Source of the DNA: Beijerinckiaceae bacterium
GTDB taxonomy: Bacteria; Pseudomonadota; Alphaproteobacteria; Rhizobiales; Beijerinckiaceae
Assembly (NCBI GenBank): GCA_947475995.1
Contig: CANJNI010000001.1
Location: 124,001-188,000 of the forward strand
Length of the DNA stretch: 64,000 nt
Direction of reading: 5' to 3'
The notes under the pieces were generated by a model. It was given only the letters and a program-made list of their open reading frames with translations, searched no databases and was not told the DNA's origin. Positions 1 through 64,000 of the stretch are shown piece after piece. Both the position numbers and the translations under genes were made by a program. The stretch's first letter is position 1, and each line of letters starts with the position of its first letter.

Positions 1-1
1 C

Positions 2-1681
<1,680 letters not shown>

Positions 1682-1712
1682 GCTTGCATCGAAGCGCAAA
1701 GCACAAAGCCGC

Positions 1713-1841
1713 CTCATCCTGAGGAGCCGCCTGAAGGCGGCGTCTCGAAGGACGGGGCGGCGCTCCAGCCTGCCCACCGCTTCGGTAAAACAATCGCCCT
1801 CGTCCTTCGAGACGTGCGCTTCGCGCCCTCCTCAGGATGAG
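1713..1841. repeat. Intergenic inverted-repeat element
   Basis: Two imperfect inverted arms of about 41 bases: CTCATCCTGAGGAG at 1713 going to CGTCTCGAAGGACG, and CGTCCTTCGAGACG at 1801 going to CTCCTCAGGATGAG at 1841. The left arm contains its own hairpin, CCGCCT-GA-AGGCGG (1727-1740). The element fills the gap between thiC and the next gene and may double as a transcription terminator or mRNA-stabilising fold for thiC. Repeats starting CCTCATCCTGAGGAG are familiar from Rhizobiales intergenic regions; that statement is from memory, not from a search. Confidence 0.75.
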
Positions 1842-1885
1842 GGCCTGGAATCTGCGCCGCATGTGCGAATAAGGGAGAAATTGAA

Positions 1886-3079
1886 ATGCGCCGTCTGATC
1901 GCCACCCTTCTGGCCGCCACGATCCTCGCTGCGCCGGCCTTCGCCCAGCAGCCGCCGATCAGGATCGGTGTGATGGGCGACATGTCGGGTTATTCGATGG
2001 AGATCGGCGGGCCGGGTTCGACGCTGGCGGTGAAGATGGCGGTCGAGGATCGCAAGGGCCGTGCGGCCGGACGCGCCATCGAAGTGCTCGAAGCCGACAT
2101 GCAGAACAAGCCGGACCTCGCGAGCCAGCTCGCGCGCCGGTGGTTCGATGTCGACAAGGTGGACGTCATCACCGACCTGCCGAACACGCCCGTGGCCCTG
2201 ACGGTTGCGAAGCTTGGGGCGGATTACAACAAGATCATTCTGGTGACGGAGGCCGCCACCACTGACCTCACCGGGGCGCAGTGCCAGCCGACCACGGTGC
2301 ATTTTCAGGACGACACGAATTCGCTCGCAGCCGGAACCGCGAAGGCGCTCACCGAGCAGGGTTTGAAGACGTGGTTCTTCCTCACTGCCGATTTCGGCTT
2401 CGGCCATTCGATGGAAGCCTCGGCGCGCCGCGTGGTGGAAGGCGCAGGAGCGAAAGTGCTGGGCGCTGTGCGGCATCCGCTGGCAGCCTCCGATTTCAGT
2501 TCGTTCCTGTTGCAGGCGCAGTCGTCAAAGGCTGACGTGATCGCCCTCGCGAATGTGGGCTCCGACACGACGACCGCCATCAAGCAGGCGGCGGAATTCG
2601 GCATTGCGGGCGGGCCGCAGCAGGTCGCGGGCCTGCTGATGGTGCTGAGCGACATCAAGGCGCTCGGCCTGCCGGTCGCCAAGGGACTTTGGGTCACCGA
2701 AAGCTTTTACTGGGACACGAACGAGAAAACGCGCGCCTTCGCGCAACGGTTCGCGGCGCGCAACAGCGGCAAGATGCCGACCAAGGCCCATGCGGCGAAC
2801 TATGCGGCGGTTACGCACTATCTCGACGCCGTGGACGCTGCAGGCTCGACAGAGCCGAAGCTCGTCATGGCGAAGATGCGCGAATTGCCGATCGACTATT
2901 TTGGCCGGCCCGCGAAGCAACGCATCGACGGTCGCGTCACCTATGACCTCGACCTTTACCGGGTGAAGTCGCCCGAAGAGTCGAAGGGACCCTACGATTA
3001 TTACAAGCACGTGCGGGCCATCCCGTCCTCGGAAGCCTGGCTGCCTGTCGGGGCGGGCGGCTGCAAATTGGGTCAGTGA
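1886..3079 (+). CDS. ABC transporter substrate-binding protein, branched-chain amino acid (LivK) type
   Basis: Periplasmic type 1 binding protein of 397 residues with a Sec signal peptide (MRRLIATLLAATILAAPAFA, cut before QQPP). The mature part starts with the family pattern IRIGVMGDMSGYS and has the two-lobed periplasmic-binding layout (EVLEADMQNKPDLASQLARR in lobe 1, KADVIALANVGSDTTTAIKQ in lobe 2). A ribosome site GGGAG precedes the ATG at 1886. No permease or ATPase genes are adjacent, so it is an orphan component. Alphaproteobacteria use such proteins for amino acids, amides and aromatic acids; the ligand cannot be told from sequence. Confidence 0.9.
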   Translation: MRRLIATLLAATILAAPAFAQQPPIRIGVMGDMSGYSMEIGGPGSTLAVKMAVEDRKGRAAGRAIEVLEADMQNKPDLASQLARRWFDVDKVDVITDLPNTPVALTVAKLGADYNKIILVTEAATTDLTGAQCQPTTVHFQDDTNSLAAGTAKALTEQGLKTWFFLTADFGFGHSMEASARRVVEGAGAKVLGAVRHPLAASDFSSFLLQAQSSKADVIALANVGSDTTTAIKQAAEFGIAGGPQQVAGLLMVLSDIKALGLPVAKGLWVTESFYWDTNEKTRAFAQRFAARNSGKMPTKAHAANYAAVTHYLDAVDAAGSTEPKLVMAKMRELPIDYFGRPAKQRIDGRVTYDLDLYRVKSPEESKGPYDYYKHVRAIPSSEAWLPVGAGGCKLGQ

Positions 3080-3140
3080 CGTTGCATCCGGATGCGGGTT
3101 TGATCAGTATATCCAGAAGGACCAACCGGAGCTTCACGCC

Positions 3141-3701
3141 ATGCTGGTCGATCGAAGGCTGTTTCTTGGAATGCTTGGAAGCGTCGGGGCCGGAGCTGCC
3201 CATGCGGCAGGGCCTGCGGTGAGCGGCGTCACCGCTTATCGGTTTACGTTTCCCGGATTGCACGGGGGTTCGCTGAACCTGGGCGTCCACGCCGGAAAAC
3301 CCATACTGGTGGTCAACACGGCCTCGTTCTGCGGATATACGCCGCAATATTCCACGCTGCAGCAATTGTGGAATCGCTACGGCAATCGCGGGCTTGCGAT
3401 CATCGGCGTTCCGTCCAACGATTTCGGCGGACAGGAGCCGGGCGAGGCGCACGAGATTGCTGATATCGTGAAGGGCCTCGGGGTGACGTTCCCGATGGCG
3501 GCGAAGCAGAAGGTGAGCGGCGCCGGCGCGCATCCGTTCTACAAGTGGGCGGCGTCGGAACATCCCACCAACCTGCCCTCGTGGAACTTCCACAAATATC
3601 TGGTGGGCAAGGACGGACATATTGCGGCGGCTTTTTCCACCACCACGGAGCCGAACGATCCGCGCATCATTCAGGCCATCGTGAAAGAACTGCCGGCCTG
3701 A
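3141..3701 (+). CDS. Glutathione peroxidase-family protein with probable Tat signal
   Basis: Thiol peroxidase of 186 residues. The catalytic tetrad of the family is complete: Cys64 (ASFCGYTP), Gln98 (SNDFGGQEPG), Trp148 and Asn149 (LPSWNFHKYL). Cys64 is the only cysteine; the position where thioredoxin-dependent members carry a resolving cysteine reads IADIVKGLGVTFPM, so it should rely on an external thiol. The N-terminus DRRLFLGMLGSVGAGAAHA looks like a twin-arginine signal (RR-x-FL then a short hydrophobic run and AHA cleavage site), implying export to the periplasm, whereas most bacterial BtuE-type enzymes are cytoplasmic. The gene is followed by a convergent terminator region. Confidence 0.9.
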   Translation: MLVDRRLFLGMLGSVGAGAAHAAGPAVSGVTAYRFTFPGLHGGSLNLGVHAGKPILVVNTASFCGYTPQYSTLQQLWNRYGNRGLAIIGVPSNDFGGQEPGEAHEIADIVKGLGVTFPMAAKQKVSGAGAHPFYKWAASEHPTNLPSWNFHKYLVGKDGHIAAAFSTTTEPNDPRIIQAIVKELPA

Positions 3702-3704
3702 CGC

Positions 3705-3760
3705 AAAAAAGCCCCCCGGGCCTGGAGACGCGCCTGCGGCGCGCCTCGGCATGAGGGGCT
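3705..3760 (-). terminator. Probable terminator of the minus-strand hydrolase gene
   Basis: Read on the minus strand, AGCCCC (3755-3760) pairs with GGGGCT (3710-3715) around an inner GC-rich hairpin and is followed by six T residues (complement of AAAAAA, 3705-3710). This suits intrinsic termination of the gene ending at 3802. Confidence 0.55.
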
Positions 3761-3766
3761 CTCAAG

Positions 3767-3793
3767 GGCCTCACGCAGAGCATGAGGCCTTTT
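3767..3793 (+). terminator. Probable intrinsic terminator after the glutathione peroxidase gene
   Basis: Stem GGCCTCA (3767-3773) and TGAGGCC (3783-3789) with a nine-base loop, followed by TTTT. It sits between the convergent peroxidase and hydrolase genes. Confidence 0.6.
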
Positions 3794-3801
3794 CGTGGGC
3801 T

Positions 3802-5100
3802 CTACTTGAACCGCTCGTTGGTCCACTTCGCGACGTAATCGTAAAGGTTCTTCGTCGCGTTCGAATAGGACACGCCGGTGATCTTCGAGCATGGCTCGCA
3901 CGGCGTCTGGCCGTGGACGGCGCCTTCGATCACCACGTAATCCTTGTCCTTCGAGGCCGCGATTTCATAATGAATTTCGTTGTCGCGGATGAAGTAATGG
4001 CCGCCCATGGCGGTGACTAGGATCGGCACGCTGATTTGCTTCAGCGCGCAGGGCGTCGAATTGTTCGCCGAGCACCAGTCGATGTCGGTGATCGAGTCCT
4101 TGGCGCGCAGCGCGTTGGCGCTGAGGAACGACGTGACCGTCAGGAACATCGTGCCGTTTGAAAGCGTGCGATTGAGCCGCGCGCTTTCGGTCGGAACACG
4201 GACCGAGCGAATGACCTCGGTCGAGATGGTGCCGTCGTTCTTGATGAGCTTGCGCGGCTCCACCGTGCCGGGGTGAATGCTCATCGAGAAGTCGGACAGT
4301 CGCGCGCGGTTGCGATAGACAATAAACGGCGCATCGTCCGTGAACTTGCCCTTGCCGGCCTTGATGTCGGCCCGCAGGGCGAGCGCCTTGTCGATCAGGC
4401 GATTCATGCGCGCCGCCTGCGCCTTGAAGTAGCGGTCCATGAACTCCTGCGTGTAGACCGACTGGCCGCTCGGGTTGTAGCCGTTCTTCACGTCGAAAGG
4501 ATTGAGCGAGTCATCCGTCTTGGTCGGATCGTCTTCATCGACCACGGACGGATCGAGGCTGCGCAGGCCGTTGACGGTGTTGCCCGGATGGGCGTCCAGC
4601 AACAGCATCGCGTCAGCCTTGGGCAGTCCCGCCAGCGAGTCCGGGCAGCGCGTCAGTTTGGCCGGGTCCTGACAGAACGCGACGCCCTTCTCGGCGACAG
4701 CCTGATAAAACGTGGTCGACGGTCCGCCGCCCGAGAAGCCGATCAGGACGATCTTCTCGATGCCGTTCTGTTTGCGCAGGAATTCCACGCCCTGTTTGAT
4801 GTCGAGGGCGATTTCCTCGAAATTCACGATGGCTTCGTTGTTGTCAGAGCGCGGGTTCATGCCCAGCACCATGAAGCCGCGTTTTGCGAGTTCCGCATTG
4901 CCGATCATGTTCATGAAGTTCGACGTGCGGTGGATCGTCAGGAACGCCACCTTGGGCGCTGGCCCATTGTCGGGCTTGTAGAGCGCGCCCTTGGTGGCCG
5001 AGGGCTGGAACTGGATATAGGCCGGATTGCTCTGCGCCTGCGCGAAATTCGAAATCAGCGCAGTCGTCAGGCCCATCGCGGCGATGGCCAAGCGTTTCAT
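3802..5100 (-). CDS. Exported alpha/beta hydrolase-fold protein
   Basis: A 432-residue protein with a clear Sec signal peptide (MKRLAIAAMGLTTALISNFAQA, then QSNPAY). The nucleophile elbow is IGFSGGG with Ser123 as predicted catalytic residue, and a late His occurs in EGAVHGQTPCEPC. The order (oxyanion region around FLTIHRTSNFMN, nucleophile, long cap-like insertion from about residue 150 to 330, late His) fits alpha/beta hydrolases, perhaps an esterase acting in the periplasm. Several cysteines (FCQDPAKLTRC, DIDWCSANNSTPC, TPCEPC) could form disulphides, consistent with export. Substrate unknown. It ends in TAG and is followed by a terminator. The codon CTA at 4018-4020 lies in a CTAGG sequence on the plus strand, discussed in the findings. 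Confidence 0.75.
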   Translation of the reverse strand: MKRLAIAAMGLTTALISNFAQAQSNPAYIQFQPSATKGALYKPDNGPAPKVAFLTIHRTSNFMNMIGNAELAKRGFMVLGMNPRSDNNEAIVNFEEIALDIKQGVEFLRKQNGIEKIVLIGFSGGGPSTTFYQAVAEKGVAFCQDPAKLTRCPDSLAGLPKADAMLLLDAHPGNTVNGLRSLDPSVVDEDDPTKTDDSLNPFDVKNGYNPSGQSVYTQEFMDRYFKAQAARMNRLIDKALALRADIKAGKGKFTDDAPFIVYRNRARLSDFSMSIHPGTVEPRKLIKNDGTISTEVIRSVRVPTESARLNRTLSNGTMFLTVTSFLSANALRAKDSITDIDWCSANNSTPCALKQISVPILVTAMGGHYFIRDNEIHYEIAASKDKDYVVIEGAVHGQTPCEPCSKITGVSYSNATKNLYDYVAKWTNERFK

Positions 5101-5174
5101 GAAATGCCTCCCCAGAAGTTGATGCGGCAGCGAACGTCAGTGCGCGGCCTGAGTCAATATCGTTCGCGAAAATT

Positions 5175-8100
5175 CTATCGCGCGTCCTGGACGACGCTCT
5201 CGTCAAGGATCATCTTTTGCAGGCGGCTCGGCTTCTGCGAGCGCCGGAGCTTGCTCATCAGCAGGTAAAAGGCTGGCGTCGTGTAGAGAGTCAGGAGTTG
5301 CGACAGGACAAGTCCGCCCACGATCGCAATGCCGAGCGGGCGACGCAGTTCCGAACCGATCCCGGTTCCAAAGGCGAGCGGCATGGCGCCGAGCAATGCG
5401 GCGAGCGTCGTCATCAAGATCGGTCGGAAGCGCTGGACGGCCGCCTCCATCACCGCCTCGCGCGGCGAAAGTCCGCGCGCGCGTTCGGCTGAAATCGCGA
5501 AATCGACCAGCATGATGCCGTTCTTCTTCACTATCCCGATGAGCAGGATGATGCCGATGAAGGCCACGATGGACACATCCGTTCCGGACGCCCGCAAGGC
5601 GAGCAAAGCTCCAAGACCGGCGGACGGAAGCGTCGAAATGATCGTCAGCGGATGGATGAGGCTTTCGTAAAGAATGCCCAGAATGATGTAGACGGCCAGA
5701 ATGGCGGCAAGGATCAGCAGCCCCTGCTCGTTGGCATTGTCGCGATAAGCCTTCGCGTCGCCTGCAAAGTCGGCATTGATCGTTTCGGGCAGAAAGAGGC
5801 TTGCGACAGCGTCCTTCACCGCATTGGTGCCTTCTTCGAGATTGTATTCGGGTTTTATGTCGTAAGTGAAGGTCACCGACACGAACGGGCCCTGATGGTT
5901 GACGGCGAGCGTGGCGACGCTACGCTCCACATGCGCAATCGCCGAAAGGGGCACGAGCTTGCCGCCCGACGCAGGCACGAAGACGCCCGACAGATCGTTT
6001 GGATCACGCTGGCGCGTCGGCTCGACTTCCAGAACGACCTTGTACTGGTTGCGCTGCGTATAGATGGTCGACACCTGGCGCTGCCCGAAGGAATTGGAGA
6101 GCGCATTGTCGATGTCCTGGATCGCCACCCCGAGCCGCGACGCGGTCAGGCGGTCGATCACCACATTGGCCTGCAGGCCGCCCTGATCCCGGTCGCTGGA
6201 AAGATCGGTGAGTTGCGGCACGGTCTTCAGCTTGTCATTGACCTTCAGGGTCCATTCCTCAAGCTCCTTCACATTGGAGCCCCACAGCGTGAACTGGTAT
6301 TTCGACTTGCCCTGACGCCCGCCCATGCGGATGTCCTGGATCGCCCACACGTAAACCCGCAGGGCGGGAAGCACCGCAAGTTTCTCGCGCAGGCGCGCGA
6401 TGACTTTCGAGGAGGTCTCCTGACGATTGGGGTCCAGGACGATGTTCAGGCGGCCCGCATTGACGTTGCTTCCGCCGCCGATGTTCGAAGACGTGGAGAT
6501 CACCGCCGGATCGGCGGCGACGATTTCGGCAGCCTGCTGCTGGGCGGCCTGCATGGCCTCGAAAGAAATATCCTGCGAGGCCTCGACCCAGCCGAACAGG
6601 ACTCCCGTGTCTTCATCCGGCACGAAACCTTTCGGGGCGGTCTGATAGAGCCACACCGTGACGCCCACGAGCATCAGGACGGACACGAGCGCCCACCACG
6701 GATGATTGAGGACGGGCGGCAAGCTGCGGCGATACCAGTCCACCACGCGATCCTGCCCGCGTTCGAAGATGCGTCCGAACCAGTTTTCACGCACCTCGCC
6801 GCGCGCCGGCAGGAAGTGCCCGCAGATCATCGGCGTGATGGTGAGCGACACGATGGCCGAAACGACGATTGCGAAGGTGAGCGTCAGCGAGAACTCGCGG
6901 AACATCCGGCCCGGTATGCCGCCCATGAACAGCAGCGGAATGAAGGCCGCAATCAGCGACAGGCTGATCGAGATCACCGTGAAGCCGATCTGCCGCGTGC
7001 CGACGAGCGCGGCCTGCATGGGGCTGAGCCCCTTCTCGATGTTGCGATGAATGTTCTCGATCATCACGATGGCGTCGTCGACCACGAAGCCGACCGAGAT
7101 GGTGATCGCCATGAGGGACATGTTGTCGAGCGAAAAGCCCACCAGCCACATCAGGGCGAATGCGCCCGAGAGCGACAGCGGCACCGTCACGGCGGCGGCG
7201 AAAGTTCCGGCCAGGCGCCGCAGGAAGACCATCACCACCATCGTCACGAAGGCGATGGAGATGAGCAGCATGTGCTGGATGTCGCTCACGGAGGCGCGGA
7301 TCATCATGGTGCGATCCTGAATGACCTCGAAGCGCACGCCGGGCGGCACCCAGCGTTCGAGATCGGGCAGGATCGCCTTCACGGCGTCGACAGTCTCGAT
7401 GACGTTGGCGTCCGGCTGCTTGGTGACATTGACCATCACGGCCGGTCGACCGTTCAGGAAGCCGGATGCGCGCGTGTTGCGCACGCCCTGCTCGACCGTT
7501 GCGACATCGGACAGGCGGATCACCGTGCCGCCGCGCGCCTGCACGACGATGCGGGCGAAAGCGTCGGGGTCGAACGGAAGGAGATTGGCCGCAATCGTCT
7601 CGGTGCGGAATTCACCGTCGAACGCCCCGAGCGGCGTCGGCGTGTTGGCGGTGCTGACCGCCGATCGCACATTCTCCATCGAAATTCCGAGCGCCGACAG
7701 TCGCGCCGGATCGACGCGCACACGGATCGCGGGTTGCTCCGAGCCGTTCACGGTGACTTCGCCGACGCCGCGAATTTGCGAGATGCGTTGCGCCACAATC
7801 GTGTCGGCGACGTCGTAGAGCGCACTCGGCGGCAGCGTGTCCGACACCATGGCGACGATGATGACGGGTTGCGAGGCCGGATTGGCCTTTCGAAAACGGG
7901 GCAGTTGCGGCAGGTCGCCCGGAAGATCGGGGACGACGGAATTCAGCGCAGCCTGCACGTCACGCGCGGCGCTGTCGATGGAGCGCGAGAGTTCGAACTG
8001 AACCGTGATGTTCGAAGTGTTGATCGTGCTGGAGGACGTGACTTCGGTGACGCCGGAAATCGTGCTGAGCGCACGCTCGATGGGCGCGGCGACGCTTGCC

Positions 8101-8282
8101 GCCATGGTGGAGGGATCTGCGCCCGGTCGATTGACCGACACCCGGATCGTCGGGAATTCGATCGTCGGCATGCTTGAGACAGGCAGGAACGGATAGGCCA
8201 GCATTCCGACGAAGAGCAGCGCCAGCGCCAGCAGGGTGGTGCCGACCGGACGCTTCACGAAGGGCGCGGAAATGTTCGTCAT
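5175..8282 (-). CDS. RND efflux pump, inner membrane subunit (MdtC-like, second of two)
   Basis: Proton-driven inner membrane transporter of the AcrB/MdtBC (HAE1) family, 1035 residues from the ATG at 8282 (MTNISAPFVKRPVGTTLLAL). It has the typical first transmembrane helix, periplasmic porter segments, the GFVVDDAIVMIENI signature in TM4 with paired Asp residues of the proton relay, and the GIVKKNGIMLVDFAI repeat near TM10. The start codon overlaps the stop of the upstream pump as ATGA, so it is the last gene of a translationally coupled four-gene operon. With its paralogue it probably forms a mixed trimer, as MdtB and MdtC do. Exported compounds are unknown. It ends in TAG. Confidence 0.93.
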   Translation of the reverse strand: MTNISAPFVKRPVGTTLLALALLFVGMLAYPFLPVSSMPTIEFPTIRVSVNRPGADPSTMAASVAAPIERALSTISGVTEVTSSSTINTSNITVQFELSRSIDSAARDVQAALNSVVPDLPGDLPQLPRFRKANPASQPVIIVAMVSDTLPPSALYDVADTIVAQRISQIRGVGEVTVNGSEQPAIRVRVDPARLSALGISMENVRSAVSTANTPTPLGAFDGEFRTETIAANLLPFDPDAFARIVVQARGGTVIRLSDVATVEQGVRNTRASGFLNGRPAVMVNVTKQPDANVIETVDAVKAILPDLERWVPPGVRFEVIQDRTMMIRASVSDIQHMLLISIAFVTMVVMVFLRRLAGTFAAAVTVPLSLSGAFALMWLVGFSLDNMSLMAITISVGFVVDDAIVMIENIHRNIEKGLSPMQAALVGTRQIGFTVISISLSLIAAFIPLLFMGGIPGRMFREFSLTLTFAIVVSAIVSLTITPMICGHFLPARGEVRENWFGRIFERGQDRVVDWYRRSLPPVLNHPWWALVSVLMLVGVTVWLYQTAPKGFVPDEDTGVLFGWVEASQDISFEAMQAAQQQAAEIVAADPAVISTSSNIGGGSNVNAGRLNIVLDPNRQETSSKVIARLREKLAVLPALRVYVWAIQDIRMGGRQGKSKYQFTLWGSNVKELEEWTLKVNDKLKTVPQLTDLSSDRDQGGLQANVVIDRLTASRLGVAIQDIDNALSNSFGQRQVSTIYTQRNQYKVVLEVEPTRQRDPNDLSGVFVPASGGKLVPLSAIAHVERSVATLAVNHQGPFVSVTFTYDIKPEYNLEEGTNAVKDAVASLFLPETINADFAGDAKAYRDNANEQGLLILAAILAVYIILGILYESLIHPLTIISTLPSAGLGALLALRASGTDVSIVAFIGIILLIGIVKKNGIMLVDFAISAERARGLSPREAVMEAAVQRFRPILMTTLAALLGAMPLAFGTGIGSELRRPLGIAIVGGLVLSQLLTLYTTPAFYLLMSKLRRSQKPSRLQKMILDESVVQDAR

Positions 8283-11200
8283 TCGGCCGCTCCGCGCGCG
8301 ACGGGTTCTTCCTCGACCTCGCGGAAAATTCGAGCGCCGCCGAGCCGCATCCGCAGTCGCTCCACCGCCAGATAGATGCAGGGCGTCGAATAAAGGGTCA
8401 GCAACTGGCTCAACACCAGACCGCCGATGATGGTGACGCCCAGCGGAACGCGGAACTCGCTCCCCATGCCGGTGGCCAGCGCGAGCGGCACTGCGCCCAG
8501 CAGCGCCGCCAGCGTCGTCATCATGATGGGGCGGAACCGCAGGCGACACGCCTTGATGATCGCCTCCTCGGCAGACAGCTTATCCTCGCGCTCGGCATGA
8601 AGCGCAAAGTCAATCATCATGATGGCGTTCTTCTTCACGATGCCCATCAGCAGCACGATGCCTATCAGTGCGATGATGGACAGATCTTGCCCGAGCCAGT
8701 TGAGCGAAAGCAACGCCCCGACGCCTGCCGACGGCAGCGTCGTCAGGATCGTGAAAGGATGCGCGAAGCTCTCGTAGAGAATGCCGAGCACCAGATAGAT
8801 CGTCACGATGGCGGCGAGGATGAGCCAAGGCTCGGCGGCGAGCGAACGCTGGAATTCCGCAGCGTCCGCGTTGAAGGAACCGGTCAGGGAATCCGGCATG
8901 CCTATATCGTGGCGCGCGCGGTCTACGTCCTGAACGGCCACGCCCAGCGATTCCTCCTGCGCCAGATCGAAGCTGATCGTCACCGCAGGAAATTGCTCCT
9001 GGTGGGCGATGGAGAGAGGCGCCGTGGTGCGCGTGATGGTCGTGAAGGATTCAAGCGGCACCTGCGCCCCGCCTGCGCCTGTCACATAGAGCTTCTGCAA
9101 TGAGACAGGATCGTTCTGGTATTGCGGGGCTGATTCCAGAATGACGCGATACTGGTTCGACTGCGCATAGATCGTGGCGATCTGCCGCTGCCCGAAGGCG
9201 CTGTTGAGCGTGTCCGACACCGATTGCATGGAGATGCCGAGACGGCCGGCCTTCTCGCGATCAATGTCGATGAAGAGCTGCAGCCCGCCATCCTGCGTCT
9301 CGATGGCGACGTTGCGGAATGCAGGCGTCTCGCGCAGGCGCGCGGCGAGTTTGCTCGCCCAGTCATTGAGTTCGCGCAGATCGGAACCCGCCAGCGTGTA
9401 TTGATATTGCGAGCGGCTGGAGCGGGTGCTGATCTGGATGTCCTGCGCCGGCTGAATATAGATGGATGCGCCCGGGATGGCCGCCACCTCGCGTCGCAGG
9501 CGTTCGGCGATCGTGCTTGCATCGGCGCGCTCCTCGCGCGGACGCAGCACGATGGTCAGGCGTCCGGTGTTGGATGTCGCATTGAGCGCACCGATGCCCA
9601 GCACGGAAACGACGCCGGTGACGTCGCGATCCTTGCGCAGCACGGCGCCCACCTGCTCCTGCAGGCGCTTCATTTCATTGAAGGAGGAATCCGGCGCAGC
9701 CTCCAGCACGGCGGTCAACAGTCCGGTGTCCTGCGGCGGCAGAAACCCCTTGGGCATGACAATGTAGAGGTAGACGGTCAGCAAGGCCGTGCCGAATGTC
9801 ATCCAGATCATCAAGGCCTGATGGCGCATGGCCCAGCCGAGCGTCACATCATAAAGCGACGACATCCACGTGACGGGCTTCTCGGCCCAGCGCAGCAGGA
9901 CATTGGGTTCGCGCTCGGGCTTGTCGCGCAGCATCATGGCGCACATCATGGGCGTCAAGGTCAGGGAGATGACCGCCGACACAACGACCGCGATGGTGAG
10001 CGTCAACGCAAATTCCCGGAACATGCGGCCCACGAGGCCGGCCATGAACAGCAGCGGAATGAACACGGCGATCAGCGAGAAGGTGAGCGAGATCACCGTG
10101 AAGCCGATCTCCCGCGCGCCATCGAGCGCAGCCTGAAGCGGCTTCTTCCCCGCCTCGACATTGCGGACAATGTTCTCGATCATCACGATCGCATCGTCCA
10201 CGATGAACCCCGTGCCGATGGTCAGCGCCATCAGCGACAGGTTGTCCAGGCTGAAGCCCACGAGCCACATCACCGCAAAGGTGGCGATGATCGACAGCGG
10301 CAAAGCCACGGCGGCGATGATGGTGGCGCGCAGGGCGCGCAGGAACAGCAGCACCACCATCACCACGAGGCCGGCGCTCAGCACCAGCGTGAACTCCACC
10401 TCGTCGATGGAGGCGCGGATCGTGGTCGTGCGGTCGTTGACGATCTGAAAATCGACGCCCGCCGGAATGGAGCGCTTGATTCGCGGCACTTCGGCCTGCA
10501 GGCGCTTCATCGTCTGCACGATGTTCGCGCCCGGCTGCTTCTGCACATCGATGATGACGGCGGGCTTCCCGTCGTGCCAGCCGCCGACGCGCACGTTTTC
10601 AAGTCCGTCGATCACTTCCGCCACGTCGCGCAGCAGAACCGGCGTACCGTTGCGGGTGGCGACCACAATGTCGCGATAGGCCGAGGCGGCGCTGATCTGG
10701 TCATTGGCGGCGATGATGTAGGATTGCGAGACGCCGTCGAGCTGGCCCTTCGAGCCCGCCACATTCGCCCCCACAATGGCGATGCGCAATTCGTCGAGCC
10801 CGATGCGATAGGCGGCGAGGCGCGCGAGATCCGCCTGAATGCGCACGGCGGGGCGAATGCCCCCCTGAATGGACACGCGCCCGACGCCGCTGATTTCCGA
10901 CAGGCGCGGCGAGATCAACGTGTCGGCCAGATCGCTCAGAGTCCGGAGCGGCGCAGTCTCGGACGTCAGCGCCAGAGTCACGATGGGCGCGTCCGCCGGG
11001 TTGACCTTCGAATAGGTCGGCGGATAGGGCAGCGTGCGCGGCAGCGACGAACTCGCGGCGTTGATGGCGGACTGCACGTCCTGCGAGGCTGCGTCGATGT
11101 CGCGGTCGAGATCGAATTGCAGCGTGATCTGGCTCAGCCCGAAGGAACTGACCGACGACATGTTCTGCAGCGAGGGAATTTGTCCGAAGCTGCGCTCCAG

Positions 11201-11398
11201 CGGCGCGGTCACGATGGAGGCCACCGTCTCGGGATTGGCGCCCGGAAGCTGCGTGGTGATCTGGATCGTCGGAAAATCAACCTGCGGCAGCGATGACACC
11301 GGCAGTCGCAGATAGCCCAGAATGCCCGCCAGCAAGACCGCGACGGCCAGAAGCGATGTCGCAACCGGCCGCAGGATGAAGGGCGAGGAGACGCTCAT
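8279..11398 (-). CDS. RND efflux pump, inner membrane subunit (MdtB-like, first of two)
   Basis: A 1039-residue HAE1-family pump starting at the ATG at 11398 (MSVSSPFILRPVATSLLAVA); a longer frame upstream overlaps the adaptor gene and is not used. Signatures are GFIVDDAIVMIENI with the TM4 Asp pair and GIVKKNAIMMIDFA. It is recognisably different from the downstream pump (for example LRLPVSSLPQVDFPTIQ against YPFLPVSSMPTIEFPTIR), as expected for MdtB/MdtC-type partners rather than a recent duplication. Its start overlaps the adaptor stop as ATGA and its stop overlaps the next start as ATGA. Confidence 0.93.
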   Translation of the reverse strand: MSVSSPFILRPVATSLLAVAVLLAGILGYLRLPVSSLPQVDFPTIQITTQLPGANPETVASIVTAPLERSFGQIPSLQNMSSVSSFGLSQITLQFDLDRDIDAASQDVQSAINAASSSLPRTLPYPPTYSKVNPADAPIVTLALTSETAPLRTLSDLADTLISPRLSEISGVGRVSIQGGIRPAVRIQADLARLAAYRIGLDELRIAIVGANVAGSKGQLDGVSQSYIIAANDQISAASAYRDIVVATRNGTPVLLRDVAEVIDGLENVRVGGWHDGKPAVIIDVQKQPGANIVQTMKRLQAEVPRIKRSIPAGVDFQIVNDRTTTIRASIDEVEFTLVLSAGLVVMVVLLFLRALRATIIAAVALPLSIIATFAVMWLVGFSLDNLSLMALTIGTGFIVDDAIVMIENIVRNVEAGKKPLQAALDGAREIGFTVISLTFSLIAVFIPLLFMAGLVGRMFREFALTLTIAVVVSAVISLTLTPMMCAMMLRDKPEREPNVLLRWAEKPVTWMSSLYDVTLGWAMRHQALMIWMTFGTALLTVYLYIVMPKGFLPPQDTGLLTAVLEAAPDSSFNEMKRLQEQVGAVLRKDRDVTGVVSVLGIGALNATSNTGRLTIVLRPREERADASTIAERLRREVAAIPGASIYIQPAQDIQISTRSSRSQYQYTLAGSDLRELNDWASKLAARLRETPAFRNVAIETQDGGLQLFIDIDREKAGRLGISMQSVSDTLNSAFGQRQIATIYAQSNQYRVILESAPQYQNDPVSLQKLYVTGAGGAQVPLESFTTITRTTAPLSIAHQEQFPAVTISFDLAQEESLGVAVQDVDRARHDIGMPDSLTGSFNADAAEFQRSLAAEPWLILAAIVTIYLVLGILYESFAHPFTILTTLPSAGVGALLSLNWLGQDLSIIALIGIVLLMGIVKKNAIMMIDFALHAEREDKLSAEEAIIKACRLRFRPIMMTTLAALLGAVPLALATGMGSEFRVPLGVTIIGGLVLSQLLTLYSTPCIYLAVERLRMRLGGARIFREVEEEPVARGAAE

Positions 11399-12669
11399 CC
11401 GGGTGACGGACCGCTGGCCGGCAGGGATCCGCGGCGTTGTCCGCGTCCGCGCTGGTTGGCTGCGGGGGCATCGGCCGCCGGACGCGGCTGCGCTTCCTCG
11501 GGCGGTGTCGGAGCAACGCGCGAGCCATCGCTGATGCGGGCGAATCCGGTGAGCACGATGCGCTGCGGCGGCGCGACGCCGCGTTCGATCACCGAAATCT
11601 GCTCGTCCTGACGACCGACGACCACATCGGTCTTCTTCACCGTATTGTCGTCGCGAATGACGTACACGAACGGTCCGGTGGGCCCGCGCTGCACCGATGC
11701 GGTGGGAGCCACGATGACGTCGCGCAGCGTATCGACAAAGAGGCGCACATTGACGAACTGGCCGGGCCACAGCGATTGCGTCGCATTCGCAAAGCTCGCC
11801 TTCACCTTGATGGTGCCGGTCGTCTGGTCCACCTGGTTGTCGATCACTTCGACATTGCCCTGATCGATGACGCTCGTGTTGTCGGACTCGAGCGCATTGA
11901 CCTGCACGGCCCCGCGGGCCACGGCCGCCTTGAGGGCGCGCAATTGCTGCTGCGGCAGATTGAAGACGATAGAGATGGGCCGCACCTGCGTGATCGTCAC
12001 GATGCCGCTGGCGTCCGACTGGCGAACGATATTGCCGACGTCGACGGCGCGGATGCCGGTGCGCCCGTCGATGGGCGCCCGAATGGTGGCGTTGTCGAGC
12101 AGCGCCTTTGCATTGTCGATCTGCGCCTGATCCACCTGCACGAGCGCTTCAAGCTGGGCGACCTGCGCGCGTTGCGTGTCGGCCTGCTGCTTCGAGCCGA
12201 AGTTCGTCGCCGCAAGGCGCGTGTAGCGTTCGAGATCGATGCGGGCGTTGGCGAGTTGCGCCTCGTCCTGCGCTTTCTTGGCGACTGCCTGATCATATTG
12301 CGCCTGATAGGTGCGGGCGTCGATACGGGCCAGAATCTCGCCGGCCTTCACCTCCTGACCGTCCTTGAACAGAAGTTCGAGCAGGCGTCCGTCCGCCTGC
12401 GCCCGCACAGTGACGGTGTTGAGCGCCTGCACGGTGCCGACGGCGTCCACCGTGACGGGCACGTTGGCGGTCTTCACCTCGACCGCGATGACAGGCGGCG
12501 GAGGTTCGGCGCGGCGACCGCCCGGTCCACCCCGGGCGGCGGGCCCGGTTGCGGTCAGCTGGCGCGCATCCTTGCCCACATAGGGGAGCTTGATCCAGCC
12601 GTTCTGATCCGCGTACCAGGCGCCTGCGCCCGCCGCGACCAGAACCAGGAGAAAGAGAAACTTCTTCAT
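11395..12669 (-). CDS. RND efflux periplasmic adaptor (membrane fusion protein, MdtA-like)
   Basis: Periplasmic adaptor of 424 residues that bridges the inner pumps to the outer membrane channel. It opens with a signal/anchor segment (MKKFLFLLVLVAAGAGAWYA), then a lipoyl half-motif (VRAQADGRLLELLFKDGQEVKAGEILARID), a coiled-coil hairpin (about residues 110-190), the second lipoyl half (ATIRAPIDGRTGIRAVDVGNIV) and a beta-barrel domain. The N-terminal linker has a GPAARGGPGGRRAEPPPP stretch and the C-terminus is Pro/Ala/Arg-rich and likely disordered. The start overlaps the channel gene's stop as ATGA. Confidence 0.94.
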   Translation of the reverse strand: MKKFLFLLVLVAAGAGAWYADQNGWIKLPYVGKDARQLTATGPAARGGPGGRRAEPPPPVIAVEVKTANVPVTVDAVGTVQALNTVTVRAQADGRLLELLFKDGQEVKAGEILARIDARTYQAQYDQAVAKKAQDEAQLANARIDLERYTRLAATNFGSKQQADTQRAQVAQLEALVQVDQAQIDNAKALLDNATIRAPIDGRTGIRAVDVGNIVRQSDASGIVTITQVRPISIVFNLPQQQLRALKAAVARGAVQVNALESDNTSVIDQGNVEVIDNQVDQTTGTIKVKASFANATQSLWPGQFVNVRLFVDTLRDVIVAPTASVQRGPTGPFVYVIRDDNTVKKTDVVVGRQDEQISVIERGVAPPQRIVLTGFARISDGSRVAPTPPEEAQPRPAADAPAANQRGRGQRRGSLPASGPSPG

Positions 12670-14126
12670 CTATCCGTCCGCACCGGCGAAATCGCCGACG
12701 CTTGCAGGTCCGCAGGCAGATGCGAGACAGGCCGCTCGAAACCGCCGCCCAAAGCCTGAAACAATGCGACGAGCGCCTGCATCCTCTGGAAGCGGGTCGT
12801 CGTCAGATTGTCCTGGGCCTGAAACAGGGTCTGCTGTGTGTTGAGCAACGTGACCACGTCGATGGTGCCTTCGCGCAAGCGTTCTTCCGTAATCTGGTAC
12901 GCGCGACGCGCCGACGCCACCACCGCCGACTGCAATCTTTCGTGTTCGGCGGTTTGCCGGACAGCGATCAGGGCGTTTTCGACATCCGCCAGGGCATCGA
13001 CAATCGCCTTGCGGTAATCGGCCAGCAGTTCGGCGTCGCGGCCACGAGCCTGCTGCAACTGCCCTTCTAGCTGATAACCATTGAAAATCGGTTGTGTGAG
13101 CCCTGCCGCCATGGAGGCCGCCAAAGCCTCGGGCCGCAGCAGGTTGGCCAGCGTGATGCTCTCGAAACCCGCCGAACCCGTCAGGTTGAGGCTCGGGAAA
13201 AACGCCTTCCGGGCCGCCTCGATATTCGCTCCCGCCGCCGCCAGCCGGGCTTCGGCGGACGCAATGTCGGGGCGGCGCAGCAGAAGCTGCGCCGGAAGAC
13301 CGGGCCGCACCGCCGGAGCCTTGATCCGGTCAAGACTGCCGCCCGCCACCCGCAGGCTCTCGGGCGTCCGGCCCGCAAGCGTGGCGATGAGCACCCGGGA
13401 TTGCTGCAGCGTCTGCTCCAGAACCGGGATCGAGGCGCGCTGGCTGGCCAGAATGCTTTCCTGCTGGGCGACGTCGAGGGCGGTGGCGGTGCCGACCTGC
13501 AGGCGGGTGCGGAAGGCGGCCAGCACATTTTCGGCGATGGCGCCGTTCTGGCGCGCCAGCCTCAGGCGGTCCTGCGCCAGCAAAACCTGAAAATAGGCGT
13601 TTGCGACCGAGCCGAGCGCCGTCAGGGCGACAGTCTCCCGATCGTACCGGGTAGCCTCCGCATTCAGCCGTCCGGCCAGGGCAAGGTCGCGGTTGCGGCC
13701 CCAGAAATCAACCGCGTAGCTGGCGGTGACGCCGAGCCCGAAACTGTTGCCGACCGACGAGGTGAACGGCCCCGTCTTCGACCGGTTGGTGCCGGGCGTC
13801 ATGCGGCGGGAGGCGTCGGCGGACCCTTCCAGCCGGGGAAACAGGGGCGACTCCGTCACGGTCGCCTGCGCATCGGCCTGCGCGATGCGGGCGGCGGCGG
13901 CGGCTATGTCGAAATTTCCCGCGAGGGTCGCGTCGGTCAGACGCGCCAGTTCCGCCGAGCCGAAGAGACGCGGCCATTCCGTGCTGACGGCGGGAGCCGC
14001 GCCTGATGCGCCCACATCAAACGTCTTCGGCAGCACGACGGCGTTCATCAGGACGAGCTTGTCGTCGGACGCGCAGCCGGAGAGGCCCAGCGCAAGCGCC
14101 AGCGCTGCGGCGCCTTGCGGCCGCAT
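12666..14126 (-). CDS. Outer membrane efflux lipoprotein, NodT/OprM type
   Basis: TolC-like channel subunit of the pump encoded downstream. The chosen start at 14126 gives a compact lipoprotein signal, MRPQGAAALALALGLSGC, with lipobox LSGC and Cys18 as the lipidation site; the mature protein carries the two repeated outer-membrane-factor domains with long helices (TLAGNFDIAAAAARIAQADA, AEARLAAAGANIEAARKAFF, TEERLREGTIDVVTLLNTQQ). The frame is open to 14279, and upstream Met or GTG starts are possible, since no convincing ribosome site marks 14126. It is the first gene of the efflux operon and is divergent from the cupin gene. Confidence 0.9.
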   Translation of the reverse strand: MRPQGAAALALALGLSGCASDDKLVLMNAVVLPKTFDVGASGAAPAVSTEWPRLFGSAELARLTDATLAGNFDIAAAAARIAQADAQATVTESPLFPRLEGSADASRRMTPGTNRSKTGPFTSSVGNSFGLGVTASYAVDFWGRNRDLALAGRLNAEATRYDRETVALTALGSVANAYFQVLLAQDRLRLARQNGAIAENVLAAFRTRLQVGTATALDVAQQESILASQRASIPVLEQTLQQSRVLIATLAGRTPESLRVAGGSLDRIKAPAVRPGLPAQLLLRRPDIASAEARLAAAGANIEAARKAFFPSLNLTGSAGFESITLANLLRPEALAASMAAGLTQPIFNGYQLEGQLQQARGRDAELLADYRKAIVDALADVENALIAVRQTAEHERLQSAVVASARRAYQITEERLREGTIDVVTLLNTQQTLFQAQDNLTTTRFQRMQALVALFQALGGGFERPVSHLPADLQASAISPVRTDR

Positions 14127-14336
14127 CGAGCGTCGGGACTTGACCAGACTGAACACCACGTTGCGCACACTGACCGGAGGGGCCGCCGGTCCGCCCCGAT
14201 GTACCATCGGGCGCGCCGGGACGAACCGGGCGGAATCCGCCCGGACCGCCATTGGCCGCAAGGGCGCTCGTGCGGGCAAGTTACAAATGGGTTAGGTTTG
14301 CGGCTTATGCACTGCAAAACCTCGCCGGAAACAAAC

Positions 14337-14804
14337 ATGAACGATCATTCCCCGACCGCCCGCTGGAAACATGACGGCGTGCAGGTGATCCCCGGCGGGT
14401 CGCTCGATCCGAACACGGCGCAGACGCCCGGCATGGACCGCAAGGCCGCCATCGACTTCGCCCGCGCGGGCGCGCAAAAACTGTGGGCCGGAACCGTCTC
14501 GATTCATCCCGACGCCAAGACCGGCGCACATCATCACGGCCCGCTGGAAAGCGTCATCTATGTGGTGCGCGGCAAGGCGCGGATGCGCTGGGGCGACAGG
14601 CTCGAATTCACCGCCGAGGCCGGTCCGGGCGATTTCATCTTCGTGCCGCCCTATGTGCCGCATCAGGAAATCAACGCCAGCCGCGACGAGACGCTCGAAT
14701 GCGTGCTGGTGCGCAGCGACGGTCAGGCGACGGCGGTCAATCTGGACATCGAGCCGGTGGAGAAGCCGGAGTCGGTGCTGTGGGTGGACCCGATCCACCG
14801 CTGA
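14337..14804 (+). CDS. Cupin-domain protein
   Basis: A 155-residue single-domain cupin. The metal-binding motif is visible as THHH-like GAHHHGPLESVIYVVRG (His-x-His, then Glu, then Gly) and the second motif as GDFIFVPPYVPHQEINAS. Such small proteins bind Fe, Mn or Zn and act as isomerases, dioxygenases or ligand sensors; nothing here fixes the role. The ATG at 14337 is preferred (MNDHSPTARW, preceded by GGAAACAAAC), although an in-frame ATG at 14307 exists. It is divergent from the efflux operon; whether it affects that operon is unknown. Confidence 0.75.
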   Translation: MNDHSPTARWKHDGVQVIPGGSLDPNTAQTPGMDRKAAIDFARAGAQKLWAGTVSIHPDAKTGAHHHGPLESVIYVVRGKARMRWGDRLEFTAEAGPGDFIFVPPYVPHQEINASRDETLECVLVRSDGQATAVNLDIEPVEKPESVLWVDPIHR

Positions 14805-14819
14805 CGCACCCAGTCGGAT

Positions 14820-15692
14820 TCAGGCGAGCCAACCCATCTGAAAGCCGACCAGCAGCAGGACGCCGAGGCCAATGCGGTAGATCGCGAAGGGCCAAGAGGA
14901 AAAGTTTTCCAGCAGCCGCATCAGGCCCCAGATGGCCGCGAAGGCGGAGGCCGAGGCCACAGCGAGGCCGACTCCGAGGATCATCCAGGCTTCCGCCCCG
15001 ATGCCGGCCTTCCAGAGTTCGAGAAATTCCAGCAGGCCCGCAGCCGTGATGGCCGGAAGGCCCATGAGGAACGAAAAGCGCGCGGCTTCCTCTGCTTCGA
15101 AATCGCGGAACATGGCGGCGGTGAGCGTCGAGCCCGAACGAGACACGCCCGGAATGAGGGCGCCCACCTAGGCGAGGCCGACGATGAGGAAGTCGGTCAT
15201 CGTGGCAGATTCGGCCTTGCGCGTGTGGTTGCAATAAAGCTGCGCCAGCACCAGCAGAACGCCCATCACGATGCAGGAAATGCCGATGACCTGAAGTCCG
15301 CGCAACGGCGTGTCGCAGGTGTTGAGCAGCTTCTTGAACAACAAGCCGAAGACGATGATCGGGATCGTCGCCACCACGATGCCGAGCGCAAAACGAAAGC
15401 TCTTGTCCCTGAAATCGCGCTTCACGATGGCGTTGATCGAGCCCGTCGTCAGGCCCCAGATATCGCTCCAGAAATAGCTGACGACAGCCGCCAGCGCCGC
15501 AAGCTGCATGGCGGCCGAAAAGGCGGAGCCCGGATCGCGCCAGCCGAGCAGCGCGGGCACGATCCGCATGTGGGCGGTCGAGGAAATCGGAAGGAGTTCG
15601 GTGATGCCCTGCACCACGCCGAGCGCCGCGACCTTGGCGTAGCCGAGGGCCACGAAGCCCGTGTCGACGCCTTCGGTGCAAACATTCGCCAT
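14820..15692 (-). pseudogene. uppP: Undecaprenyl-diphosphatase UppP/BacA, interrupted by an in-frame TAG
   Basis: Integral membrane enzyme that recycles undecaprenyl diphosphate for cell-wall synthesis and gives bacitracin resistance. Both family motifs are intact: QGITELLPISSTAHM near the N-terminus and ALIPGVSRSGSTLTAAMF in the second half. Codon 175 (15168-15170) is TAG, in the sequence GLA-stop-VGALIPG, exactly where homologues normally have Gln (GLAQ before ALIPG). No frameshift is present, so the 115 residues after the stop are in frame and well conserved. The full frame would be 290 residues. The start at 15692 has a GGGGA ribosome site. As written only a truncated 174-residue product lacking the catalytic PGxSRSG segment would be made. 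It could equally be a sequence error. Confidence 0.85.
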
Positions 15693-15808
15693 GAAAATCC
15701 CCGGGCAGCGCGCCGAAAGAGGCGCGAATCGCGCGGGATCAGCGACATGAACCGGGCCGAGGGCTAGACCCCGGCCCGGACCATGTAAAGATCTGCGTTA
15801 CCGAAAAC

Positions 15809-16969
15809 TCAGTAGTTATCCGTGCCGGTTCCCGGGACAGCCGGACGGCGCTGGCTGCGCGGTCCCTGATAAGCCGCTGCCGGCAGGCTCGAGTCGAGCC
15901 GCGAACCTGTCGGCGGTGGCGGCGTCATATAGGGCGACGGCTGGGCCGTGGCGGGCTGCGCATTCCGGTATGCGGCGTTCGAACCCGCGACGGGCGCCAG
16001 ATAGCGCGGTCCGTTGTTGGGCTGCTGATAGGCCGGAATCGTCTGCAGCACCGGCTGCGATTGCTGCTGCGGCTGTTCGGCGACGTCGACCTTCGGCCGC
16101 ACGCGGCGCGTGGCGACGCGGGTCGGGGCGCGCGGTCTTGGAGCTTCCCGGGCGACCGGCTCGGGCGTGCCGAGTTCGGCTTCCAGCGAGGCGGTGCGGG
16201 TGGCCGGAGCCCCGAAGGCGACACGGCGATCCGCCGAGCCCGCATCGGCGGCGCCGCCCTGCGCCAGCAGGCGATTGAGGGTCTGCACCGTGCCGATCAC
16301 CATCTGGCTCACATAGACGGCGAGCTGATCCACTGTCGCATCCTTGCGGCAGATGCGGACGCGGATATTGGCGGGCGCAGCGCCGGTTCCGCCCGAAAGA
16401 CTCAGGCGGCTCAGCAGGCTCACCTGCCCGGGGCGAATGGAGTTGAGATCGTTGATCCACTGCCACGCATAGATGCAGCGCATGGCGGCAGAACGTCCGA
16501 TCGCGAGACCGAACGGACCATAGGAATTGGTCATGTTGCGCTCGGTGATCTGCATCGACATTCCGGGGAAGCGATCTGCCACTTCGGACGTGATGCCGGA
16601 CTCGGTCGGCGGCGAAATCGGAACGTAAAGATCGTAGCGGCCGCCTTCGGCCTGCGTCTGCACCGAAATGTCGATGCGGTTCTCCATGCCCTTCTGGCTT
16701 TCGCCATCAAGCACGATCTGCTGGCTTGCGCCGTTGACATAGCGGCGTTCGCGCACCGTCACAACGCGGCCAGCGCCGCTCGGCAGGCGCACGAAAGAAG
16801 ATTCCGCCCCAACGGTCGAAATCGGAACGCCCGGCGTTTCGAGCGCGGTCGCCGTAAAGGCCGGATCGATCATCGGCAGTTGCGCAATGTCCTCGCGCGG
16901 GGACGATCCGCAGGCCGCAACCGCCAGAACGGCGGACAGCAGCGTCACATTGCGGATGGCGGCATGCAT
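15809..16969 (-). CDS. bcsN: Cellulose biosynthesis lipoprotein BcsN
   Basis: A 386-residue predicted lipoprotein (MHAAIRNVTLLSAVLAVAAC, Cys20) encoded last in the bcs operon. The conserved part (to about residue 250) includes VTVRERRYVNGASQQIVLDG and AAMRCIYAWQWINDL; the C-terminal third is a Pro/Gln/Ala-rich tail likely to be disordered. A good ribosome site (GGAGGT, seven bases before ATG) fixes the start at 16969, just after the stop of the TPR gene. BcsN is an accessory protein known from alphaproteobacterial cellulose operons; its biochemical role is unknown. The assignment rests on the bcs context plus recollection of the family. Confidence 0.75.
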   Translation of the reverse strand: MHAAIRNVTLLSAVLAVAACGSSPREDIAQLPMIDPAFTATALETPGVPISTVGAESSFVRLPSGAGRVVTVRERRYVNGASQQIVLDGESQKGMENRIDISVQTQAEGGRYDLYVPISPPTESGITSEVADRFPGMSMQITERNMTNSYGPFGLAIGRSAAMRCIYAWQWINDLNSIRPGQVSLLSRLSLSGGTGAAPANIRVRICRKDATVDQLAVYVSQMVIGTVQTLNRLLAQGGAADAGSADRRVAFGAPATRTASLEAELGTPEPVAREAPRPRAPTRVATRRVRPKVDVAEQPQQQSQPVLQTIPAYQQPNNGPRYLAPVAGSNAAYRNAQPATAQPSPYMTPPPPTGSRLDSSLPAAAYQGPRSQRRPAVPGTGTDNY

Positions 16970-16970
16970 G

Positions 16971-19136
16971 TCAGCGACCTCCGGCCTGCTTTTGCGCGGC
17001 TTCGTCGCCCACAGGTTCAAGCGCCCAGAGCGTGCCGGCCGGCGCGATATGCATCGAGGACGTCGGCCACGACGCCGTCGCGATTCCGTTCCAGCCGGGC
17101 AACAGCGAGAAGCCCCATTTTTCATACGGCATCGGGCCAACGCCCGGCACGCGGCGCGCCACAAGCGGCCAGGGTCCGGGGAAAGGCTCGCGCCCGAACA
17201 ATCCAACCTGCTGGGCGGTCGCGGCGTCGGCGTTCTGGCCGCTGGCGACATAACGCAGATCGTTTTCCGGATACATCGAGATCGGGAAGACCTTCGGATC
17301 GAGCTTCGGCATCTGCTCGACTGCAGCAACGCCCGCCGGTCCGGCCAGATTGGCGAATTGCGGCTGCGGCACAAGACCCCACGAATATTGCCGCGTCGGA
17401 TCGTTGACCACCGCGCCGGCATTCGGGATCGTCACGGTCTGCCGTCCCTGCAGCGCTTGCTGCGGCAGGATCTGCGCCTGATAGGGCGACTGCTGCTGAT
17501 AGGGCGACTGGCCGAGCACCTGCTGGCCGGCAACCTGCTGACCCACCATCGGCTGACCGACGATCGGCGCACCGGTCGGAGGCGCCAGATAGACCGGCTG
17601 TCCGGGAACCTGCGGCTGAATCAACTGGCCGCCCGCCACCTGCTGCTGACGCTGCTGCACGGTCATGTCGCAGGGCGTCGGCGGGCGCACGATATTGTCC
17701 GGGAAGATCAGCTCCACGACCTTCGGGAACAGCCCGTCATAGCGGTTCACCAGTTCGGTGAATTCCTTGCCCTTCTTCAGGCGGCGAAGGGTCAGGGCGT
17801 AGCCGTAAACGGTGGCTTCCTTCGGGTGCCACGCGACGGCGCGCTGGAACCATTGCAAAGCCACGTCGAACTGGCAGGAATTATAGGCGTACCAGGCGAG
17901 CGCCTGCGCGCCTTCGCCGGACGCCGTTTACATCGTCACCTGACCATAGCGCAGCAGACGCTCCGGCTCGATGTAGGGCGGAATTTCCTTGGTCAGATCC
18001 GTTTCGAGAATGTCGATGAACAGTATCGCATTGTTGATGAGCGGCTGACGCCACGCATAGGAGACTTCTTCCGTCTCGCGCTTCATGCCGAGCTGGCGCA
18101 GGGCATGCGCGAGCCCGTGGGCGATCATGGCGTCGCCGCCCTTTTCGAGCGAGATCTTGAAATATTCGAGCGCGTTCCGGTAGTCCTTCAGCTTGTAAAG
18201 GTACCAGGCGCACAGGCCGGACTGGTTGGGGTCCTCGTCGCCGCGCGCGGCGATCTGGAAGGCTTCCCAATCCTGCGCCGGAATTTCCTCGGCGCGTTCG
18301 TCGTGCAGAAAGGCGCTGATGCAGGCGCGCGTGATATCGATCAGGATGACGTCGAATTCGTTCTGGCCGTTGCGCGTATTGCCGAGCGCGATGAGACGCT
18401 CGACGTCCATCATGCGCAATGTGCCCATCGCCTTCTGGACGGTGGCCAGACGTTCCTGCGGACGGTTGTTGCGGCGCAGGATCGTTTCGTAAAGCGCCAG
18501 AGCGTCCGAATTCTGCTTCGCCTTGGCGAGCGCTTCGGCCACGATCCACATCGCTTCGACGTCGGTGTCGTCGAGCGCCTGCGGAGAAGACTTGAACAGT
18601 TCGACGAGCTTGTCGATGTCGCCCGTGCGCCAAAGAGCCATGATGCGCAGGCGCGCGTCCTTGCGGGCGACCTTGTTGAGCAGGTCGCGCGAGGGCTGCC
18701 ATTCGGGGTCGATGCCCATGCGCTCGCCGATCATGGCGCGCAATTCATCCAGCTTGTCGGCGGAGAACAGCGCCCAGAGTTCGTCCTCGTCCTCGCCGCC
18801 GGGTTCCGAGGTGTCCCAAAGGTCCTCGGGCACGCGCCAGTTCGGATAGAGGCGCTGCAGGCGCTTGATCTCGGTGTTGACGCGCGCGGTCTGCTTCTGC
18901 TGCGCGTAGTAGCGCAGCGCGCTTTCGTCCGGACCGTCGGCGGGCTGCGCAAAAAGAGGCCGCTGGATGAGCGGCATTGCGGCCGCGTCGGGCGATTGCT
19001 TCGGAGCGCCTGCGGTGGCGGCCGAAGGCGCACTGGTGATGAAGCCGCTGTCGAACTGCGCAAAAGCGGGCGATGCGGCCAGCAAGGCCGTCGCCGCCGC
19101 AGTGGCGAGGAGGAGGGAGTTCAACCGCGCAGACAT
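16971..19136 (-). pseudogene. TPR-rich cellulose export protein (BcsK-like), interrupted by in-frame TAA
   Basis: Reads as one 721-codon frame from the ATG at 19136 (signal peptide MSARLNSLLLATAAATALLAASPAFA) with helical TPR-like repeats such as ALALYETILRRNNRPQERLA and ALEYFKISLEKGGDAMIAHG. Codon 403 (17928-17930) is TAA; the same frame continues at once with TASGEGAQALAWYAYNSCQF and another TPR-like unit (VALQWFQRAVAWHPKEATVY), then a Gln/Pro-rich linker and a conserved-looking C-terminus. There is no plausible restart before the TPR continuation except GTG at 17864. In this operon type the TPR protein takes the place of BcsC as periplasmic scaffold for the glucan. The start overlaps the end of bcsZ by 16 bases. 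Either a nonsense mutation or a base error. Confidence 0.75.
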
Positions 19137-20368
19137 GACGAATATCTCATTTCAGCAGCGATGAGCGCCATTAGATGCAGCGTTGCCGGGTAATAGTTTT
19201 CCGTCGCCCTTGGAGATCGGAAGTCGCGCGGCAATTGCGAGCCCGTGACTGCGCACATGGTTAACAAAGCGACAGCGGTGTAGCCGGACTCGGACATGAG
19301 CGCGCCCTTGCGGCCCGTGGCGGTGTCGATCGACGCCATCTGCACCGTGCTCGAGCCGCCCCACAGGCTGGCGAAAGATACATAGTGGTCGCGTTCGCCG
19401 ATGCCCGCCCAGGCCATGTAGAGCGGAATGCGGATCGCATTGTAGGAGAAGACCTGCTGAAAATTGTCGGCAGGCCGCACGGTTCCGTTCTTCGCCGAGA
19501 TCCATTCGGTCGGCAGCCCGGCGGAACCGAAGCGCGAGGCCTTCACGAGATCGAGGCCGGTCTGGCTGATGCCCGACCAGTCGATTTCCGGCGCAACAAG
19601 CGAGAGGCGCGCAAAGGCCGGGAACACCCAATAGGACAAGTTGACGACCGGACCATCGGGCCGGTCTTCCGCCGAGAAGCCCGAAACCGCCGGCAGCATC
19701 AGCGAACCGAACTTGGTTTTGTTGATGATCGTCTTGCGGCCGACCTCCACGGCGATGCGGCGCGCCGCAATGCGGTAGGACGTATCGTTCCACAGATCGC
19801 CCGCTTCAACCAGGGCCCAGGCGACCAGAATGTCGCCGTCGGTGGCGTTGTTCATGTCGGCGACGCCGGGGCGCGTGTTCGGTTCCCAGCGCCAGGCGAG
19901 CAACTGATCGTCGCGCACCAGCAGATTCGCCCGCGTCCAGCCCCAGATGCGCTCGAAGGCGTTGCGATCCTTGGCGGCCACCGCGAGCAGCATGGCGTAG
20001 CCCTGCCCTTCGCTATGGCTGATCATGCCGTTGGCGGTGTCGACCACGCGGCCGCGATCCGTGATGAAACGCGCCTTGTAGGCCGACCAGACTTCGAGAT
20101 TCTTCAGCGCGCCGCCGAGCGGCGTCACGGTGGCGTCGAGCTTCAGCGGGCCGAGGGTCACAGTCGGGGCTGCGCCGGGGGCCGGAGCGGCATTCTGGCC
20201 GGGAATGATCTGGCGAACGGCGGGCGGCTGTGAACCGGGAGGCTGCGTGGCCCCTGCCGCAACGCCGAGCGGCGCCTGCATGATGACAGGCGCGATCTGC
20301 GCGCGCGCCGGCAACGCCGCCGCAAGGCAGAAGAACACGAGGGACAAAAGCAAGTTGACGCGGCGCAT
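19121..20368 (-). CDS. bcsZ: Endo-1,4-beta-glucanase BcsZ (GH8)
   Basis: Periplasmic glycoside hydrolase family 8 endoglucanase of the cellulose operon, about 415 residues, with Sec signal MRRVNLLLSLVFFCLAAALPARA. The catalytic acid motif SEGQGYAM occurs near residue 119 and the second family block NATDGDILVAWALVEAGDLW near residue 178. BcsZ trims nascent cellulose or relieves torsion during export. Start is ATG at 20368 (TGATG overlap with the bcsB stop) or the GTG one codon upstream; both imply coupling. A Pro/Ala-rich stretch follows the signal peptide. Confidence 0.92.
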   Translation of the reverse strand: MRRVNLLLSLVFFCLAAALPARAQIAPVIMQAPLGVAAGATQPPGSQPPAVRQIIPGQNAAPAPGAAPTVTLGPLKLDATVTPLGGALKNLEVWSAYKARFITDRGRVVDTANGMISHSEGQGYAMLLAVAAKDRNAFERIWGWTRANLLVRDDQLLAWRWEPNTRPGVADMNNATDGDILVAWALVEAGDLWNDTSYRIAARRIAVEVGRKTIINKTKFGSLMLPAVSGFSAEDRPDGPVVNLSYWVFPAFARLSLVAPEIDWSGISQTGLDLVKASRFGSAGLPTEWISAKNGTVRPADNFQQVFSYNAIRIPLYMAWAGIGERDHYVSFASLWGGSSTVQMASIDTATGRKGALMSESGYTAVALLTMCAVTGSQLPRDFRSPRATENYYPATLHLMALIAAEMRYSSCLRG

Positions 20369-23325
20369 CACATTTCCTGCTTTCTGCCGACGTTCCGGAT
20401 CAGCCAGACCGTCGCAGCGCTCAGCAGCACGGAGACGATCAATGACATGATTACGTAAACGCCTTGATTCAGTGACAGCCAGCTTGCGGCGATCAAGCGA
20501 ACGTTACCGATCGACAGGGGCTGCGTGGCGACGAGCCGCGCGCTGTCTGCGCCGACCGATTTGACCTTGCCTTCGGAGGCGTCGAGCATCGAAATGCGCC
20601 CGTCGATCTGACGCCACACGCGCGGATCAATGAGACAGCCGACGGACTCGCCCAGAATGGCCGAGGTCGGTGCGGTCACGAAGGTCCACACGTCGTTGGT
20701 CGTGTCGCCGAGAATGTTCTGCGCGACGATGAGGGACGTCTGCGACGTGATGCCCGCCGGAGGAGGCGCGGACTGGAGGCGCTTGCCGACCCAGTCGCCC
20801 ATCGAGCCCGCAGCTGTCTGGCTCCATTCGCGCAGGTTGTCGGCGATGCGCGTGAAGGTCGCGCCCCAATTGCTCTGGCCGCGCACATTGTCGTTCCACT
20901 CGTCGAAGAGTTTCTTCGGGTCCTGGGCGGGCTCCCTGGCGCGGGCCGCTTCGCGAATGGCGGCGGGCGCGCCTGCATTGACGTTGCCGGTGATGGCGGC
21001 AGTCTGAACGGTCGTGATAGCAGCCGGCATGGCAGACGGCGCGCCTGCGCCGACCGCGCCGGATGCGACCGAGCCCGGGCGCGTCGCGCTGCGGCGCGGC
21101 GGCGGCGACATATGACAGGCGGCCGGGAAGTTTCTCTGCAACACAAGACGATTGCGGGCGGCGGCCTCGAAGCGCGTGATGCGTTCATCGAAAGATTTTG
21201 CAGCGGGCGCGTCGATGCGGTCCTGCCAGGCGCGGCGCATGGCGTCGGTGTCGATGCCGGCGGCGGCGAACATTTCGGCGCTCATCGCCTTGGCGGACGC
21301 GACAACAAGCGTTGCGCCTGCGCCCTTTGGCGGCGGTGTGAGCGTCAACTGGAAGTCGATAGGCCGCCCCGCCGACACGGCAAGGCGGGCCACGAGGGTG
21401 GCGGCCGCGCCCATCGTTTCCTTGTCGGGCGCAGGCACGAAAAGTTTCGACTGCGTGCCGGTTCCGGCGAACGGGAAGCCGCCGGTGGCCGTCACGGCGA
21501 GGTCGGGCATGCGACCGATGCGGGCGATCGGCGGCAGCACCAGCTCCGACGTATCGAGGAACATGAAGCGCTTCTTGCCGGAAATCGCCACCAGCGGATC
21601 GCAGGTAGCGTCCGCCGCGAAGGGCACCTGCGCCTGCACGTCGATGCGGTTGAGGCCGGGGCGCAGCAGGCCGAGCGGCACGGGAATTTCGGTCTTCTCG
21701 AACACGTCGCCGGCGGACTTCGGCAGCGGCACGCTGGCGGCGTTGCGTTCGTTGATGGCGATCATGATGTGCGCGTCGGGGGCGAGGCCCGCCGCATAGC
21801 CGCCATCCAGACGCAGGAACACCTTCGCGTAGTCGGCCGGATAGAAATCCGGCGGCATCACGATATTGAAGGTCGTGCGGAAGAAACGCCCGCCGAACAT
21901 CTCGTTCGACACGCCCAGATCGCGCAGGCGCACGCGCTGGCCGCCCTCGACCGCAAGACCCGGAAAGGCGGCGGCCGCGCGAAGACCGGCTTCGGAACCA
22001 CGCCGTTCCTTGGCGGTGGCGAATTGCAGCAGCGCCTGCTCGACATCCATCTGGGTCGCGCCGGTGACCACGATGGTCGTGCGGCGACCCGGCTGGGCCG
22101 GAATGACCGCCAGGCGCGGTCCGCCGACGGGGCCGAGATTCACGCGGCCGATCTGGCGGCTGATTTCATCCACCGTGCCGATGGCGAGGTTGATGCCGTA
22201 GGGATCGTCCGCCATCGGGCCGAAATCCACGAGCGGCTGCTCGAAGCGGCCGATCAGGGCGATCATCTGCACGGCGCGCAGCACATATTCGACGTTGGCG
22301 AGCGAGGTCTTCGGCGGAATGACTGCGCGGATCGGCAACGCGCCCTGCGCGTCGGGGGGAATGGCGGCGAGGTCGGGAATGTCGGTGACGCCCGGATCCG
22401 CGCCTTCAATGACGAGACCGGTCTGCGAGGGGTCGATCTGCGTCCACAATTCATAAGTGGCGGAGAGCGAGCAATCGACCCGGTGACGCTGCTCGACCGA
22501 GATGCGCACGGCGTTGAAGCCCGCCTTCATCAGATTGCGGGGAATGTCGAACGTGACGGTCTTCACCGTGTTCGGCGCATAGATCTTGGTCGTGCCGATC
22601 ACCTTGTCGTTGACCGAAACGGTGAGTTCGGAGGCTTCCGGCATGGCGGAAATCGAGGCCAGATAGCCGACCTGGAACCGCAACTGGTTCTGCGTCTGCG
22701 CCTCGGTCAGATAGACCGGCCATTCGGACGAACCGATTTCGCCGAAAAGGCGGTAGCCCTGAATATTGTTGGGCAGGTGTCGCAGAATGCGGCCCGAAGC
22801 CGTCAGACGCGGCGGCGGCGCAGCCCCGACCGGACCACCGACGGAGAGAACGCTGTTCTGCGGAATATCGGCAGTCCCGGCCGCGACGGGCGGCGAAGTC
22901 TGCTGCATCGAGGGAACGCGACCCTGCGGAATTTGCTGGACCTGCTGGGGCGGAAGCTGTGGCTGCGGCGCAGGCTGAAACTGCGGAACCTGCACAGGCG
23001 CAGGCTGCTGCATCTGCACGGGCGTCGGCGCCGGAGCGCTCTGCATCGGAGCGGGCGGTTGGGGCGCGGCCTGCTGCTGCATGGGGACGGGCGCGGGCGT
23101 CGGCGCCTGCGCGCTTCCGGCCGGATAATTTCCGGGCAGGATCTGGCGCGGAGCCGCATTCTGTTCAGGCGACGGCGGAACAGCCGGTCCAGTCGGGGTG
23201 ATCTGCGGCATGCCCCGGAACGGCGGCACGTCAGGCTGTGCGAGCATCTGCGCACGCGCCGAAGCCGCAGCGATCCCGAGGATCCCTACGGCCAAACCGA
23301 CGCGTACATACTTACCGATACTCAT
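20368..23325 (-). CDS. bcsB: Cellulose synthase periplasmic subunit BcsB
   Basis: Large periplasmic protein (985 residues) anchored by a C-terminal helix (VYVIMSLIVSVLLSAATVWLI) that packs on BcsA and guides the glucan out. After the signal peptide (MSIGKYVRVGLAVGILGIAAASARA) comes a Gln/Pro-rich low-complexity linker of roughly 120 residues, then carbohydrate-binding and flavodoxin-like modules typical of BcsB (RLFGEIGSSEWPVYLTEAQ, PRNLMKAGFNAVRISVEQRH). A long Ala-rich insertion from about residue 700 to 800 is less typical. ATG at 23325 is preferred over the GTG at 23334. It follows bcsA by about 34 bases. Confidence 0.92.
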   Translation of the reverse strand: MSIGKYVRVGLAVGILGIAAASARAQMLAQPDVPPFRGMPQITPTGPAVPPSPEQNAAPRQILPGNYPAGSAQAPTPAPVPMQQQAAPQPPAPMQSAPAPTPVQMQQPAPVQVPQFQPAPQPQLPPQQVQQIPQGRVPSMQQTSPPVAAGTADIPQNSVLSVGGPVGAAPPPRLTASGRILRHLPNNIQGYRLFGEIGSSEWPVYLTEAQTQNQLRFQVGYLASISAMPEASELTVSVNDKVIGTTKIYAPNTVKTVTFDIPRNLMKAGFNAVRISVEQRHRVDCSLSATYELWTQIDPSQTGLVIEGADPGVTDIPDLAAIPPDAQGALPIRAVIPPKTSLANVEYVLRAVQMIALIGRFEQPLVDFGPMADDPYGINLAIGTVDEISRQIGRVNLGPVGGPRLAVIPAQPGRRTTIVVTGATQMDVEQALLQFATAKERRGSEAGLRAAAAFPGLAVEGGQRVRLRDLGVSNEMFGGRFFRTTFNIVMPPDFYPADYAKVFLRLDGGYAAGLAPDAHIMIAINERNAASVPLPKSAGDVFEKTEIPVPLGLLRPGLNRIDVQAQVPFAADATCDPLVAISGKKRFMFLDTSELVLPPIARIGRMPDLAVTATGGFPFAGTGTQSKLFVPAPDKETMGAAATLVARLAVSAGRPIDFQLTLTPPPKGAGATLVVASAKAMSAEMFAAAGIDTDAMRRAWQDRIDAPAAKSFDERITRFEAAARNRLVLQRNFPAACHMSPPPRRSATRPGSVASGAVGAGAPSAMPAAITTVQTAAITGNVNAGAPAAIREAARAREPAQDPKKLFDEWNDNVRGQSNWGATFTRIADNLREWSQTAAGSMGDWVGKRLQSAPPPAGITSQTSLIVAQNILGDTTNDVWTFVTAPTSAILGESVGCLIDPRVWRQIDGRISMLDASEGKVKSVGADSARLVATQPLSIGNVRLIAASWLSLNQGVYVIMSLIVSVLLSAATVWLIRNVGRKQEM

Positions 23326-23359
23326 GCACGACACTCGAAAAAAGCGGACTTCAAAACAT

Positions 23360-25663
23360 TCAGGCGGCCTTCACGGACTCGTCCGAACCGGACTTGCCCT
23401 CTTCTGCAGTATCTTGATTTGCCTTCGCGGCGATGGCTTTCAGCTCGTCAATGGCGGCGTCCAGCTTGATCTGCGGCGGCTGTTCCTGCTCCTCTTCGGG
23501 GATTGGATCGGGTTCCTTCTTCAAGGCATACGACACAGCCCGGAAAGGTTCGGTTAATCCCCAATAAATGAACTGCGCAGAACCCGCGAAAATGGATTTA
23601 TGTTTGCGGCGGCTGGCGAGGAACGCCGGCAGCGCCTCGGAGTCGCCGTACATGAGATCGGCGAGTACATAATATTCCTGCGGCAGCATGGAATCGAACG
23701 CCATGCCGTGCAGCACCTTCTCGGCGGAGCCGGTCGTGTGCTGGTAAACAAGCGGCAGGGTCGCGCCCTTCACGTGCGGACCGATGGCGTCGATGGACAG
23801 GCGGGCGCGCGTCTCGCGCGACTTCCACTCGATCGAGGCTGCGTCGTCCAGGATGCGCACCGCGCAGCCGCCGGCGGACACGTTGTCGATGTGGACAGCG
23901 ACGGTCACGTCGCCGACGGTCATCGTACCGGTGCGGTTGATGCCCAGACGCGGATGACGATCGGGCTGCTTGCGCTCGGCGACCGCGCCCAGCGCAACGC
24001 CGGCGATCATCATGTTGAACGTGTTCCACAGGCCGACGACGAGCATGAGGCTCGTGACGCCCGGCTCGAACGTGTAGCGGTACGCCGCCGTCAGGCCGCC
24101 GACGAGCAGCAGGCCGTAGATGGCGAAAAACGGCCATGCGAGGCCGGACAGATGGTCATTGTCGAGCGACAGTCCCTTGGCGGTGACGTTGAACGTCGGC
24201 TTGCGGGGACTGAGCACCACCGAAACGATGGCCTTCGACAGGAACACGCCCTGCACATATTCGTAGAGCTCGGATATCCAGGGCCAGCGGACGTTGCCGT
24301 ACATGTAGTTCTGCAGCATCAGGTTCACGATGATGTAGGTCAGCGTGTACGAGATGGCCTCGTCGACGTTCGACACGAAGATCTTCACGTCGAAGAAGAT
24401 GTGGAGCAGCGGCGCCAGCATGAAGATCATGCGCGGCAGCGGGAAGAACCAGAACGTCATGCTCGACAGGTAGGCGATGCGCTGGATCAGGTGCAGGCCG
24501 CTCTTGAGCGCCGGATTCTTCAGGATGAGAATCTGGAACATGCCCTGGCACCAGCGCGAACGCTGGCCGATGAAGGATTCGAAGGTTTCGGGCTGCAGGC
24601 CGGCGATGAGCGGCTTCTCGACATAGATGCTGGTCCAGCCCTTCGAGTGCAGCTCGAACGCGGTTTCGCAATCTTCCGTGATCGTAATACCGGCGAAGCC
24701 GCCCGTGGTTTCCAGCGCGGCGCGGCGCAGCAGCGCGGCGGAACCGCAGAAGAACGAACCGTTCCACTTGTCGAGGCCGCGCTGCGTGACCGAATAGAAC
24801 ATTTCGTTCTCGGACGGCATGCGGTCGAAGGTGCGCAGATTCTTCTCGATCGGATCGGGATTGAGAAAGACGTGCGGGGTCTGCACCAGGAAGCACTTGG
24901 GATCGCGCAGGAAGTGGCCGACCGTTTCGCGCAGGAAGCGGCGGAACGGCGCATGGTCAGCGTCGAACACGACGATGATGTCGCCCTTCGAGTGCTTGAG
25001 GCCGTTGTTCATGTTGCCGGCCTTGGCGTGCTCGTTGCGGGCGCGCGTCAGGTAGCGGCAGCCCATCTGTTCGGCGAGCAGCGTCAGGGACGCGCGCCGC
25101 TCCTTGGCGGCTGCGGCCTTCTCCGGATTCTTGTCGTTGCACTTCTGGTCCGTGCCGCCGTCGTCGAGCAGCCACACCGTCAGCTTGTTGGCCGGGTACT
25201 CCATCGACTTGGCGGCCGCCATGGTGGTCGCCAGAATGTAGGCGTCTTCATTATAGGTCGGGATGAAGACATCGACCGTCGGCAGCAACTCGTCGGGGTC
25301 GCGTTCCAGCGGCTTGCGCACCAACGGGTCCGCGCTGATGATCAGCGAGATCACCAGAATGAGCACGCAATAGGTTTCGGCGGTGACGAGCAGCAGGCCG
25401 AGTTCGAAGCCAGGAAAATCGGTGATCGGCGGCAGCGTGCTCGTATAGCGCCAGTAAAGGTAGCGGATGACCACAAAGCTGCCGAGCGCCAGGAAGAGCT
25501 GACGCGCGAACTGGCCGCGGCCGAAAATCCAGACGCCTATCAACGCGACGATGATCGTCACGGACAGTTGGAACTGCGTCTGCACACTGATCGGCTGGGT
25601 CAGCAGCAGGACGGCGATAGCGCCCATTCCCACCCATGCTACCCAACGAACTGCCGCGATCAT
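23360..25663 (-). CDS. bcsA: Cellulose synthase catalytic subunit BcsA (GT2 plus PilZ)
   Basis: Membrane-embedded family 2 glycosyltransferase that polymerises UDP-glucose; 767 residues from the ATG at 25663, which has AAGGAG eight bases upstream (the longer TTG start at 25690 is less likely). Catalytic motifs in order: DDG in LLDDGGTDQ (about 167), DxD in VFDADHAP (about 233), TED in ITEDCE (about 328) and QxxRW in GQRSRWCQG (about 366), with multiple transmembrane helices. The C-terminal PilZ-like region (about 565-680) has ERKQPDRHPR and DNVSAGGC, the sites that bind cyclic di-GMP in the family, though the RxxxR spacing is not canonical. First gene of the bcs operon. Confidence 0.95.
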   Translation of the reverse strand: MIAAVRWVAWVGMGAIAVLLLTQPISVQTQFQLSVTIIVALIGVWIFGRGQFARQLFLALGSFVVIRYLYWRYTSTLPPITDFPGFELGLLLVTAETYCVLILVISLIISADPLVRKPLERDPDELLPTVDVFIPTYNEDAYILATTMAAAKSMEYPANKLTVWLLDDGGTDQKCNDKNPEKAAAAKERRASLTLLAEQMGCRYLTRARNEHAKAGNMNNGLKHSKGDIIVVFDADHAPFRRFLRETVGHFLRDPKCFLVQTPHVFLNPDPIEKNLRTFDRMPSENEMFYSVTQRGLDKWNGSFFCGSAALLRRAALETTGGFAGITITEDCETAFELHSKGWTSIYVEKPLIAGLQPETFESFIGQRSRWCQGMFQILILKNPALKSGLHLIQRIAYLSSMTFWFFPLPRMIFMLAPLLHIFFDVKIFVSNVDEAISYTLTYIIVNLMLQNYMYGNVRWPWISELYEYVQGVFLSKAIVSVVLSPRKPTFNVTAKGLSLDNDHLSGLAWPFFAIYGLLLVGGLTAAYRYTFEPGVTSLMLVVGLWNTFNMMIAGVALGAVAERKQPDRHPRLGINRTGTMTVGDVTVAVHIDNVSAGGCAVRILDDAASIEWKSRETRARLSIDAIGPHVKGATLPLVYQHTTGSAEKVLHGMAFDSMLPQEYYVLADLMYGDSEALPAFLASRRKHKSIFAGSAQFIYWGLTEPFRAVSYALKKEPDPIPEEEQEQPPQIKLDAAIDELKAIAAKANQDTAEEGKSGSDESVKAA

Positions 25664-26081
25664 CCTTCGGCTCCTTTTCGGTAACTGCAAGGATTACGGG
25701 ACGCAGGTTAATGAGGAGGGTAAGGTTACTATCGGGCGCGCCTTATGGTTAACGGCGCGTAAACGTCCCGCGAATCCGGCGAATTCGCCGGGCCTTCTTG
25801 TTACAATTCAACGCAACGGGTTAATTTTCGAAACGGATTCTGCCTCAATGGCAGCGCTTGCGATTCAAGCCACGCTAGATTCCGTTAACCATCTCGCAAA
25901 TTGCGGTTTTTTGCCCGGATCCAAACCGCGACTCTGCGCAAAATCAGTGGGCTCTGCGAACAATGCAGACGCCGCGATGGCGGCGATCGAGATGGTTTTG
26001 CCCGCCTGCGCCAGGACGCGAAAAAGGCCGGCGTTGCCGCCGGCCTTCTGGTGTTTCGTCTGAAAGAGTTCTGACCGGGCC
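25664..26081. other. Intergenic region upstream of bcsA
   Basis: About 418 bases without a convincing gene. The stretch from 25700 to about 25900 is more AT-rich than the surroundings (runs such as GGTTAATTTTCGAAACGG) and probably carries the bcsA promoter; the right-hand end holds the bcsS terminator. An open frame on the plus strand across it has atypical composition and no homology I recognise. Confidence 0.5.
26021..26047 (-). terminator. Intrinsic terminator after bcsS
   Basis: Perfect nine-base stem AAGGCCGGC / GCCGGCCTT (26024-26032 and 26039-26047) with a six-base loop; on the minus strand it is followed by a T run (complement of AAAAA at 26021-26025). It lies 35 bases past the bcsS stop. 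Confidence 0.8.
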
Positions 26082-26885
26082 TCAGAAGCCGAAGCGCGCG
26101 TCGAGGATGCCGTAGAAGCCTGAACCGGTCTTGAAGTCGCGAACGTAACCGCCCGAAATGCCGAACTGCAGGCCCGCCACCTTGAAGCCGGTGATGTGCA
26201 CGCCGGCGCGGATCTGGCGGTAAAGCGCATCGCCCAGAACGGCGACTTCCGGACCCACATAGGTGTCGTCGAGGATCGCCCAGCCGTACTTGAGGCGCGT
26301 GTAGTAGGAATTGTGCAGCGTCGTATAGGACGCATAGCCCGAGGCCATCGTGTTCTGCGACGGGCGTGTGTAGAACTCGCCCGAGATCTTCGCCCCGATG
26401 CTGGTGCCCTGCACCTTGTTGAGCGGATCAGGCGTCGAGAGCGAAACGTTCTGCGCCGCCACGCCGACATAGATGGCGGCGGTCGTGTTGCGGCTGACCC
26501 ACTCGTAGCCGACGAGGCCCGAACCCGCCATCTGCGTGCTGCGAATGCTCTGGATGGGCGCTGTCGTGGTCTTGTAGCTGTAGGAGCCCGCCAGCGCATC
26601 GACGCGAACGCGCGCGCCGGTCTGCTTCAGATGGCCGGTCGCCGCAAAGGTGCCGACGACATTTCCGAACAGCGAGTTCTGCGATGTGCCCGACACCGAA
26701 GAGTCCACGGCGACAATCCAGTTGTCGTCGTTCGGCGCACTCGCAACCGGCGAGGTTGCGAAGATGCTGCCGCTATCGGATGGAGCCGCAGCAGAGCCGC
26801 GGCCGGTGAACCAGTCTGCCGCGACAGCATCGCCCGCCGCAGAAGCGGCCATGACGAGAGAGCAGCACAAAATACCAATACGCAT
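26082..26885 (-). CDS. bcsS: Cellulose biosynthesis protein BcsS
   Basis: A 267-residue exported protein (signal MRIGILCCSLVMAASAAGDAVAA) whose mature part is made of alternating beta strands ending in Phe (FYGILDARFGF), as in outer membrane beta-barrels. Blocks such as GLVGYEWVSRNTTAAIYVGV and YTRLKYGWAILDDTYVGPEV match the BcsS family found near Rhizobiales cellulose loci. It may serve at the outer membrane during cellulose secretion, which is inference since this operon lacks a BcsC porin. The start at 26885 has AGGGG upstream. It is monocistronic with its own terminator, on the same strand as bcsA. Confidence 0.75.
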   Translation of the reverse strand: MRIGILCCSLVMAASAAGDAVAADWFTGRGSAAAPSDSGSIFATSPVASAPNDDNWIVAVDSSVSGTSQNSLFGNVVGTFAATGHLKQTGARVRVDALAGSYSYKTTTAPIQSIRSTQMAGSGLVGYEWVSRNTTAAIYVGVAAQNVSLSTPDPLNKVQGTSIGAKISGEFYTRPSQNTMASGYASYTTLHNSYYTRLKYGWAILDDTYVGPEVAVLGDALYRQIRAGVHITGFKVAGLQFGISGGYVRDFKTGSGFYGILDARFGF

Positions 26886-27058
26886 GGTCGACGCCCCTGG
26901 AATTGTTACCGGGCGTCTGCCCCGCATTCGCGGTTCGACGTGGTTCCCGGCCTTTCCGTTGAGGGCATCCTGCGCGGCGGGGCTTAACGCGATCCTTAAC
27001 GCAAACCGTCATTGAGCCGTATGCTTAAAATTCTATGGGAGCGGCGGTCCGGATGCGA

Positions 27059-27622
27059 TCAGACGCGGCGCGTGGCCAGCACGCGATAGACTGACTGGAA
27101 GATGAGGGCCGCGCAGATCGCCAGACCAAAAAAGGCCGCAATGGCCGGCACGTCGCTCCAGTTGTCGAAGCCGAAGGTAAAGCGCGGCGGCACAGCCGCA
27201 AACCATTCGACGAGGGAAACCAGGAAGGCCGCGTAAAGACCATATCCGACGCCGAAGACGAGGGCGGCCATTCCGACCGGAACAAGCAGGATCACGCATT
27301 CCCCGCACAGGTCCGTCAATTCGGTCGGCGGATGGAAAAAAATCGCCGCCAGAACCAGAAAGGTGGAGGCGACGGCGCGTTCAAACCCTGACAGGGCCCT
27401 TAAATTCCGAATGATTTCAAAAGCGGAATTCTTACGGTCATCCCGACGGGCAAGGACCAGAAGCAGCGCCGGCGCGAGCCCGGCGCACCAGATCATAGCG
27501 CCCAGAAGGGCCGATCCCTGCGCGATCGCCACAGCCGCGCCGATATGGCCGGCCGCAACGCCGCAAAGCGCCGCCCGCAGCCGGGACCGATCGGCAGAAG
27601 TGATGATCGACCGCAAGTCCAT
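27059..27622 (-). CDS. Membrane protein resembling the DUF4118 sensor module, without a kinase
   Basis: A 187-residue membrane protein with about four to six hydrophobic segments. The segment VPPRFTFGFDNWSDVPAIAA after a helix pair closely resembles the four-helix DUF4118 region of KdpD-type histidine kinases, but the protein ends right after it with no kinase, GAF or HATPase domain. The ATG at 27622 (MDLRSIITSADRSRLRAALC) is chosen; a TTG start at 27679 would add 19 residues. It is divergent from cysQ. Function unknown; it may be a detached sensory membrane domain. Confidence 0.6.
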   Translation of the reverse strand: MDLRSIITSADRSRLRAALCGVAAGHIGAAVAIAQGSALLGAMIWCAGLAPALLLVLARRDDRKNSAFEIIRNLRALSGFERAVASTFLVLAAIFFHPPTELTDLCGECVILLVPVGMAALVFGVGYGLYAAFLVSLVEWFAAVPPRFTFGFDNWSDVPAIAAFFGLAICAALIFQSVYRVLATRRV

Positions 27623-27761
27623 TGGAATCCAGCCGAATTGAGAGACACAAAGCTTGGCCGGTCCCGGACGGACAGTCAAGCTCCGGTGCGGCGACCAAGC
27701 GGCGCACTTGAACCCGGCGGCGCTTTAGGCAAGTGTCGAGGCCCCTTCTCCGGGCGAATCC

Positions 27762-28586
27762 ATGATGACCGGGCAGATGTTACCTGTGGCGAAAGCCGGC
27801 GACGAGGAAATGGCCGAAGCGCTCGGGCGCATCGCCCTGAAGGCTGCGGCCATCGTCATGCGCGCTTACGAGGCGCATGTCCCCATCCGGGTGAAGGCCG
27901 ACGCCAGTCCGGTCTGCGAGGCGGACGAGCGATCGGAGGCTCTCATTCTCGATGAGCTGGCGAAGCTCTACCCCGCCATTCCGGTTCTGGCCGAAGAATC
28001 CATTTCGCGCGGCGACGCGCCGCCCGTCGGGGGCGAGTTCTTTCTGGTCGACCCGCTCGACGGAACCCGCGAATTCGCAGCGCGCAACGGCGAGTTCACG
28101 GTCAATATAGCCCTGATCAGAAACGGTGTTCCGGTTTGCGGCGCCGTGTCCGCGCCGGTCATGGAGCGACTGTGGATCGCCAGTCCGGGGCGCGCGCTGC
28201 ATATGCGTGCCAAGGCGGGCGAGGAGTCGCCCGGCCGGGCCGACGTCATTCACGGACGCACCTGCCCGACCCCGCCGACAGCCTATGTTAGCCGATCCAG
28301 CCTCGATCCGTTGACGGTGGGATGGCTGGCCGAACGGAGCATCACCCACCGGGTCCCAATGGGATCTTCGGTCAAGTTCTGCCTGCTGGCGTCCGGGGAG
28401 GCTGATGTCTACCCGCGCTTCGGGCCGACCATGGAGTGGGATACGGCTGCGGGCGATGCGGTGCTGCGCGCGGCGGGCGGTTGCGTGCTGGACGAGAGCG
28501 GCAAGCCGCTGCTTTACGGCAAGGCGGCGCAGAATTTCGGCAATCCGCATTTCATCGCCTGGGGAGACCCGGCGGCGGCGCGCTGA
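27762..28586 (+). CDS. cysQ: 3'(2'),5'-bisphosphate nucleotidase CysQ / inositol monophosphatase family
   Basis: Mg-dependent phosphatase of 274 residues. The three metal-site motifs are present: LAEES, DPLDGTREF and the C-terminal WDTAAGDAVLRAAGG. The order and the EADERSEALILDELAKLYP opening match CysQ, which removes the 3' phosphate from PAP formed in sulphate assimilation and can act on inositol phosphates. The stop codon ends at 28586 and the opposite-strand acetyltransferase stop begins at 28587, so the two genes meet tail-to-tail with no spacer. Confidence 0.9.
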   Translation: MMTGQMLPVAKAGDEEMAEALGRIALKAAAIVMRAYEAHVPIRVKADASPVCEADERSEALILDELAKLYPAIPVLAEESISRGDAPPVGGEFFLVDPLDGTREFAARNGEFTVNIALIRNGVPVCGAVSAPVMERLWIASPGRALHMRAKAGEESPGRADVIHGRTCPTPPTAYVSRSSLDPLTVGWLAERSITHRVPMGSSVKFCLLASGEADVYPRFGPTMEWDTAAGDAVLRAAGGCVLDESGKPLLYGKAAQNFGNPHFIAWGDPAAAR

Positions 28587-29078
28587 TCAGAGGGTGCGAA
28601 ACATCACCAGCGCATCAACATAGCCGAGCGCGGGATGGCGGAACGCCTCCGGCAGCCTGCACATGGTTGCAAAACCGAGGCTTTCCCACAGGCGCACGGC
28701 GCGCACATTGCTGCTCACCACGCAATTGAACTGCATGGCTCGGAAACCGGCCCGCCGGGCGAATTCCATGGAATATTCGCACATGGCGCGGGCGATTCCC
28801 CTGCCGCTCGCATCCTGCGCGGTGATGTAGCCGCAGTTCGCCACATGGGCGCCCCCGCCCTGCTGGTTGGGCCGCAGATAGAATGTGCCGACGATGCGGC
28901 CATCAACTTCCGCCACAAAAGTCCGGTGGGTCGGCCCGCACCAGTAGGCCAGGGCCGCCTCGCGGCTCATGTCGGCCGGAAGCGCATAGGTCTCGCCTGC
29001 CCGGATGACGGATTCGAGAACGCGCCAGACGCTGTCGGCGTCCGGCGCATCGAAAGCACGGATGTTCAAACCATCCAT
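28587..29078 (-). CDS. GNAT-family N-acetyltransferase
   Basis: A 163-residue acetyl-CoA-dependent acetyltransferase. Family motifs: HRTFVAEVDGRIVGTFYLRP (strands 2-4), a diverged acetyl-CoA loop DASGRGIARAMCEYSMEFAR (Q/RxxGxG/A as QDASGRGIA) and NVRAVRLWESLGFATMCRLP at the C-terminus. Substrate unknown. The ATG overlaps the stop of the class II aldolase-family gene (TAATG), so both are probably co-transcribed. Confidence 0.88.
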   Translation of the reverse strand: MDGLNIRAFDAPDADSVWRVLESVIRAGETYALPADMSREAALAYWCGPTHRTFVAEVDGRIVGTFYLRPNQQGGGAHVANCGYITAQDASGRGIARAMCEYSMEFARRAGFRAMQFNCVVSSNVRAVRLWESLGFATMCRLPEAFRHPALGYVDALVMFRTL

Positions 29079-29845
29079 TACTTGTCGGTTTTCGAGAAGC
29101 CCGGGCCCATGTTCCAGTCCATCGGATAGTACGGACGACCCACCTCGCGGCACCAGTTCTCCCAGCCGCGCTCCAGCGTGAAACCGGCTCGCCCGCCCGC
29201 ATTGGCGGCGACTTCGCCATCCGACATCGGAACGATGTCGCCATCGCCCAACTGGTAGGCCTTCAGCAGCATCTCGGCGTTGATCTCCATATAGATGGAG
29301 GTGAACACGACTTCGCGAAGGGACTTGCCGACCACCACGCTGCCGTGGCCGCGCATGAGCGAAACCGTGCGCTTGCCGAGCGTTCCGGCAAGGTCGCGGC
29401 CCATGTCGATGGACGTCACCAGCAGGTTCGTCGTGCCGAACTTGTGCGAGATGTCCCAGGTCGGAATATCGGTCCCGATGGGGGCGCACATGTGCATGAT
29501 CGGCAACATCTTGCGACGGCTCTGCACCGTGAAGGGCACGACGTTGGGGCTGTGATTGTGCACCACCGCCATCACGTCCGGGCGGGCCTCGTAAACCGCG
29601 CCGTGGATGAAACGCTCCGAATAGGGCTTGCCGGGCTCGTGGCCGACGACAGCGCCCTCGTGGGTGAATTCGGTGATGTCGCCGATTTCAACGCAGGCCG
29701 GAGCGCGGGCGCGGGACAGCAGGAAGTGGTTGGGGTTTTCCGGGTGACGGATCGACACATGGCCGAAGGAATCGACCACATGGTGACGAGCCAGAATGTG
29801 GTTTGCGGTGACGAGATCGTCCTTGATCTGGCTGATATCCGGCAT
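29078..29845 (-). CDS. Class II aldolase/adducin-family protein
   Basis: A 255-residue protein of the fuculose-phosphate aldolase fold. Metal-ligand motifs are visible as VVHNHSPNVV (about residue 97) and MRGHGSVVVG (about residue 165). The start at 29845 (MPDISQIKDDLV) has an AGAGGA ribosome site. In aromatic pathways relatives act as decarboxylases of dihydroxy-aromatic acids or as retro-aldolases, so beside Rieske, LigB and LigJ-like genes it may act on a hydroxylated aromatic or a ring-cleavage product; this is inference from context. It is divergent from the alpha/beta hydrolase gene. Confidence 0.85.
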   Translation of the reverse strand: MPDISQIKDDLVTANHILARHHVVDSFGHVSIRHPENPNHFLLSRARAPACVEIGDITEFTHEGAVVGHEPGKPYSERFIHGAVYEARPDVMAVVHNHSPNVVPFTVQSRRKMLPIMHMCAPIGTDIPTWDISHKFGTTNLLVTSIDMGRDLAGTLGKRTVSLMRGHGSVVVGKSLREVVFTSIYMEINAEMLLKAYQLGDGDIVPMSDGEVAANAGGRAGFTLERGWENWCREVGRPYYPMDWNMGPGFSKTDK

Positions 29846-30002
29846 GCGGTTCCTCTCCGGGCGTTGTAATCGCGCTGGCGGCCTTCTAGCACATTTGCCG
29901 GCGGCGGCAGCCGGAAAAACATCGCTGCGGGAGAACGCCCCGCCAGCCCGGCATGACACCGGATCATGCGCCGTATAAACTTTCGCCCGACCGGGAGGAA
30001 CC

Positions 30003-30800
30003 ATGCCGACGATCACACGCAACGGCGTCAACATCCATTACGCCACCGACGGCGAGGGCCCTGCCCTGCTGATGCTGCATCCGCTGCCGTTCGACCATAC
30101 GCTCTACCGCTACCAGATCGCTCATTTCTCGACATGGTTCAAAGTGATCGCCGTGGACCTGCGGGGCTTCGGGCGCAGCGCATCGCCGCCGATGCGTTAT
30201 GGCCTCAACGACATTTGCGACGATGCGCTGGCGGTCGCGAAAGCCGAAGGCGTCGATCAGGCGATCGTGCTGGGCACCAGCATCGGCTCCAAGGCCGTGA
30301 TGCTGATGGGGCTCGACCATCCGGACTTCTGCCGCGCCGTCATTGCTGTCGGGGCAGGCAACAAGCCGTCCGCCCATCACCAGAGCCACATCGACGGCTA
30401 TATGGCGGGGCGCGAAAACTTCCACGCAAAGCATCTGCGCAGCGTGGTGAGCCCGGCTTTTGCAGATTCTCCGCTGGGTGCGCATCTGCTGGCGACGATG
30501 CTGGAGCGCGGGCGCGCGCTGGACATGAGCGGGGAAGGCATGGCGCGCACGGTGGCGGCCGCGCATGATCGCGATCTGCGGCCGCGCCTGCCGGGGCTGA
30601 AGCCGCCGCTGCTGGTGCTCAACGGGGAGTTCGACAATTCCCTTTCGGGCGGCACGGAAACCGTGTCGCTGGTTCCGGGCGCACGCCACCGGATCGTGAA
30701 GAATTGCGGACATGCCTGCTGCCTCGAAGATCCGCAAACCTTCGACGAGCATGTGATCGCGTTTCTGACCGACAAGGGATTGATGCCGGGCGCGCGCTGA
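30003..30800 (+). CDS. Alpha/beta hydrolase (enol-lactonase / meta-cleavage hydrolase type)
   Basis: A 265-residue cytoplasmic hydrolase beginning MPTITRNGVNIHYATDGEGP after a strong GGGAGG ribosome site. The nucleophile elbow is GTSIGSKAV, the acid lies in LNGEFDNS and the late His in KNCGHACCLEDP. Overall size and motifs match 3-oxoadipate enol-lactonase-like and C-C-bond hydrolases of aromatic breakdown, which fits the adjacent catabolic genes, but the substrate cannot be named. It converges on the ABC ATPase gene with only three bases between stops. Confidence 0.85.
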   Translation: MPTITRNGVNIHYATDGEGPALLMLHPLPFDHTLYRYQIAHFSTWFKVIAVDLRGFGRSASPPMRYGLNDICDDALAVAKAEGVDQAIVLGTSIGSKAVMLMGLDHPDFCRAVIAVGAGNKPSAHHQSHIDGYMAGRENFHAKHLRSVVSPAFADSPLGAHLLATMLERGRALDMSGEGMARTVAAAHDRDLRPRLPGLKPPLLVLNGEFDNSLSGGTETVSLVPGARHRIVKNCGHACCLEDPQTFDEHVIAFLTDKGLMPGAR

Positions 30801-30803
30801 GCT

Positions 30804-31904
30804 TCAGCGCGCCCAGACCGTTGCGGCGTTCTGCGGCAAATCGAGCGTGATCACATCGCCTTCGCGCAACGGCTTTCCGTTGACGGTGCGCGGCAACCAG
30901 GTCTCGACGCGCTGCCCGCCGCAATTCAGCACAGCCTCGTAGCGGTCGCCCGTAAACAGGAGCGCGTCGATCCTGGCCTCAAGCGCATTGTCGCTAGTGT
31001 CGAGGCGCACCTGCTCGGGCCTGATCGCCAGCAAGGCCTCGTCGCCCGGGGCAAGTCTGGCGTTGGCCTGAAGGCGTCCGCGCACCGTCCCGGCATTCGC
31101 CACACCGAGCGTCACGAAATCTCCCTCGGTGCTTTTCACGACGCCGCGTATCCGGGCGAAAGCGCCGATGAAATCACGCACGAAGGCCGTGCGCGGAGAA
31201 TCGTAAAGCTCGACCGGCGTTCCGATCTGTTCGATGCGGCCTGCATTCATCACCGCTATGCGATCCGACAGGGTGAGCGCCTCGACCTGATCATGCGTGA
31301 CCAGAATGACCCCGATATGCAGGCGTCGCTGCAACAGCTTCAGTTCGACGCGCATCTGCTCGCGCACGCGCAGGTCGAGATTGCTGAACGGCTCGTCGAG
31401 CAGCAGGATTTCAGGCTCGTACACGAGCGCGCGCGCCAGAGCGACGCGCTGCTGCTGGCCTCCGCTGAGGTTGGTGGAGGGCCGATCCTCGAATCCTTCA
31501 AGTCCGACCTGACGAATGGCGGCGCGCGCGCGTTCGGCCTTGTCGGCGGCGCTGACGCGGCGAATATCGAGCGGATAGGCGACCGTCTCCATCACGTTCA
31601 GATGCGGCCAGATGGCATAGGACTGGAACACCATGCCCATGTTGCGCTTTTGCGGCGGCACCAGGACATTGTCGACTGACGAAAAGATATCCTTGTCGCG
31701 CAGCCTGATCAGGCCTTCATCCGGCTCTTCGAGTCCGGCGATGATCCGCAAGGTCGTCGATTTGCCGCAGCCGCTCGGACCCAGCAGGGCAAAGACCTCG
31801 CCCTGCCGGATTTCGAGATCAATCGCGTCGACGGCGGCAAACGATCCATAGCGTTTGCTGACGCCGCGCAATTGCAGCAGCGGTTGCGCCGTCTTCAGGT
31901 CCAT
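30804..31904 (-). CDS. ABC importer ATP-binding protein (FbpC/PotA type)
   Basis: A 366-residue ATPase. Walker A GPSGCGKST (residues 42-50), signature LSGGQQQRVALARAL, Walker B ILLLDEPFSNLD and a His switch in VILVTHDQVEAL are all intact, followed by a C-terminal TOBE-type domain (from about residue 240). It is the only ATPase in the neighbourhood, while two fused permeases and two binding proteins are present, so it probably powers both. The ATG at 31904 overlaps the LigB stop by ten bases, which places it last in a permease-ligB-ATPase operon. Confidence 0.93.
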   Translation of the reverse strand: MDLKTAQPLLQLRGVSKRYGSFAAVDAIDLEIRQGEVFALLGPSGCGKSTTLRIIAGLEEPDEGLIRLRDKDIFSSVDNVLVPPQKRNMGMVFQSYAIWPHLNVMETVAYPLDIRRVSAADKAERARAAIRQVGLEGFEDRPSTNLSGGQQQRVALARALVYEPEILLLDEPFSNLDLRVREQMRVELKLLQRRLHIGVILVTHDQVEALTLSDRIAVMNAGRIEQIGTPVELYDSPRTAFVRDFIGAFARIRGVVKSTEGDFVTLGVANAGTVRGRLQANARLAPGDEALLAIRPEQVRLDTSDNALEARIDALLFTGDRYEAVLNCGGQRVETWLPRTVNGKPLREGDVITLDLPQNAATVWAR

Positions 31905-32794
31905 GAAGCAAAACCCATGGCGCAGCCGACGCCATCCGTGTTGCGATAGCACGGGATGTAATCCACATGCGGTACGCCCTGCGGCATGGCGCCGGCGAGG
32001 ATGATCCAGTTGCGGATCTCCGACGTGCCCTGAACCATTTTTTCGCCCGGGATGCTTTTCAGAAAAGCGGCGTCGCGCGTCTTCAGCGCATCAATGAAAG
32101 CATAATCGAAGGCCTCGTCGATCTTCGTATGCGTCAGCCCGCCGGAGGCCACAAGCACGACTCGCTCATCGCCCTTCATCGCCTCGACGCTGGCCCGGAC
32201 CGCTTCGCCGAGCATGAAGCAGCGGCGGGCGCCGGGCGCAGGCGGACAATAGGTGTTGACCATCAGTGGCACGATGGGCGTCTTCTTCTCGCCCGGCATG
32301 AGGAACTTCAGCGCGCGTCCGAAGGCGTGGCCGAGACCGCACGGATCGCGCGTTTCCTTCGACCAGGCGACGTCGAAATCGCGATCCCACAACTGGTCGA
32401 GCAAAGTCCTCGCCATGGGAGACACCGGATATTCGGTCATCTGGTCTTCCGCCTTGTCGCCAAGATACAGGAAGTGCTCGGTCGCGCTGACCTTCTCGCC
32501 CGTGAAGAGACAAAAGGGCGGCATGTTGTCGTCAAAGATGTTTTCATACTGGTCGTCGCCGAACACCATGACGACATCGGGCTTCAACTCTTCCAGCTTG
32601 CGGCGCAACCCGTCGATGTGCCGATGGCAGGCGTCGAAATTCCTCTTGAAGGCCGCTTCACCGACTTCCTTCTCGATTCCGGGCCTGGGATTGTACGGCG
32701 GCTTGGAGCGAACCGGCAGATCAGCCCATTTCTCTGCAGGCATCATCAGTTGCGGTCCGTGCGACATGGCGAGTGCGCCGACGATCTGTGCCAT
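31895..32794 (-). CDS. LigB-type class III extradiol ring-cleavage dioxygenase
   Basis: A 299-residue protein of the protocatechuate 4,5-dioxygenase beta-subunit superfamily, which opens catechol-type rings next to the hydroxyls with Fe(II). The N-terminal iron ligand region MAQIVGALAMSHGPQLMMPA has His12, and family blocks VVMVFGDDQYENIFDDNMPP, GLGHAFGRALKFL and VASGGLTHTK are present. No separate LigA-like small subunit is visible nearby, so it may work alone like gallate dioxygenase-type or homoprotocatechuate-type relatives. It sits between a permease gene and the ATPase gene on one transcript. It is the key sign that this island handles aromatic rings. Confidence 0.9.
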   Translation of the reverse strand: MAQIVGALAMSHGPQLMMPAEKWADLPVRSKPPYNPRPGIEKEVGEAAFKRNFDACHRHIDGLRRKLEELKPDVVMVFGDDQYENIFDDNMPPFCLFTGEKVSATEHFLYLGDKAEDQMTEYPVSPMARTLLDQLWDRDFDVAWSKETRDPCGLGHAFGRALKFLMPGEKKTPIVPLMVNTYCPPAPGARRCFMLGEAVRASVEAMKGDERVVLVASGGLTHTKIDEAFDYAFIDALKTRDAAFLKSIPGEKMVQGTSEIRNWIILAGAMPQGVPHVDYIPCYRNTDGVGCAMGFASWT

Positions 32795-32818
32795 TCGTTC
32801 CTCCTGCGCCGCAGCGCT

Positions 32819-34510
32819 CTAGTGGGTTCTGATTCCGAGACGCCGCGCCAGCAGGCGCGCCACCAAGACCATGCCGAGCGTCAGGCCGACAATGAGCACG
32901 CCGACAATGGCGGCAGGCTCGTAGCGGCCATCCACCATGTAATCGACCTGCAGCATGGCCAGCGGCCGATTGGACGCGGTGGCGAGCATCGCCACGCCGG
33001 CCACATTGCGGGCGGCGGTGTTGAACGTCAGCAGCGCAACCGTCAGCAGGACGGGGCCGAGCAGCGGCAGCAGGATGCGGCGGAACGTCGTCATCCAGCT
33101 TGCGCCGATGATCCAGGACGCTTCTTCCAGTTCGCGGCCGACCTGCACCATGTTGCTGCGAATGAGCTGCACGCCTGTCGAAAGCGCCGCTACCAGCACC
33201 GCGATGATGAGCACGCCGACGGAACCGTAAAGCTTGCCGAGCAGCGGCGTGGACAGGAAGGTCCACAACATTCCGAGCCCCAGAATGATGCCCGGCAACG
33301 TCGCCGGCAGCCAGGCCAGCAGGCCGAGCAGCATGCGTCCGGGCATGCGGGTGCGGTCCGCCACATAGGCGATGGAGGGAAACCACACGAGGCCGAGCGC
33401 GGCGGCCGCAAGCCCCATGACGATCGTGTTGCGCAAGGCGGTCAGCGTCTCCGCATCGGCGAAAACGTGCGACCAGTGCTCCGTTGTCCAGACGATTGCG
33501 AGGTCGAACTTGCCGAAAAGATTCATGAATGTGCCCATCACCAGACAGACAGTCGGCACAACGGTGATGACGAGGCATCCGGTGGCCAGCAGCGCGAAAA
33601 CCGGAACGCGCACGCGGCCGAGGCGCAGGACGCGGGGCTTGAAATGGCTCGTGAGGGTGGTGAAGTTTCGCGACGCCAGAATGCGTTGCTGCCAGATCAT
33701 CAGCGGCAGCATGCAGGCCAGCACCGCCAGCGCCAGCACCGTCGCAGCTCCGAAGAGGGGCGGCGATTGCTCGATCAAGCGGTAGATGCGTGTGGAGAAG
33801 ACATAGAAGTCGAAAGGCGCGCCGAGGATCAGCTCGATCTCGAAGGACTCCAGCGAGTGGACCAGCGAGATGATCGCCGTCACCATGATGGCCGGAACCA
33901 GAAGCGGCACCACGATACGCCACAGGGTGTGCAGCGTTCCATAGCCGGCGATGATGGAGGCTTCCTCCAGCGCGCCGTCGAAATTGCGGAAGGCGGGCAC
34001 GAGAAAGATGTATTTGGCTGCAATGGAGCGCGACGCCATGTGGGCGAAGACGATGCCCCAGAACGAATAGATGTTGAACAGCGGCTCTCCGGGACCGAAA
34101 AGCTTCGCGACAAGCTGGTTGGCGAGTCCGAAGTCCGGATCGAACAGCAGGATCCAGCCGAGCAGCACCGGCAAGGCAGGAAGGAAGAACGCCACCCAGA
34201 ACAGCGTGTCGAGCAGTTTCTTTCCCGGCATATCGGTGCGCGCCACCAGCCAGGCGATCAAGACCGCCGTCGGCAAAGCGATGATTTCCGTCAGCAGCGA
34301 GCGCCGCAACGTGTTGGCCAGCGCCGAAGCCATGCCGGGATTGTCGAAGGCTGCACGCCACGACGACAGGGTCAGGGCGCGCGCCTGCGAGGGATCGTCG
34401 CTGACGAAACTCCCGTAGGCGAGCAGAACCAGCGGATAGGCGACCAGCACCACCAATGTGAAAAGCAGGAACACCCCGCCCGCATGGCGAGGCCAGGCCA
34501 GCGCGCGCAT
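32819..34510 (-). CDS. ABC transporter permease, two fused FbpB-type domains (set 1)
   Basis: Inner membrane permease of about 563 residues with two tandem six-helix halves. Each half carries the ATPase-docking EAA loop: EEASIIAGYGTLHTLWRIVV and EEASWIIGASWMTTFRRILL. The architecture matches iron- and putative-aromatic importers of the FbpB class. The ATG at 34510 is proposed (MRALAWPRHAGGVF, preceded by GGTGAAG); a TTG start at 34546 (MTDHALSR) would add 12 residues. First gene of the minus-strand operon, divergent from the first Rieske gene. It ends in TAG. Confidence 0.9.
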   Translation of the reverse strand: MRALAWPRHAGGVFLLFTLVVLVAYPLVLLAYGSFVSDDPSQARALTLSSWRAAFDNPGMASALANTLRRSLLTEIIALPTAVLIAWLVARTDMPGKKLLDTLFWVAFFLPALPVLLGWILLFDPDFGLANQLVAKLFGPGEPLFNIYSFWGIVFAHMASRSIAAKYIFLVPAFRNFDGALEEASIIAGYGTLHTLWRIVVPLLVPAIMVTAIISLVHSLESFEIELILGAPFDFYVFSTRIYRLIEQSPPLFGAATVLALAVLACMLPLMIWQQRILASRNFTTLTSHFKPRVLRLGRVRVPVFALLATGCLVITVVPTVCLVMGTFMNLFGKFDLAIVWTTEHWSHVFADAETLTALRNTIVMGLAAAALGLVWFPSIAYVADRTRMPGRMLLGLLAWLPATLPGIILGLGMLWTFLSTPLLGKLYGSVGVLIIAVLVAALSTGVQLIRSNMVQVGRELEEASWIIGASWMTTFRRILLPLLGPVLLTVALLTFNTAARNVAGVAMLATASNRPLAMLQVDYMVDGRYEPAAIVGVLIVGLTLGMVLVARLLARRLGIRTH

Positions 34511-34525
34511 CTTCACCGGCGAGCG

Positions 34526-34705
34526 TGACAGTGCGTGGTCTGTCAAGACGCGATCGCCGATTTACGGATATACGGAAATGACGGAACCCCTGCGGGCTTC
34601 CGGTTCCGGCGCATCTGGCATTTCCTCCCGCTGTTTGCGCGACTGACAAATTGACAGTTGCGCCGCCTATTCCGTACATTTGTGATGCGAAGCGCCGGAC
34701 TGTCA
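34526..34705. promoter_or_regulatory. Divergent promoter region with repeated TGACAG/CTGTCA sites
   Basis: Between the permease gene (minus) and the first Rieske gene (plus). TGACAG at 34526-34531 faces CTGTCA at 34540-34545 (eight-base spacer); ACTGACAAATTGACAGT at 34642-34658 is a near-palindrome containing TGACAG; CTGTCA recurs at 34700-34705. Four copies of one hexamer in about 180 bases is well above chance and suggests operators for a shared regulator of both operons. Confidence 0.5.
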
Positions 34706-34732
34706 ATGAGTGCTCGCAAGGAGAAACGCCTG

Positions 34733-36019
34733 ATGGTCTCGCGTGCAGAGAACGAATTGCTGACGCGCACCGGCCCCGGATCGCCGGGCGGTGATATGAT
34801 GCGCCGCTACTGGCATCCGGTCGCGCTGTCCGAGGAGCTTCCGCCAGGCGGCGCGCCGCGTCCGATCCGCATCCTCAGCGAAGACCTCGTACTGTTCCGC
34901 GACGATCAGGGCCGCCTGGGACTGGTCGAAAAACTGTGTCCGCATCGTTGCGCCGACCTCAGCTTCGGACGCATCGAGGACGGCGGCTTGCGCTGCCTAT
35001 ATCACGGCTGGCTGTTCGACATTAACGGGCGTTGTCTTGACCAGCCGGCGGAGCCGCCGGACAGCAAGTACAAGGACGAAGTTCGCCACACGGCCTACAA
35101 GTGCATCGAGCGCGCCGGAATGATCTTCGCCTATCTGGGCAAGGACCCCGCGCCCGTGTTTCCGGAATATGAATTCCTCGGCGCCGCAGAGGAAAACCGC
35201 TTTCTGGTCCGCACCTCTCTCGAATGCAACTGGCTGCAGGCGCTCGAAGGCAATATCGACCCTTCGCATCTGTCCTATCTGCACAAGCCCATGGCGCCGG
35301 TGGACAGCCGCGCGGTGCCGGGCAGCGACAAATCCGCAGACGCCTATTATCGCGAGGACACACGCCCGAAGCTGGAAATCGAACGCACGAATTTCGGCGT
35401 GCGCAATTATTCGATCCGCAACGCGGGCGACAAGGGCAAATACCTGCGCATCACCAATTTCATCATGCCCAACAAGGCCGCCATCGTGGGCAACGAGGGA
35501 CGCGTCGGGCAAGGCTATTCGCTGCACTGGCACGTGCCGATTGACGATGAAAACAACATGCGCTTCGATTTCATCTTCAACCGCGCCCGCCCCATCGACC
35601 GTTCGCGCTACAACAAGCACCACGAAACGGAACGCACGCCCGACGGTCGCCATGTCCGCAACCGCGCCAACCGCTATCTGCAGGATCGCGAGTTGATGAA
35701 GACCTCGAATTACACCGGCATGGGCGATTACTTCCCGGTGCATGACGCCTATGCGACGGAATCCATGGGCCCCATCGTCGACCGCACGAAGGAGCATCTT
35801 GGCTCGACGGACATCTGCATCGTGGCGGCGCGGCGGGCGCTGCTCAACGCCATTGCGGCGGTCGAGCAGGGCAACGATCCGATCCATGTCATCCGCCGGC
35901 CGGAAGACAATGATTGCTCGAACATCGTCGTGGTGTCGGAGGTGATCGCCAACGAAGTCGATCACAAGGAATTCTGGAAGCAGCGCGTCCACAAGCAGAA
36001 GATGGCGGTTCCGGCGTAA
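34733..36019 (+). CDS. Rieske non-heme iron oxygenase, large subunit (paralogue 1)
   Basis: A 428-residue aromatic ring-hydroxylating or O-demethylating oxygenase of the phthalate 4,5-dioxygenase class. The Rieske [2Fe-2S] ligands are Cys69, His71, Cys88 and His91 (CPHR ... CLYHGW). The mononuclear iron site is GNIDPSHLSYLH with His179 and His184, and bridging Asp176. The start is fixed by AAGGAG nine bases before ATG 34733 and by the matching N-terminus of its paralogue (TRTGPGSPGGDMMRRYW). No ferredoxin reductase lies nearby. First gene of the six-gene plus-strand operon. Substrate unknown. Confidence 0.93.
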   Translation: MVSRAENELLTRTGPGSPGGDMMRRYWHPVALSEELPPGGAPRPIRILSEDLVLFRDDQGRLGLVEKLCPHRCADLSFGRIEDGGLRCLYHGWLFDINGRCLDQPAEPPDSKYKDEVRHTAYKCIERAGMIFAYLGKDPAPVFPEYEFLGAAEENRFLVRTSLECNWLQALEGNIDPSHLSYLHKPMAPVDSRAVPGSDKSADAYYREDTRPKLEIERTNFGVRNYSIRNAGDKGKYLRITNFIMPNKAAIVGNEGRVGQGYSLHWHVPIDDENNMRFDFIFNRARPIDRSRYNKHHETERTPDGRHVRNRANRYLQDRELMKTSNYTGMGDYFPVHDAYATESMGPIVDRTKEHLGSTDICIVAARRALLNAIAAVEQGNDPIHVIRRPEDNDCSNIVVVSEVIANEVDHKEFWKQRVHKQKMAVPA

Positions 36020-36058
36020 GGCGGCGCGGACCCTGGGTCCGCTCGAAGGGAGAGCACA

Positions 36059-37162
36059 ATGAACAGGTCGACTCTAACCCGGCTCGTGTCGGGAGTCGTG
36101 GCGTTTGGATGCCTTCTGGGCGTCGCCCTGACGCCCCGGGGCGCTCTGGCGCAGGGCGCCGAATGGGATGCGCTCGTGGCGGCCGCCAACAAGGAAGGCG
36201 CGCTGGTGATCTCGGCCCCGCAAGGTCGCGACTGGCGGGTGCAGATTCTCGAATTCCAGAAGGCCTATCCGTCCATCAAGATGGAAGTCACCCCGATGGC
36301 CAGTCGCGACTTTTGGCCGCGCTTTTCCAAGGAGCGCGATGTCGGCCAGATCCTCTGGGATCTGCGCGTCGGCGGGATGGATGCGCCCGGCTACGCTTTC
36401 AAGAAAGCGGGCGCGCTGGAGCCGGTGAAGCCGCTGCTCATGCTGCCTGAAGTCACGGATTCGTCCAAATGGCTCGGCGGCATGGACATGTCGTGGCTCG
36501 ACAAGGAGAAGCAGTTCTTCTTCGCCTTCATCGCCTATGAAACCGCGTCGGCGTCCTACAACAAGAAGTTCGTCGCAACGCCCGAAGAGCAAAGCGTGAA
36601 GGGCCTGCTGCTGCCGAAGTTCAAGGGCAAGATCAGCATGGCCGATCCGCGCGGCGGAGCTTCGCTCAATGCGCTTTCGGCGATCCTGCAGGTCTATGGC
36701 GAGGACTTCACGCGCAAGCTGCTCGGCGACCAGCAGCCTGTCATCACCAAGGAACCGCGCCAGCAGATGGACTGGCTCGCCGCCGGCCGTTACCCGATCG
36801 CCTTCGGAATTCCGAAAGCCACCTTCCTCGAATACGGCAATCGCGGCGTGAAGCTCGACGATTACGTCGAACTGAAGGAACTGAAAGTCTGGACGCCGGG
36901 CGTCGGCGGGATCACAGTGATGAAAGGCGCGCCGCACCCCAATGCAACCAAGCTCTTCATCAACTGGCTGCTCAAGCGCGACACGCAGGAAAAGCTGACG
37001 AAGGAACTGAAGCTGAACAGTCGCCGGACGGATGTCGAATCCTTCGATCCTGAGCTGAAGCTCGATCCTGCCTATCTGGCTTCCTACATCGGCTCGCAGA
37101 ACGAGGAGATTCAGGATTATCAGGCGCGCGTTGTTTCCATCCTGCAGGAACTCGGCAAATAA
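36059..37162 (+). CDS. ABC transporter periplasmic binding protein, FbpA/AfuA type (set 1)
   Basis: A 367-residue extracellular solute-binding protein (type 2 fold) with signal MNRSTLTRLVSGVVAFGCLL ending ALAQ. The start is preceded by GGGAGA. Family features include the mature opening EWDALVAAANKEGALVISAP and the C-terminal block HPNATKLFINWLLKRDTQEKL. Related proteins bind Fe(III), thiamine, phosphonates or aromatic acids. I do not see the paired-tyrosine pattern of iron binders clearly, so with oxygenases on both sides an aromatic ligand is more likely, by inference. Followed by its permease. Confidence 0.9.
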   Translation: MNRSTLTRLVSGVVAFGCLLGVALTPRGALAQGAEWDALVAAANKEGALVISAPQGRDWRVQILEFQKAYPSIKMEVTPMASRDFWPRFSKERDVGQILWDLRVGGMDAPGYAFKKAGALEPVKPLLMLPEVTDSSKWLGGMDMSWLDKEKQFFFAFIAYETASASYNKKFVATPEEQSVKGLLLPKFKGKISMADPRGGASLNALSAILQVYGEDFTRKLLGDQQPVITKEPRQQMDWLAAGRYPIAFGIPKATFLEYGNRGVKLDDYVELKELKVWTPGVGGITVMKGAPHPNATKLFINWLLKRDTQEKLTKELKLNSRRTDVESFDPELKLDPAYLASYIGSQNEEIQDYQARVVSILQELGK

Positions 37163-37189
37163 TGGCGCTGCATCCGGGCTGCATGGCGA

Positions 37190-38917
37190 ATGAGTGACAT
37201 TGCCGAACAGCCGCGCGCGGCCTTGCCGGCGGCGCGCGCGCCCCGGATGAACTCCGCGTGGCTGGCTGGCCTGCTTCTGCTGATCGCGATCGCAATCCTG
37301 ACGCTTGCGCCTGTCGTCTATGTGGTCATCGAAAGCTTCGACGTGTCGCCCCTCGGCGCTCCCTTCAAGTTCGGGCTCGACGGCTGGCGCGACATTGTGG
37401 GCAGCCAGCGGACGTGGAACTCGATCATCTATTCCTTCATTCTGTCGACGCGCGTGCCGATCGCGATTTTCGTCGCGCTGGGCATATCGTGGCTGCTGAT
37501 CCGCATCGACATTCCGGGCAAGAGATTCATCGAACTGTCGCTGCTGTTCGGTTTCTTCCTGCCCGGCGTGCCGATGATGATGGGCTGGGTGCTGCTGCTG
37601 GACAAGAATTACGGCCTGCTCAACGTGCTTGCGCAGAAGCTGCCGTTCATCACGGAACCGGTTTTTTCCATCTATTCGATCCCCGGCATCATGTGGGTGC
37701 ATCTCAGCCTGACCACGATTCCCATCATGGTGATCCTGCTGGCGCCGGCTTTCCGGCAACTCGACGCAGCCTATGAGGAAGCGGCGGAAATGTCGGGCGC
37801 CGGCCAGCTGACGGCCTTCCGCCGCGTCACCCTGCCCCTTCTGGCGCCTGCCATCCTGACCGCCTTCATCGCCGGACTGATCCGCAGCCTCGAAACCTTC
37901 GAGGTCGAGCAATTGCTCGGCGTTCCGGCGAACATCTATGTCTATGCGACGCGCATCTTCGAGATGATCAGCCGAGAACCGCCGCTGTTCGCTCAGGCGC
38001 TGGCGCTCAGCACGCTGTTTCTGGCGATCCTGTTCGTTCTGTCGGGGTTCTATCAACTCTACCTGCGCCGCGCAGGCAACCGCGCCACGATCACCGGAAA
38101 GGGCGGGCGGCTTCAATCGCGCAAGCGCGCATGGGCGCCGCTGGTGAGTGCGCTGCTCATCCTCTACGTCGCCTTCAGCATATTCCTGCCGCTGGCGGTG
38201 TTGATTGCAGGGTCGCTGAACAAGCTTTTCGGCTTCTTCTTTCTCGACGATCCGTGGACCGTGAACCACTGGGTTCAGGTGCTGGGGGACGATCGCTTCG
38301 GTCGCGCTGTGTTCAATTCGATCAGCCTGGGCATGCTGGTCGGCGTCATCGGCGTGCTGGCCTTTGCGCTGCTGTCGTGGGTCATCGTGCGCTCGCGGCT
38401 CTGGTCGCGCGATCTGATCAGCTTTCTGGTCTGGCTGCCCTGGGCTATTCCGGGCCTTGTGCTGGGCGTCACGCTGCTGTCGCTGCTGCTGAACGTGCCG
38501 GGCCTCAACAAGCTTTACGGCACCTTGACCCCGCTGATCCTCGCGCTGCTCATCAAGGAACTGCCCATCGGGGTGCAGATGATCCGCGCCGCCATCGCGC
38601 AGACCTCGCACGAGCTCGAAGAAGCGGGCAAAATGTCGGGCGCGCATTTCTGGCAGATTTTCCGCCGGGTGACATTGCCGCTCATCGCCCCTACGCTCGT
38701 GTCTGTATTCCTGCTCGTCTTCGCCAGCACTGTGCGCGACATCAGCACGGTGGTGCTGATCGCAGCGCCAGGGACTCGCACGCTGTCGCTGCTGATGTTC
38801 GACTTCGCCAGTTCGGGCCGTTTCGAGTCAGCGGCGGTTGTGGGCGTCATCATTGCGGTGATCGCCCTTGCGGTCACCGCCATCGCCTTCCGTCTCGGCC
38901 ATCGCGAAGGCATCTAG
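37190..38917 (+). CDS. ABC transporter permease, two fused FbpB-type domains (set 2)
   Basis: A 575-residue fused permease with EAA loops EEAAEMSGAGQLTAFRRVTL and EEAGKMSGAHFWQIFRRVTL. It shares organisation with the minus-strand permease but is clearly divergent in sequence. It begins 27 bases after the binding-protein stop and ends in TAG 14 bases before the second Rieske gene, so one transcript is likely. No ATPase gene accompanies it; the ATPase at 30804-31904 is the obvious candidate. Confidence 0.92.
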   Translation: MSDIAEQPRAALPAARAPRMNSAWLAGLLLLIAIAILTLAPVVYVVIESFDVSPLGAPFKFGLDGWRDIVGSQRTWNSIIYSFILSTRVPIAIFVALGISWLLIRIDIPGKRFIELSLLFGFFLPGVPMMMGWVLLLDKNYGLLNVLAQKLPFITEPVFSIYSIPGIMWVHLSLTTIPIMVILLAPAFRQLDAAYEEAAEMSGAGQLTAFRRVTLPLLAPAILTAFIAGLIRSLETFEVEQLLGVPANIYVYATRIFEMISREPPLFAQALALSTLFLAILFVLSGFYQLYLRRAGNRATITGKGGRLQSRKRAWAPLVSALLILYVAFSIFLPLAVLIAGSLNKLFGFFFLDDPWTVNHWVQVLGDDRFGRAVFNSISLGMLVGVIGVLAFALLSWVIVRSRLWSRDLISFLVWLPWAIPGLVLGVTLLSLLLNVPGLNKLYGTLTPLILALLIKELPIGVQMIRAAIAQTSHELEEAGKMSGAHFWQIFRRVTLPLIAPTLVSVFLLVFASTVRDISTVVLIAAPGTRTLSLLMFDFASSGRFESAAVVGVIIAVIALAVTAIAFRLGHREGI

Positions 38918-38931
38918 TTCCGGAGGATTCC

Positions 38932-40209
38932 ATGACGACACGCGAAGAGAACGATCTTCTGACCCGCACCGGCCCCGGAACGCCGGGGGGAGACATGATG
39001 CGCCGCTACTGGCAGCCTGTCGGGTTGAGCGCAGAGCTGAAGGATGCGCCTGTGCCGGTGAAGATTCTCGGCGAGGATCTGGTGCTTTTCCGCGGTGAGG
39101 ACGGAATTCCCGGCCTCATGGGCCTGCAGTGCCCGCATCGCTGCGCAGACCTGAGCTACGGGCGCATCGAGGATGGCGGATTGCGCTGCCTCTATCATGG
39201 ATGGCTTTTTGACCGTCACGGCAATTGTCTCGATCAACCGGCCGAGCCGCCGGAGAGCAAGTACAAGGACGAGATCAAGCACACGGCCTATCCGTGCCAT
39301 GAAACAGGCGGGGTGATCCTGACCTATATGGGCCCGGGCGAAGCGCCGCTCGTGCCGAACTATCATTTCCTGCACGCGCCGGAGAAGAACGTCTTCACCA
39401 CCAAGGTCTATCACGACTGCAATCAGTTGCAGGCCAACGAAGGCAATTTCGATCCTGCGCATCTGTCATTCCTGCATGCGCTCAATCCCGGCCGCGATGG
39501 ACGCACGGGCGTCAACCTCACCATGCAGGAAGTGATGGGCAAGCAGACGCGCCCGAAGATCGACACGGAACGTACGCGCTTCGGCCTGCGTATCTATGCC
39601 CAGCGCGATGCGGGCGAGGGCAAGAAGTATCTGCGCTGCACGAATTTCGTCCTGCCCAATATCGGATTTTTCGCAGGCGACGGCGGCCGCTCCGGGCCGA
39701 CCAGCTATTCGGTGCACTGGCACGTCCCGATCGACGACGAGAGCCACTGGCGCTACGACTTCTATTACGACGCCAAGGACGGCATCGACCACGAACGGCT
39801 GAACCTCAAGGTCAATACCGAAATGGGACCGGACTATCGTCCGACCCGCAAGCGCGAAAACAGGTATCTGCAGAATCGTGCGGAGCTCGACGCAACTTTT
39901 GCTGGCATGGGGGTCTACTTTCCATCGCACGATCTTTTCGCGGTCGAGACGCCCGGTCGCATCCACGACCGCACGCGCGAACATCTGGGCGCGAGCGATG
40001 TAGCAATCGTTCAGGCGCGACGCATGATGCTGAACGCCATCAAGGATGTGCAGGGCGGCAAGGAGCCGCCGGGTGTGATCCGCAGCCAGAATGAAAACGT
40101 GTTCAACGACCTGATCATCCTGTCGGTGATGATCGACAAGGATCAGGACCCGAAGCAATACACGAACAACATCGCGCAGACGCAGGACTATCACGCACTG
40201 AAAGCCTGA
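38932..40209 (+). CDS. Rieske non-heme iron oxygenase, large subunit (paralogue 2)
   Basis: A 425-residue oxygenase, strongly similar to the one at 34733. Rieske ligands are Cys67, His69, Cys86 and His89; the mononuclear site reads GNFDPAHLSFLH. The ATG at 38932 follows CGGAGG closely. Compared with paralogue 1 the Rieske half is nearly identical (CADLSYGRIEDGGLRCLYHG), whereas the substrate-pocket half differs more, suggesting duplication followed by substrate change, or two sequential hydroxylations. No reductase partner is encoded in the window. Confidence 0.93.
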   Translation: MTTREENDLLTRTGPGTPGGDMMRRYWQPVGLSAELKDAPVPVKILGEDLVLFRGEDGIPGLMGLQCPHRCADLSYGRIEDGGLRCLYHGWLFDRHGNCLDQPAEPPESKYKDEIKHTAYPCHETGGVILTYMGPGEAPLVPNYHFLHAPEKNVFTTKVYHDCNQLQANEGNFDPAHLSFLHALNPGRDGRTGVNLTMQEVMGKQTRPKIDTERTRFGLRIYAQRDAGEGKKYLRCTNFVLPNIGFFAGDGGRSGPTSYSVHWHVPIDDESHWRYDFYYDAKDGIDHERLNLKVNTEMGPDYRPTRKRENRYLQNRAELDATFAGMGVYFPSHDLFAVETPGRIHDRTREHLGASDVAIVQARRMMLNAIKDVQGGKEPPGVIRSQNENVFNDLIILSVMIDKDQDPKQYTNNIAQTQDYHALKA

Positions 40210-40229
40210 ACCGCAACCGGGAGAGAGCC

Positions 40230-41333
40230 ATGAACGCTATGCAGAGAACATCCGCCCTGTTGGGCGCGGTCGCGGCGCTTTCGCTGTCCCTTGCGGGCGC
40301 GGCGCTGGCGGCGGGCTGGGACGACGGCGGCGGCGAGGCCTGGCAGAAGGTGCTGGAAGCCGCAAAGAAGGAAGGGCCGGTGGTGGTGCTCGGGCGCCCC
40401 GACCTCGGCAAGCCTTTTGCTGAAGGCTTCAAGCGCGACACAGGCCTCAGCATGGAATATCTGGGCGGACAGACCCGCGAGTTGCAATCGCGCTTCCGTC
40501 GCGAAGTGGCGTCCGGCAACGTACTCAGCGACGCCATTCTGGGCGGCGAGACCGCCGTCGACATGATCGCCCCGGACTATCTGATGTCGCTTGCCGACAA
40601 GATCATGTTGCCGGGCGTCAAGGACGGCAAGAACTGGATCAACGGCCACATGCAGTGGGGCGACAACAAGCAGACCTATCTGTTTATCGGCGGTGAATAT
40701 GTTCACGGCTGGCCGGTGCTCAACACCAACCTGATCAAGCCCGGCGAAGTGCGCGTCTGGGAAGATATGCTGAAGCCCCAGTTCAAGGGGAAGATCGTGG
40801 CGTTCGATCCGCGCGAGGGCGCGGGCGGCGCGGCGGCGGCCTATATCATCGAGACGAAGGGCATCGAGTTCTACAAGAAGCTCTACAAGGATCAGGAGAT
40901 GGTGCTGGCGCGCGACGGGCGTCAGGTCGTCGAGTGGCTGGCGCGCGGTTCGCATTCGATAGCGCTGGGCGCAGTGCCGCCGGATGTGGAATATTTCCGT
41001 AACGCGGGCATGAAGCAGCTTGTCGTCACCCCGATGGAGGACGGCCCCGGCACCTTGCTGGGCGGCAGCGCAGTGCTGACGATCGCCAAGAAAGCCCCGC
41101 ACCCGAACGCCGCAACCGTGTTCCTGAACTGGTACGCCAGCAAGCCCGGCCAGGAAGCATTCAGCGCCACATGGCGCACGCCCTCCAACCGCACCGACGT
41201 GGTCGTGGCGAGCGTGCCGGACTATGTGAAGCCCGTCGCAGGCAAGAAATATCTCGAACAATATCGCGAGGACTGGTGGATGCAGCGCCGGACCGTGATC
41301 GAAAAGCAGCTTGAAGAACTTCTCGGCAAGTAA
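40230..41333 (+). CDS. ABC transporter periplasmic binding protein, FbpA/AfuA type (set 2)
   Basis: A 367-residue binding protein, same length as the first set but diverged, with signal peptide MNAMQRTSALLGAVAALSLS ending ALAAG. A strong ribosome site (GGGAGAGA) precedes the ATG at 40230. The mature protein opens AWQKVLEAAKKEGPVVVLGR and ends with the family block HPNAATVFLNWYASKPGQEA. It follows the second Rieske gene by 20 bases and is followed by a stable hairpin. Ligand unknown; the aromatic-catabolism context suggests an aromatic acid. Confidence 0.9.
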   Translation: MNAMQRTSALLGAVAALSLSLAGAALAAGWDDGGGEAWQKVLEAAKKEGPVVVLGRPDLGKPFAEGFKRDTGLSMEYLGGQTRELQSRFRREVASGNVLSDAILGGETAVDMIAPDYLMSLADKIMLPGVKDGKNWINGHMQWGDNKQTYLFIGGEYVHGWPVLNTNLIKPGEVRVWEDMLKPQFKGKIVAFDPREGAGGAAAAYIIETKGIEFYKKLYKDQEMVLARDGRQVVEWLARGSHSIALGAVPPDVEYFRNAGMKQLVVTPMEDGPGTLLGGSAVLTIAKKAPHPNAATVFLNWYASKPGQEAFSATWRTPSNRTDVVVASVPDYVKPVAGKKYLEQYREDWWMQRRTVIEKQLEELLGK

Positions 41334-41339
41334 GCGGCT

Positions 41340-41368
41340 GAGGGTGCGCCAGCAAATGGCGCGCCCTC
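41340..41368 (+). other. Intercistronic hairpin between binding-protein and LigJ-like genes
   Basis: GAGGGTGCGCCA (41340-41351) and TGGCGCGCCCTC (41357-41368) can form a 12-pair stem with one G-U pair and a five-base loop. No T run follows, so it is more likely an mRNA-stabilising or attenuating element that lets the binding protein be made in excess than a full terminator. Confidence 0.6.
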
Positions 41369-41395
41369 GCTTCAAAATCAAACAGGAAGAAACGC

Positions 41396-42493
41396 ATGTA
41401 TCTGGGCAAGAAAGTCATTTGCACGCACGGTCATATTTCGACGCCTGTGCATTTTCGCGGATATGCGGCAAACCTCATCGCGCTGCGCAATCCGGGCGGC
41501 GACGATCTGAAGATTCCCGAAGGCCCCATGCGTGAAGCCATGAACCGGCATTTGCAAATGCTGGACGAACGCGACATCGACGTCCAGCTCATCTCGCCGC
41601 GTCCGGTGGCGATGTTGCACTGGGAGCGGCCGTTCATTCAGGAGAAATGGGCGCGCACCACCAACGATACGATCGCCGAACAGTGCCGCATGGAGAAGCG
41701 CTTCGTGGGCGTCGCGCAGCTTCCGCAAGCGCCCGGGCTGAACATCCGCAAGTGCGTTTCGGAGCTTGAATATGCGATCAAGGACCTCGGCTTCGTGGGC
41801 GCCACCCTGAACCCCGATCCTGCGGGTGACCGCCAGTCGCCGGGACTGGACGATGAAGCCTGGTTCCCGATCTACGAGGCTGCGCAGGATCTCGACGCCA
41901 CGCTCATCGTTCATCCGTCCGTGTCGAAAGACCCGCGCATCGAGCGGCTGCCGCATTCCTACCAGTACAACAACCTCACGGAAGAAACGCTGGCGACGCT
42001 GCTGCTCGAACAGGGCTCGGTGTTCGAGCGCTTCCCGAAACTGCGGATCGTGATCTGTCATTGCGGCGGCGCGCTGCGCCGGCTGCAAGCGAATGGGGAC
42101 GCCTATGACGCATGTCTGCCGAAAGACGCTCCGGGCAACAAGATCGGATCAAGCGGACAGGAGTCCGGCGGCCAGGTCGGTACGGGCCGCGTGCGCCGCG
42201 CCAAGAAGCCGAAGCCGGACCTGAGGAACAATCTGTTCTTCGACACCTGCGCTTACGATCCGTGGTTTCTGGGAGCCGCGATCCATCAGCGTGGTCCGGC
42301 CCAGATGGTCTTCGGCAGCGAAGTTCCCGGCTCGGGATCAGCGATGCAAAATCCCTTCACGGGACGACCGTCGGACGATGTGGTCGCGACGATCAACAAG
42401 TTCGACTTCCTCACCGAACAGCAACGGGTCGACATTTATCACAACAACCCCCGCAAGGTTTTCCCGCTGATGGAGAAGCTGGGGCTGTTCTAG
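41396..42493 (+). CDS. Amidohydrolase-superfamily protein resembling LigJ (4-oxalomesaconate hydratase)
   Basis: A 365-residue TIM-barrel metal-dependent enzyme. Metal-site pattern starts CTHGHIS (His11, His13) and continues with TLIVHPSVS and VICHCGGAL. Segments LGFVGATLNPDPAG, NNLFFDTCAYDP, MVFGSEVPGSG and HNNPRKVFPLMEKL match the layout I recall for LigJ-type hydratases of the protocatechuate 4,5-cleavage pathway, so hydration of a ring-cleavage product is plausible; decarboxylases of the same superfamily are the alternative. A Gly/Ser/Lys-rich insertion (about residues 239-273) precedes NNLFFDTC. Last gene of the plus-strand operon, ends in TAG before a strong terminator. Confidence 0.8.
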   Translation: MYLGKKVICTHGHISTPVHFRGYAANLIALRNPGGDDLKIPEGPMREAMNRHLQMLDERDIDVQLISPRPVAMLHWERPFIQEKWARTTNDTIAEQCRMEKRFVGVAQLPQAPGLNIRKCVSELEYAIKDLGFVGATLNPDPAGDRQSPGLDDEAWFPIYEAAQDLDATLIVHPSVSKDPRIERLPHSYQYNNLTEETLATLLLEQGSVFERFPKLRIVICHCGGALRRLQANGDAYDACLPKDAPGNKIGSSGQESGGQVGTGRVRRAKKPKPDLRNNLFFDTCAYDPWFLGAAIHQRGPAQMVFGSEVPGSGSAMQNPFTGRPSDDVVATINKFDFLTEQQRVDIYHNNPRKVFPLMEKLGLF

Positions 42494-42507
42494 TCGCCAT
42501 GCCGTGC

Positions 42508-42543
42508 GTCCCCTCCGGTTCATCGCGCCCGAACGGAGGGGAC
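42508..42543. terminator. Bidirectional terminator-like hairpin
   Basis: Ten-base perfect stem GTCCCCTCCG / CGGAGGGGAC (42508-42517 and 42534-42543) extended by TTC/GAA. It lies exactly between the convergent LigJ-like and flavin monooxygenase genes. It lacks a long T run, so termination may be partial or Rho-assisted. Confidence 0.65.
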
Positions 42544-42551
42544 GACGCGCC

Positions 42552-44165
42552 TCAATGGCCGGTCGCGATCGCGTCGACTTCCGCCGCATCGTCCGGGGCC
42601 GCATTGCCGCGCCAGACGATGTGCATGTCGGGCCGCAGCAAAAGCAGGTCGTAACCGTAGAGGTCGCGGGCGATCTGATCAGGAATATCCAGCACCGTCA
42701 CCGGCGCCCCATAGCCCGCAATGGCCTTTTGCAAATGGCTTGTGTCGATCTTCGTACCGCCGAGACGGATGATCGTGTAGCCGAAGGCCGGCAGATGATC
42801 CTGCACGGCGGACCCGTCGTTGAGCCAGACATGCGGCAGACGTGCGCCGGGCCACGTGGTCGGCTCGTAGGTGCGGAACAGATGTTCAGGGCCGCCCGGC
42901 ACATCGCAGATGATGGGCGAGGCCACATAACGATAGCCGAGTTCCGCCCCGACCATCTCGTTCGTCTTTCGCTGCTCGACATCCGCGACGGCGGCGAGAA
43001 TTTCGCGCGACTGCTTTCCTTCCGGCGTGCGGTCGTTGATGTTGGGCTGCCACATGGAACGCCACTTGCGGCGGCCGAGCGTCGCATAGCGTGATGCGCC
43101 GACGTTGCGGTCGCCAATCTGGCGACGTTCGAATTCGTAGGACGGCAGCAGGTTCGGGCCGCCCCATCCCTTCAGCACGGCTTCGAGTTTCCACGCCAGA
43201 TCAATCGCGTCGCCCGCGCCGGAATTCATCCCGAGGCCGCCGGTCGGTATCACGAGATGCACGGCGTCGCCCGCGAGGAACACGCGGTCCTTCTGGTATT
43301 TCTCCGCCACCAGCAGGTTTTGCCGCCACGGATTGCAGGACAGCATTTCGTATTTCACCGGCACGCCGACGGTCTTTTCAAACTGGCGCTTCATGGCTTC
43401 GTCGCTGTCGACGACGGAGTGAAGCGTCCAGTGCTTCGTCGAATCCTGCATGATCAGGAAGGTCGATTTGTCGTCGGCCACATGATAGTGGCGCCCGCGT
43501 CCGGGGCCGTTGCCCATCGGCAACTTGTCGGCGAGTTCCTCGCAATAATAGAGCGCCTGCCGCAGGCCCAGCGAATTGGCCTCGCCGTGCAGGCGAATGC
43601 CGAGCGCGTGACGCACCGGGCTCGCGCCGCCATCGCAGCCGACCACATAGGCCGAGCGCAGAACGCTTTCGGAGCCATCGGGATTTCGGATGCGCGTCGA
43701 GACTCCCTGCTCGTCCTGTTCAAGCGACAGGAATTGCGTGCTCCAGCGCATCGTGATGGCGGGAATCCTTTCGCATTCTTCCTTCAGCAGCGGCTCGAGC
43801 GTGTATTGCGAGATCAACTGATAGGGTTCGAGCGGGACGGAGCCATCGGTGGTGTTGCGAATGTCGAATTCGGCCTCGGCGACGGACGGATAGGGCAAGC
43901 GAAGCAGCGGCGGCTTCGTCATGTCCTCGATGACATAGACATCCATCGGCCAGTTGCGGTCGAGACCCGCGGCGCGAACCTTCTTCGAGATGCCGAGACG
44001 ACGGTAGATTTCCATCGTGCGGGCGTTGATGCGCTCCATCTTCGGCAGGAAGGCCGGCTTCTCCTTCTGCTCGATGACCATCGTCCGGATGCCGCGACGG
44101 CCAAGGTCCAGCGCCAGCGTCATCCCGCCCGGCCCTGCGCCGACGATCAAAACCTGCGTATCCAT
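42552..44165 (-). CDS. FAD-dependent aromatic monooxygenase (PheA/TfdB/MhpA family)
   Basis: A 537-residue flavoprotein hydroxylase. The N-terminus MDTQVLIVGAGPGGMTLALD has the GxGxxG dinucleotide fold, the central part the FAD/NAD motif YVVGCDGGASPVRHALGI, and RVFLAGDAVHLVIPTGGLGM the ribityl-binding GD motif; a thioredoxin-like C-terminal domain with VLDIPDQIARDLYGYDLLLL is typical of the phenol-hydroxylase branch. It would hydroxylate a phenolic ring with NAD(P)H and oxygen, possibly to prepare it for LigB cleavage. ATG 44165 has GGAGG six bases upstream. It lies downstream of the iclR-type gene on the same strand. Confidence 0.9.
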   Translation of the reverse strand: MDTQVLIVGAGPGGMTLALDLGRRGIRTMVIEQKEKPAFLPKMERINARTMEIYRRLGISKKVRAAGLDRNWPMDVYVIEDMTKPPLLRLPYPSVAEAEFDIRNTTDGSVPLEPYQLISQYTLEPLLKEECERIPAITMRWSTQFLSLEQDEQGVSTRIRNPDGSESVLRSAYVVGCDGGASPVRHALGIRLHGEANSLGLRQALYYCEELADKLPMGNGPGRGRHYHVADDKSTFLIMQDSTKHWTLHSVVDSDEAMKRQFEKTVGVPVKYEMLSCNPWRQNLLVAEKYQKDRVFLAGDAVHLVIPTGGLGMNSGAGDAIDLAWKLEAVLKGWGGPNLLPSYEFERRQIGDRNVGASRYATLGRRKWRSMWQPNINDRTPEGKQSREILAAVADVEQRKTNEMVGAELGYRYVASPIICDVPGGPEHLFRTYEPTTWPGARLPHVWLNDGSAVQDHLPAFGYTIIRLGGTKIDTSHLQKAIAGYGAPVTVLDIPDQIARDLYGYDLLLLRPDMHIVWRGNAAPDDAAEVDAIATGH

Positions 44166-44222
44166 CCGTTTCCTCCACATGTGGCGTGGGGAAATCATCG
44201 GCCATTCGACCCGGGCGGTCAA

Positions 44223-44236
44223 TTGAAATATATCAA
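44223..44236. promoter_or_regulatory. Near-palindrome TTGA-N6-TCAA upstream of the monooxygenase gene
   Basis: TTGAAATATATCAA, 58 bases upstream of the monooxygenase start and inside an AT-rich patch. The same TTGA-N6-TCAA form occurs just upstream of the IclR-type regulator gene (45084-45097), making it a candidate operator for that regulator. Confidence 0.45.
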
Positions 44237-44265
44237 AATCCCAAATTATGCGAATTATCGACTAT

Positions 44266-45081
44266 CTATGGTTGGCCGAAATCCCGATCTTCCGCCCCGT
44301 TCATCTCGGGCGAATTGTCGCGTGCGATCGCTTTGGTCACGATGGCTGCGCCGAACACGACCCGGTCCGCAATGGTCCGCAGACGGTCCTGCGCCAATTG
44401 CGCCTGGCCGACTGTGATGCTCAGGCTCCCCAGAACAGAGCCGCGACGGTCGAACACCGGCGCCGCAATGCCGGTGACGCCGGGCGTCACATCTGCAGCG
44501 GTGGAATCCCAACCCTGCTGGCGAATGTCGCGCAGGATGGCCCGGGCCGTGTCGAGCGATGCGCCGTAGCCAGCCGCCTCGAAATCAGCAGCCTGGGCGG
44601 CGTGAAGCTTGCGGATCGCCGCCAGCGGCATGTTCGCCAGAATGATCCGGGAGGCCGCGCCGCGCAGCAGCGGCCGCGACTTGCCGCGCTCGTAATTGCT
44701 CTGGAATGTCTGCGTATTCTGCTCCTGATGAACACACAGCACGCGGTCCCGGTAGCGCCGGCACAGCAGCGCGATTCCCGGCACAGTCTCGACCAGTTGC
44801 GCCATGACCGGGCGGGCGGCGACGATCATCGGATCGCGCTGGCGCATCTGGTAATCCAGTTCGGCGATGCGCGGCCCGAGCGTGTAGCCGATGTCCGGCA
44901 GGGACGTCAGCAGGCCCGCATCGGTCAGGACTTTCAGATAGCGATAGAGGGTGGAACGCGTGAGTCCGAGACGGGCGTGCAAATCCTCGATGGCCCATTC
45001 CATGCGCGACCCGTCGAACAGGTCCAGAATGTTGATCATGCGTTCGAGGCTGGTCATGGGCGCATCCTTGATCTCAGCCAT
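44266..45081 (-). CDS. IclR-family transcriptional regulator
   Basis: A 271-residue regulator with an N-terminal winged helix-turn-helix (about residues 10-72: TSLERMINILDLFDGSRMEW, RLGLTRSTLYRYLKVLTDAG) and a C-terminal IclR effector domain (AAPVFDRRGSVLGSLSITVG). ATG 45081 is preferred to the TTG at 45090. IclR proteins commonly control aromatic and acetate catabolism with a pathway acid as inducer, which fits the neighbouring genes. It ends in TAG about 100 bases before the flavin monooxygenase start. A TTGA-N6-TCAA sequence sits immediately upstream, hinting at autoregulation. Confidence 0.92.
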   Translation of the reverse strand: MAEIKDAPMTSLERMINILDLFDGSRMEWAIEDLHARLGLTRSTLYRYLKVLTDAGLLTSLPDIGYTLGPRIAELDYQMRQRDPMIVAARPVMAQLVETVPGIALLCRRYRDRVLCVHQEQNTQTFQSNYERGKSRPLLRGAASRIILANMPLAAIRKLHAAQAADFEAAGYGASLDTARAILRDIRQQGWDSTAADVTPGVTGIAAPVFDRRGSVLGSLSITVGQAQLAQDRLRTIADRVVFGAAIVTKAIARDNSPEMNGAEDRDFGQP

Positions 45082-45083
45082 AT

Positions 45084-45097
45084 TTGACAAAGATCAA
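45084..45097. promoter_or_regulatory. TTGA-N6-TCAA site upstream of the iclR-type gene
   Basis: TTGACAAAGATCAA, three bases upstream of the proposed start codon. It has the same half-sites and spacing as the sequence at 44223-44236. Location is suited to repression by occlusion. Confidence 0.4.
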
Positions 45098-45132
45098 GTC
45101 AGTTCAAGCTGTTCCGCGACGATTGTCGCCGA

Positions 45133-46353
45133 TTATAATTCCAAATCGCGGGATTTCAAATATTCGGATGCGCCGCGTCCTGCGGCCCTCCCCGTGGCGA
45201 AACAGGCCTGAAGAAGGTAGCCGCCCGTCGGGGCTTCCCAGTCGAGCATCTCGCCGCAGCAAAAGACGCCCGGCAAAGCGCGCAGCATGAAGTCGTGGTC
45301 CAGAGCCTCGAACGGGACGCCGCCTGCGGTCGAGATAGCCCGCTCGATCGGGCGGATGCCGGTCAGGTTGATCGGCACATTCCTGATCCGCGCCGCCAGT
45401 TCGGCTGGATCGTCCGGCAGGGGACCTGCTTCCCGCAACAGCCCAATGGCGACCGGCGAGAGGCCAGCGGCCTTGCGCAGGAAGGTCGAAAGGGTCTGCT
45501 TGCCGCGCGGCGCAGACAGTTTTCGCGCCAGCGCATCGGGCGGCGTATCGGGACGCAGGTCGATCGTCAGGGTTGCGGAGCCGTCGCGCGAAACAGCGTC
45601 TCGCAGCGGCGCGGACAGCGCATAGATGGCGCTGCCCTCGAGCCCGTTCGTCGTGACGAGCGCCTCGCCTTTCAGGGTGCGGCCCTCGAATGTCAGCGCG
45701 ATGGATTTCAGCGGCTCTCCCGCAAAGCGCGTCTTCATAACGTCCGACCATCGAACGTCGAAACCGCAATTGGCAGGCCGCAGGGGGGCCACGCGGACGC
45801 CACGAGCGGACAGGAGTGCGGCCCAACCGCCGTCCGCACCCAGCTTCGGCCATGATGCTCCGCCGAGGGCCAGAACGGCAGCGTCGGCATGGACCGACGC
45901 CTCGCCTTCCGGCGTCGCAAATTGCAGCGCGCCGTCGCTGCGCCAACCGCGCCACTCATGACGCAGTTTCACCTCGACACCTTGCGATCCCAGTCGCCGC
46001 AGCCACGCGCGCAGCAGCGGCGAAGCCTTGAAGCTCTTCGGAAAGACACGCCCGCTGGAACCCACAAAGGTCGGCTCTCCAAGCGCCTCGCACCAGTCGC
46101 GGACCGCCTGCGGCGGAAACGCCTGCAGGGCCGCTGCGAGATCGCCCGAACGCTCGCGATAGCGTAACAGAAAGGGATCGAAGTCTTCGCTGTGCGTGAT
46201 GTTCAGCCCGCCGCGTCCGGCCATCAGGAACTTGCGGCCGAGGCTGGGCATGCGATCGTAGATGACGACGCGCGCGCCCGCGCCGGCGAGGACTTCGGCG
46301 GCCATCAGACCCGCAGGTCCGCCCCCTATGATGGCGACGTTCAGAATGTGCAC
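45133..46353 (-). CDS. HI0933/BaiN-like flavoprotein (NAD(P)/FAD-dependent oxidoreductase)
   Basis: About 406 residues beginning with the FAD-binding fold LNVAIIGGGPAGLMAAEVLA, then GRKFLMAGRGGLNITHSEDF, a signature of the HI0933-like family, and ending CCGEMLDWEAPTGGYLLQAC, its conserved C-terminus. Proposed start is GTG at 46353, which overlaps the end of gshA by 13 bases; an upstream GTG at 46386 is possible. The physiological substrate is not established for most of the family. It probably shares a transcript with gshA. Confidence 0.85.
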   Translation of the reverse strand: MHILNVAIIGGGPAGLMAAEVLAGAGARVVIYDRMPSLGRKFLMAGRGGLNITHSEDFDPFLLRYRERSGDLAAALQAFPPQAVRDWCEALGEPTFVGSSGRVFPKSFKASPLLRAWLRRLGSQGVEVKLRHEWRGWRSDGALQFATPEGEASVHADAAVLALGGASWPKLGADGGWAALLSARGVRVAPLRPANCGFDVRWSDVMKTRFAGEPLKSIALTFEGRTLKGEALVTTNGLEGSAIYALSAPLRDAVSRDGSATLTIDLRPDTPPDALARKLSAPRGKQTLSTFLRKAAGLSPVAIGLLREAGPLPDDPAELAARIRNVPINLTGIRPIERAISTAGGVPFEALDHDFMLRALPGVFCCGEMLDWEAPTGGYLLQACFATGRAAGRGASEYLKSRDLEL

Positions 46354-47723
46354 TCCGTGAAGACGCGCGACAGATCGCGTTTCCACGGGCCTTCATACAG
46401 GTCGAGCAGGTCCTGCGCGGCGACGCGGCCGGAGGCGATGCGGGCGTCGAGCAGATCGACAAACTTCGTTTCGTCTTCGCCATTCGCATTGCGGCGGCCA
46501 CGCGCTGCGAGTCCGGCCCGCGCGATCTTCAATGCGTCGCGCCCCACATCCTGCAGCGAGCGGCCCTTGATCGTGGCGCGAAGCGCCTGCGACGGAACCG
46601 CGTCACGCAAAGACTGACGCTCCACGGCCGACCAGCCCTTCACCAGATCCCATGCGGCATCGAGCGCGGCGGAATCATAGAGCAGTCCAACAAAGAAGGC
46701 TGACAGCGCCGCAATATGCTGTGGTCCGCCCACATCGGCGCCGCGCATCTCGATGTAGCGCTTGAGGCGGACTTCGGGAAAGATCGTCGATAGGTGGTTC
46801 GCCCAGTCCGACATCGTGGCGCGCTCGCCCGGCAACCCGGCGAGCCTGCCATCGAGCAGATCGCGGAAGCTTGCGCCGGTCACGTCGTGATAAGTATCGC
46901 CGCGCTTGACGAAATACATCGGCACATCGAGCGCATAATCCACATAGCGCTCGAAGCTCATGCCGTCCTCGAACACGAAGGGCAGCATTCCGGCGCGGTT
47001 GTTGTCGGTGTCGCGCCAGATTTCGGATCGCTCCGACAGCCGACCGTTCGGCTTGCCGTCCGTGAAGGGCGAATTGGCGAACAGTGCCGTCGCCAGCGGC
47101 TGCAGCGCGAGCGAAACGCGCATCTTCTTCACCATGTCGGCTTCGCTGGCGAAATCCAGATTCACCTGCACGGTGCTGGTCCGGTACATCATGTCGAGGC
47201 CGCGCGTGCCGACCTTCGGCATGTAGGCCGTCATGATCTTGTAGCGGCTCTTGGGCATGCGGGGCGTCTGTTCGAAGGTCCAGACTGGGCTCATCCCGAG
47301 ATCGAGATAGCCGACGCCGAGCGGGGCGCTGACGCGCTTCACCTGCTCCAGATGCTGCGCAAGTTCGGCGGCTGTCTCATGAACATTGTCGAGCGGCGCG
47401 CCAGAGAGTTCGAACTGCCCGCCGGGCTCGAGCGAGATCGCCCCAAGGCCCTTGGGGTCCGCCAGCCCGATCAGCGCATCACGGTCGATGATAGGCTCCC
47501 AGCCGGTTTCCCGCTGCATGCCTTCCAGAACGGCGCGAATTCCGTTGTGACGGCCGGGTTGGCCTTCGTACGGAACCGGGGAATGGTCAGCCGTGTAAAA
47601 CGGAACCTTCTCGTGCTCCGTCCCAAGGCGGAATTCGGAAGCGGGTTTGCAGCCCGCCTCGAACCACGCAACGAGTTCGTCCCGCGAAGTAATCGGTGTC
47701 GTATCGGTAACGTCTCGAGCCAT
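46341..47723 (-). CDS. gshA: Glutamate-cysteine ligase, plant/proteobacterial type
   Basis: First enzyme of glutathione synthesis, joining L-glutamate and L-cysteine with ATP. The 460-residue protein shows family blocks FRLGTEHEKVPFY, GAISLEPGGQFELSGAPLDN, RTSTVQVNLDFASEADMVKK and IEMRGADVGGP, which identify the plant-like GCS2 class found in alphaproteobacteria. ATG 47723 (MARDVTDTTPITSRDELVAW) is chosen over a longer frame to 47759. It is divergent from the Flp pilin gene. Confidence 0.95.
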   Translation of the reverse strand: MARDVTDTTPITSRDELVAWFEAGCKPASEFRLGTEHEKVPFYTADHSPVPYEGQPGRHNGIRAVLEGMQRETGWEPIIDRDALIGLADPKGLGAISLEPGGQFELSGAPLDNVHETAAELAQHLEQVKRVSAPLGVGYLDLGMSPVWTFEQTPRMPKSRYKIMTAYMPKVGTRGLDMMYRTSTVQVNLDFASEADMVKKMRVSLALQPLATALFANSPFTDGKPNGRLSERSEIWRDTDNNRAGMLPFVFEDGMSFERYVDYALDVPMYFVKRGDTYHDVTGASFRDLLDGRLAGLPGERATMSDWANHLSTIFPEVRLKRYIEMRGADVGGPQHIAALSAFFVGLLYDSAALDAAWDLVKGWSAVERQSLRDAVPSQALRATIKGRSLQDVGRDALKIARAGLAARGRRNANGEDETKFVDLLDARIASGRVAAQDLLDLYEGPWKRDLSRVFTECTF

Positions 47724-47840
47724 CGGGTGCTTATAGACAGGTTCCGCCGGTCGCGCCAACGCCCTCGCGGCGCCTCCGCATTCCGGCCTTGATCACATTC
47801 AGCAAGCGATGCGGGGACGCCCCGCTTTCTGTGCTCAGAT

Positions 47841-47858
47841 TAGGCATTCGGTAGGCAT
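47841..47858 (+). repeat. Direct repeat TAGGCAT upstream of the Flp pilin gene
   Basis: TAGGCAT at 47841-47847 and 47852-47858, start-to-start distance 11 bases, about one helical turn. Such pairs are typical binding sites for response-regulator dimers. It lies about 100 bases upstream of the pilin gene in the gshA/flp divergent region. Confidence 0.35.
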
Positions 47859-47955
47859 GAAGGGCCGGAAATCACCTGTGACGCAATCACGAGATAAATC
47901 GTTAAGGTGCTGTTGACCCGCCACGCGCACGATCAGATCGTCTAAGAGGACCCAG

Positions 47956-48120
47956 ATGCGCAGGTTGCGGCAATTCCTGAGTGACGAGCAAGGCGCGACC
48001 GTGATCGAGTACTGCTTCATCGCGTGCATGATCTCGGTCCTGATCGTTGCCGGCGTGACCGCCATCGGCGGCAACCTCCAGACGAAATTCCTCGGCCCGC
48101 TGGCCAACGGCTTTCCGTAG
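47956..48120 (+). CDS. Flp/Fap-type IVb pilin (54 residues)
   Basis: A short gene reading MRRLRQFLSDEQGATVIEY at the start, a hydrophobic helix (FIACMISVLIVAGVTAIGG) and NLQTKFLGPLANGFP at the end. The prepilin peptidase site is Gly13 followed by ATVIEY, with the invariant Glu at mature position 5 and Tyr at 6, which is diagnostic of Flp pilins that build the tad pilus. AGAGGA lies at a good distance before the ATG. Two cysteines (20 and 24) in the helix replace the usual Gly/Ala. No tad/cpa assembly genes are in the window, so this is an isolated pilin copy. Confidence 0.85.
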   Translation: MRRLRQFLSDEQGATVIEYCFIACMISVLIVAGVTAIGGNLQTKFLGPLANGFP

Positions 48121-48123
48121 GAG

Positions 48124-48966
48124 CTATCGCCGGTTGTTGAAGAAAATCTGGCTCAGCACGTCATTGATGTCCGGTTGCTGTGTGGACGCCGCCGGTTTCG
48201 TTCCCGGATTGAACATTTTCCCGAAAGCGTCCAGCCCGGCCTGAACCAGCGCCGGATCAATGCCGCCCGGCGCAGCCTCGCGCGGCGCGGCCTTCGGCTG
48301 TTGGCCGCCCAGCATCCCGCCCAGAATGTCGCCAAGGCCGCCGGCTCCGCCTGCCTGCTTCTGCGCGCCGCCGAGCATTCCGCCCAGGACGCCGCCCAGA
48401 ACGTCTCCAAGTCCGCCTGCCGGAGGATGGGAATCGGCCTTCTGCTTCGCGCCGCCTGCCGGTTGCCCCAGCATCTGCCCCAGCAAATCTCCGAAGCCGC
48501 CCTGCCCGGCCATTTGGCCCAATTGGCCGAAAAGCCCGCCAAGACCCTGATTCTGAAGCGACTTCATTACCCCGCCCATGACCATTGAGGCGATGACGGG
48601 GAGCATCTGCTTGAGGATTGTCTGGCTGACGCCGGTCATCTGGGCCGCGTGCGCCGCCACCTAGCGGCTGACATCCTTCGTGCCGAACAATTCGCCCAGC
48701 ACGTCATTGCCCGCCCCGACAGTCTCGGCATTGACGGCCGCCGGATTCTCGAAAGCGTCCGCATGCGGTCCCGCCATCATGTGAGCGATCAGATTGCCCA
48801 TCCCGTTCTGGTTCAGCACATTCTGCTGGAAGCCTTGCGCGAAGGCCGGCATCAGGGCTTCCACGGCTGATTGCGCCTGTTCGGGGGCCAGATTGAACTG
48901 GCGCGCCAGATTGTTGATCGCTTCGCCGTTCTGCCCTGCCAGCATAATGTCATTCAGGTTGAACAT
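48124..48966 (-). pseudogene. DUF937-like protein, interrupted by an in-frame TAG
   Basis: Starts at ATG 48966 (MFNLNDIMLAGQNGEAINNL) with GGAG seven bases upstream. The first 101 codons contain the helical DUF937-like unit (ARQFNLAPEQAQSAVEALMP), end GTKDVSR and meet TAG at 48661-48663; the frame continues with VAAHAAQMTGVSQTILKQML, which is the natural continuation, then Gly-rich near-repeats (GGLGDVLGGVLGGMLGG, GGLGDILGGMLGG) to the true stop at 48124. The intact protein would be 280 residues. A GTG directly after the TAG could restart translation, so two polypeptides are conceivable. Function of the family is unknown. Confidence 0.7.
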
Positions 48967-49004
48967 CTTTCGCTCCAATCAAACGTCAAAAACTGTCTCC
49001 GAGC

Positions 49005-50357
49005 CTATACGCTCGGCGGCCGGGTGGCGAGACGGCCGATCGCCCAATAGGCGGTGATCACGGAGGCGATGCCGAAGACGGCCGCGCCGGCAAGAATGCC
49101 GATCTGGGCGCCTTCGGGGCCATAAAGATATGCGCCGAGCGTCACGAAGGGGATCGTCCCGAGGGTCGCCCGGCCCCAGTTGAAAATGGTGGAATAGACC
49201 GCAAAGCCCAGATTGTTGAAGGCGGTATTGGCCACGAACAGGCACCCGAGAGCCATCCAGGCTGCGCCGCCCCATGTGCAGAAGAAGACCACCAGCCGGG
49301 CCGTTTCGCCCTCCGCGCTGAATGCCTTCACGATGAGCGGCGCGCAGACGATCAGCAGGACCCACATGGCCCCGGCATAGACGGCCGAAACCTGAAAGCA
49401 GCGGGTGAGCGTCTCGCGCACCCGGTCGATGCGGCCTGCGCCGAAGTTCTGGCCCATGATGGGCCCGACCGCCCCCGACATGGCGAAGATGACCACGAAC
49501 GCGACTGGTATGATGCGGTCGATGATCGAATAGGCCGCGACGACCGCCTCGCCGAAGCGCGAGAAGACGCTGACCGAATAGGCGTTAGCGACCGGCGGCG
49601 CGAGATTGGTCACGATGGCGGGAATCGAAATCGCCATCAGCGGGGCAAAATCGCGGATTGTGGGCTTTCGTTCCGGCCATGCCAGAATTCGGTGAATGCG
49701 CACCGCGCCGTTGAGCCCCACAAGCACGAAGACGAGGCGCGAAATCACGGTCGCGATGGCCGCGCCATTCGCCCCGAGGCCAAGACCAAGGATCAGGATC
49801 GGGTCCGCAATGGAGGTCACGATCGCCCCGCCCAGCGTCACATACATGGAGCGGCGTGCATCGCCGACTGCGCGCAGGATGGTGGAGAGCGCCATGCCGA
49901 CGCCGAGGATCATGTTGCTCGGCAGCACGATGGCCAGAAACTGCGACGCGACCGACAGCGCCACATCACGCGCGCCCAGCAGCATCAGCGCCTCTTCGCG
50001 AAAGGGATAGAGCAGCCCGGCCACGACCGCATTGATCAGGAAAATATGCACCAGCCCGGACGTGGCGATGCGCTTGGCGGCGATGCGATCTCCGGCGCCC
50101 ATGTTGCGCGACACGAGAGCGCCGACGCCGATGATGAGGCCGATGATGATCGACACGAGAAAGAAGCCGATCTGCGAGGCATATCCGACGCCCGCCGTAA
50201 TGTGCGGATCGCCAAGGCGCGCGACCCAGATCAGCGAGAGCAGGTCAACGAAGAATACCGCTGTCAGGCCGATGGAGCCTGTCAGGGTCATGGTCAGGAC
50301 GTGACGCAGGATCGAGCCTTGCGTGAAGACGCCGGTCTGGCGCGGCGGCTGGCTCAT
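49005..50357 (-). CDS. MATE-family multidrug/metabolite exporter
   Basis: A 450-residue membrane protein with twelve predicted helices and the MATE pattern (FFVDLLSLIWVARLGDPHIT early, SRNMGAGDRIAAKRIATSGL after helix 3, GPIMGQNFGAGRIDRVRETL in the second half). These proteins exchange cations for drugs or metabolites. The start ATG overlaps the stop of the Kef-type antiporter gene as ATGA, so the two are co-translated. Substrate unknown. Ends in TAG. Confidence 0.92.
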   Translation of the reverse strand: MSQPPRQTGVFTQGSILRHVLTMTLTGSIGLTAVFFVDLLSLIWVARLGDPHITAGVGYASQIGFFLVSIIIGLIIGVGALVSRNMGAGDRIAAKRIATSGLVHIFLINAVVAGLLYPFREEALMLLGARDVALSVASQFLAIVLPSNMILGVGMALSTILRAVGDARRSMYVTLGGAIVTSIADPILILGLGLGANGAAIATVISRLVFVLVGLNGAVRIHRILAWPERKPTIRDFAPLMAISIPAIVTNLAPPVANAYSVSVFSRFGEAVVAAYSIIDRIIPVAFVVIFAMSGAVGPIMGQNFGAGRIDRVRETLTRCFQVSAVYAGAMWVLLIVCAPLIVKAFSAEGETARLVVFFCTWGGAAWMALGCLFVANTAFNNLGFAVYSTIFNWGRATLGTIPFVTLGAYLYGPEGAQIGILAGAAVFGIASVITAYWAIGRLATRPPSV

Positions 50358-52207
50358 TCGACCTTTTCCGTCTCGCGTTCGACGATATCCTCGGCTTCGC
50401 GGTTGAGGGCCTTGGGCTTGCGGGTCGGCTGCGTCAACGGCTCAGGCTGCACGCGCGGCTCCAGCGAGGCCGAAGCAGGCTGATAAGCGCCCCCCGCCTG
50501 CTGGATCTCGAGACGCTCTATGTCGCGGCTGCGGACTTCATCCGCCACCTGCAGGGCGACGTCGCGATTTTCGTTCAGAGCTTCGAGCGTGACGGCTCCG
50601 AACGCGATGGCGGACTCGAAGGTCTCGCGGATCTGGTAGTCCGCGCCCTTTTCGAGCACTTCGAGCGCATGAATCCGGTCATAGGCGCGGACGTGAATCT
50701 TCGCGAGAGGGAATTGCGCCCGCACGATCTCCACGATGGAACTTGCAGCCTGCTTGTTGTCGACACAGATGGCGATCACCCGGGCTTCGCCGGCGCCGGC
50801 GGCGCGCAGCACATCAAGGCGCGTTCCGTCGCCGTAATAGATCTTGAAGCCGAAACGCGCTGCGGCGCGAATTCGATCCACATTGACGTCAATGATGGTC
50901 ACATCGACCTTTTCGGCGAGCAGAACCTGCACGGCGATCTGCCCGAAACGCCCGAAGCCGATGACGAGCGCGCTGCCTTTCAGGCCGTCCGGCATGGCCT
51001 CGTCCGGCAAGGTCTCGCCCGGCGTGCAGAAACGTTTCGCGGCGGCCTGCAACAGGTTGGCCACCACAGGACCAGCGATCATGGTCAGCGCGGCTACGGC
51101 GGACAGAAGGCTCGCGTGGTCCGTGCTCATCAGACCCTGAGCGGCCGCAATGGGAAACAGCACGAAGGAGAATTCGCCCGCGGGCGTCAGCACGCTCGCG
51201 CCCGCCATCGCCTCGCGAGTGCTGGAGCCAGACATGCGCATCAGGCCGAACACCAGAAGCGTCTTCAGCACGATGACGCCGAGCGCGAGCGCGATCAGCA
51301 GCGGGGCGTTCTTCAGAACCAGCGGACCGTCAATCGACATGCCGACTGACATAAAGAACAGGCCCATCAGCAGGCCGCGAAACGGCTCGATATCGGCTTC
51401 AAGCTCATGTCTGAAATGCGATTCCGACAGCAGGACGCCTGCCAGGAACGCTCCGAGCGCCATCGACATGCCGGCCCACTGGATCAACACCGCCGAGCCG
51501 AGGACGATAAGCAGCGCCGCCGCCGTCATCACCTCATGGGCATTGGCGTTGGCCAGCACGCGGAACAGCGGATTGAGCGCGTAACGCCCCGCCAGCACCA
51601 CGGCCGCAATGGCCGCAACGCCCGGCGCGATGCGCAGAACATTGGTCTGGAAATCGCCGTCGAGCGGCCCGGCCGCGCCCGCCAGCAGCGGAATGATCGC
51701 CAGAAGCGGCGCGACCATGATGTCCTGAAACAGCAGGATCGCGAAGGCGCGCCGTCCATAAGGCGCCTGCATGGCGCTGCGCTCTTCAAGCAGTTGCAGC
51801 GCAATGGCGGTGGCCGAAAAGGCAAGCGCCATCGCCGCCACCAGACCGCCGCGCCAGCCAAGCCCCAGCACCGCGTAAAGGGCCGCCGCAATCGCCAGCG
51901 CGCAGACCGTCATCTGGCTTGCGCCCAGCCAGGCGATGTCGCGCCGCATGGCATAGAGCCGCGACGGCTTCAGTTCGAGCCCGATGATGAACAGCAGAAG
52001 CACCACGCCAAGCTCGGCGATGTGACTGGCCGTGCCCGGATCGCCCACCAGCCCGAACCCGGCCGGACCGATGGCGATGCCCGCCAGCAGATAGCCGACC
52101 ACGGCGCCCAGCCCGATGAGCCGGAACAGCGGCACGGCCAGCACGGCCGCACCCAGAAAAATCAAAATTGGCAGAAGAAATCCGCTGCCGTGCGCGGCTT
52201 CCGGCAT
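50354..52207 (-). CDS. KefB/KefC-type monovalent cation:proton antiporter with TrkA-N domain
   Basis: A 617-residue CPA2 antiporter. It has about 12 transmembrane helices (ELGVVLLLFIIGLELKPSRL, AFSATAIALQLLEERSAMQA, LLFQDIMVAPLLAIIPLL, QWAGMSMALGAFLAGVLLSE) followed by a cytoplasmic TrkA-N nucleotide-binding domain (GSALVIGFGRFGQIAVQVLL, from about residue 407) and a charged C-terminal tail. Such systems export K+ and are gated by glutathione adducts or NADH; gshA lies about 3 kb away, though not in the same operon. ATG 52207 is chosen over the longer frame to 52273. Confidence 0.92.
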   Translation of the reverse strand: MPEAAHGSGFLLPILIFLGAAVLAVPLFRLIGLGAVVGYLLAGIAIGPAGFGLVGDPGTASHIAELGVVLLLFIIGLELKPSRLYAMRRDIAWLGASQMTVCALAIAAALYAVLGLGWRGGLVAAMALAFSATAIALQLLEERSAMQAPYGRRAFAILLFQDIMVAPLLAIIPLLAGAAGPLDGDFQTNVLRIAPGVAAIAAVVLAGRYALNPLFRVLANANAHEVMTAAALLIVLGSAVLIQWAGMSMALGAFLAGVLLSESHFRHELEADIEPFRGLLMGLFFMSVGMSIDGPLVLKNAPLLIALALGVIVLKTLLVFGLMRMSGSSTREAMAGASVLTPAGEFSFVLFPIAAAQGLMSTDHASLLSAVAALTMIAGPVVANLLQAAAKRFCTPGETLPDEAMPDGLKGSALVIGFGRFGQIAVQVLLAEKVDVTIIDVNVDRIRAAARFGFKIYYGDGTRLDVLRAAGAGEARVIAICVDNKQAASSIVEIVRAQFPLAKIHVRAYDRIHALEVLEKGADYQIRETFESAIAFGAVTLEALNENRDVALQVADEVRSRDIERLEIQQAGGAYQPASASLEPRVQPEPLTQPTRKPKALNREAEDIVERETEKVE

Positions 52208-52360
52208 GATCAGGCCCCCAGTGTTCCCCCAACATAATCCGGCTTGGCCGAATTGCGACCGCGAAACCGCCACGGGGAAATTTTAGGCAGGGTTCAGGGG
52301 CGCGGCGCAGCTTGAGTTTGCGGTCCCGCCCACCTAAACAGGCCGCGAAACGGTTTTGCA

Positions 52361-53314
52361 ATGATCCAGAAGCCCCGCCTGAAAGTCCTTCTCTGTGCGC
52401 CGCGCGGCTTTTGCGCCGGCGTAGTGCGGGCCATCGACGCCGTCGAGCAGGCGCTGAAGATTTACGGACCGCCCGTCTATGTGCGGCACGAGATTGTTCA
52501 CAACAAATATGTCGTGGACAGCCTGCGGGCGAAGGGAGCGATCTTCGTCAATTCGCTGAAGGAAATTCCCGACACGAAAGCGCCGGTGATCTTTTCCGCC
52601 CATGGCGTGCCGAAGGCGATTCCCGAGGCAGCCGCACGGCGCAATCTGTTTACGCTCGACGCCACCTGCCCGCTCGTCACCAAGGTGCATCGCGAGGCTG
52701 AAATCCACCACAAGCGCGGGCGCGCAGTCGTGCTGATCGGCCACACCGGTCATCCCGAAGTGGTCGGAACAATGGGCCAGCTCCCCGAAGGCGCGGTCAC
52801 GCTGGTGGAATCGGTGGAGGATGTAGAGCGTCTCGCGCCTGTTTCCGGCGACATTGCCTATGTGACGCAGACGACGCTTTCGGTGGACGACACGCGCGAG
52901 ATCATCGCGGCCCTCAACCGCCGCTTCCCGCAGATCGCCGCGCCCCACAAGGAAGACATCTGCTACGCCACCACAAACCGCCAGGAAGCCGTGAAGGCCA
53001 TCGCGCCGCGTTGCGATGCGCTGATCGTGGTGGGTTCGCCCAATTCGTCGAATTCCCAACGCCTGCGCGAAGTCGCCGAACGCGAAGGCTGCCGCATCGT
53101 GCGGCTGATCCTGCGCGCCGATGAAATCGTCTGGGACGATTTTGCAGGCATTGCGTCGCTCGGCGTCACAGCCGGAGCGTCAGCGCCTGAAGTGCTGGTG
53201 GAGGAAATTCTCGACGCCTTTGCGCAACGCTACGAGATGAGTGTCGAGACCGTCACGACCGCCGACGAACATGTGTTTTTCCCGCTGCCGAAGGAGTTGC
53301 GGGAGAAGGCATGA
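52361..53314 (+). CDS. ispH: 4-hydroxy-3-methylbut-2-enyl diphosphate reductase IspH
   Basis: Last enzyme of the MEP isoprenoid pathway, making IPP and DMAPP with a [4Fe-4S] cluster. The 317-residue sequence has the cluster Cys in [20 protein letters not shown] (Cys18), the others in [12 protein letters not shown] and [12 protein letters not shown], and substrate-binding His/Glu blocks [13 protein letters not shown] and [15 protein letters not shown]. It is divergent from the Kef gene and converges on aroA. In many Rhizobiales ispH directly precedes thrB and rnhA; here those two are on the opposite strand about 1.5 kb away, beyond aroA. Confidence 0.97.
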
Positions 53315-53386
53315 GCAGGTCGCGACGCCTCATTCGGGGAGCGTGCAAAGCGCGCGGCGCAATGCACGAGGATTGCGTCGTGGAAT

Positions 53387-54670
53387 CTATCGCGCGCCCG
53401 CGCACAGCCTGTCCAGGTCGACGAAATAGTCCGGATAGGTCTTCGCCGTGCATTCGGGATCGTCGATCACCACGCCCGGCTGGCGCAGACCGATCAGGGC
53501 GAAGCTCATCGCCATGCGATGGTCGTCGTAGGTCATCACGGTCGCGGGCTTCAGCTGGCCGGGGTGGATCGTCATGCCGTCCTGATGTTCCTCGACGTCG
53601 AGGCCCAGCCGCCGCAATTCGGTGACGACGGCTGAAACCCGGTCGGTTTCCTTCAGCCGCATATGCGCCACGTCGCGAATCCGCGTCGGGCCTTCCGCGA
53701 AAGGCGCAACGCAGGCCAGCGTCTGCGCCGTGTCGCTGATGGCGTTCATGTTGATGTCGACGCCCTTCAGCGGCCCGCCGATGACCCGGATGGCGCGCGG
53801 CAGATATTCGACACGGCAGCCCATGCGTTCGAGCGCATCGACGAAATGCACGTCGCCCTGAAGCGCCTCGCGCGTCAGGCCCTCGACCGTGATGTCGCCG
53901 CCTGTAACGGCTGCAAGCGCGAAAAAGTAGGAAGCCGCCGAAGCGTCGGGCTCGATGTCGTAATCGCTGCCCGTGTAGGGAGCCGCCCTGATCTCGAAAA
54001 CATTCTTGCGCGGCTCGCTCACCTTCGCGCCGAACTGGCGCATGTTGGCGATGGTCATGTCCACATAGGGGCGCGACACGAGTTCGCCCGTGACGGTGAG
54101 TTCCACATCCGATTGCGCGCAGGGCGCCGTCATCAGGAGCGCACTGAGATACTGGCTGGAGAGGTTGCCGCCGACGCTCCACTTGCCGCCCGGCAATCCG
54201 CGCGCGTTGACCACGACAGGCGGGCAATCCGTGCCGAGTTCGCAAGCGATATCGACGCCTGCGCGCGCCAGTGCGTCGACGAGCGGCGCGATGGGGCGCT
54301 GGCGCATGCGGGCATTGCCGTCGAGCCGGAAACGTCCCTCGCCGATGCAGCACATGGCGGTCAGGAAGCGGATGCTGGTGCCGCTGTTTTCCAGCCACAG
54401 ATCAGCGCCCTTTGCGGCGAGTGAACCGCCGCTGCCAACAAGGGCGATCGCATGGGTGGCTGCGTCCTGTTCGACGTTGAGCCCCAACCGCCGCAGGCTT
54501 TCGATCATCACCTTCGTGTCGGTGCTTTCCAGCACGCCCGTAAGCCGCGTGGTTCCGCGCGCCAGCGCCGCCAGAATAAGCGCCCGATTGGTGAGGCTTT
54601 TCGAGCCCGGCGGGCGGATGGAGCCGGTGACGGGGCGACGGACAGGGATGATGGGGAGTTGGGTGGACAT
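53387..54670 (-). CDS. aroA: 3-phosphoshikimate 1-carboxyvinyltransferase (EPSP synthase)
   Basis: Sixth step of the shikimate pathway, joining PEP and shikimate-3-phosphate. The 427-residue protein has [20 protein letters not shown] (active-site loop with the conserved Lys and Arg), [26 protein letters not shown] and [14 protein letters not shown], all typical. It starts [13 protein letters not shown] and ends in TAG. Aromatic biosynthesis is separate from the catabolic island elsewhere in the window. Neighbours ispH (convergent) and rnhA (upstream across an inverted repeat) do not suggest an operon. Confidence 0.96.
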
Positions 54671-54697
54671 CAGCGGGCGTCCTTCATTCTACACTGG

Positions 54698-54782
54698 CCG
54701 TCATTGCGAGGAGCGTAGCGACGAAGCAATCCCTCTTGCCGTGCATCGACTCTGGATTGCTCCGCTCCGCTCGAAATGACGG
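54698..54782. repeat. Intergenic inverted repeat (CCGTCATT ... AATGACGG type)
   Basis: An 85-base imperfect palindrome opening CCGTCATTGCGAGGAGCG and closing CTCCGCTCGAAATGACGG, with AAGCAATCC / GGATTGCT pairing inside. It lies between aroA and rnhA. This is a widespread class of mobile-like intergenic repeat in Rhizobiales by recollection. It can fold into a long hairpin and could terminate or stabilise the rnhA transcript. Confidence 0.75.
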
Positions 54783-54790
54783 ATGTATTT

Positions 54791-55261
54791 TCACTGCGCC
54801 GCTTCATCGGCTTTTCGGCCTTTCAGAAACGGATTCATGCCGAGGCGCGCCAGAGCGTCGGCGCGCTCGTTCATTTCGTGGCCCGCATGGCCCTTCACCC
54901 AGCGCCAGTCGATCTCGTGGCGATGCGTGGCCTCATCCAGACGCTGCCAGAGTTCCATGTTCTTCACGGGCTTCCGGTCGGCGGTTTTCCAGCCGTTGCG
55001 TTTCCAGCCGTGAATCCAGCCTGTCACGCCCTGCCGCAGATATTGCGAGTCCGTGTGGAGTTCCACCTCGCAGGGTCGCGTCAGCGCTTCCAGCGCCTGA
55101 ATGGCCGCCATCAGCTCCATGCGGTTGTTGGTGGTGAGCGGCTCGCCGCCGTGCATTTCGCGCTCCTTGCCGTTGAAGGTGAGGATAGCCCCCCAGCCGC
55201 CGGGCCCCGGATTGCCGGAGCACGCCCCGTCGGTGAAAACCACAACGCGCTTGTCGCTCAT
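54791..55261 (-). CDS. rnhA: Ribonuclease HI
   Basis: Degrades the RNA strand of RNA-DNA hybrids. The 156-residue protein has the catalytic DEDD set in [20 protein letters not shown] (first Asp), [16 protein letters not shown] (Glu), [13 protein letters not shown] (Asp) and [14 protein letters not shown] (last Asp). ATG 55261 overlaps the thrB stop as ATGA, so rnhA is the second gene of a thrB-rnhA operon as in many Rhizobiales. Confidence 0.97.
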
Positions 55262-56223
55262 CGCAACAGACCGTAGTCGCGCGCGCTCGTCACATGCTGG
55301 TGGAAGCGCAGCTTGCGCACATATTCCAGCGGGTCCTTCGGCTTCACCAGCGCGCCGGGCGGCACGTTCAGCCAGTCGTAGAGCCGCGTCAGCATGAAGC
55401 GCAAGGCGGCGCCGCGCGCCAAGACCGGCAATGCGTCGATCTCGGCGTCGCTCAGCTTGCGCACGCGCTCGTAGCCGTTGATCAGCCCCATGCCCTTGGT
55501 GATGTTGAACGAGCCGTTCTGCTCGAAGCACCAGCAATTGAGGCAGATGGCGATATCGTATGCCAGCGTGTCGTTGCAGGCGAAATAGAAGTCGATCACA
55601 CCGGACAGCTTGCCGGTAAGAAAGAACACATTGTCCGGAAACAGGTCCGCGTGAATGACGCCCCTGGGCAGATCCTGCGGCCAGCGCGCCTGCAACCAGG
55701 CGAGTTCCTCAGCAATGGTGACCGCCAGTCCCGGCAGCACTTCGTCGGCGCGCGCTTCGCTGGCGCGGGCCAGAGGCCCCCAACCGTCGATGGAGAGCGC
55801 GTTGCGGCGCGTGATGGCGAAACCTTCGCCGGCGCGGTGCAGAAGCGCCAGCCCCTCGCCCACCATGGCGCAATGTTTCGGGTCGGGCCGCTTGACCGAC
55901 ATGCCGTCCAGAAAGGTCACGATGACGGCGGGCCGTTCGCAAAGGCGACCCAAGGCCTCGCCCTGACGGTTCTTCACAGGCTGCGGGCAGGTGATGCCGC
56001 GCTCCGCCAGATGCTCCATCAATCCGAGAAAAAACGGCAGGTCGGTCTCGTTCACGCGCTTCTCGTAGAGCGTCAGAATGAAATAGCCGGCTTCCGTGTG
56101 GAGCAAGTAGTTCGAGTTCTCGACCCCCTCCGCAATTCCCTTGCAGGACAGCACCGCGCCGAGATCATAGGTGGCGAGAAAAATCGCGAGGTCTTCGTCG
56201 GTGACTTCGGTGTAGACAGCCAT
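55258..56223 (-). CDS. thrB: Homoserine kinase, aminoglycoside-phosphotransferase type
   Basis: Phosphorylates homoserine in threonine synthesis. The 321-residue sequence belongs to the APH/ThrB-alpha family, not the GHMP class of enteric bacteria: it opens [20 protein letters not shown], has the phosphate-transfer loop [14 protein letters not shown] (about residue 189) and the metal-binding [19 protein letters not shown]. First gene of a two-gene operon with rnhA, and divergent from the EamA transporter gene. Confidence 0.95.
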
Positions 56224-56321
56224 TCGGGGCGGGGTCCGGTCGGGCGGTCTCGGGGGACGGGCCGCTCCGGCAGGTGTTAGCCGCCGCGGCTGGCGAGGTC
56301 AAACCACACAAGGATTGCGGC

Positions 56322-57221
56322 ATGGCCGGACTGGCCGAATATCTGTGGGTTCTGTTCACTGTCTCGGCCTCGACGGCCCAGACGGCCCGCAACGCCATGC
56401 AGCGCGATCTCATCGGCACGCTCGGGGCCGCCGGGGCGACCTATGTGCGTTTTCTGTTCGGGCTGCCGTTTGCGCTTCTGTTTCTGGCGATCGAGGCGGC
56501 TGGTTTCGGGATGATCCCGCCTGCGCTGAACGGCCCTGCCCTGCTGTGGATCTTCGTTGGCGCGGCGGCGCAGATCATGGCGACAGGCCTGATGCTGGCC
56601 GCGATGCGCTCGCGCTCCTTCGTGGTGACGATCGCCTATACGAAAACCGAACCGGTGATCATCGCGCTGTTTGCCGTCGCGGTTCTCGGCGAGACGCCGA
56701 CGCCCGCCGTGGCGGCCGCCATCGTGATCGCGACGGGCGGCGTCATGCTCATGTCATGGCCGCGCGCGGGCGCGCAGGATGCGGGCTGGAAGCCTGCCGC
56801 GCTCGGCATCGCGGGCGGGGCCTTCTTCGCGCTCTCGGCGGTGGGGTTTCGGGGCGGCATCCTGCGGCTCTATGCCGAGTCCTTCGTGTCGGCTGCGACC
56901 ACAGCGCTCGTGACAGGACTGGTGATCCAGTGCGGGCTCATATTGCTCTGGCTGGCGCTGTTCGACCGGGCGATGCTGGCAAAAATCCTGCTCGCATGGC
57001 GGCCTTCCCTGCTGGCGGGTTTCATGGGCGCATTCGCGTCGCAATGCTGGTTTCTGGCTTTCGCTACTTCGACCGCCGCAAAGGTGCGAACGCTCGGGCT
57101 GATCGAAGTGCCGATGGCGCAGATCGTCACGCGCAAGCTGTTCGAGCAGGGCGTCACGATGCGCGAATATGCGGGGATCGGGCTGATACTGGTGGGCGTG
57201 GCCTTGCTGATCAACGGCTAG
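56322..57221 (+). CDS. EamA/DMT-family transporter
   Basis: A 299-residue membrane protein with ten predicted helices in two EamA repeats. Recognisable pieces are TYVRFLFGLPFALLFLAIEA in the first half and AYTKTEPVIIALFAVAVLGE at the repeat junction, the latter typical of drug/metabolite exporters. ATG 56322 is preferred (MAGLAEYLWVLFTVSAS). It ends in TAG 13 bases before the convergent reductase stop. Substrate unknown. Confidence 0.88.
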   Translation: MAGLAEYLWVLFTVSASTAQTARNAMQRDLIGTLGAAGATYVRFLFGLPFALLFLAIEAAGFGMIPPALNGPALLWIFVGAAAQIMATGLMLAAMRSRSFVVTIAYTKTEPVIIALFAVAVLGETPTPAVAAAIVIATGGVMLMSWPRAGAQDAGWKPAALGIAGGAFFALSAVGFRGGILRLYAESFVSAATTALVTGLVIQCGLILLWLALFDRAMLAKILLAWRPSLLAGFMGAFASQCWFLAFATSTAAKVRTLGLIEVPMAQIVTRKLFEQGVTMREYAGIGLILVGVALLING

Positions 57222-57234
57222 GGCGCGACAACCA

Positions 57235-58224
57235 CTACGCGGGAATATCCACCACCACGCGCCCGCGAATCTTGCCCGCAAGAATGTCCTCCGCCACGCG
57301 CATCACGTCGTCGAAACCGACATGCTGCGTCATGGAGGCGAGCTTCTTCTGGTCGAGTTCCTTCGCCAGCCGGTTCCACGCTTCGATGCGCTTCGCCTTG
57401 GGCACCAGCACGCTGTTGACGCCGAGCAGCGCGACGCCGCGCAGGATGAAGGGCGCGACGCTCGAGGGAAGGTCCATGCCCTGCGCGAGGCCGCAGGCGG
57501 CGACTGCGCCATCCGACTTTGTTTGAGACAACACATTCGCCAGCGTGTGCGAGCCGACGGAATCAATCGAGGCCGCCCAGCGTTCCTTGCCGAGCGGGCG
57601 CGCGGGGCCGGACAATTCGGCGCGCGGAATGATTTCGTCTGCGCCGAGGCTGCGCAGATAAGCTTCCTCTTCGGGGCGTCCGGTGGAGGCCGCCACATGC
57701 CAGCCGGCGTTCTTCAACAACGCCACCGCCACAGAACCGACGCCGCCCGCAGCGCCGGTGACGAGCGCGGGACCATCGGAGGGCTTCACGCCGTAGCGTT
57801 CCAGCGCCATCAGGCAGAGCATGGCCGTGTAGCCTGCCGTGCCGATGGCCATGGCCTGTGCGGCGCTCAATTCCGCAGGCAGCGGCACCAGCCAGTCGCC
57901 CGGCACGCGCGCCACTTGCGCGAGACCGCCCAGATGCGATTCACCGACGCCCCAGCCGTTCAGCACGACCTGATCGCCGGGCTTGAAATCCTTGTGCGTC
58001 GAAGCTTCGACGGTTCCGGCGAAATCGATGCCGGGAATCATCGGAAAGCGCCGCACGATGGGCGACTTGCCGGTGAGGGCGAGGCCGTCCTTGTAGTTGA
58101 TGGTCGAGTGCGAGACCCGCACCGTCACGTCGCCGTCCATAAGGTCGGCGCGGTCGAAATCCACGAAGGACGCGCTCGTGCCCTTCTCGGCCTTGTCGAT
58201 GCGAATGGCGCGGAACGTTGACAT
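57235..58224 (-). CDS. acuI: MDR-family acrylyl-CoA reductase / YhdH-type quinone oxidoreductase
   Basis: A 329-residue zinc-free medium-chain oxidoreductase. The family pattern [20 protein letters not shown] near the N-terminus, [12 protein letters not shown], and the NADPH-binding [20 protein letters not shown] are typical of AcuI/YhdH, which reduce acryloyl-CoA to propionyl-CoA and so detoxify it. ATG 58224 follows GGGAGG closely. It lies just downstream of ETF-QO on the same strand. The gene symbol is by family resemblance only. Confidence 0.85.
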
Positions 58225-58257
58225 GTAGCCTCCCAAAACGAATTGCAGCGCAGCCTG

Positions 58258-59937
58258 TCACATATTCGGATAGTTCGGACCGCCTGCGCCTTCAGGCGTC
58301 GTCCAGGTGATGTTCTGCGCCGGGTCCTTGATGTCGCAGGTCTTGCAGTGAACGCAGTTCTGCGCGTTGATGACGAAACGCGGATCGGTCTTCTTCACAT
58401 CGTCCGCATAGACGATTTCATAGACGCCTGCCGGGCAATAGAGCCGCGCCGGTTCGCCATATTCGGGCAGGTTTTTCGCCACGGGAATCGACGGATCGCG
58501 CAAGCGCAGATGCACCGGCTGGTCTTCTTCGTGATTGGTGTTCGACAGGAACACCGACGAGGGCTTGTCGAAGGAAAGCTTGCCGTCCGGGCGCGGATAG
58601 ACAATCGGCTTCACCTGCGAGAGAGGCTTCAGCGTCGCGTGGTCCGGCTTGCCGTGCGATTGCGTGCCGAAGAACGAGAAGCCGAAGAGCTGGTTCGTCC
58701 ACATGTCGAGCCCGCCGAGTCCAATGCCCAGATACGTGCCGAACTTCGACCAGAGCGGCTTGACGTTGCGCACGCGCTTGAGATCGCGGCCAATGTCGCT
58801 GTCGCGCCATGCGGCTTCATAAGCCGACAATTCGTCGTTGGCGCGGCCTGCGGCGAGGGCTTCGGCCACATGATCGGCGGCCATGATGCCGGACAAAATA
58901 GCATTGTGCGAGCCCTTGATGCGCGGCACGTTCATGAAGCCCGCCGAGCAGCCGAGCAACGCGCCGCCCGGGAAGGTCAATTTCGGCACCGACTGCCAGC
59001 CGCCTTCGGTCAGCGCGCGCGCGCCGTATGCGATGCGCTTGCCGCCCTCGAATGTGGGGGCGATCATCGGATGCGTCTTGAAGCGCTGGAACTCGTCGAA
59101 CGGCGACAGGGTCGGGTTCTGGTAATTCAGGTGAATCACGAAACCGACCGACACGAGCCCATCCTCGAAATGATAGAGGAACGAGCCGCCGCCGGTCGTT
59201 CCATCCAGCGGCCAGCCGAACGAATGCTGCACGAGGCCGGGCCGGTGTTTCGCCGGGTCGATCTGCCAGAGTTCCTTGATGCCGATGCCGTATTTCTGCG
59301 GCTCGCGGCCTTCGCCGAGGCGGAAGTTCTCGATGAGCTGCTTGGACAGCGAACCACGCGCGCCTTCGGCAAACAGCGTGTATTTCCCGCGCAACTCCAT
59401 GCCGCGCGTGTAGCTGTCCTTCATCTCTCCTTCGCGGCTGACGCCCATGTCGCCCGTGGCGATGCCGCGCACCGCGCCGTTGTCGTCGTACAGAACTTCC
59501 GAGGCTGCGAAGCCCGGATAGATTTCGACGCCCAATGCCTCGGCCTGCTTGCCGAGCCAGCGCGTGACATTGCCGAGCGAGCCGATGAAGTTGCCGTGGT
59601 TGTTCATCAGCTTCGGCATCAGGACGTTGGGCAGGCGCAGGCCGCCTGACGGCCCGAGCATGTAGAACTGGTCGGATTTGACTTCCGTGGTCAGCGGGCG
59701 TTCGGGATCGTTGCGCCAGTCGGGCAGAAGCCGATCCAGGCCCACAGGGTCGATCACTGCGCCGGACAGGATGTGAGCGCCGATTTCGGAGCCCTTTTCG
59801 ACCACCACCACAGTCGCGTCGGGCGCGACTTGCTTCAGCCGGATCGCGGCCGCCAGACCCGAGGGACCACCGCCGACCACCACGACGTCGTAATCCATGC
59901 CCTCGCGTTCGGGTAAATCCGCCGCCTCGACCGCCAT
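58258..59937 (-). CDS. Electron-transfer flavoprotein:ubiquinone oxidoreductase
   Basis: Membrane-associated flavoprotein that passes electrons from ETF, and hence from acyl-CoA dehydrogenases, to ubiquinone. The 559-residue protein has the FAD fold DYDVVVVGGGPSGLAAAIRL, GSEIGAHILSGAVIDPVGLD, the quinone-site helix region near GGALLGCSAGFMNVPRIKG, and the C-terminal [4Fe-4S] ligands (YCPAG near residue 501, CVHCKTC near 531). ATG 59937 is preceded by GGAGCGGAAT; a longer open frame upstream is not coding. A perfect 24-base palindrome lies 17 bases upstream, a candidate operator. Confidence 0.96.
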   Translation of the reverse strand: MAVEAADLPEREGMDYDVVVVGGGPSGLAAAIRLKQVAPDATVVVVEKGSEIGAHILSGAVIDPVGLDRLLPDWRNDPERPLTTEVKSDQFYMLGPSGGLRLPNVLMPKLMNNHGNFIGSLGNVTRWLGKQAEALGVEIYPGFAASEVLYDDNGAVRGIATGDMGVSREGEMKDSYTRGMELRGKYTLFAEGARGSLSKQLIENFRLGEGREPQKYGIGIKELWQIDPAKHRPGLVQHSFGWPLDGTTGGGSFLYHFEDGLVSVGFVIHLNYQNPTLSPFDEFQRFKTHPMIAPTFEGGKRIAYGARALTEGGWQSVPKLTFPGGALLGCSAGFMNVPRIKGSHNAILSGIMAADHVAEALAAGRANDELSAYEAAWRDSDIGRDLKRVRNVKPLWSKFGTYLGIGLGGLDMWTNQLFGFSFFGTQSHGKPDHATLKPLSQVKPIVYPRPDGKLSFDKPSSVFLSNTNHEEDQPVHLRLRDPSIPVAKNLPEYGEPARLYCPAGVYEIVYADDVKKTDPRFVINAQNCVHCKTCDIKDPAQNITWTTPEGAGGPNYPNM

Positions 59938-59953
59938 ATTCCGCTCCGTAGCC

Positions 59954-59977
59954 AGACAGTTTATATATAAACTGTCT
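59954..59977. promoter_or_regulatory. Perfect 24-base palindrome between ETF-QO and uracil-DNA glycosylase genes
   Basis: The sequence is AGACAGTTTATA followed by its exact reverse complement TATAAACTGTCT. It is 17 bases upstream of the ETF-QO start codon, overlapping the expected promoter or leader, and 65 bases upstream of the divergent glycosylase gene. Size and symmetry suit a TetR-family dimer, such as the acyl-CoA-sensing repressors that control beta-oxidation genes; the regulator itself is not in the window. Confidence 0.75.
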
Positions 59978-60042
59978 TTCGTCCGTCCATCAATGCAAGG
60001 TTTCGCATCGCACAGGACTGCCCGAAATGGTACTGGAAACCT

Positions 60043-60933
60043 ATGGTCCCGCCCGATGATCAGCCGCCGTCCATGAGCGACGCAGAGCTTGTGAGCCTGC
60101 TGCGCTGGTATGTCGACATGGGAATCGACCTGGCGGTCGACGAAAACCCCCACGACAGGTTCGCGGACAGCGCCGCCTTGCTGCCAACGCGCGAGCCCCC
60201 CGCAGAGCCCGAGGCCGCGCCCGCTGCGGCCGCCGCTGCTTTGCCGGCTCCGGCCCGGCAAGCGCCCCGCACCGCTCCCGCGCCCGTGCCGGCCGCCCCG
60301 CCACCGCCTGATCAGGCGGCGATTTCGGCGCGGGAACTGGCCATGGCGGCCAGGAACCTCGATGAATTGCGGGCCGCGCTTGAAGGTTTCGACGGCTGCG
60401 CCCTCAAGCGCACCGCCAGCCGCCTTGTCTTCGCGGACGGCAATCCGCAGGCGCGCATCATGCTGGTGGGCGAAGCGCCGGGAGGCGACGAAGACAAGCA
60501 GGGCCTGCCATTCGTGGGCCGCGCCGGACAATTGCTCGACCGGATGCTGGCCTCCATCGGGCTGGACCGCACGAGCGTCTACATCGCCAATGTGGTGCCG
60601 TGGCGTCCGCCCGGAAACCGCACGCCCACCACTCAGGAAACCGCCATCTGCCTGCCGTTCATTTTGCGGCAGATCGCCCTGTGCAATCCGGACCTGCTGG
60701 TGTGCCTCGGCGGCAGTTCGGCGCAGACGCTGCTCGGCATCCGCGACGGCATCATGAAATCTCGCGGTCGCTGGTACGATTTTACCGTGGAGGGCGACGA
60801 GGGGCCGCGCCGCGTCCCATGCATTGCCACCCTGCACCCGGCCTATCTGTTACGCCAGCCTGCCCACAAGCGGCTGGCATGGCGCGATCTCATCGAGCTG
60901 CGCAAGGCCATCGAGTCGCTGCCGCAGCGTTGA
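60043..60933 (+). CDS. Uracil-DNA glycosylase, family 4-like
   Basis: Base-excision repair enzyme removing uracil from DNA. The catalytic domain (about residues 105-296) has motif [35 protein letters not shown] and motif [16 protein letters not shown]. An N-terminal helix and a Pro/Ala-rich linker (about residues 50-88) precede it. Of the four cysteines that hold the [4Fe-4S] cluster in family 4, the first pair (CxxC) reads FDGC, so one ligand is missing; CLPF is present. A divergent UDG class has been described from Bradyrhizobium and this may be related, but I cannot confirm it. Confidence 0.88.
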
Positions 60934-61076
60934 CGGCGGATCGTGCCGAAACACACAGCGTGCAACCAACGTCCATGGTTTGCGTTTGGCTACGCCCCTG
61001 TTTTTCAGGGGTCGAGACTGCTACATAGAGGCGCGTTTCGCGGGCGCTCGCGCGCCTCGCTGCTGGAGCTTTCACG
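60934..61076. other. Spacer between glycosylase and metallopeptidase genes
   Basis: Contains a hairpin CCCCTG-TTTTT-CAGGGG at 60995-61011 without a following T run; it may end the glycosylase transcript weakly. A ribosome site GGAGCT precedes the ATG at 61077. Confidence 0.4.
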
Positions 61077-61979
61077 ATGAGATGGGAAGACTTTCGCCAG
61101 TCGGACAATATCGAGGACCGGCGCGGCGACGACAGCGGCGGTGGCGGCGGAATCGGGCTCCCGATGGGCGGCGGCGGCCTCGGGATGGGGACGATCATCA
61201 TCCTCGGCATCCTGGGCTATGCGCTGGGCATCGATCCGCGCATCCTGATCGGCGGCGCAGAGATGATCAATGGCGGCGGCGGTCGTCCGCAGATCCAGCA
61301 GGAGCGCGTCCAGCAGGCCAACCGCCAGCCCAGCCAGCCGAACGACGCCATCGGGCGTTTCGTATCGGCGACGCTCGCGCAGAACGAGGACGTCTGGTCC
61401 GAAATCCTCCCCGCCCAGAAGGGCGTGAAATTCGTCGCGCCACGTCTGGTGATCTTCGACGGCGTGACGAATTCGGCCTGCGGCACGGCGCAATCCGCCA
61501 TGGGCCCGTTCTATTGCCCGGTGGATCGCAAGATCTATCTCGACACGTCCTTCTTCAACGACATGCGCAGCAAGCTCGGCGGCGGCGGCGACTTCGCCTA
61601 TGCGTATGTGATCGCGCACGAAATGGGCCATCACATCGAGAATCAGCTCGGCATTCTGGGCAAGGTGCAGCAGGCGCAGCAGCGCGCGACCAGCAAGGCG
61701 CAGGCGAACCAGCTTTCCGTGCGCGTCGAACTGATGGCCGACTGTCTCGCCGGCGTATGGGCCGCGAACGCCGACCGCAAGTGGCAGATCCTCGAAAAGG
61801 GCGACGTGGAGAAAGCCATCGCGACCGCGACCGCCATCGGAGACGATCGTCTGCAACGCTCCAGCGGCCGCGTGGTGCCGGACAGCTTCACGCATGGCTC
61901 ATCGGCGCAGCGCGTCGAATGGCTGCAACGCGGGCTGAAGTCCGGGCAGATCGATTCCTGCAATACGTTTTCAAAATAG
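61077..61979 (+). CDS. YpfJ-type neutral zinc metallopeptidase
   Basis: A 300-residue membrane-anchored putative metallopeptidase. It starts with a charged segment (MRWEDFRQSDNIEDRRGDDS), a Gly-rich stretch, then one transmembrane helix (GTIIILGILGYALGIDPRI). The catalytic motif HEMGHH begins at residue 181 (HExxH), with ELMADCLAGVW downstream supplying further ligands, as in the YpfJ family. Two cysteine-containing blocks (TNSACGTAQSAMGPFYCPVD) are family features. Substrate unknown. Confidence 0.92.
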   Translation: MRWEDFRQSDNIEDRRGDDSGGGGGIGLPMGGGGLGMGTIIILGILGYALGIDPRILIGGAEMINGGGGRPQIQQERVQQANRQPSQPNDAIGRFVSATLAQNEDVWSEILPAQKGVKFVAPRLVIFDGVTNSACGTAQSAMGPFYCPVDRKIYLDTSFFNDMRSKLGGGGDFAYAYVIAHEMGHHIENQLGILGKVQQAQQRATSKAQANQLSVRVELMADCLAGVWAANADRKWQILEKGDVEKAIATATAIGDDRLQRSSGRVVPDSFTHGSSAQRVEWLQRGLKSGQIDSCNTFSK

Positions 61980-61988
61980 GCCCGAGAC

Positions 61989-62540
61989 ATGCCCGGAATC
62001 GACGAAAGCCTGACATTCGTGCCGCTGAACATTGCGGTGCTGACGGTGTCCGACACACGCACGCCCGCCGACGACAAGTCGGGCGACACGCTGGTGGCGC
62101 GCATCGAGGCGGCGGGACACAAGCTTGCCGCGCGGGCGATTTCCAAAGACGACGTGGGAGAAATTCAGTCCGTCGTGAAGAGGTGGATCGCTGATCCGGG
62201 CGTAGATGTGGTGATCTCGACCGGCGGCACCGGCTTCACCGGTCGCGACGTGACGCCGGAAGCCATGGAGCCGCTCTTCGAGAAGCGCATGGACGGCTTT
62301 TCGACCGTCTTTCACCACATCAGCTTTCCCAAGATCGGCACGTCCACGATTCAATCGCGCGCCACGGCGGGCGTGGCGGGCGCCACCTATATTTTCGCGC
62401 TGCCCGGCTCGCCCGGGGCCTGCAAGGACGCCTGGGACGGGATCCTGTCGCACCAGCTCGATTACCGCTATCGCCCGTGCAATTTCGTCGAGATCATGCC
62501 GCGGCTGGATGAACACCTGAAGCGCGGTCAGGCAAAATAA
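61989..62540 (+). CDS. moaB: Molybdenum cofactor biosynthesis protein B
   Basis: A 183-residue MogA/MoaB-family protein that adenylates or binds molybdopterin. Signature [20 protein letters not shown] and the start [20 protein letters not shown] are characteristic, and [20 protein letters not shown] ends the active-site region. It follows the metallopeptidase gene by nine bases. Its stop ends at 62540 and the opposite-strand gene's stop starts at 62541, a tail-to-tail junction without spacer. Confidence 0.94.
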
Positions 62541-63056
62541 TCATTCGACGAAACGCGCGCGGGCCCGCAGCGTCTGCGTTGCGCGCGCCTGACGCGCGAG
62601 CGATCCGAAGGTTTGCGAGGGAGCCCTCAGCAACTTGTCGCGACGGGCAATGACGCCCGCCACCGGCGCCATGCCGGGAAACAGGCGCGTCAACAGGGAC
62701 CGGGGATTTTCGCGCATGATGGCCGCCGCATCGCCGCCCGCCAGCATGTCGCCCAACTCGTCCGCAAACCCGTGCTCCGGCGCACGTCCGGCGCGAATCG
62801 CAAAGATCGTCGGATTGCGGGTCGACTCAAAGGCCCGGCGGAACAGGGTGGCGACGTCGGGGCCCTCGATCAGTTCGCAACCGGCGTGATCGGCGATCTT
62901 GCGCATGCCGGCCCTGCCGGCCGGAGCCGCAAGAGTGACGTCGCGAACGACGCCTTCCACGGCCGCCGGAACCAGCGACGAAAGCGTGCGCACAACCGCC
63001 TCCGCCGACAGCGGAGCCGCATCACCATCCAAAACAACAACAACTGCCGAGAGCAT
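62541..63056 (-). CDS. Glycosyltransferase-like small protein
   Basis: A 171-residue protein (MLSAVVVVLDGDAAPLSAEA) whose first half resembles a GT-A nucleotide-sugar fold (VVVVLDG, VVRDVTLAAPAGRAGMRKIA, DHAGCELIEG), but the DxD motif expected for catalysis is not obvious and it is much shorter than usual family 2 enzymes. It may be a degenerate or repurposed relative. Similar short proteins occur beside moaB in Rhizobiales by recollection. It is divergent from the radical SAM gene. Confidence 0.55.
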   Translation of the reverse strand: MLSAVVVVLDGDAAPLSAEAVVRTLSSLVPAAVEGVVRDVTLAAPAGRAGMRKIADHAGCELIEGPDVATLFRRAFESTRNPTIFAIRAGRAPEHGFADELGDMLAGGDAAAIMRENPRSLLTRLFPGMAPVAGVIARRDKLLRAPSQTFGSLARQARATQTLRARARFVE

Positions 63057-63130
63057 GGCGGTTTTCTACACCAGCGCCCTGCGGCGGAAAGCTGAAATAT
63101 TCCCCATTCCCGATTGACGGACAGGAATTT

Positions 63131-63145
63131 GTTCTCTATTAGTTC
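63131..63145 (+). promoter_or_regulatory. Alphaproteobacterial LexA (SOS) box
   Basis: GTTCTCTATTAGTTC, an exact GTTC-N7-GTTC match to the known alphaproteobacterial LexA operator. A further GTTC follows at 63150-63153. It lies 71 bases upstream of the SplB-like gene and 75 bases upstream of the divergent glycosyltransferase-like gene. Confidence 0.75.
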
Positions 63146-63215
63146 TTATGTTCCCGTTGCGTTCACCAAAAGAGCGCCTATCTATAAAGCGGGGCGCAGA
63201 GCATCGGAGAGCGTG

Positions 63216-64000
63216 ATGGCCAGTGCATCGGCGAGCGAATCCATTGATCGGCTGCCCCTGCGGCCCGAGAAGTCCCGGCTTTACATCGGCGCGCACAGCG
63301 GCAGCGCGTTCGGGGTCAAGGGCGGGGCGGGCGAGAACTGGCGAGGCCGCGGCGCGGTCACCAACAAGTCCGGCCGCTTCGAAAAGGAAGTCCGCGAGGA
63401 TTTCGACGATGGCTGGGAGAGCCTGTCGGAGCTTGAAGCGTTCAGGACCGAAATCACCATCGAACGGCCGAAGACGATCATCACGAAGAACGATTCGCCG
63501 GATATTTCCTTCGACCGCTCGATCAACCCTTACCGGGGCTGCGAGCATGGCTGCGTCTATTGCTTCGCGCGGCCGACCCACGCCTATATGGGCCTGTCGC
63601 CGGGACTGGATTTCGAATCCCGGCTGTTCGTCAAGGAAGGCGCGGCGGCGCTGCTGGAGCGAGAGCTCGCAGCCCCCGGCTATCAACCGAAGACGATCGC
63701 GATCGGCACCAACACGGATCCGTACCAGCCTATCGAGCGCAGCCACCGGGTCATGCGTTCCGTGCTCGAAGTGCTGGAACGGACCAATCATCCGGTCGGG
63801 ATCGTGACGAAATCGGCGCTGGTGACGCGCGACATCGATATTCTGTCGCGCATGGCCAGGAAGGGGCTGGCGAAAGTGGCGCTGTCGGTCACCTCGCTCG
63901 ACCGCAAGCTTGCCCGCACGATGGAGCCGCGCGCCTCCACGCCAGACCGGCGTCTCGAGACGATCCGGCAATTATCGGAAGCGGGCGTTCCGACGGCCGT
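63216..64000 (+). CDS. PA0069/SplB-like radical SAM protein (3' partial)
   Basis: The frame starts at ATG 63216 (MASASASESIDRLPLRPEKS) and is open to the end of the window, 261 codons. The radical SAM cluster motif is CEHGCVYC (Cys109, Cys113, Cys116), preceded by SFDRSINPYRG and followed by FARPTHAYMGLSPGLDFES, the signature of the PA0069/Rv2578c group, which is grouped with spore-photoproduct-lyase-like DNA repair proteins. An SOS box upstream supports a DNA-damage role, but the actual reaction is unknown. Confidence 0.9.
   Translation, partial: MASASASESIDRLPLRPEKSRLYIGAHSGSAFGVKGGAGENWRGRGAVTNKSGRFEKEVREDFDDGWESLSELEAFRTEITIERPKTIITKNDSPDISFDRSINPYRGCEHGCVYCFARPTHAYMGLSPGLDFESRLFVKEGAAALLERELAAPGYQPKTIAIGTNTDPYQPIERSHRVMRSVLEVLERTNHPVGIVTKSALVTRDIDILSRMARKGLAKVALSVTSLDRKLARTMEPRASTPDRRLETIRQLSEAGVPTA

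Follow-up and report, generated by a model that had tools for sequence, protein, structure and literature searches.

A candidate import and degradation module for aromatic acids with a binding-protein-dependent ABC transporter in an alphaproteobacterial genome

Introduction

Most of what is well established about modules that lead from the import of an aromatic compound to the opening of its ring comes from cultured strains, of which Sphingobium SYK-6 is an example. Bacteria of inland waters turn over aromatic carbon of terrestrial origin in large amounts, and genomes rich in Rieske genes are already on record from the sea. In the 4,5-cleavage pathway, the step catalysed by the RraA aldolase comes after hydration. 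The SYK-6 cluster for 5,5'-dehydrodivanillate (DDVA) comprises, in the part of the published account cited here, ligXa, ligZ, ligY, ddvK, ddvR and ddvT (PMC6874591), and the aromatic-binding periplasmic proteins discussed for R. palustris include, in the portion of that source used here, proteins of the branched-chain type, COG0683 (PMC3223731).

Here we analyse a stretch of 64,000 nucleotides (hereafter, the window) from an uncultured alphaproteobacterium that probably lives in freshwater. It is, in our judgment, reasonably probable that a gene island in this window encodes a module for import and degradation of aromatic acids that resembles LigX-LigZ-LigY and is served by a binding-protein-dependent ABC importer.

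Results

Gene content and flanks of the island

The initial annotation had placed a probable catabolic island for aromatic acids, equipped with an ABC importer of its own, at positions 29078-45081. All the gene types that it named are present between 29078 and 45090, each with a significant Pfam or NCBIfam match (Table 1), so that the coordinates were correct to within 9 bases; this part of the initial reading is supported by these family matches and by the recurrence of the gene set. Next to the island lie genes for CysQ and a GNAT protein at one end and for GshA and a TIGR03862 flavoprotein at the opposite end. The junction of CysQ with the flavoprotein was not found in 19 GshA neighbourhoods of relatives (16 from the genus and 3 from the order), and therefore a clean (empty) insertion site could not be demonstrated; the MatE-GshA side was often syntenic. 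Among the island genes we found no Rieske reductase, cis-diol dehydrogenase, RraA aldolase, LigA, LigC or LigI. A search of the whole genome for two reductase families yielded two FAD_binding_6 matches and one Reductase_C match.

Table 1. Features of the island, with positions in the window and supporting family matches
Feature	Position	Strand	Evidence
Class II aldolase/adducin enzyme (Aldolase_II)	29078..30034	-	PF00596 2.3e-27
Alpha/beta hydrolase, PcaD-like	30003..30800	+	PF00561 9.7e-17; TIGR02427 8e-29, below cut-off
ABC importer ATPase, PhnT2/PotA-like	30804..31952	-	PF00005 2.3e-36 and TOBE_2; TIGR03265 2.4e-102, below cut-off
LigB-family class III dioxygenase, DQ group	31895..32794	-	PF02900 1.2e-21
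Fused ABC permease 1	32819..34546	-	PF00528 2e-15, two BPD_transp_1 stretches; TIGR03262 1.3e-42, below cut-off
Inverted repeat TTGACAGT-N40-ACTGTCAA	34651..34706	.	Divergent promoter region
Rieske oxygenase RO1	34733..36019 (ORF from 34658)	+	PF00355 3.1e-19; LigXa_C 6.7e-41
Periplasmic binding protein SBP1 (SBP_bac_8)	36059..37162	+	PF13416 9.8e-10
Fused ABC permease 2	37190..38917	+	PF00528 7.8e-21, two stretches; TIGR03262 2.1e-41, below cut-off
Rieske oxygenase RO2	about 38932..40209 (longer ORF from 38131)	+	LigXa_C 2.6e-32; Rieske 1.6e-18, both on the longer ORF
Periplasmic binding protein SBP2 (SBP_bac_8)	40230..41333	+	PF13416 7.5e-15
Amidohydro_2 enzyme, LigY/LigJ group	41396..42493	+	PF04909 1.3e-33
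FAD-dependent aromatic hydroxylase, PRK06126 subfamily	42552..44222	-	NF004780 1.7e-148, above cut-off
IclR-family regulator	44266..45090	-	PF01614 3.3e-17; PF09339 3.2e-11

Rieske oxygenases

For both Rieske oxygenases, the best match among solved structures is phthalate dioxygenase 7fjl (4.6e-77 for RO1 and 5.1e-64 for RO2), and both retain, in the sequences and in the alignment, the Rieske motif C-x-H...C-x2-H and the iron motif D-x2-H-x4-H. RO1 probably starts at the ATG at 34733 because the homology to phthalate dioxygenase begins there and AAGGAG lies upstream. In phthalate dioxygenase, R207 and R244 have been assigned carboxylate-binding roles in the part of the source cited (PMC12445078). 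RO1 keeps both arginines; RO2 keeps R244, and its position corresponding to R207 is occupied by Glu in the HMMER alignment or by Gly adjoining Lys in the MAFFT alignment. At this first carboxylate position, all 5 RO1-group proteins examined contain Arg or Lys.

Across the whole genome, 7 of the 34 large Rieske ORFs (at least 330 aa, including one FAD-Rieske fusion, C42) lie within 2.5 kb of an SBP_bac_8 gene, compared to 2.0 expected, a number reached in 71 of 20,000 placements. These 34 are what remained of 44 ORFs once the 10 smaller ones were dropped; the search itself gave 45 matches, one of them a second, weak hit to a 143-aa ORF that did not enter the set. Because two of the seven pairs are those of the island itself, the remainder gives only modest support.

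A LigB-family dioxygenase with an altered iron site

The ring-cleaving dioxygenase of the island had been described as LigB-type. Family and fold agree with this description: the AF2 model (pLDDT 88.2) is matched by LigAB (best E 5.7e-18), MhpB (9.8e-18) and DesB (1.1e-16). The protein is not, however, a LigAB beta chain of the canonical kind; it falls into a group of its own, marked by a glutamine. The residues of this DQ group are present as His13, Asp81, Gln82, His156, His222 and Glu259, and His13, His156, His222 and Glu259 are kept. Gln82 aligns with an iron-ligand histidine, such that the second His of the 2-His-1-carboxylate site is replaced while His13 and Glu259 are present; in LigB numbering, partly combined with that of DesB, we take this site to consist of His12, His59/61 and Glu239/242. 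The iron ligands of DesB, as given in the part of the source used, served as the reference (PMC3962378).

Glutamine occupies the iron-ligand position in 21 of the 23 members of the window LigB group, and histidine does so in all 8 proteins outside it. Two sets consisted entirely of Gln proteins, one of 37 entries (with duplicate gene copies included and picked as best matches of the window LigB) and one of 21; the generalisation that all LigB relatives carry Gln was rejected because the wider set contains two His members (G085 and G442 C20). The substitution could signify altered or lost ring-cleavage activity.

An amidohydrolase between LigY and LigJ

The assignment of the amidohydrolase as a LigJ-like hydratase held with respect to the LigY/LigJ group and the LigJ side of the tree, but not to orthology with LigJ. 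Its best match among solved structures is LigY (5vn5, 6.1e-49, 170 bits; 36.2% identity), followed by LigJ (6dwv, 2e-40, 142 bits; 34.7% identity), and its motifs are of the LigY type, QLISPRP and GSExPGxG, the latter reading GSEVPGSG in the window; the LigJ-type counterparts are TIFSPRA and GSEMVGAV. The best-supported deep split in the FastTree phylogeny (support 0.969) places the protein on the LigJ side, away from LigY, although outside the LigJ clade itself (support 1.000), which is made up of 6dwv together with three proteins that share 61-65% identity with it. Motifs and scores thus lean towards LigY and the tree towards LigJ, and the enzyme is by sequence orthologous to neither. Given the nearly equal identities and the position on the LigJ side, both hydration and C-C hydrolysis are possible. 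Amidohydrolases closer to LigY occur elsewhere: one in Polymorphobacter, directly adjoining a DQ-type LigB gene, shares 70.5% identity with LigY over its printed part, and those in the G173 and G442 C20 sets share 51.6% and 49.4% with LigY. The amidohydrolases of L095 and L102, from a second alphaproteobacterial family (f138), share only about 32% identity with LigY.

The importer and its binding proteins

The importer comprises a single ATPase together with two fused double permeases and a pair of binding proteins. The ATPase ORF shares 58 bases with the ligB ORF, so that its true start may lie downstream. The binding proteins had been annotated as FbpA-type. The fold stands; the nearest solved relatives are the metal-citrate-binding MctA chains, as judged from the best fold matches of the SBP1 model (pLDDT 86.8), the nearest PDB sequence of SBP2 (the MctA entry 7f6u) and the sequence neighbours of both proteins among solved structures. 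In ferric-ion binding proteins of the FbpA type, a Tyr-Tyr dyad binds iron; YY does not occur in the sequence of SBP1 or SBP2. With MctA as the nearest solved relative and no such dyad, iron is an unlikely ligand, and the two proteins classify, by closest predicted fold for SBP1 and by sequence for both, as putative anion-binding proteins of the AfuA/MctA type.

Aldolase, hydrolase, flavin hydroxylase and regulator

The class II aldolase-family enzyme, whose start is uncertain (likely 29845, or upstream), is probably an aromatic-acid decarboxylase or aldolase. Its best PDB match is Mlr6791 (9.9e-48), which we take to be HMPDC, a decarboxylase in the degradation of vitamin B6, and its best NCBIfam model is 3,4-dihydroxyphthalate decarboxylase, far below cut-off (65.5 compared to 200 bits). 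Vitamin B6 breakdown, at which the resemblance to Mlr6791 hints, was considered as a function of the island, but the Rieske, LigB and LigY/LigJ-group genes have no place in such a pathway, and the reading was dropped. The flavin hydroxylase combines FAD_binding_3 (PF01494, 1.5e-72) with Rng_hyd_C, and the best NCBIfam models for the IclR regulator are BhcR and PcaR/PcaU/PobR, below cut-off.

Recurrence of the gene set

A congener contains the same gene set with the same flanks. At 16 loci of the LigB clade, Rieske genes occur at 15, permease at 11, amidohydrolase and aldolase at 10 each, and binding protein and ATPase at 8 each; at 19 control loci, there was one Rieske gene, two ATPases and none of the other core genes. 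The alpha/beta hydrolase, the flavin hydroxylase and IclR were detected, at the threshold used, at only one of the 16 loci, that of the congener (G035), so their membership of the module is weaker. Nor does the island stand alone: in f138, 9 of 11 genomes encode a window-type LigB and related sets exist; the idea that the island is confined to the genus was rejected. At three f138 loci (L095, L109 and L111), an RO, the amidohydrolase, a binding protein, a permease, the ATPase and the aldolase all lie within 10 kb of LigB; RraA aldolases adjoin the set in both L095 and L094, and L095 has a RidA-family protein there as well.

The linkage to the transporter is not universal, given that ABC genes are missing around some LigB relatives: none were found in L106, L107, L108, L056 and L057, L094/L114 showed only the permease, and L112 showed no SBP, although many stretches end at contig ends. 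In L056 and L057 only a Rieske gene was found, and in L112 none. The G005 set includes an extra SBP-Rieske-Rieske-permease unit. Window-type LigB is otherwise rare, with matches at E <=1e-60 found in the window's own genome only among 398 genomes sampled from the phylum. The initial annotation recognised no named pathway with this gene set; in the open-licence literature, searched with narrow phrase combinations, we likewise found no paper on one, and none on a glutamine-ligand class III enzyme.

An inverted repeat in the divergent promoter

The inverted repeat between the divergent operons is a candidate operator, and its left arm, TTGACAGT, is possibly also a -35 element. In two other genomes (three in total) the repeat is conserved, with both arms exact and the same length of 56 bp. 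The pattern, picked after the alignment was seen, has a single match in the 4.14-Mb genome, none in the backward-read control and none in 100 shuffles of the window. With at most one mismatch, TTGACAGT was not found in four f138 divergent intergenic regions, so the repeat is established only within the genus of the window. Conservation of the gene set and the repeat in relatives implies that the arrangement is beyond chance.

Discussion

Taken together, these observations are compatible with a model of the module. In the scheme that we infer, SBP1 and SBP2 would bind aromatic acids in anionic form in the periplasm and pass them on to the two fused permeases, which would share one ATPase. RO1 and RO2, with electrons from a reductase encoded elsewhere, would O-demethylate or hydroxylate the ring, yielding a catechol; the DQ-type LigB-family enzyme would open it, and the amidohydrolase would either split the ring-fission product, as LigY does, or hydrate it, as LigJ does. 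The class II aldolase, the alpha/beta hydrolase and the FAD hydroxylase would act on side chains or in lower steps, such as decarboxylation or aldol cleavage, lactone or ester hydrolysis, and further hydroxylation. The module would be inducible, through a regulator that acts on the conserved inverted repeat separating the divergent operons; the neighbouring IclR protein is the simplest candidate. With much of the set found again in another bacterial family, the module looks like a real, undescribed pathway for plant- or humus-derived carbon.

Several other readings have to be weighed against this model. The LigJ-side position of the amidohydrolase, in a group that contains LigJ itself, and the RraA aldolases that accompany the same set in L095 and L094, as well as DQ-type LigB genes on plasmids of Bradyrhizobium, Aminobacter and Polymorphobacter, would be in accord with a pathway of the protocatechuate/gallate 4,5-cleavage type, with Rieske demethylation of methoxybenzoates, LigB opening, LigJ-type hydration and aldol cleavage. 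Nevertheless, this pathway appears rather doubtful, given that the amidohydrolase has LigY-type rather than LigJ-type motifs and falls outside the LigJ clade, that the dioxygenase groups apart from canonical LigB and gallate dioxygenase, and that RraA, LigC and LigI are missing from the island. A narrower version of the preferred model, and compatible with it, takes the substrate to be a benzene- or pyridine-polycarboxylate: RO1 would hydroxylate a ring of the phthalate type, and decarboxylation of an ortho-hydroxy dicarboxylate, either ahead of ring opening or following it, would fall to the class II aldolase. Both phthalate-dioxygenase arginines in RO1, the top matches of the aldolase (3,4-dihydroxyphthalate decarboxylase and Mlr6791) and the citrate-binding structures closest to the SBPs are in line with such a substrate. 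We consider it unlikely, however, because the island lacks a dihydrodiol dehydrogenase, a separate phthalate-dioxygenase-like protein of more canonical type (C19) is encoded outside it, near a reductase, and the aldolase falls so far under its NCBIfam cut-off.

That the ABC genes encode an unrelated iron or phosphonate importer, merely located among catabolic genes, is very improbable. The FbpA-like fold of the SBPs and the top NCBIfam models for several importer proteins, those of 2-aminoethylphosphonate systems, would suggest such an importer, but all five proteins score below the NCBIfam cut-offs (for the ATPase and permease 2, among the best 25 matches listed) and the SBPs are devoid of the Tyr-Tyr dyad. 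Moreover, the ABC genes are interleaved with the Rieske and LigB genes under a common divergent promoter, are linked to genes of these types in another family too, and are accompanied by Rieske genes in the additional unit of G005.

Returning to the aromatic-acid module, a tentative and rather less probable extension can be proposed, namely, a modular pathway in which binding proteins of the FbpA/MctA fold, each with its own Rieske oxygenase and all with one ATPase, would feed different aromatic acids derived from humic matter or lignin to a ring-cleaving dioxygenase with a His-Gln-Glu iron site. Rieske-SBP-permease units would be gained and lost in relatives, as in G005, with the mixture of substrates, and the island would be the type example. 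The recurrent gene set and the candidate operator offer specific proteins for testing. An aromatic function would thereby be given to part of a very large SBP family whose members are as a rule labelled iron or phosphonate transporters, and the analysis flags a dioxygenase group whose iron site differs from the textbook His-His-Glu triad.

Compared to described systems, the importer shares with ABC importers of the FbpA/AfuA/MctA type the SBP fold, the SBP_bac_8 family, the fused double permease and the PotA/PhnT2-like ATPase, but it is embedded in an aromatic catabolic module and has no Tyr-Tyr dyad. Phthalate 4,5- and isophthalate dioxygenases (7fjl and 9ina) rank in the top three among solved structures for RO1 and RO2, with R244 in common with both and R207 with RO1; unlike these systems, the island ROs have no adjoining reductase or dihydrodiol dehydrogenase, and RO2 is without R207. 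With protocatechuate/gallate 4,5-cleavage (LigAB or DesB, and LigJ), the island has in common the class III dioxygenase fold and the LigJ-containing amidohydrolase group; it differs in that its dioxygenase forms a separate group with Gln for an iron-ligand His, its amidohydrolase has no LigJ-type motifs, and LigA, LigC, LigI and RraA are not encoded. The SYK-6 DDVA cluster, in the part of its description cited above, likewise combines a LigXa_C-group Rieske oxygenase, an extradiol dioxygenase, a LigY/LigJ-group amidohydrolase, a transporter and a regulator. The orthology comparison covered LigY; the window amidohydrolase, at the identity given above, does not group with LigY in the tree and is not its orthologue. 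The DDVA cluster has the MFS carrier DdvK and a MarR regulator, in contrast to the SBP-dependent ABC importer and the IclR protein of the island. Beyond the DDVA gene set, the island encodes two Rieske oxygenases as well as an extra aldolase, hydrolase and flavin hydroxylase.

Organization and recurrence of the island

All 13 genes of the island have family matches, which bears out the claim of a probable aromatic-acid gene island made in the initial annotation. The island lies in a draft genome of 4.14 Mb in 73 contigs (G000), between CysQ and GNAT genes on one side and a TIGR03862 flavoprotein/GshA pair on the other; cellulose synthesis genes are located upstream of it.

Features of the island, its relatives and other loci
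Feature	Location	Description
Cellulose synthesis genes	window 20368-26927	BcsB, glycosyltransferase/cellulose synthase, BcsS
Island	window 29078-45090	predicted aromatic-acid import and degradation genes
Leftward genes		permease 1, LigB, ATPase
Rightward genes		from common promoter region: RO1, SBP1, permease 2, RO2, SBP2, amidohydrolase
End genes		aldolase, alpha/beta hydrolase, FAD hydroxylase, IclR regulator
Inverted repeat TTGACAGT-N40-ACTGTCAA	window 34651-34706	divergent promoter region
Additional half-sites	window 34525, 34539, 34642	one mismatch each
Extra unit in congener G005	G005:C115 (L034 3546-8808)	SBP, two Rieske oxygenases, fused permease
Rieske oxygenase	G000:C19:45917-47128 (L038, 9843-10973)	LigXa_C, 518 bits
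Rieske-FAD fusion	L046 4865-6487 (G000:C42)	Rieske domain fused to FAD-dependent oxidoreductase (DAO)
SBP_bac_8 cluster	G000:C12:464-4575	four consecutive genes
Second island	L050 (G000:C6:1-18000)	DQ-type LigB, SBP_bac_8, VOC protein, Rieske oxygenase
LigB-group member	L101 9112-10074 (G442:C20)	His at iron-ligand position

The congener G035 carries the island genes at 66-91% identity, bounded by the same four flanking genes. Its island is split over two contigs, C90 and C5, each ending within ligB, which we take to be adjoining; once they are joined, the block from the ATPase to the amidohydrolase is inverted relative to the window and additional DNA lies next to the aldolase. In G005, the core is found on a short contig, and an extra unit is inserted between permease 2 and SBP1, within the orthologous set, as if units of this kind were modular; permease 2, beside this unit, matches as two overlapping pieces. 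Because the LigB protein was detected at 60% identity or more in only 3 of the 37 genus genomes searched (36 relatives and G000, several of them incomplete), the island is accessory.

Beyond the genus, the wider LigB alignment was matched (E <=1e-40) in 9 of 385 sampled Alphaproteobacteria genomes, G000 counted in, and within a second alphaproteobacterial family (f138), 9 of 11 genomes match the window LigB protein at E <=1e-70, in 12 places and at 44-62% identity. We tabulated 16 LigB-clade neighbourhoods, namely these 12 and L056, L057, G005 and G035, which are partly non-independent (the ligB genes of L094 and L114 both belong to G173, separated by 7.8 kb, and two neighbourhoods each come from G442 and G449) and many of which are cut by contig ends. 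Rieske oxygenases were present in 15 of these, permeases in 11, amidohydrolases and aldolases in 10 each, and binding proteins and ATPases in 8 each; the alpha/beta hydrolase, FAD hydroxylase and IclR regulator were each found once, in G035. Among 19 GshA-centred control neighbourhoods, drawn from the genus and order of the window and none from f138, oxygenases occurred in one, ATPases in two and the remaining seven types in none. Some absences are genuine: at the threshold of this tabulation, only Rieske genes were found in L056 and L057, with Pfam additionally finding an IclR protein in L056; no ABC genes were found within the stretch available for L106-L108, and no Rieske gene in the L112 neighbourhood. 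L095 additionally encodes an RraA aldolase and a RidA-family protein, and L094 two RraA proteins.

Proposed ring cleavage and the subsequent step

The closest PDB sequences to the LigB protein are MhpB, LigAB and DesB, all weak matches (1.1e-16 to 4.3e-8), and the predicted model (pLDDT 88.2) matches the same three structures. Gln82 is aligned with the second iron-ligand histidine of MhpB and DesB, the reported ligands of DesB being His12, Asn57, His59 and Glu239 (PMC3962378); the remaining active-site residues are conserved in the window enzyme. A FastTree phylogeny of 31 proteins, rooted at the midpoint and given without support values, places the window enzyme among 23 grouped proteins; Gln is carried by 21 of them and His by two, and all eight proteins outside the group carry His. 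This group of 23 (DQ group) may include LigZ-type enzymes because a Polymorphobacter member adjoins an amidohydrolase 70.5% identical to LigY of Sphingobium sp. SYK-6. If LigZ carries Gln, the substitution would be compatible with activity. The LigB-group member on G442 contig C20 lacks the usual Gly-His-Ala motif and lies a few kb from a EutA-family protein and cupins.

Among solved structures, the window amidohydrolase matches LigY best (6.1e-49), followed by LigJ (2e-40); with identities of 36.2% and 34.7%, respectively, it is therefore an orthologue of neither. Its motifs QLISPRP and GSEVPGSG agree with those of LigY (QLISPRP, GSECPGVG) and differ from those of LigJ (TIFSPRA, GSEMVGAV). 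However, a FastTree tree of 16 sequences places the enzyme on the LigJ side of a split (support 0.969), together with the G035 orthologue, an Agrobacterium vitis protein, the L095 and L102 enzymes and a Rhodococcus protein, on long branches outside the LigJ clade proper. The amidohydrolases of G173 and G442 C20, which share about 50% identity with LigY, remain with LigY across that split. Because the motifs point to LigY whereas the tree points to the LigJ side, the LigJ-like hydration originally proposed stands as one of two options, the other being LigY-like hydrolysis.

Oxygenases, importer and proposed regulation

The closest structure to both RO1 and RO2 is phthalate dioxygenase 7fjl, whose R207 and R244 reportedly hold the carboxylates (PMC12445078). 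RO1 has both arginines, its two f138 relatives (L095, L102) have Lys at the R207 position, and RO2 has Glu or Gly there, depending on the alignment. These residues point to carboxylated substrates, though to no particular one. No reductase was found in the island; since the search with two reductase families gave 3 matches in G000, versus 34 large Rieske ORFs, reductases are probably common to several oxygenases.

The genome contains 45 Rieske-domain and 53 SBP_bac_8 matches, which amounts to an enlarged set of oxygenases and binding proteins. Having many Rieske genes is in itself no novelty because SAR202 is already reported to have expanded its ring-hydroxylating and demethylating oxygenases (PMC6123686, PMC6946804) and enrichment of aromatic degradation genes is reported for Arctic Alphaproteobacteria (PMC9789639). 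The oxygenase on contig C19, with R207 and R244 present, active-site motifs of phthalate dioxygenase nearly letter for letter and an adjoining reductase-domain match, is probably a canonical phthalate dioxygenase.

SBP1 and SBP2 are SBP_bac_8 matches. Sequence comparison for both, and fold comparison for SBP1 as well, gives as their closest solved relatives the 7f6 entries, whose description is MctA, a binding protein for metal-citrate; iron-binding and sugar-phosphate-binding proteins rank behind. The Tyr-Tyr dyad is absent from both sequences. The second island, similar in character and near an IS240-type transposase, also encodes a class V aminotransferase, GntR, a fused permease, a CoA-transferase, MmgE/PrpD, an enolase-type enzyme and IclR.

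The inverted repeat is the sole match in G000 of its pattern (exact arms, spacer 28-45), chosen after the alignment was seen, with none in the backward-read control or in 100 shuffles of the window. It is kept at equal length and in the same place in G035 and G005, with much of the surrounding DNA diverged. This conservation could partly reflect a promoter because, on inspection by eye, the left arm includes TTGACA, followed 18 bases downstream by TACATT. Three more half-sites occur in or adjoining the same intergenic region, and IclR may bind the repeat or any of these half-sites.

Comparison with known systems

Taken together, these results indicate that the island is a real, recurrent aromatic-acid module. 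Published work describes aromatic-acid binding proteins of R. palustris of the branched-chain type, COG0683 (PMC3223731), and discusses PatDABC for phthalate (PMC10973024); narrow phrase searches of open-licence literature found no description of an MctA/SBP_bac_8-type importer for aromatics. Apparently new are the module as defined here, its type of importer and the group of dioxygenases with Gln. In its enzyme types, the island would work like the LigX-LigZ-LigY route for 5,5'-dehydrodivanillate in SYK-6, though it may be a different pathway.
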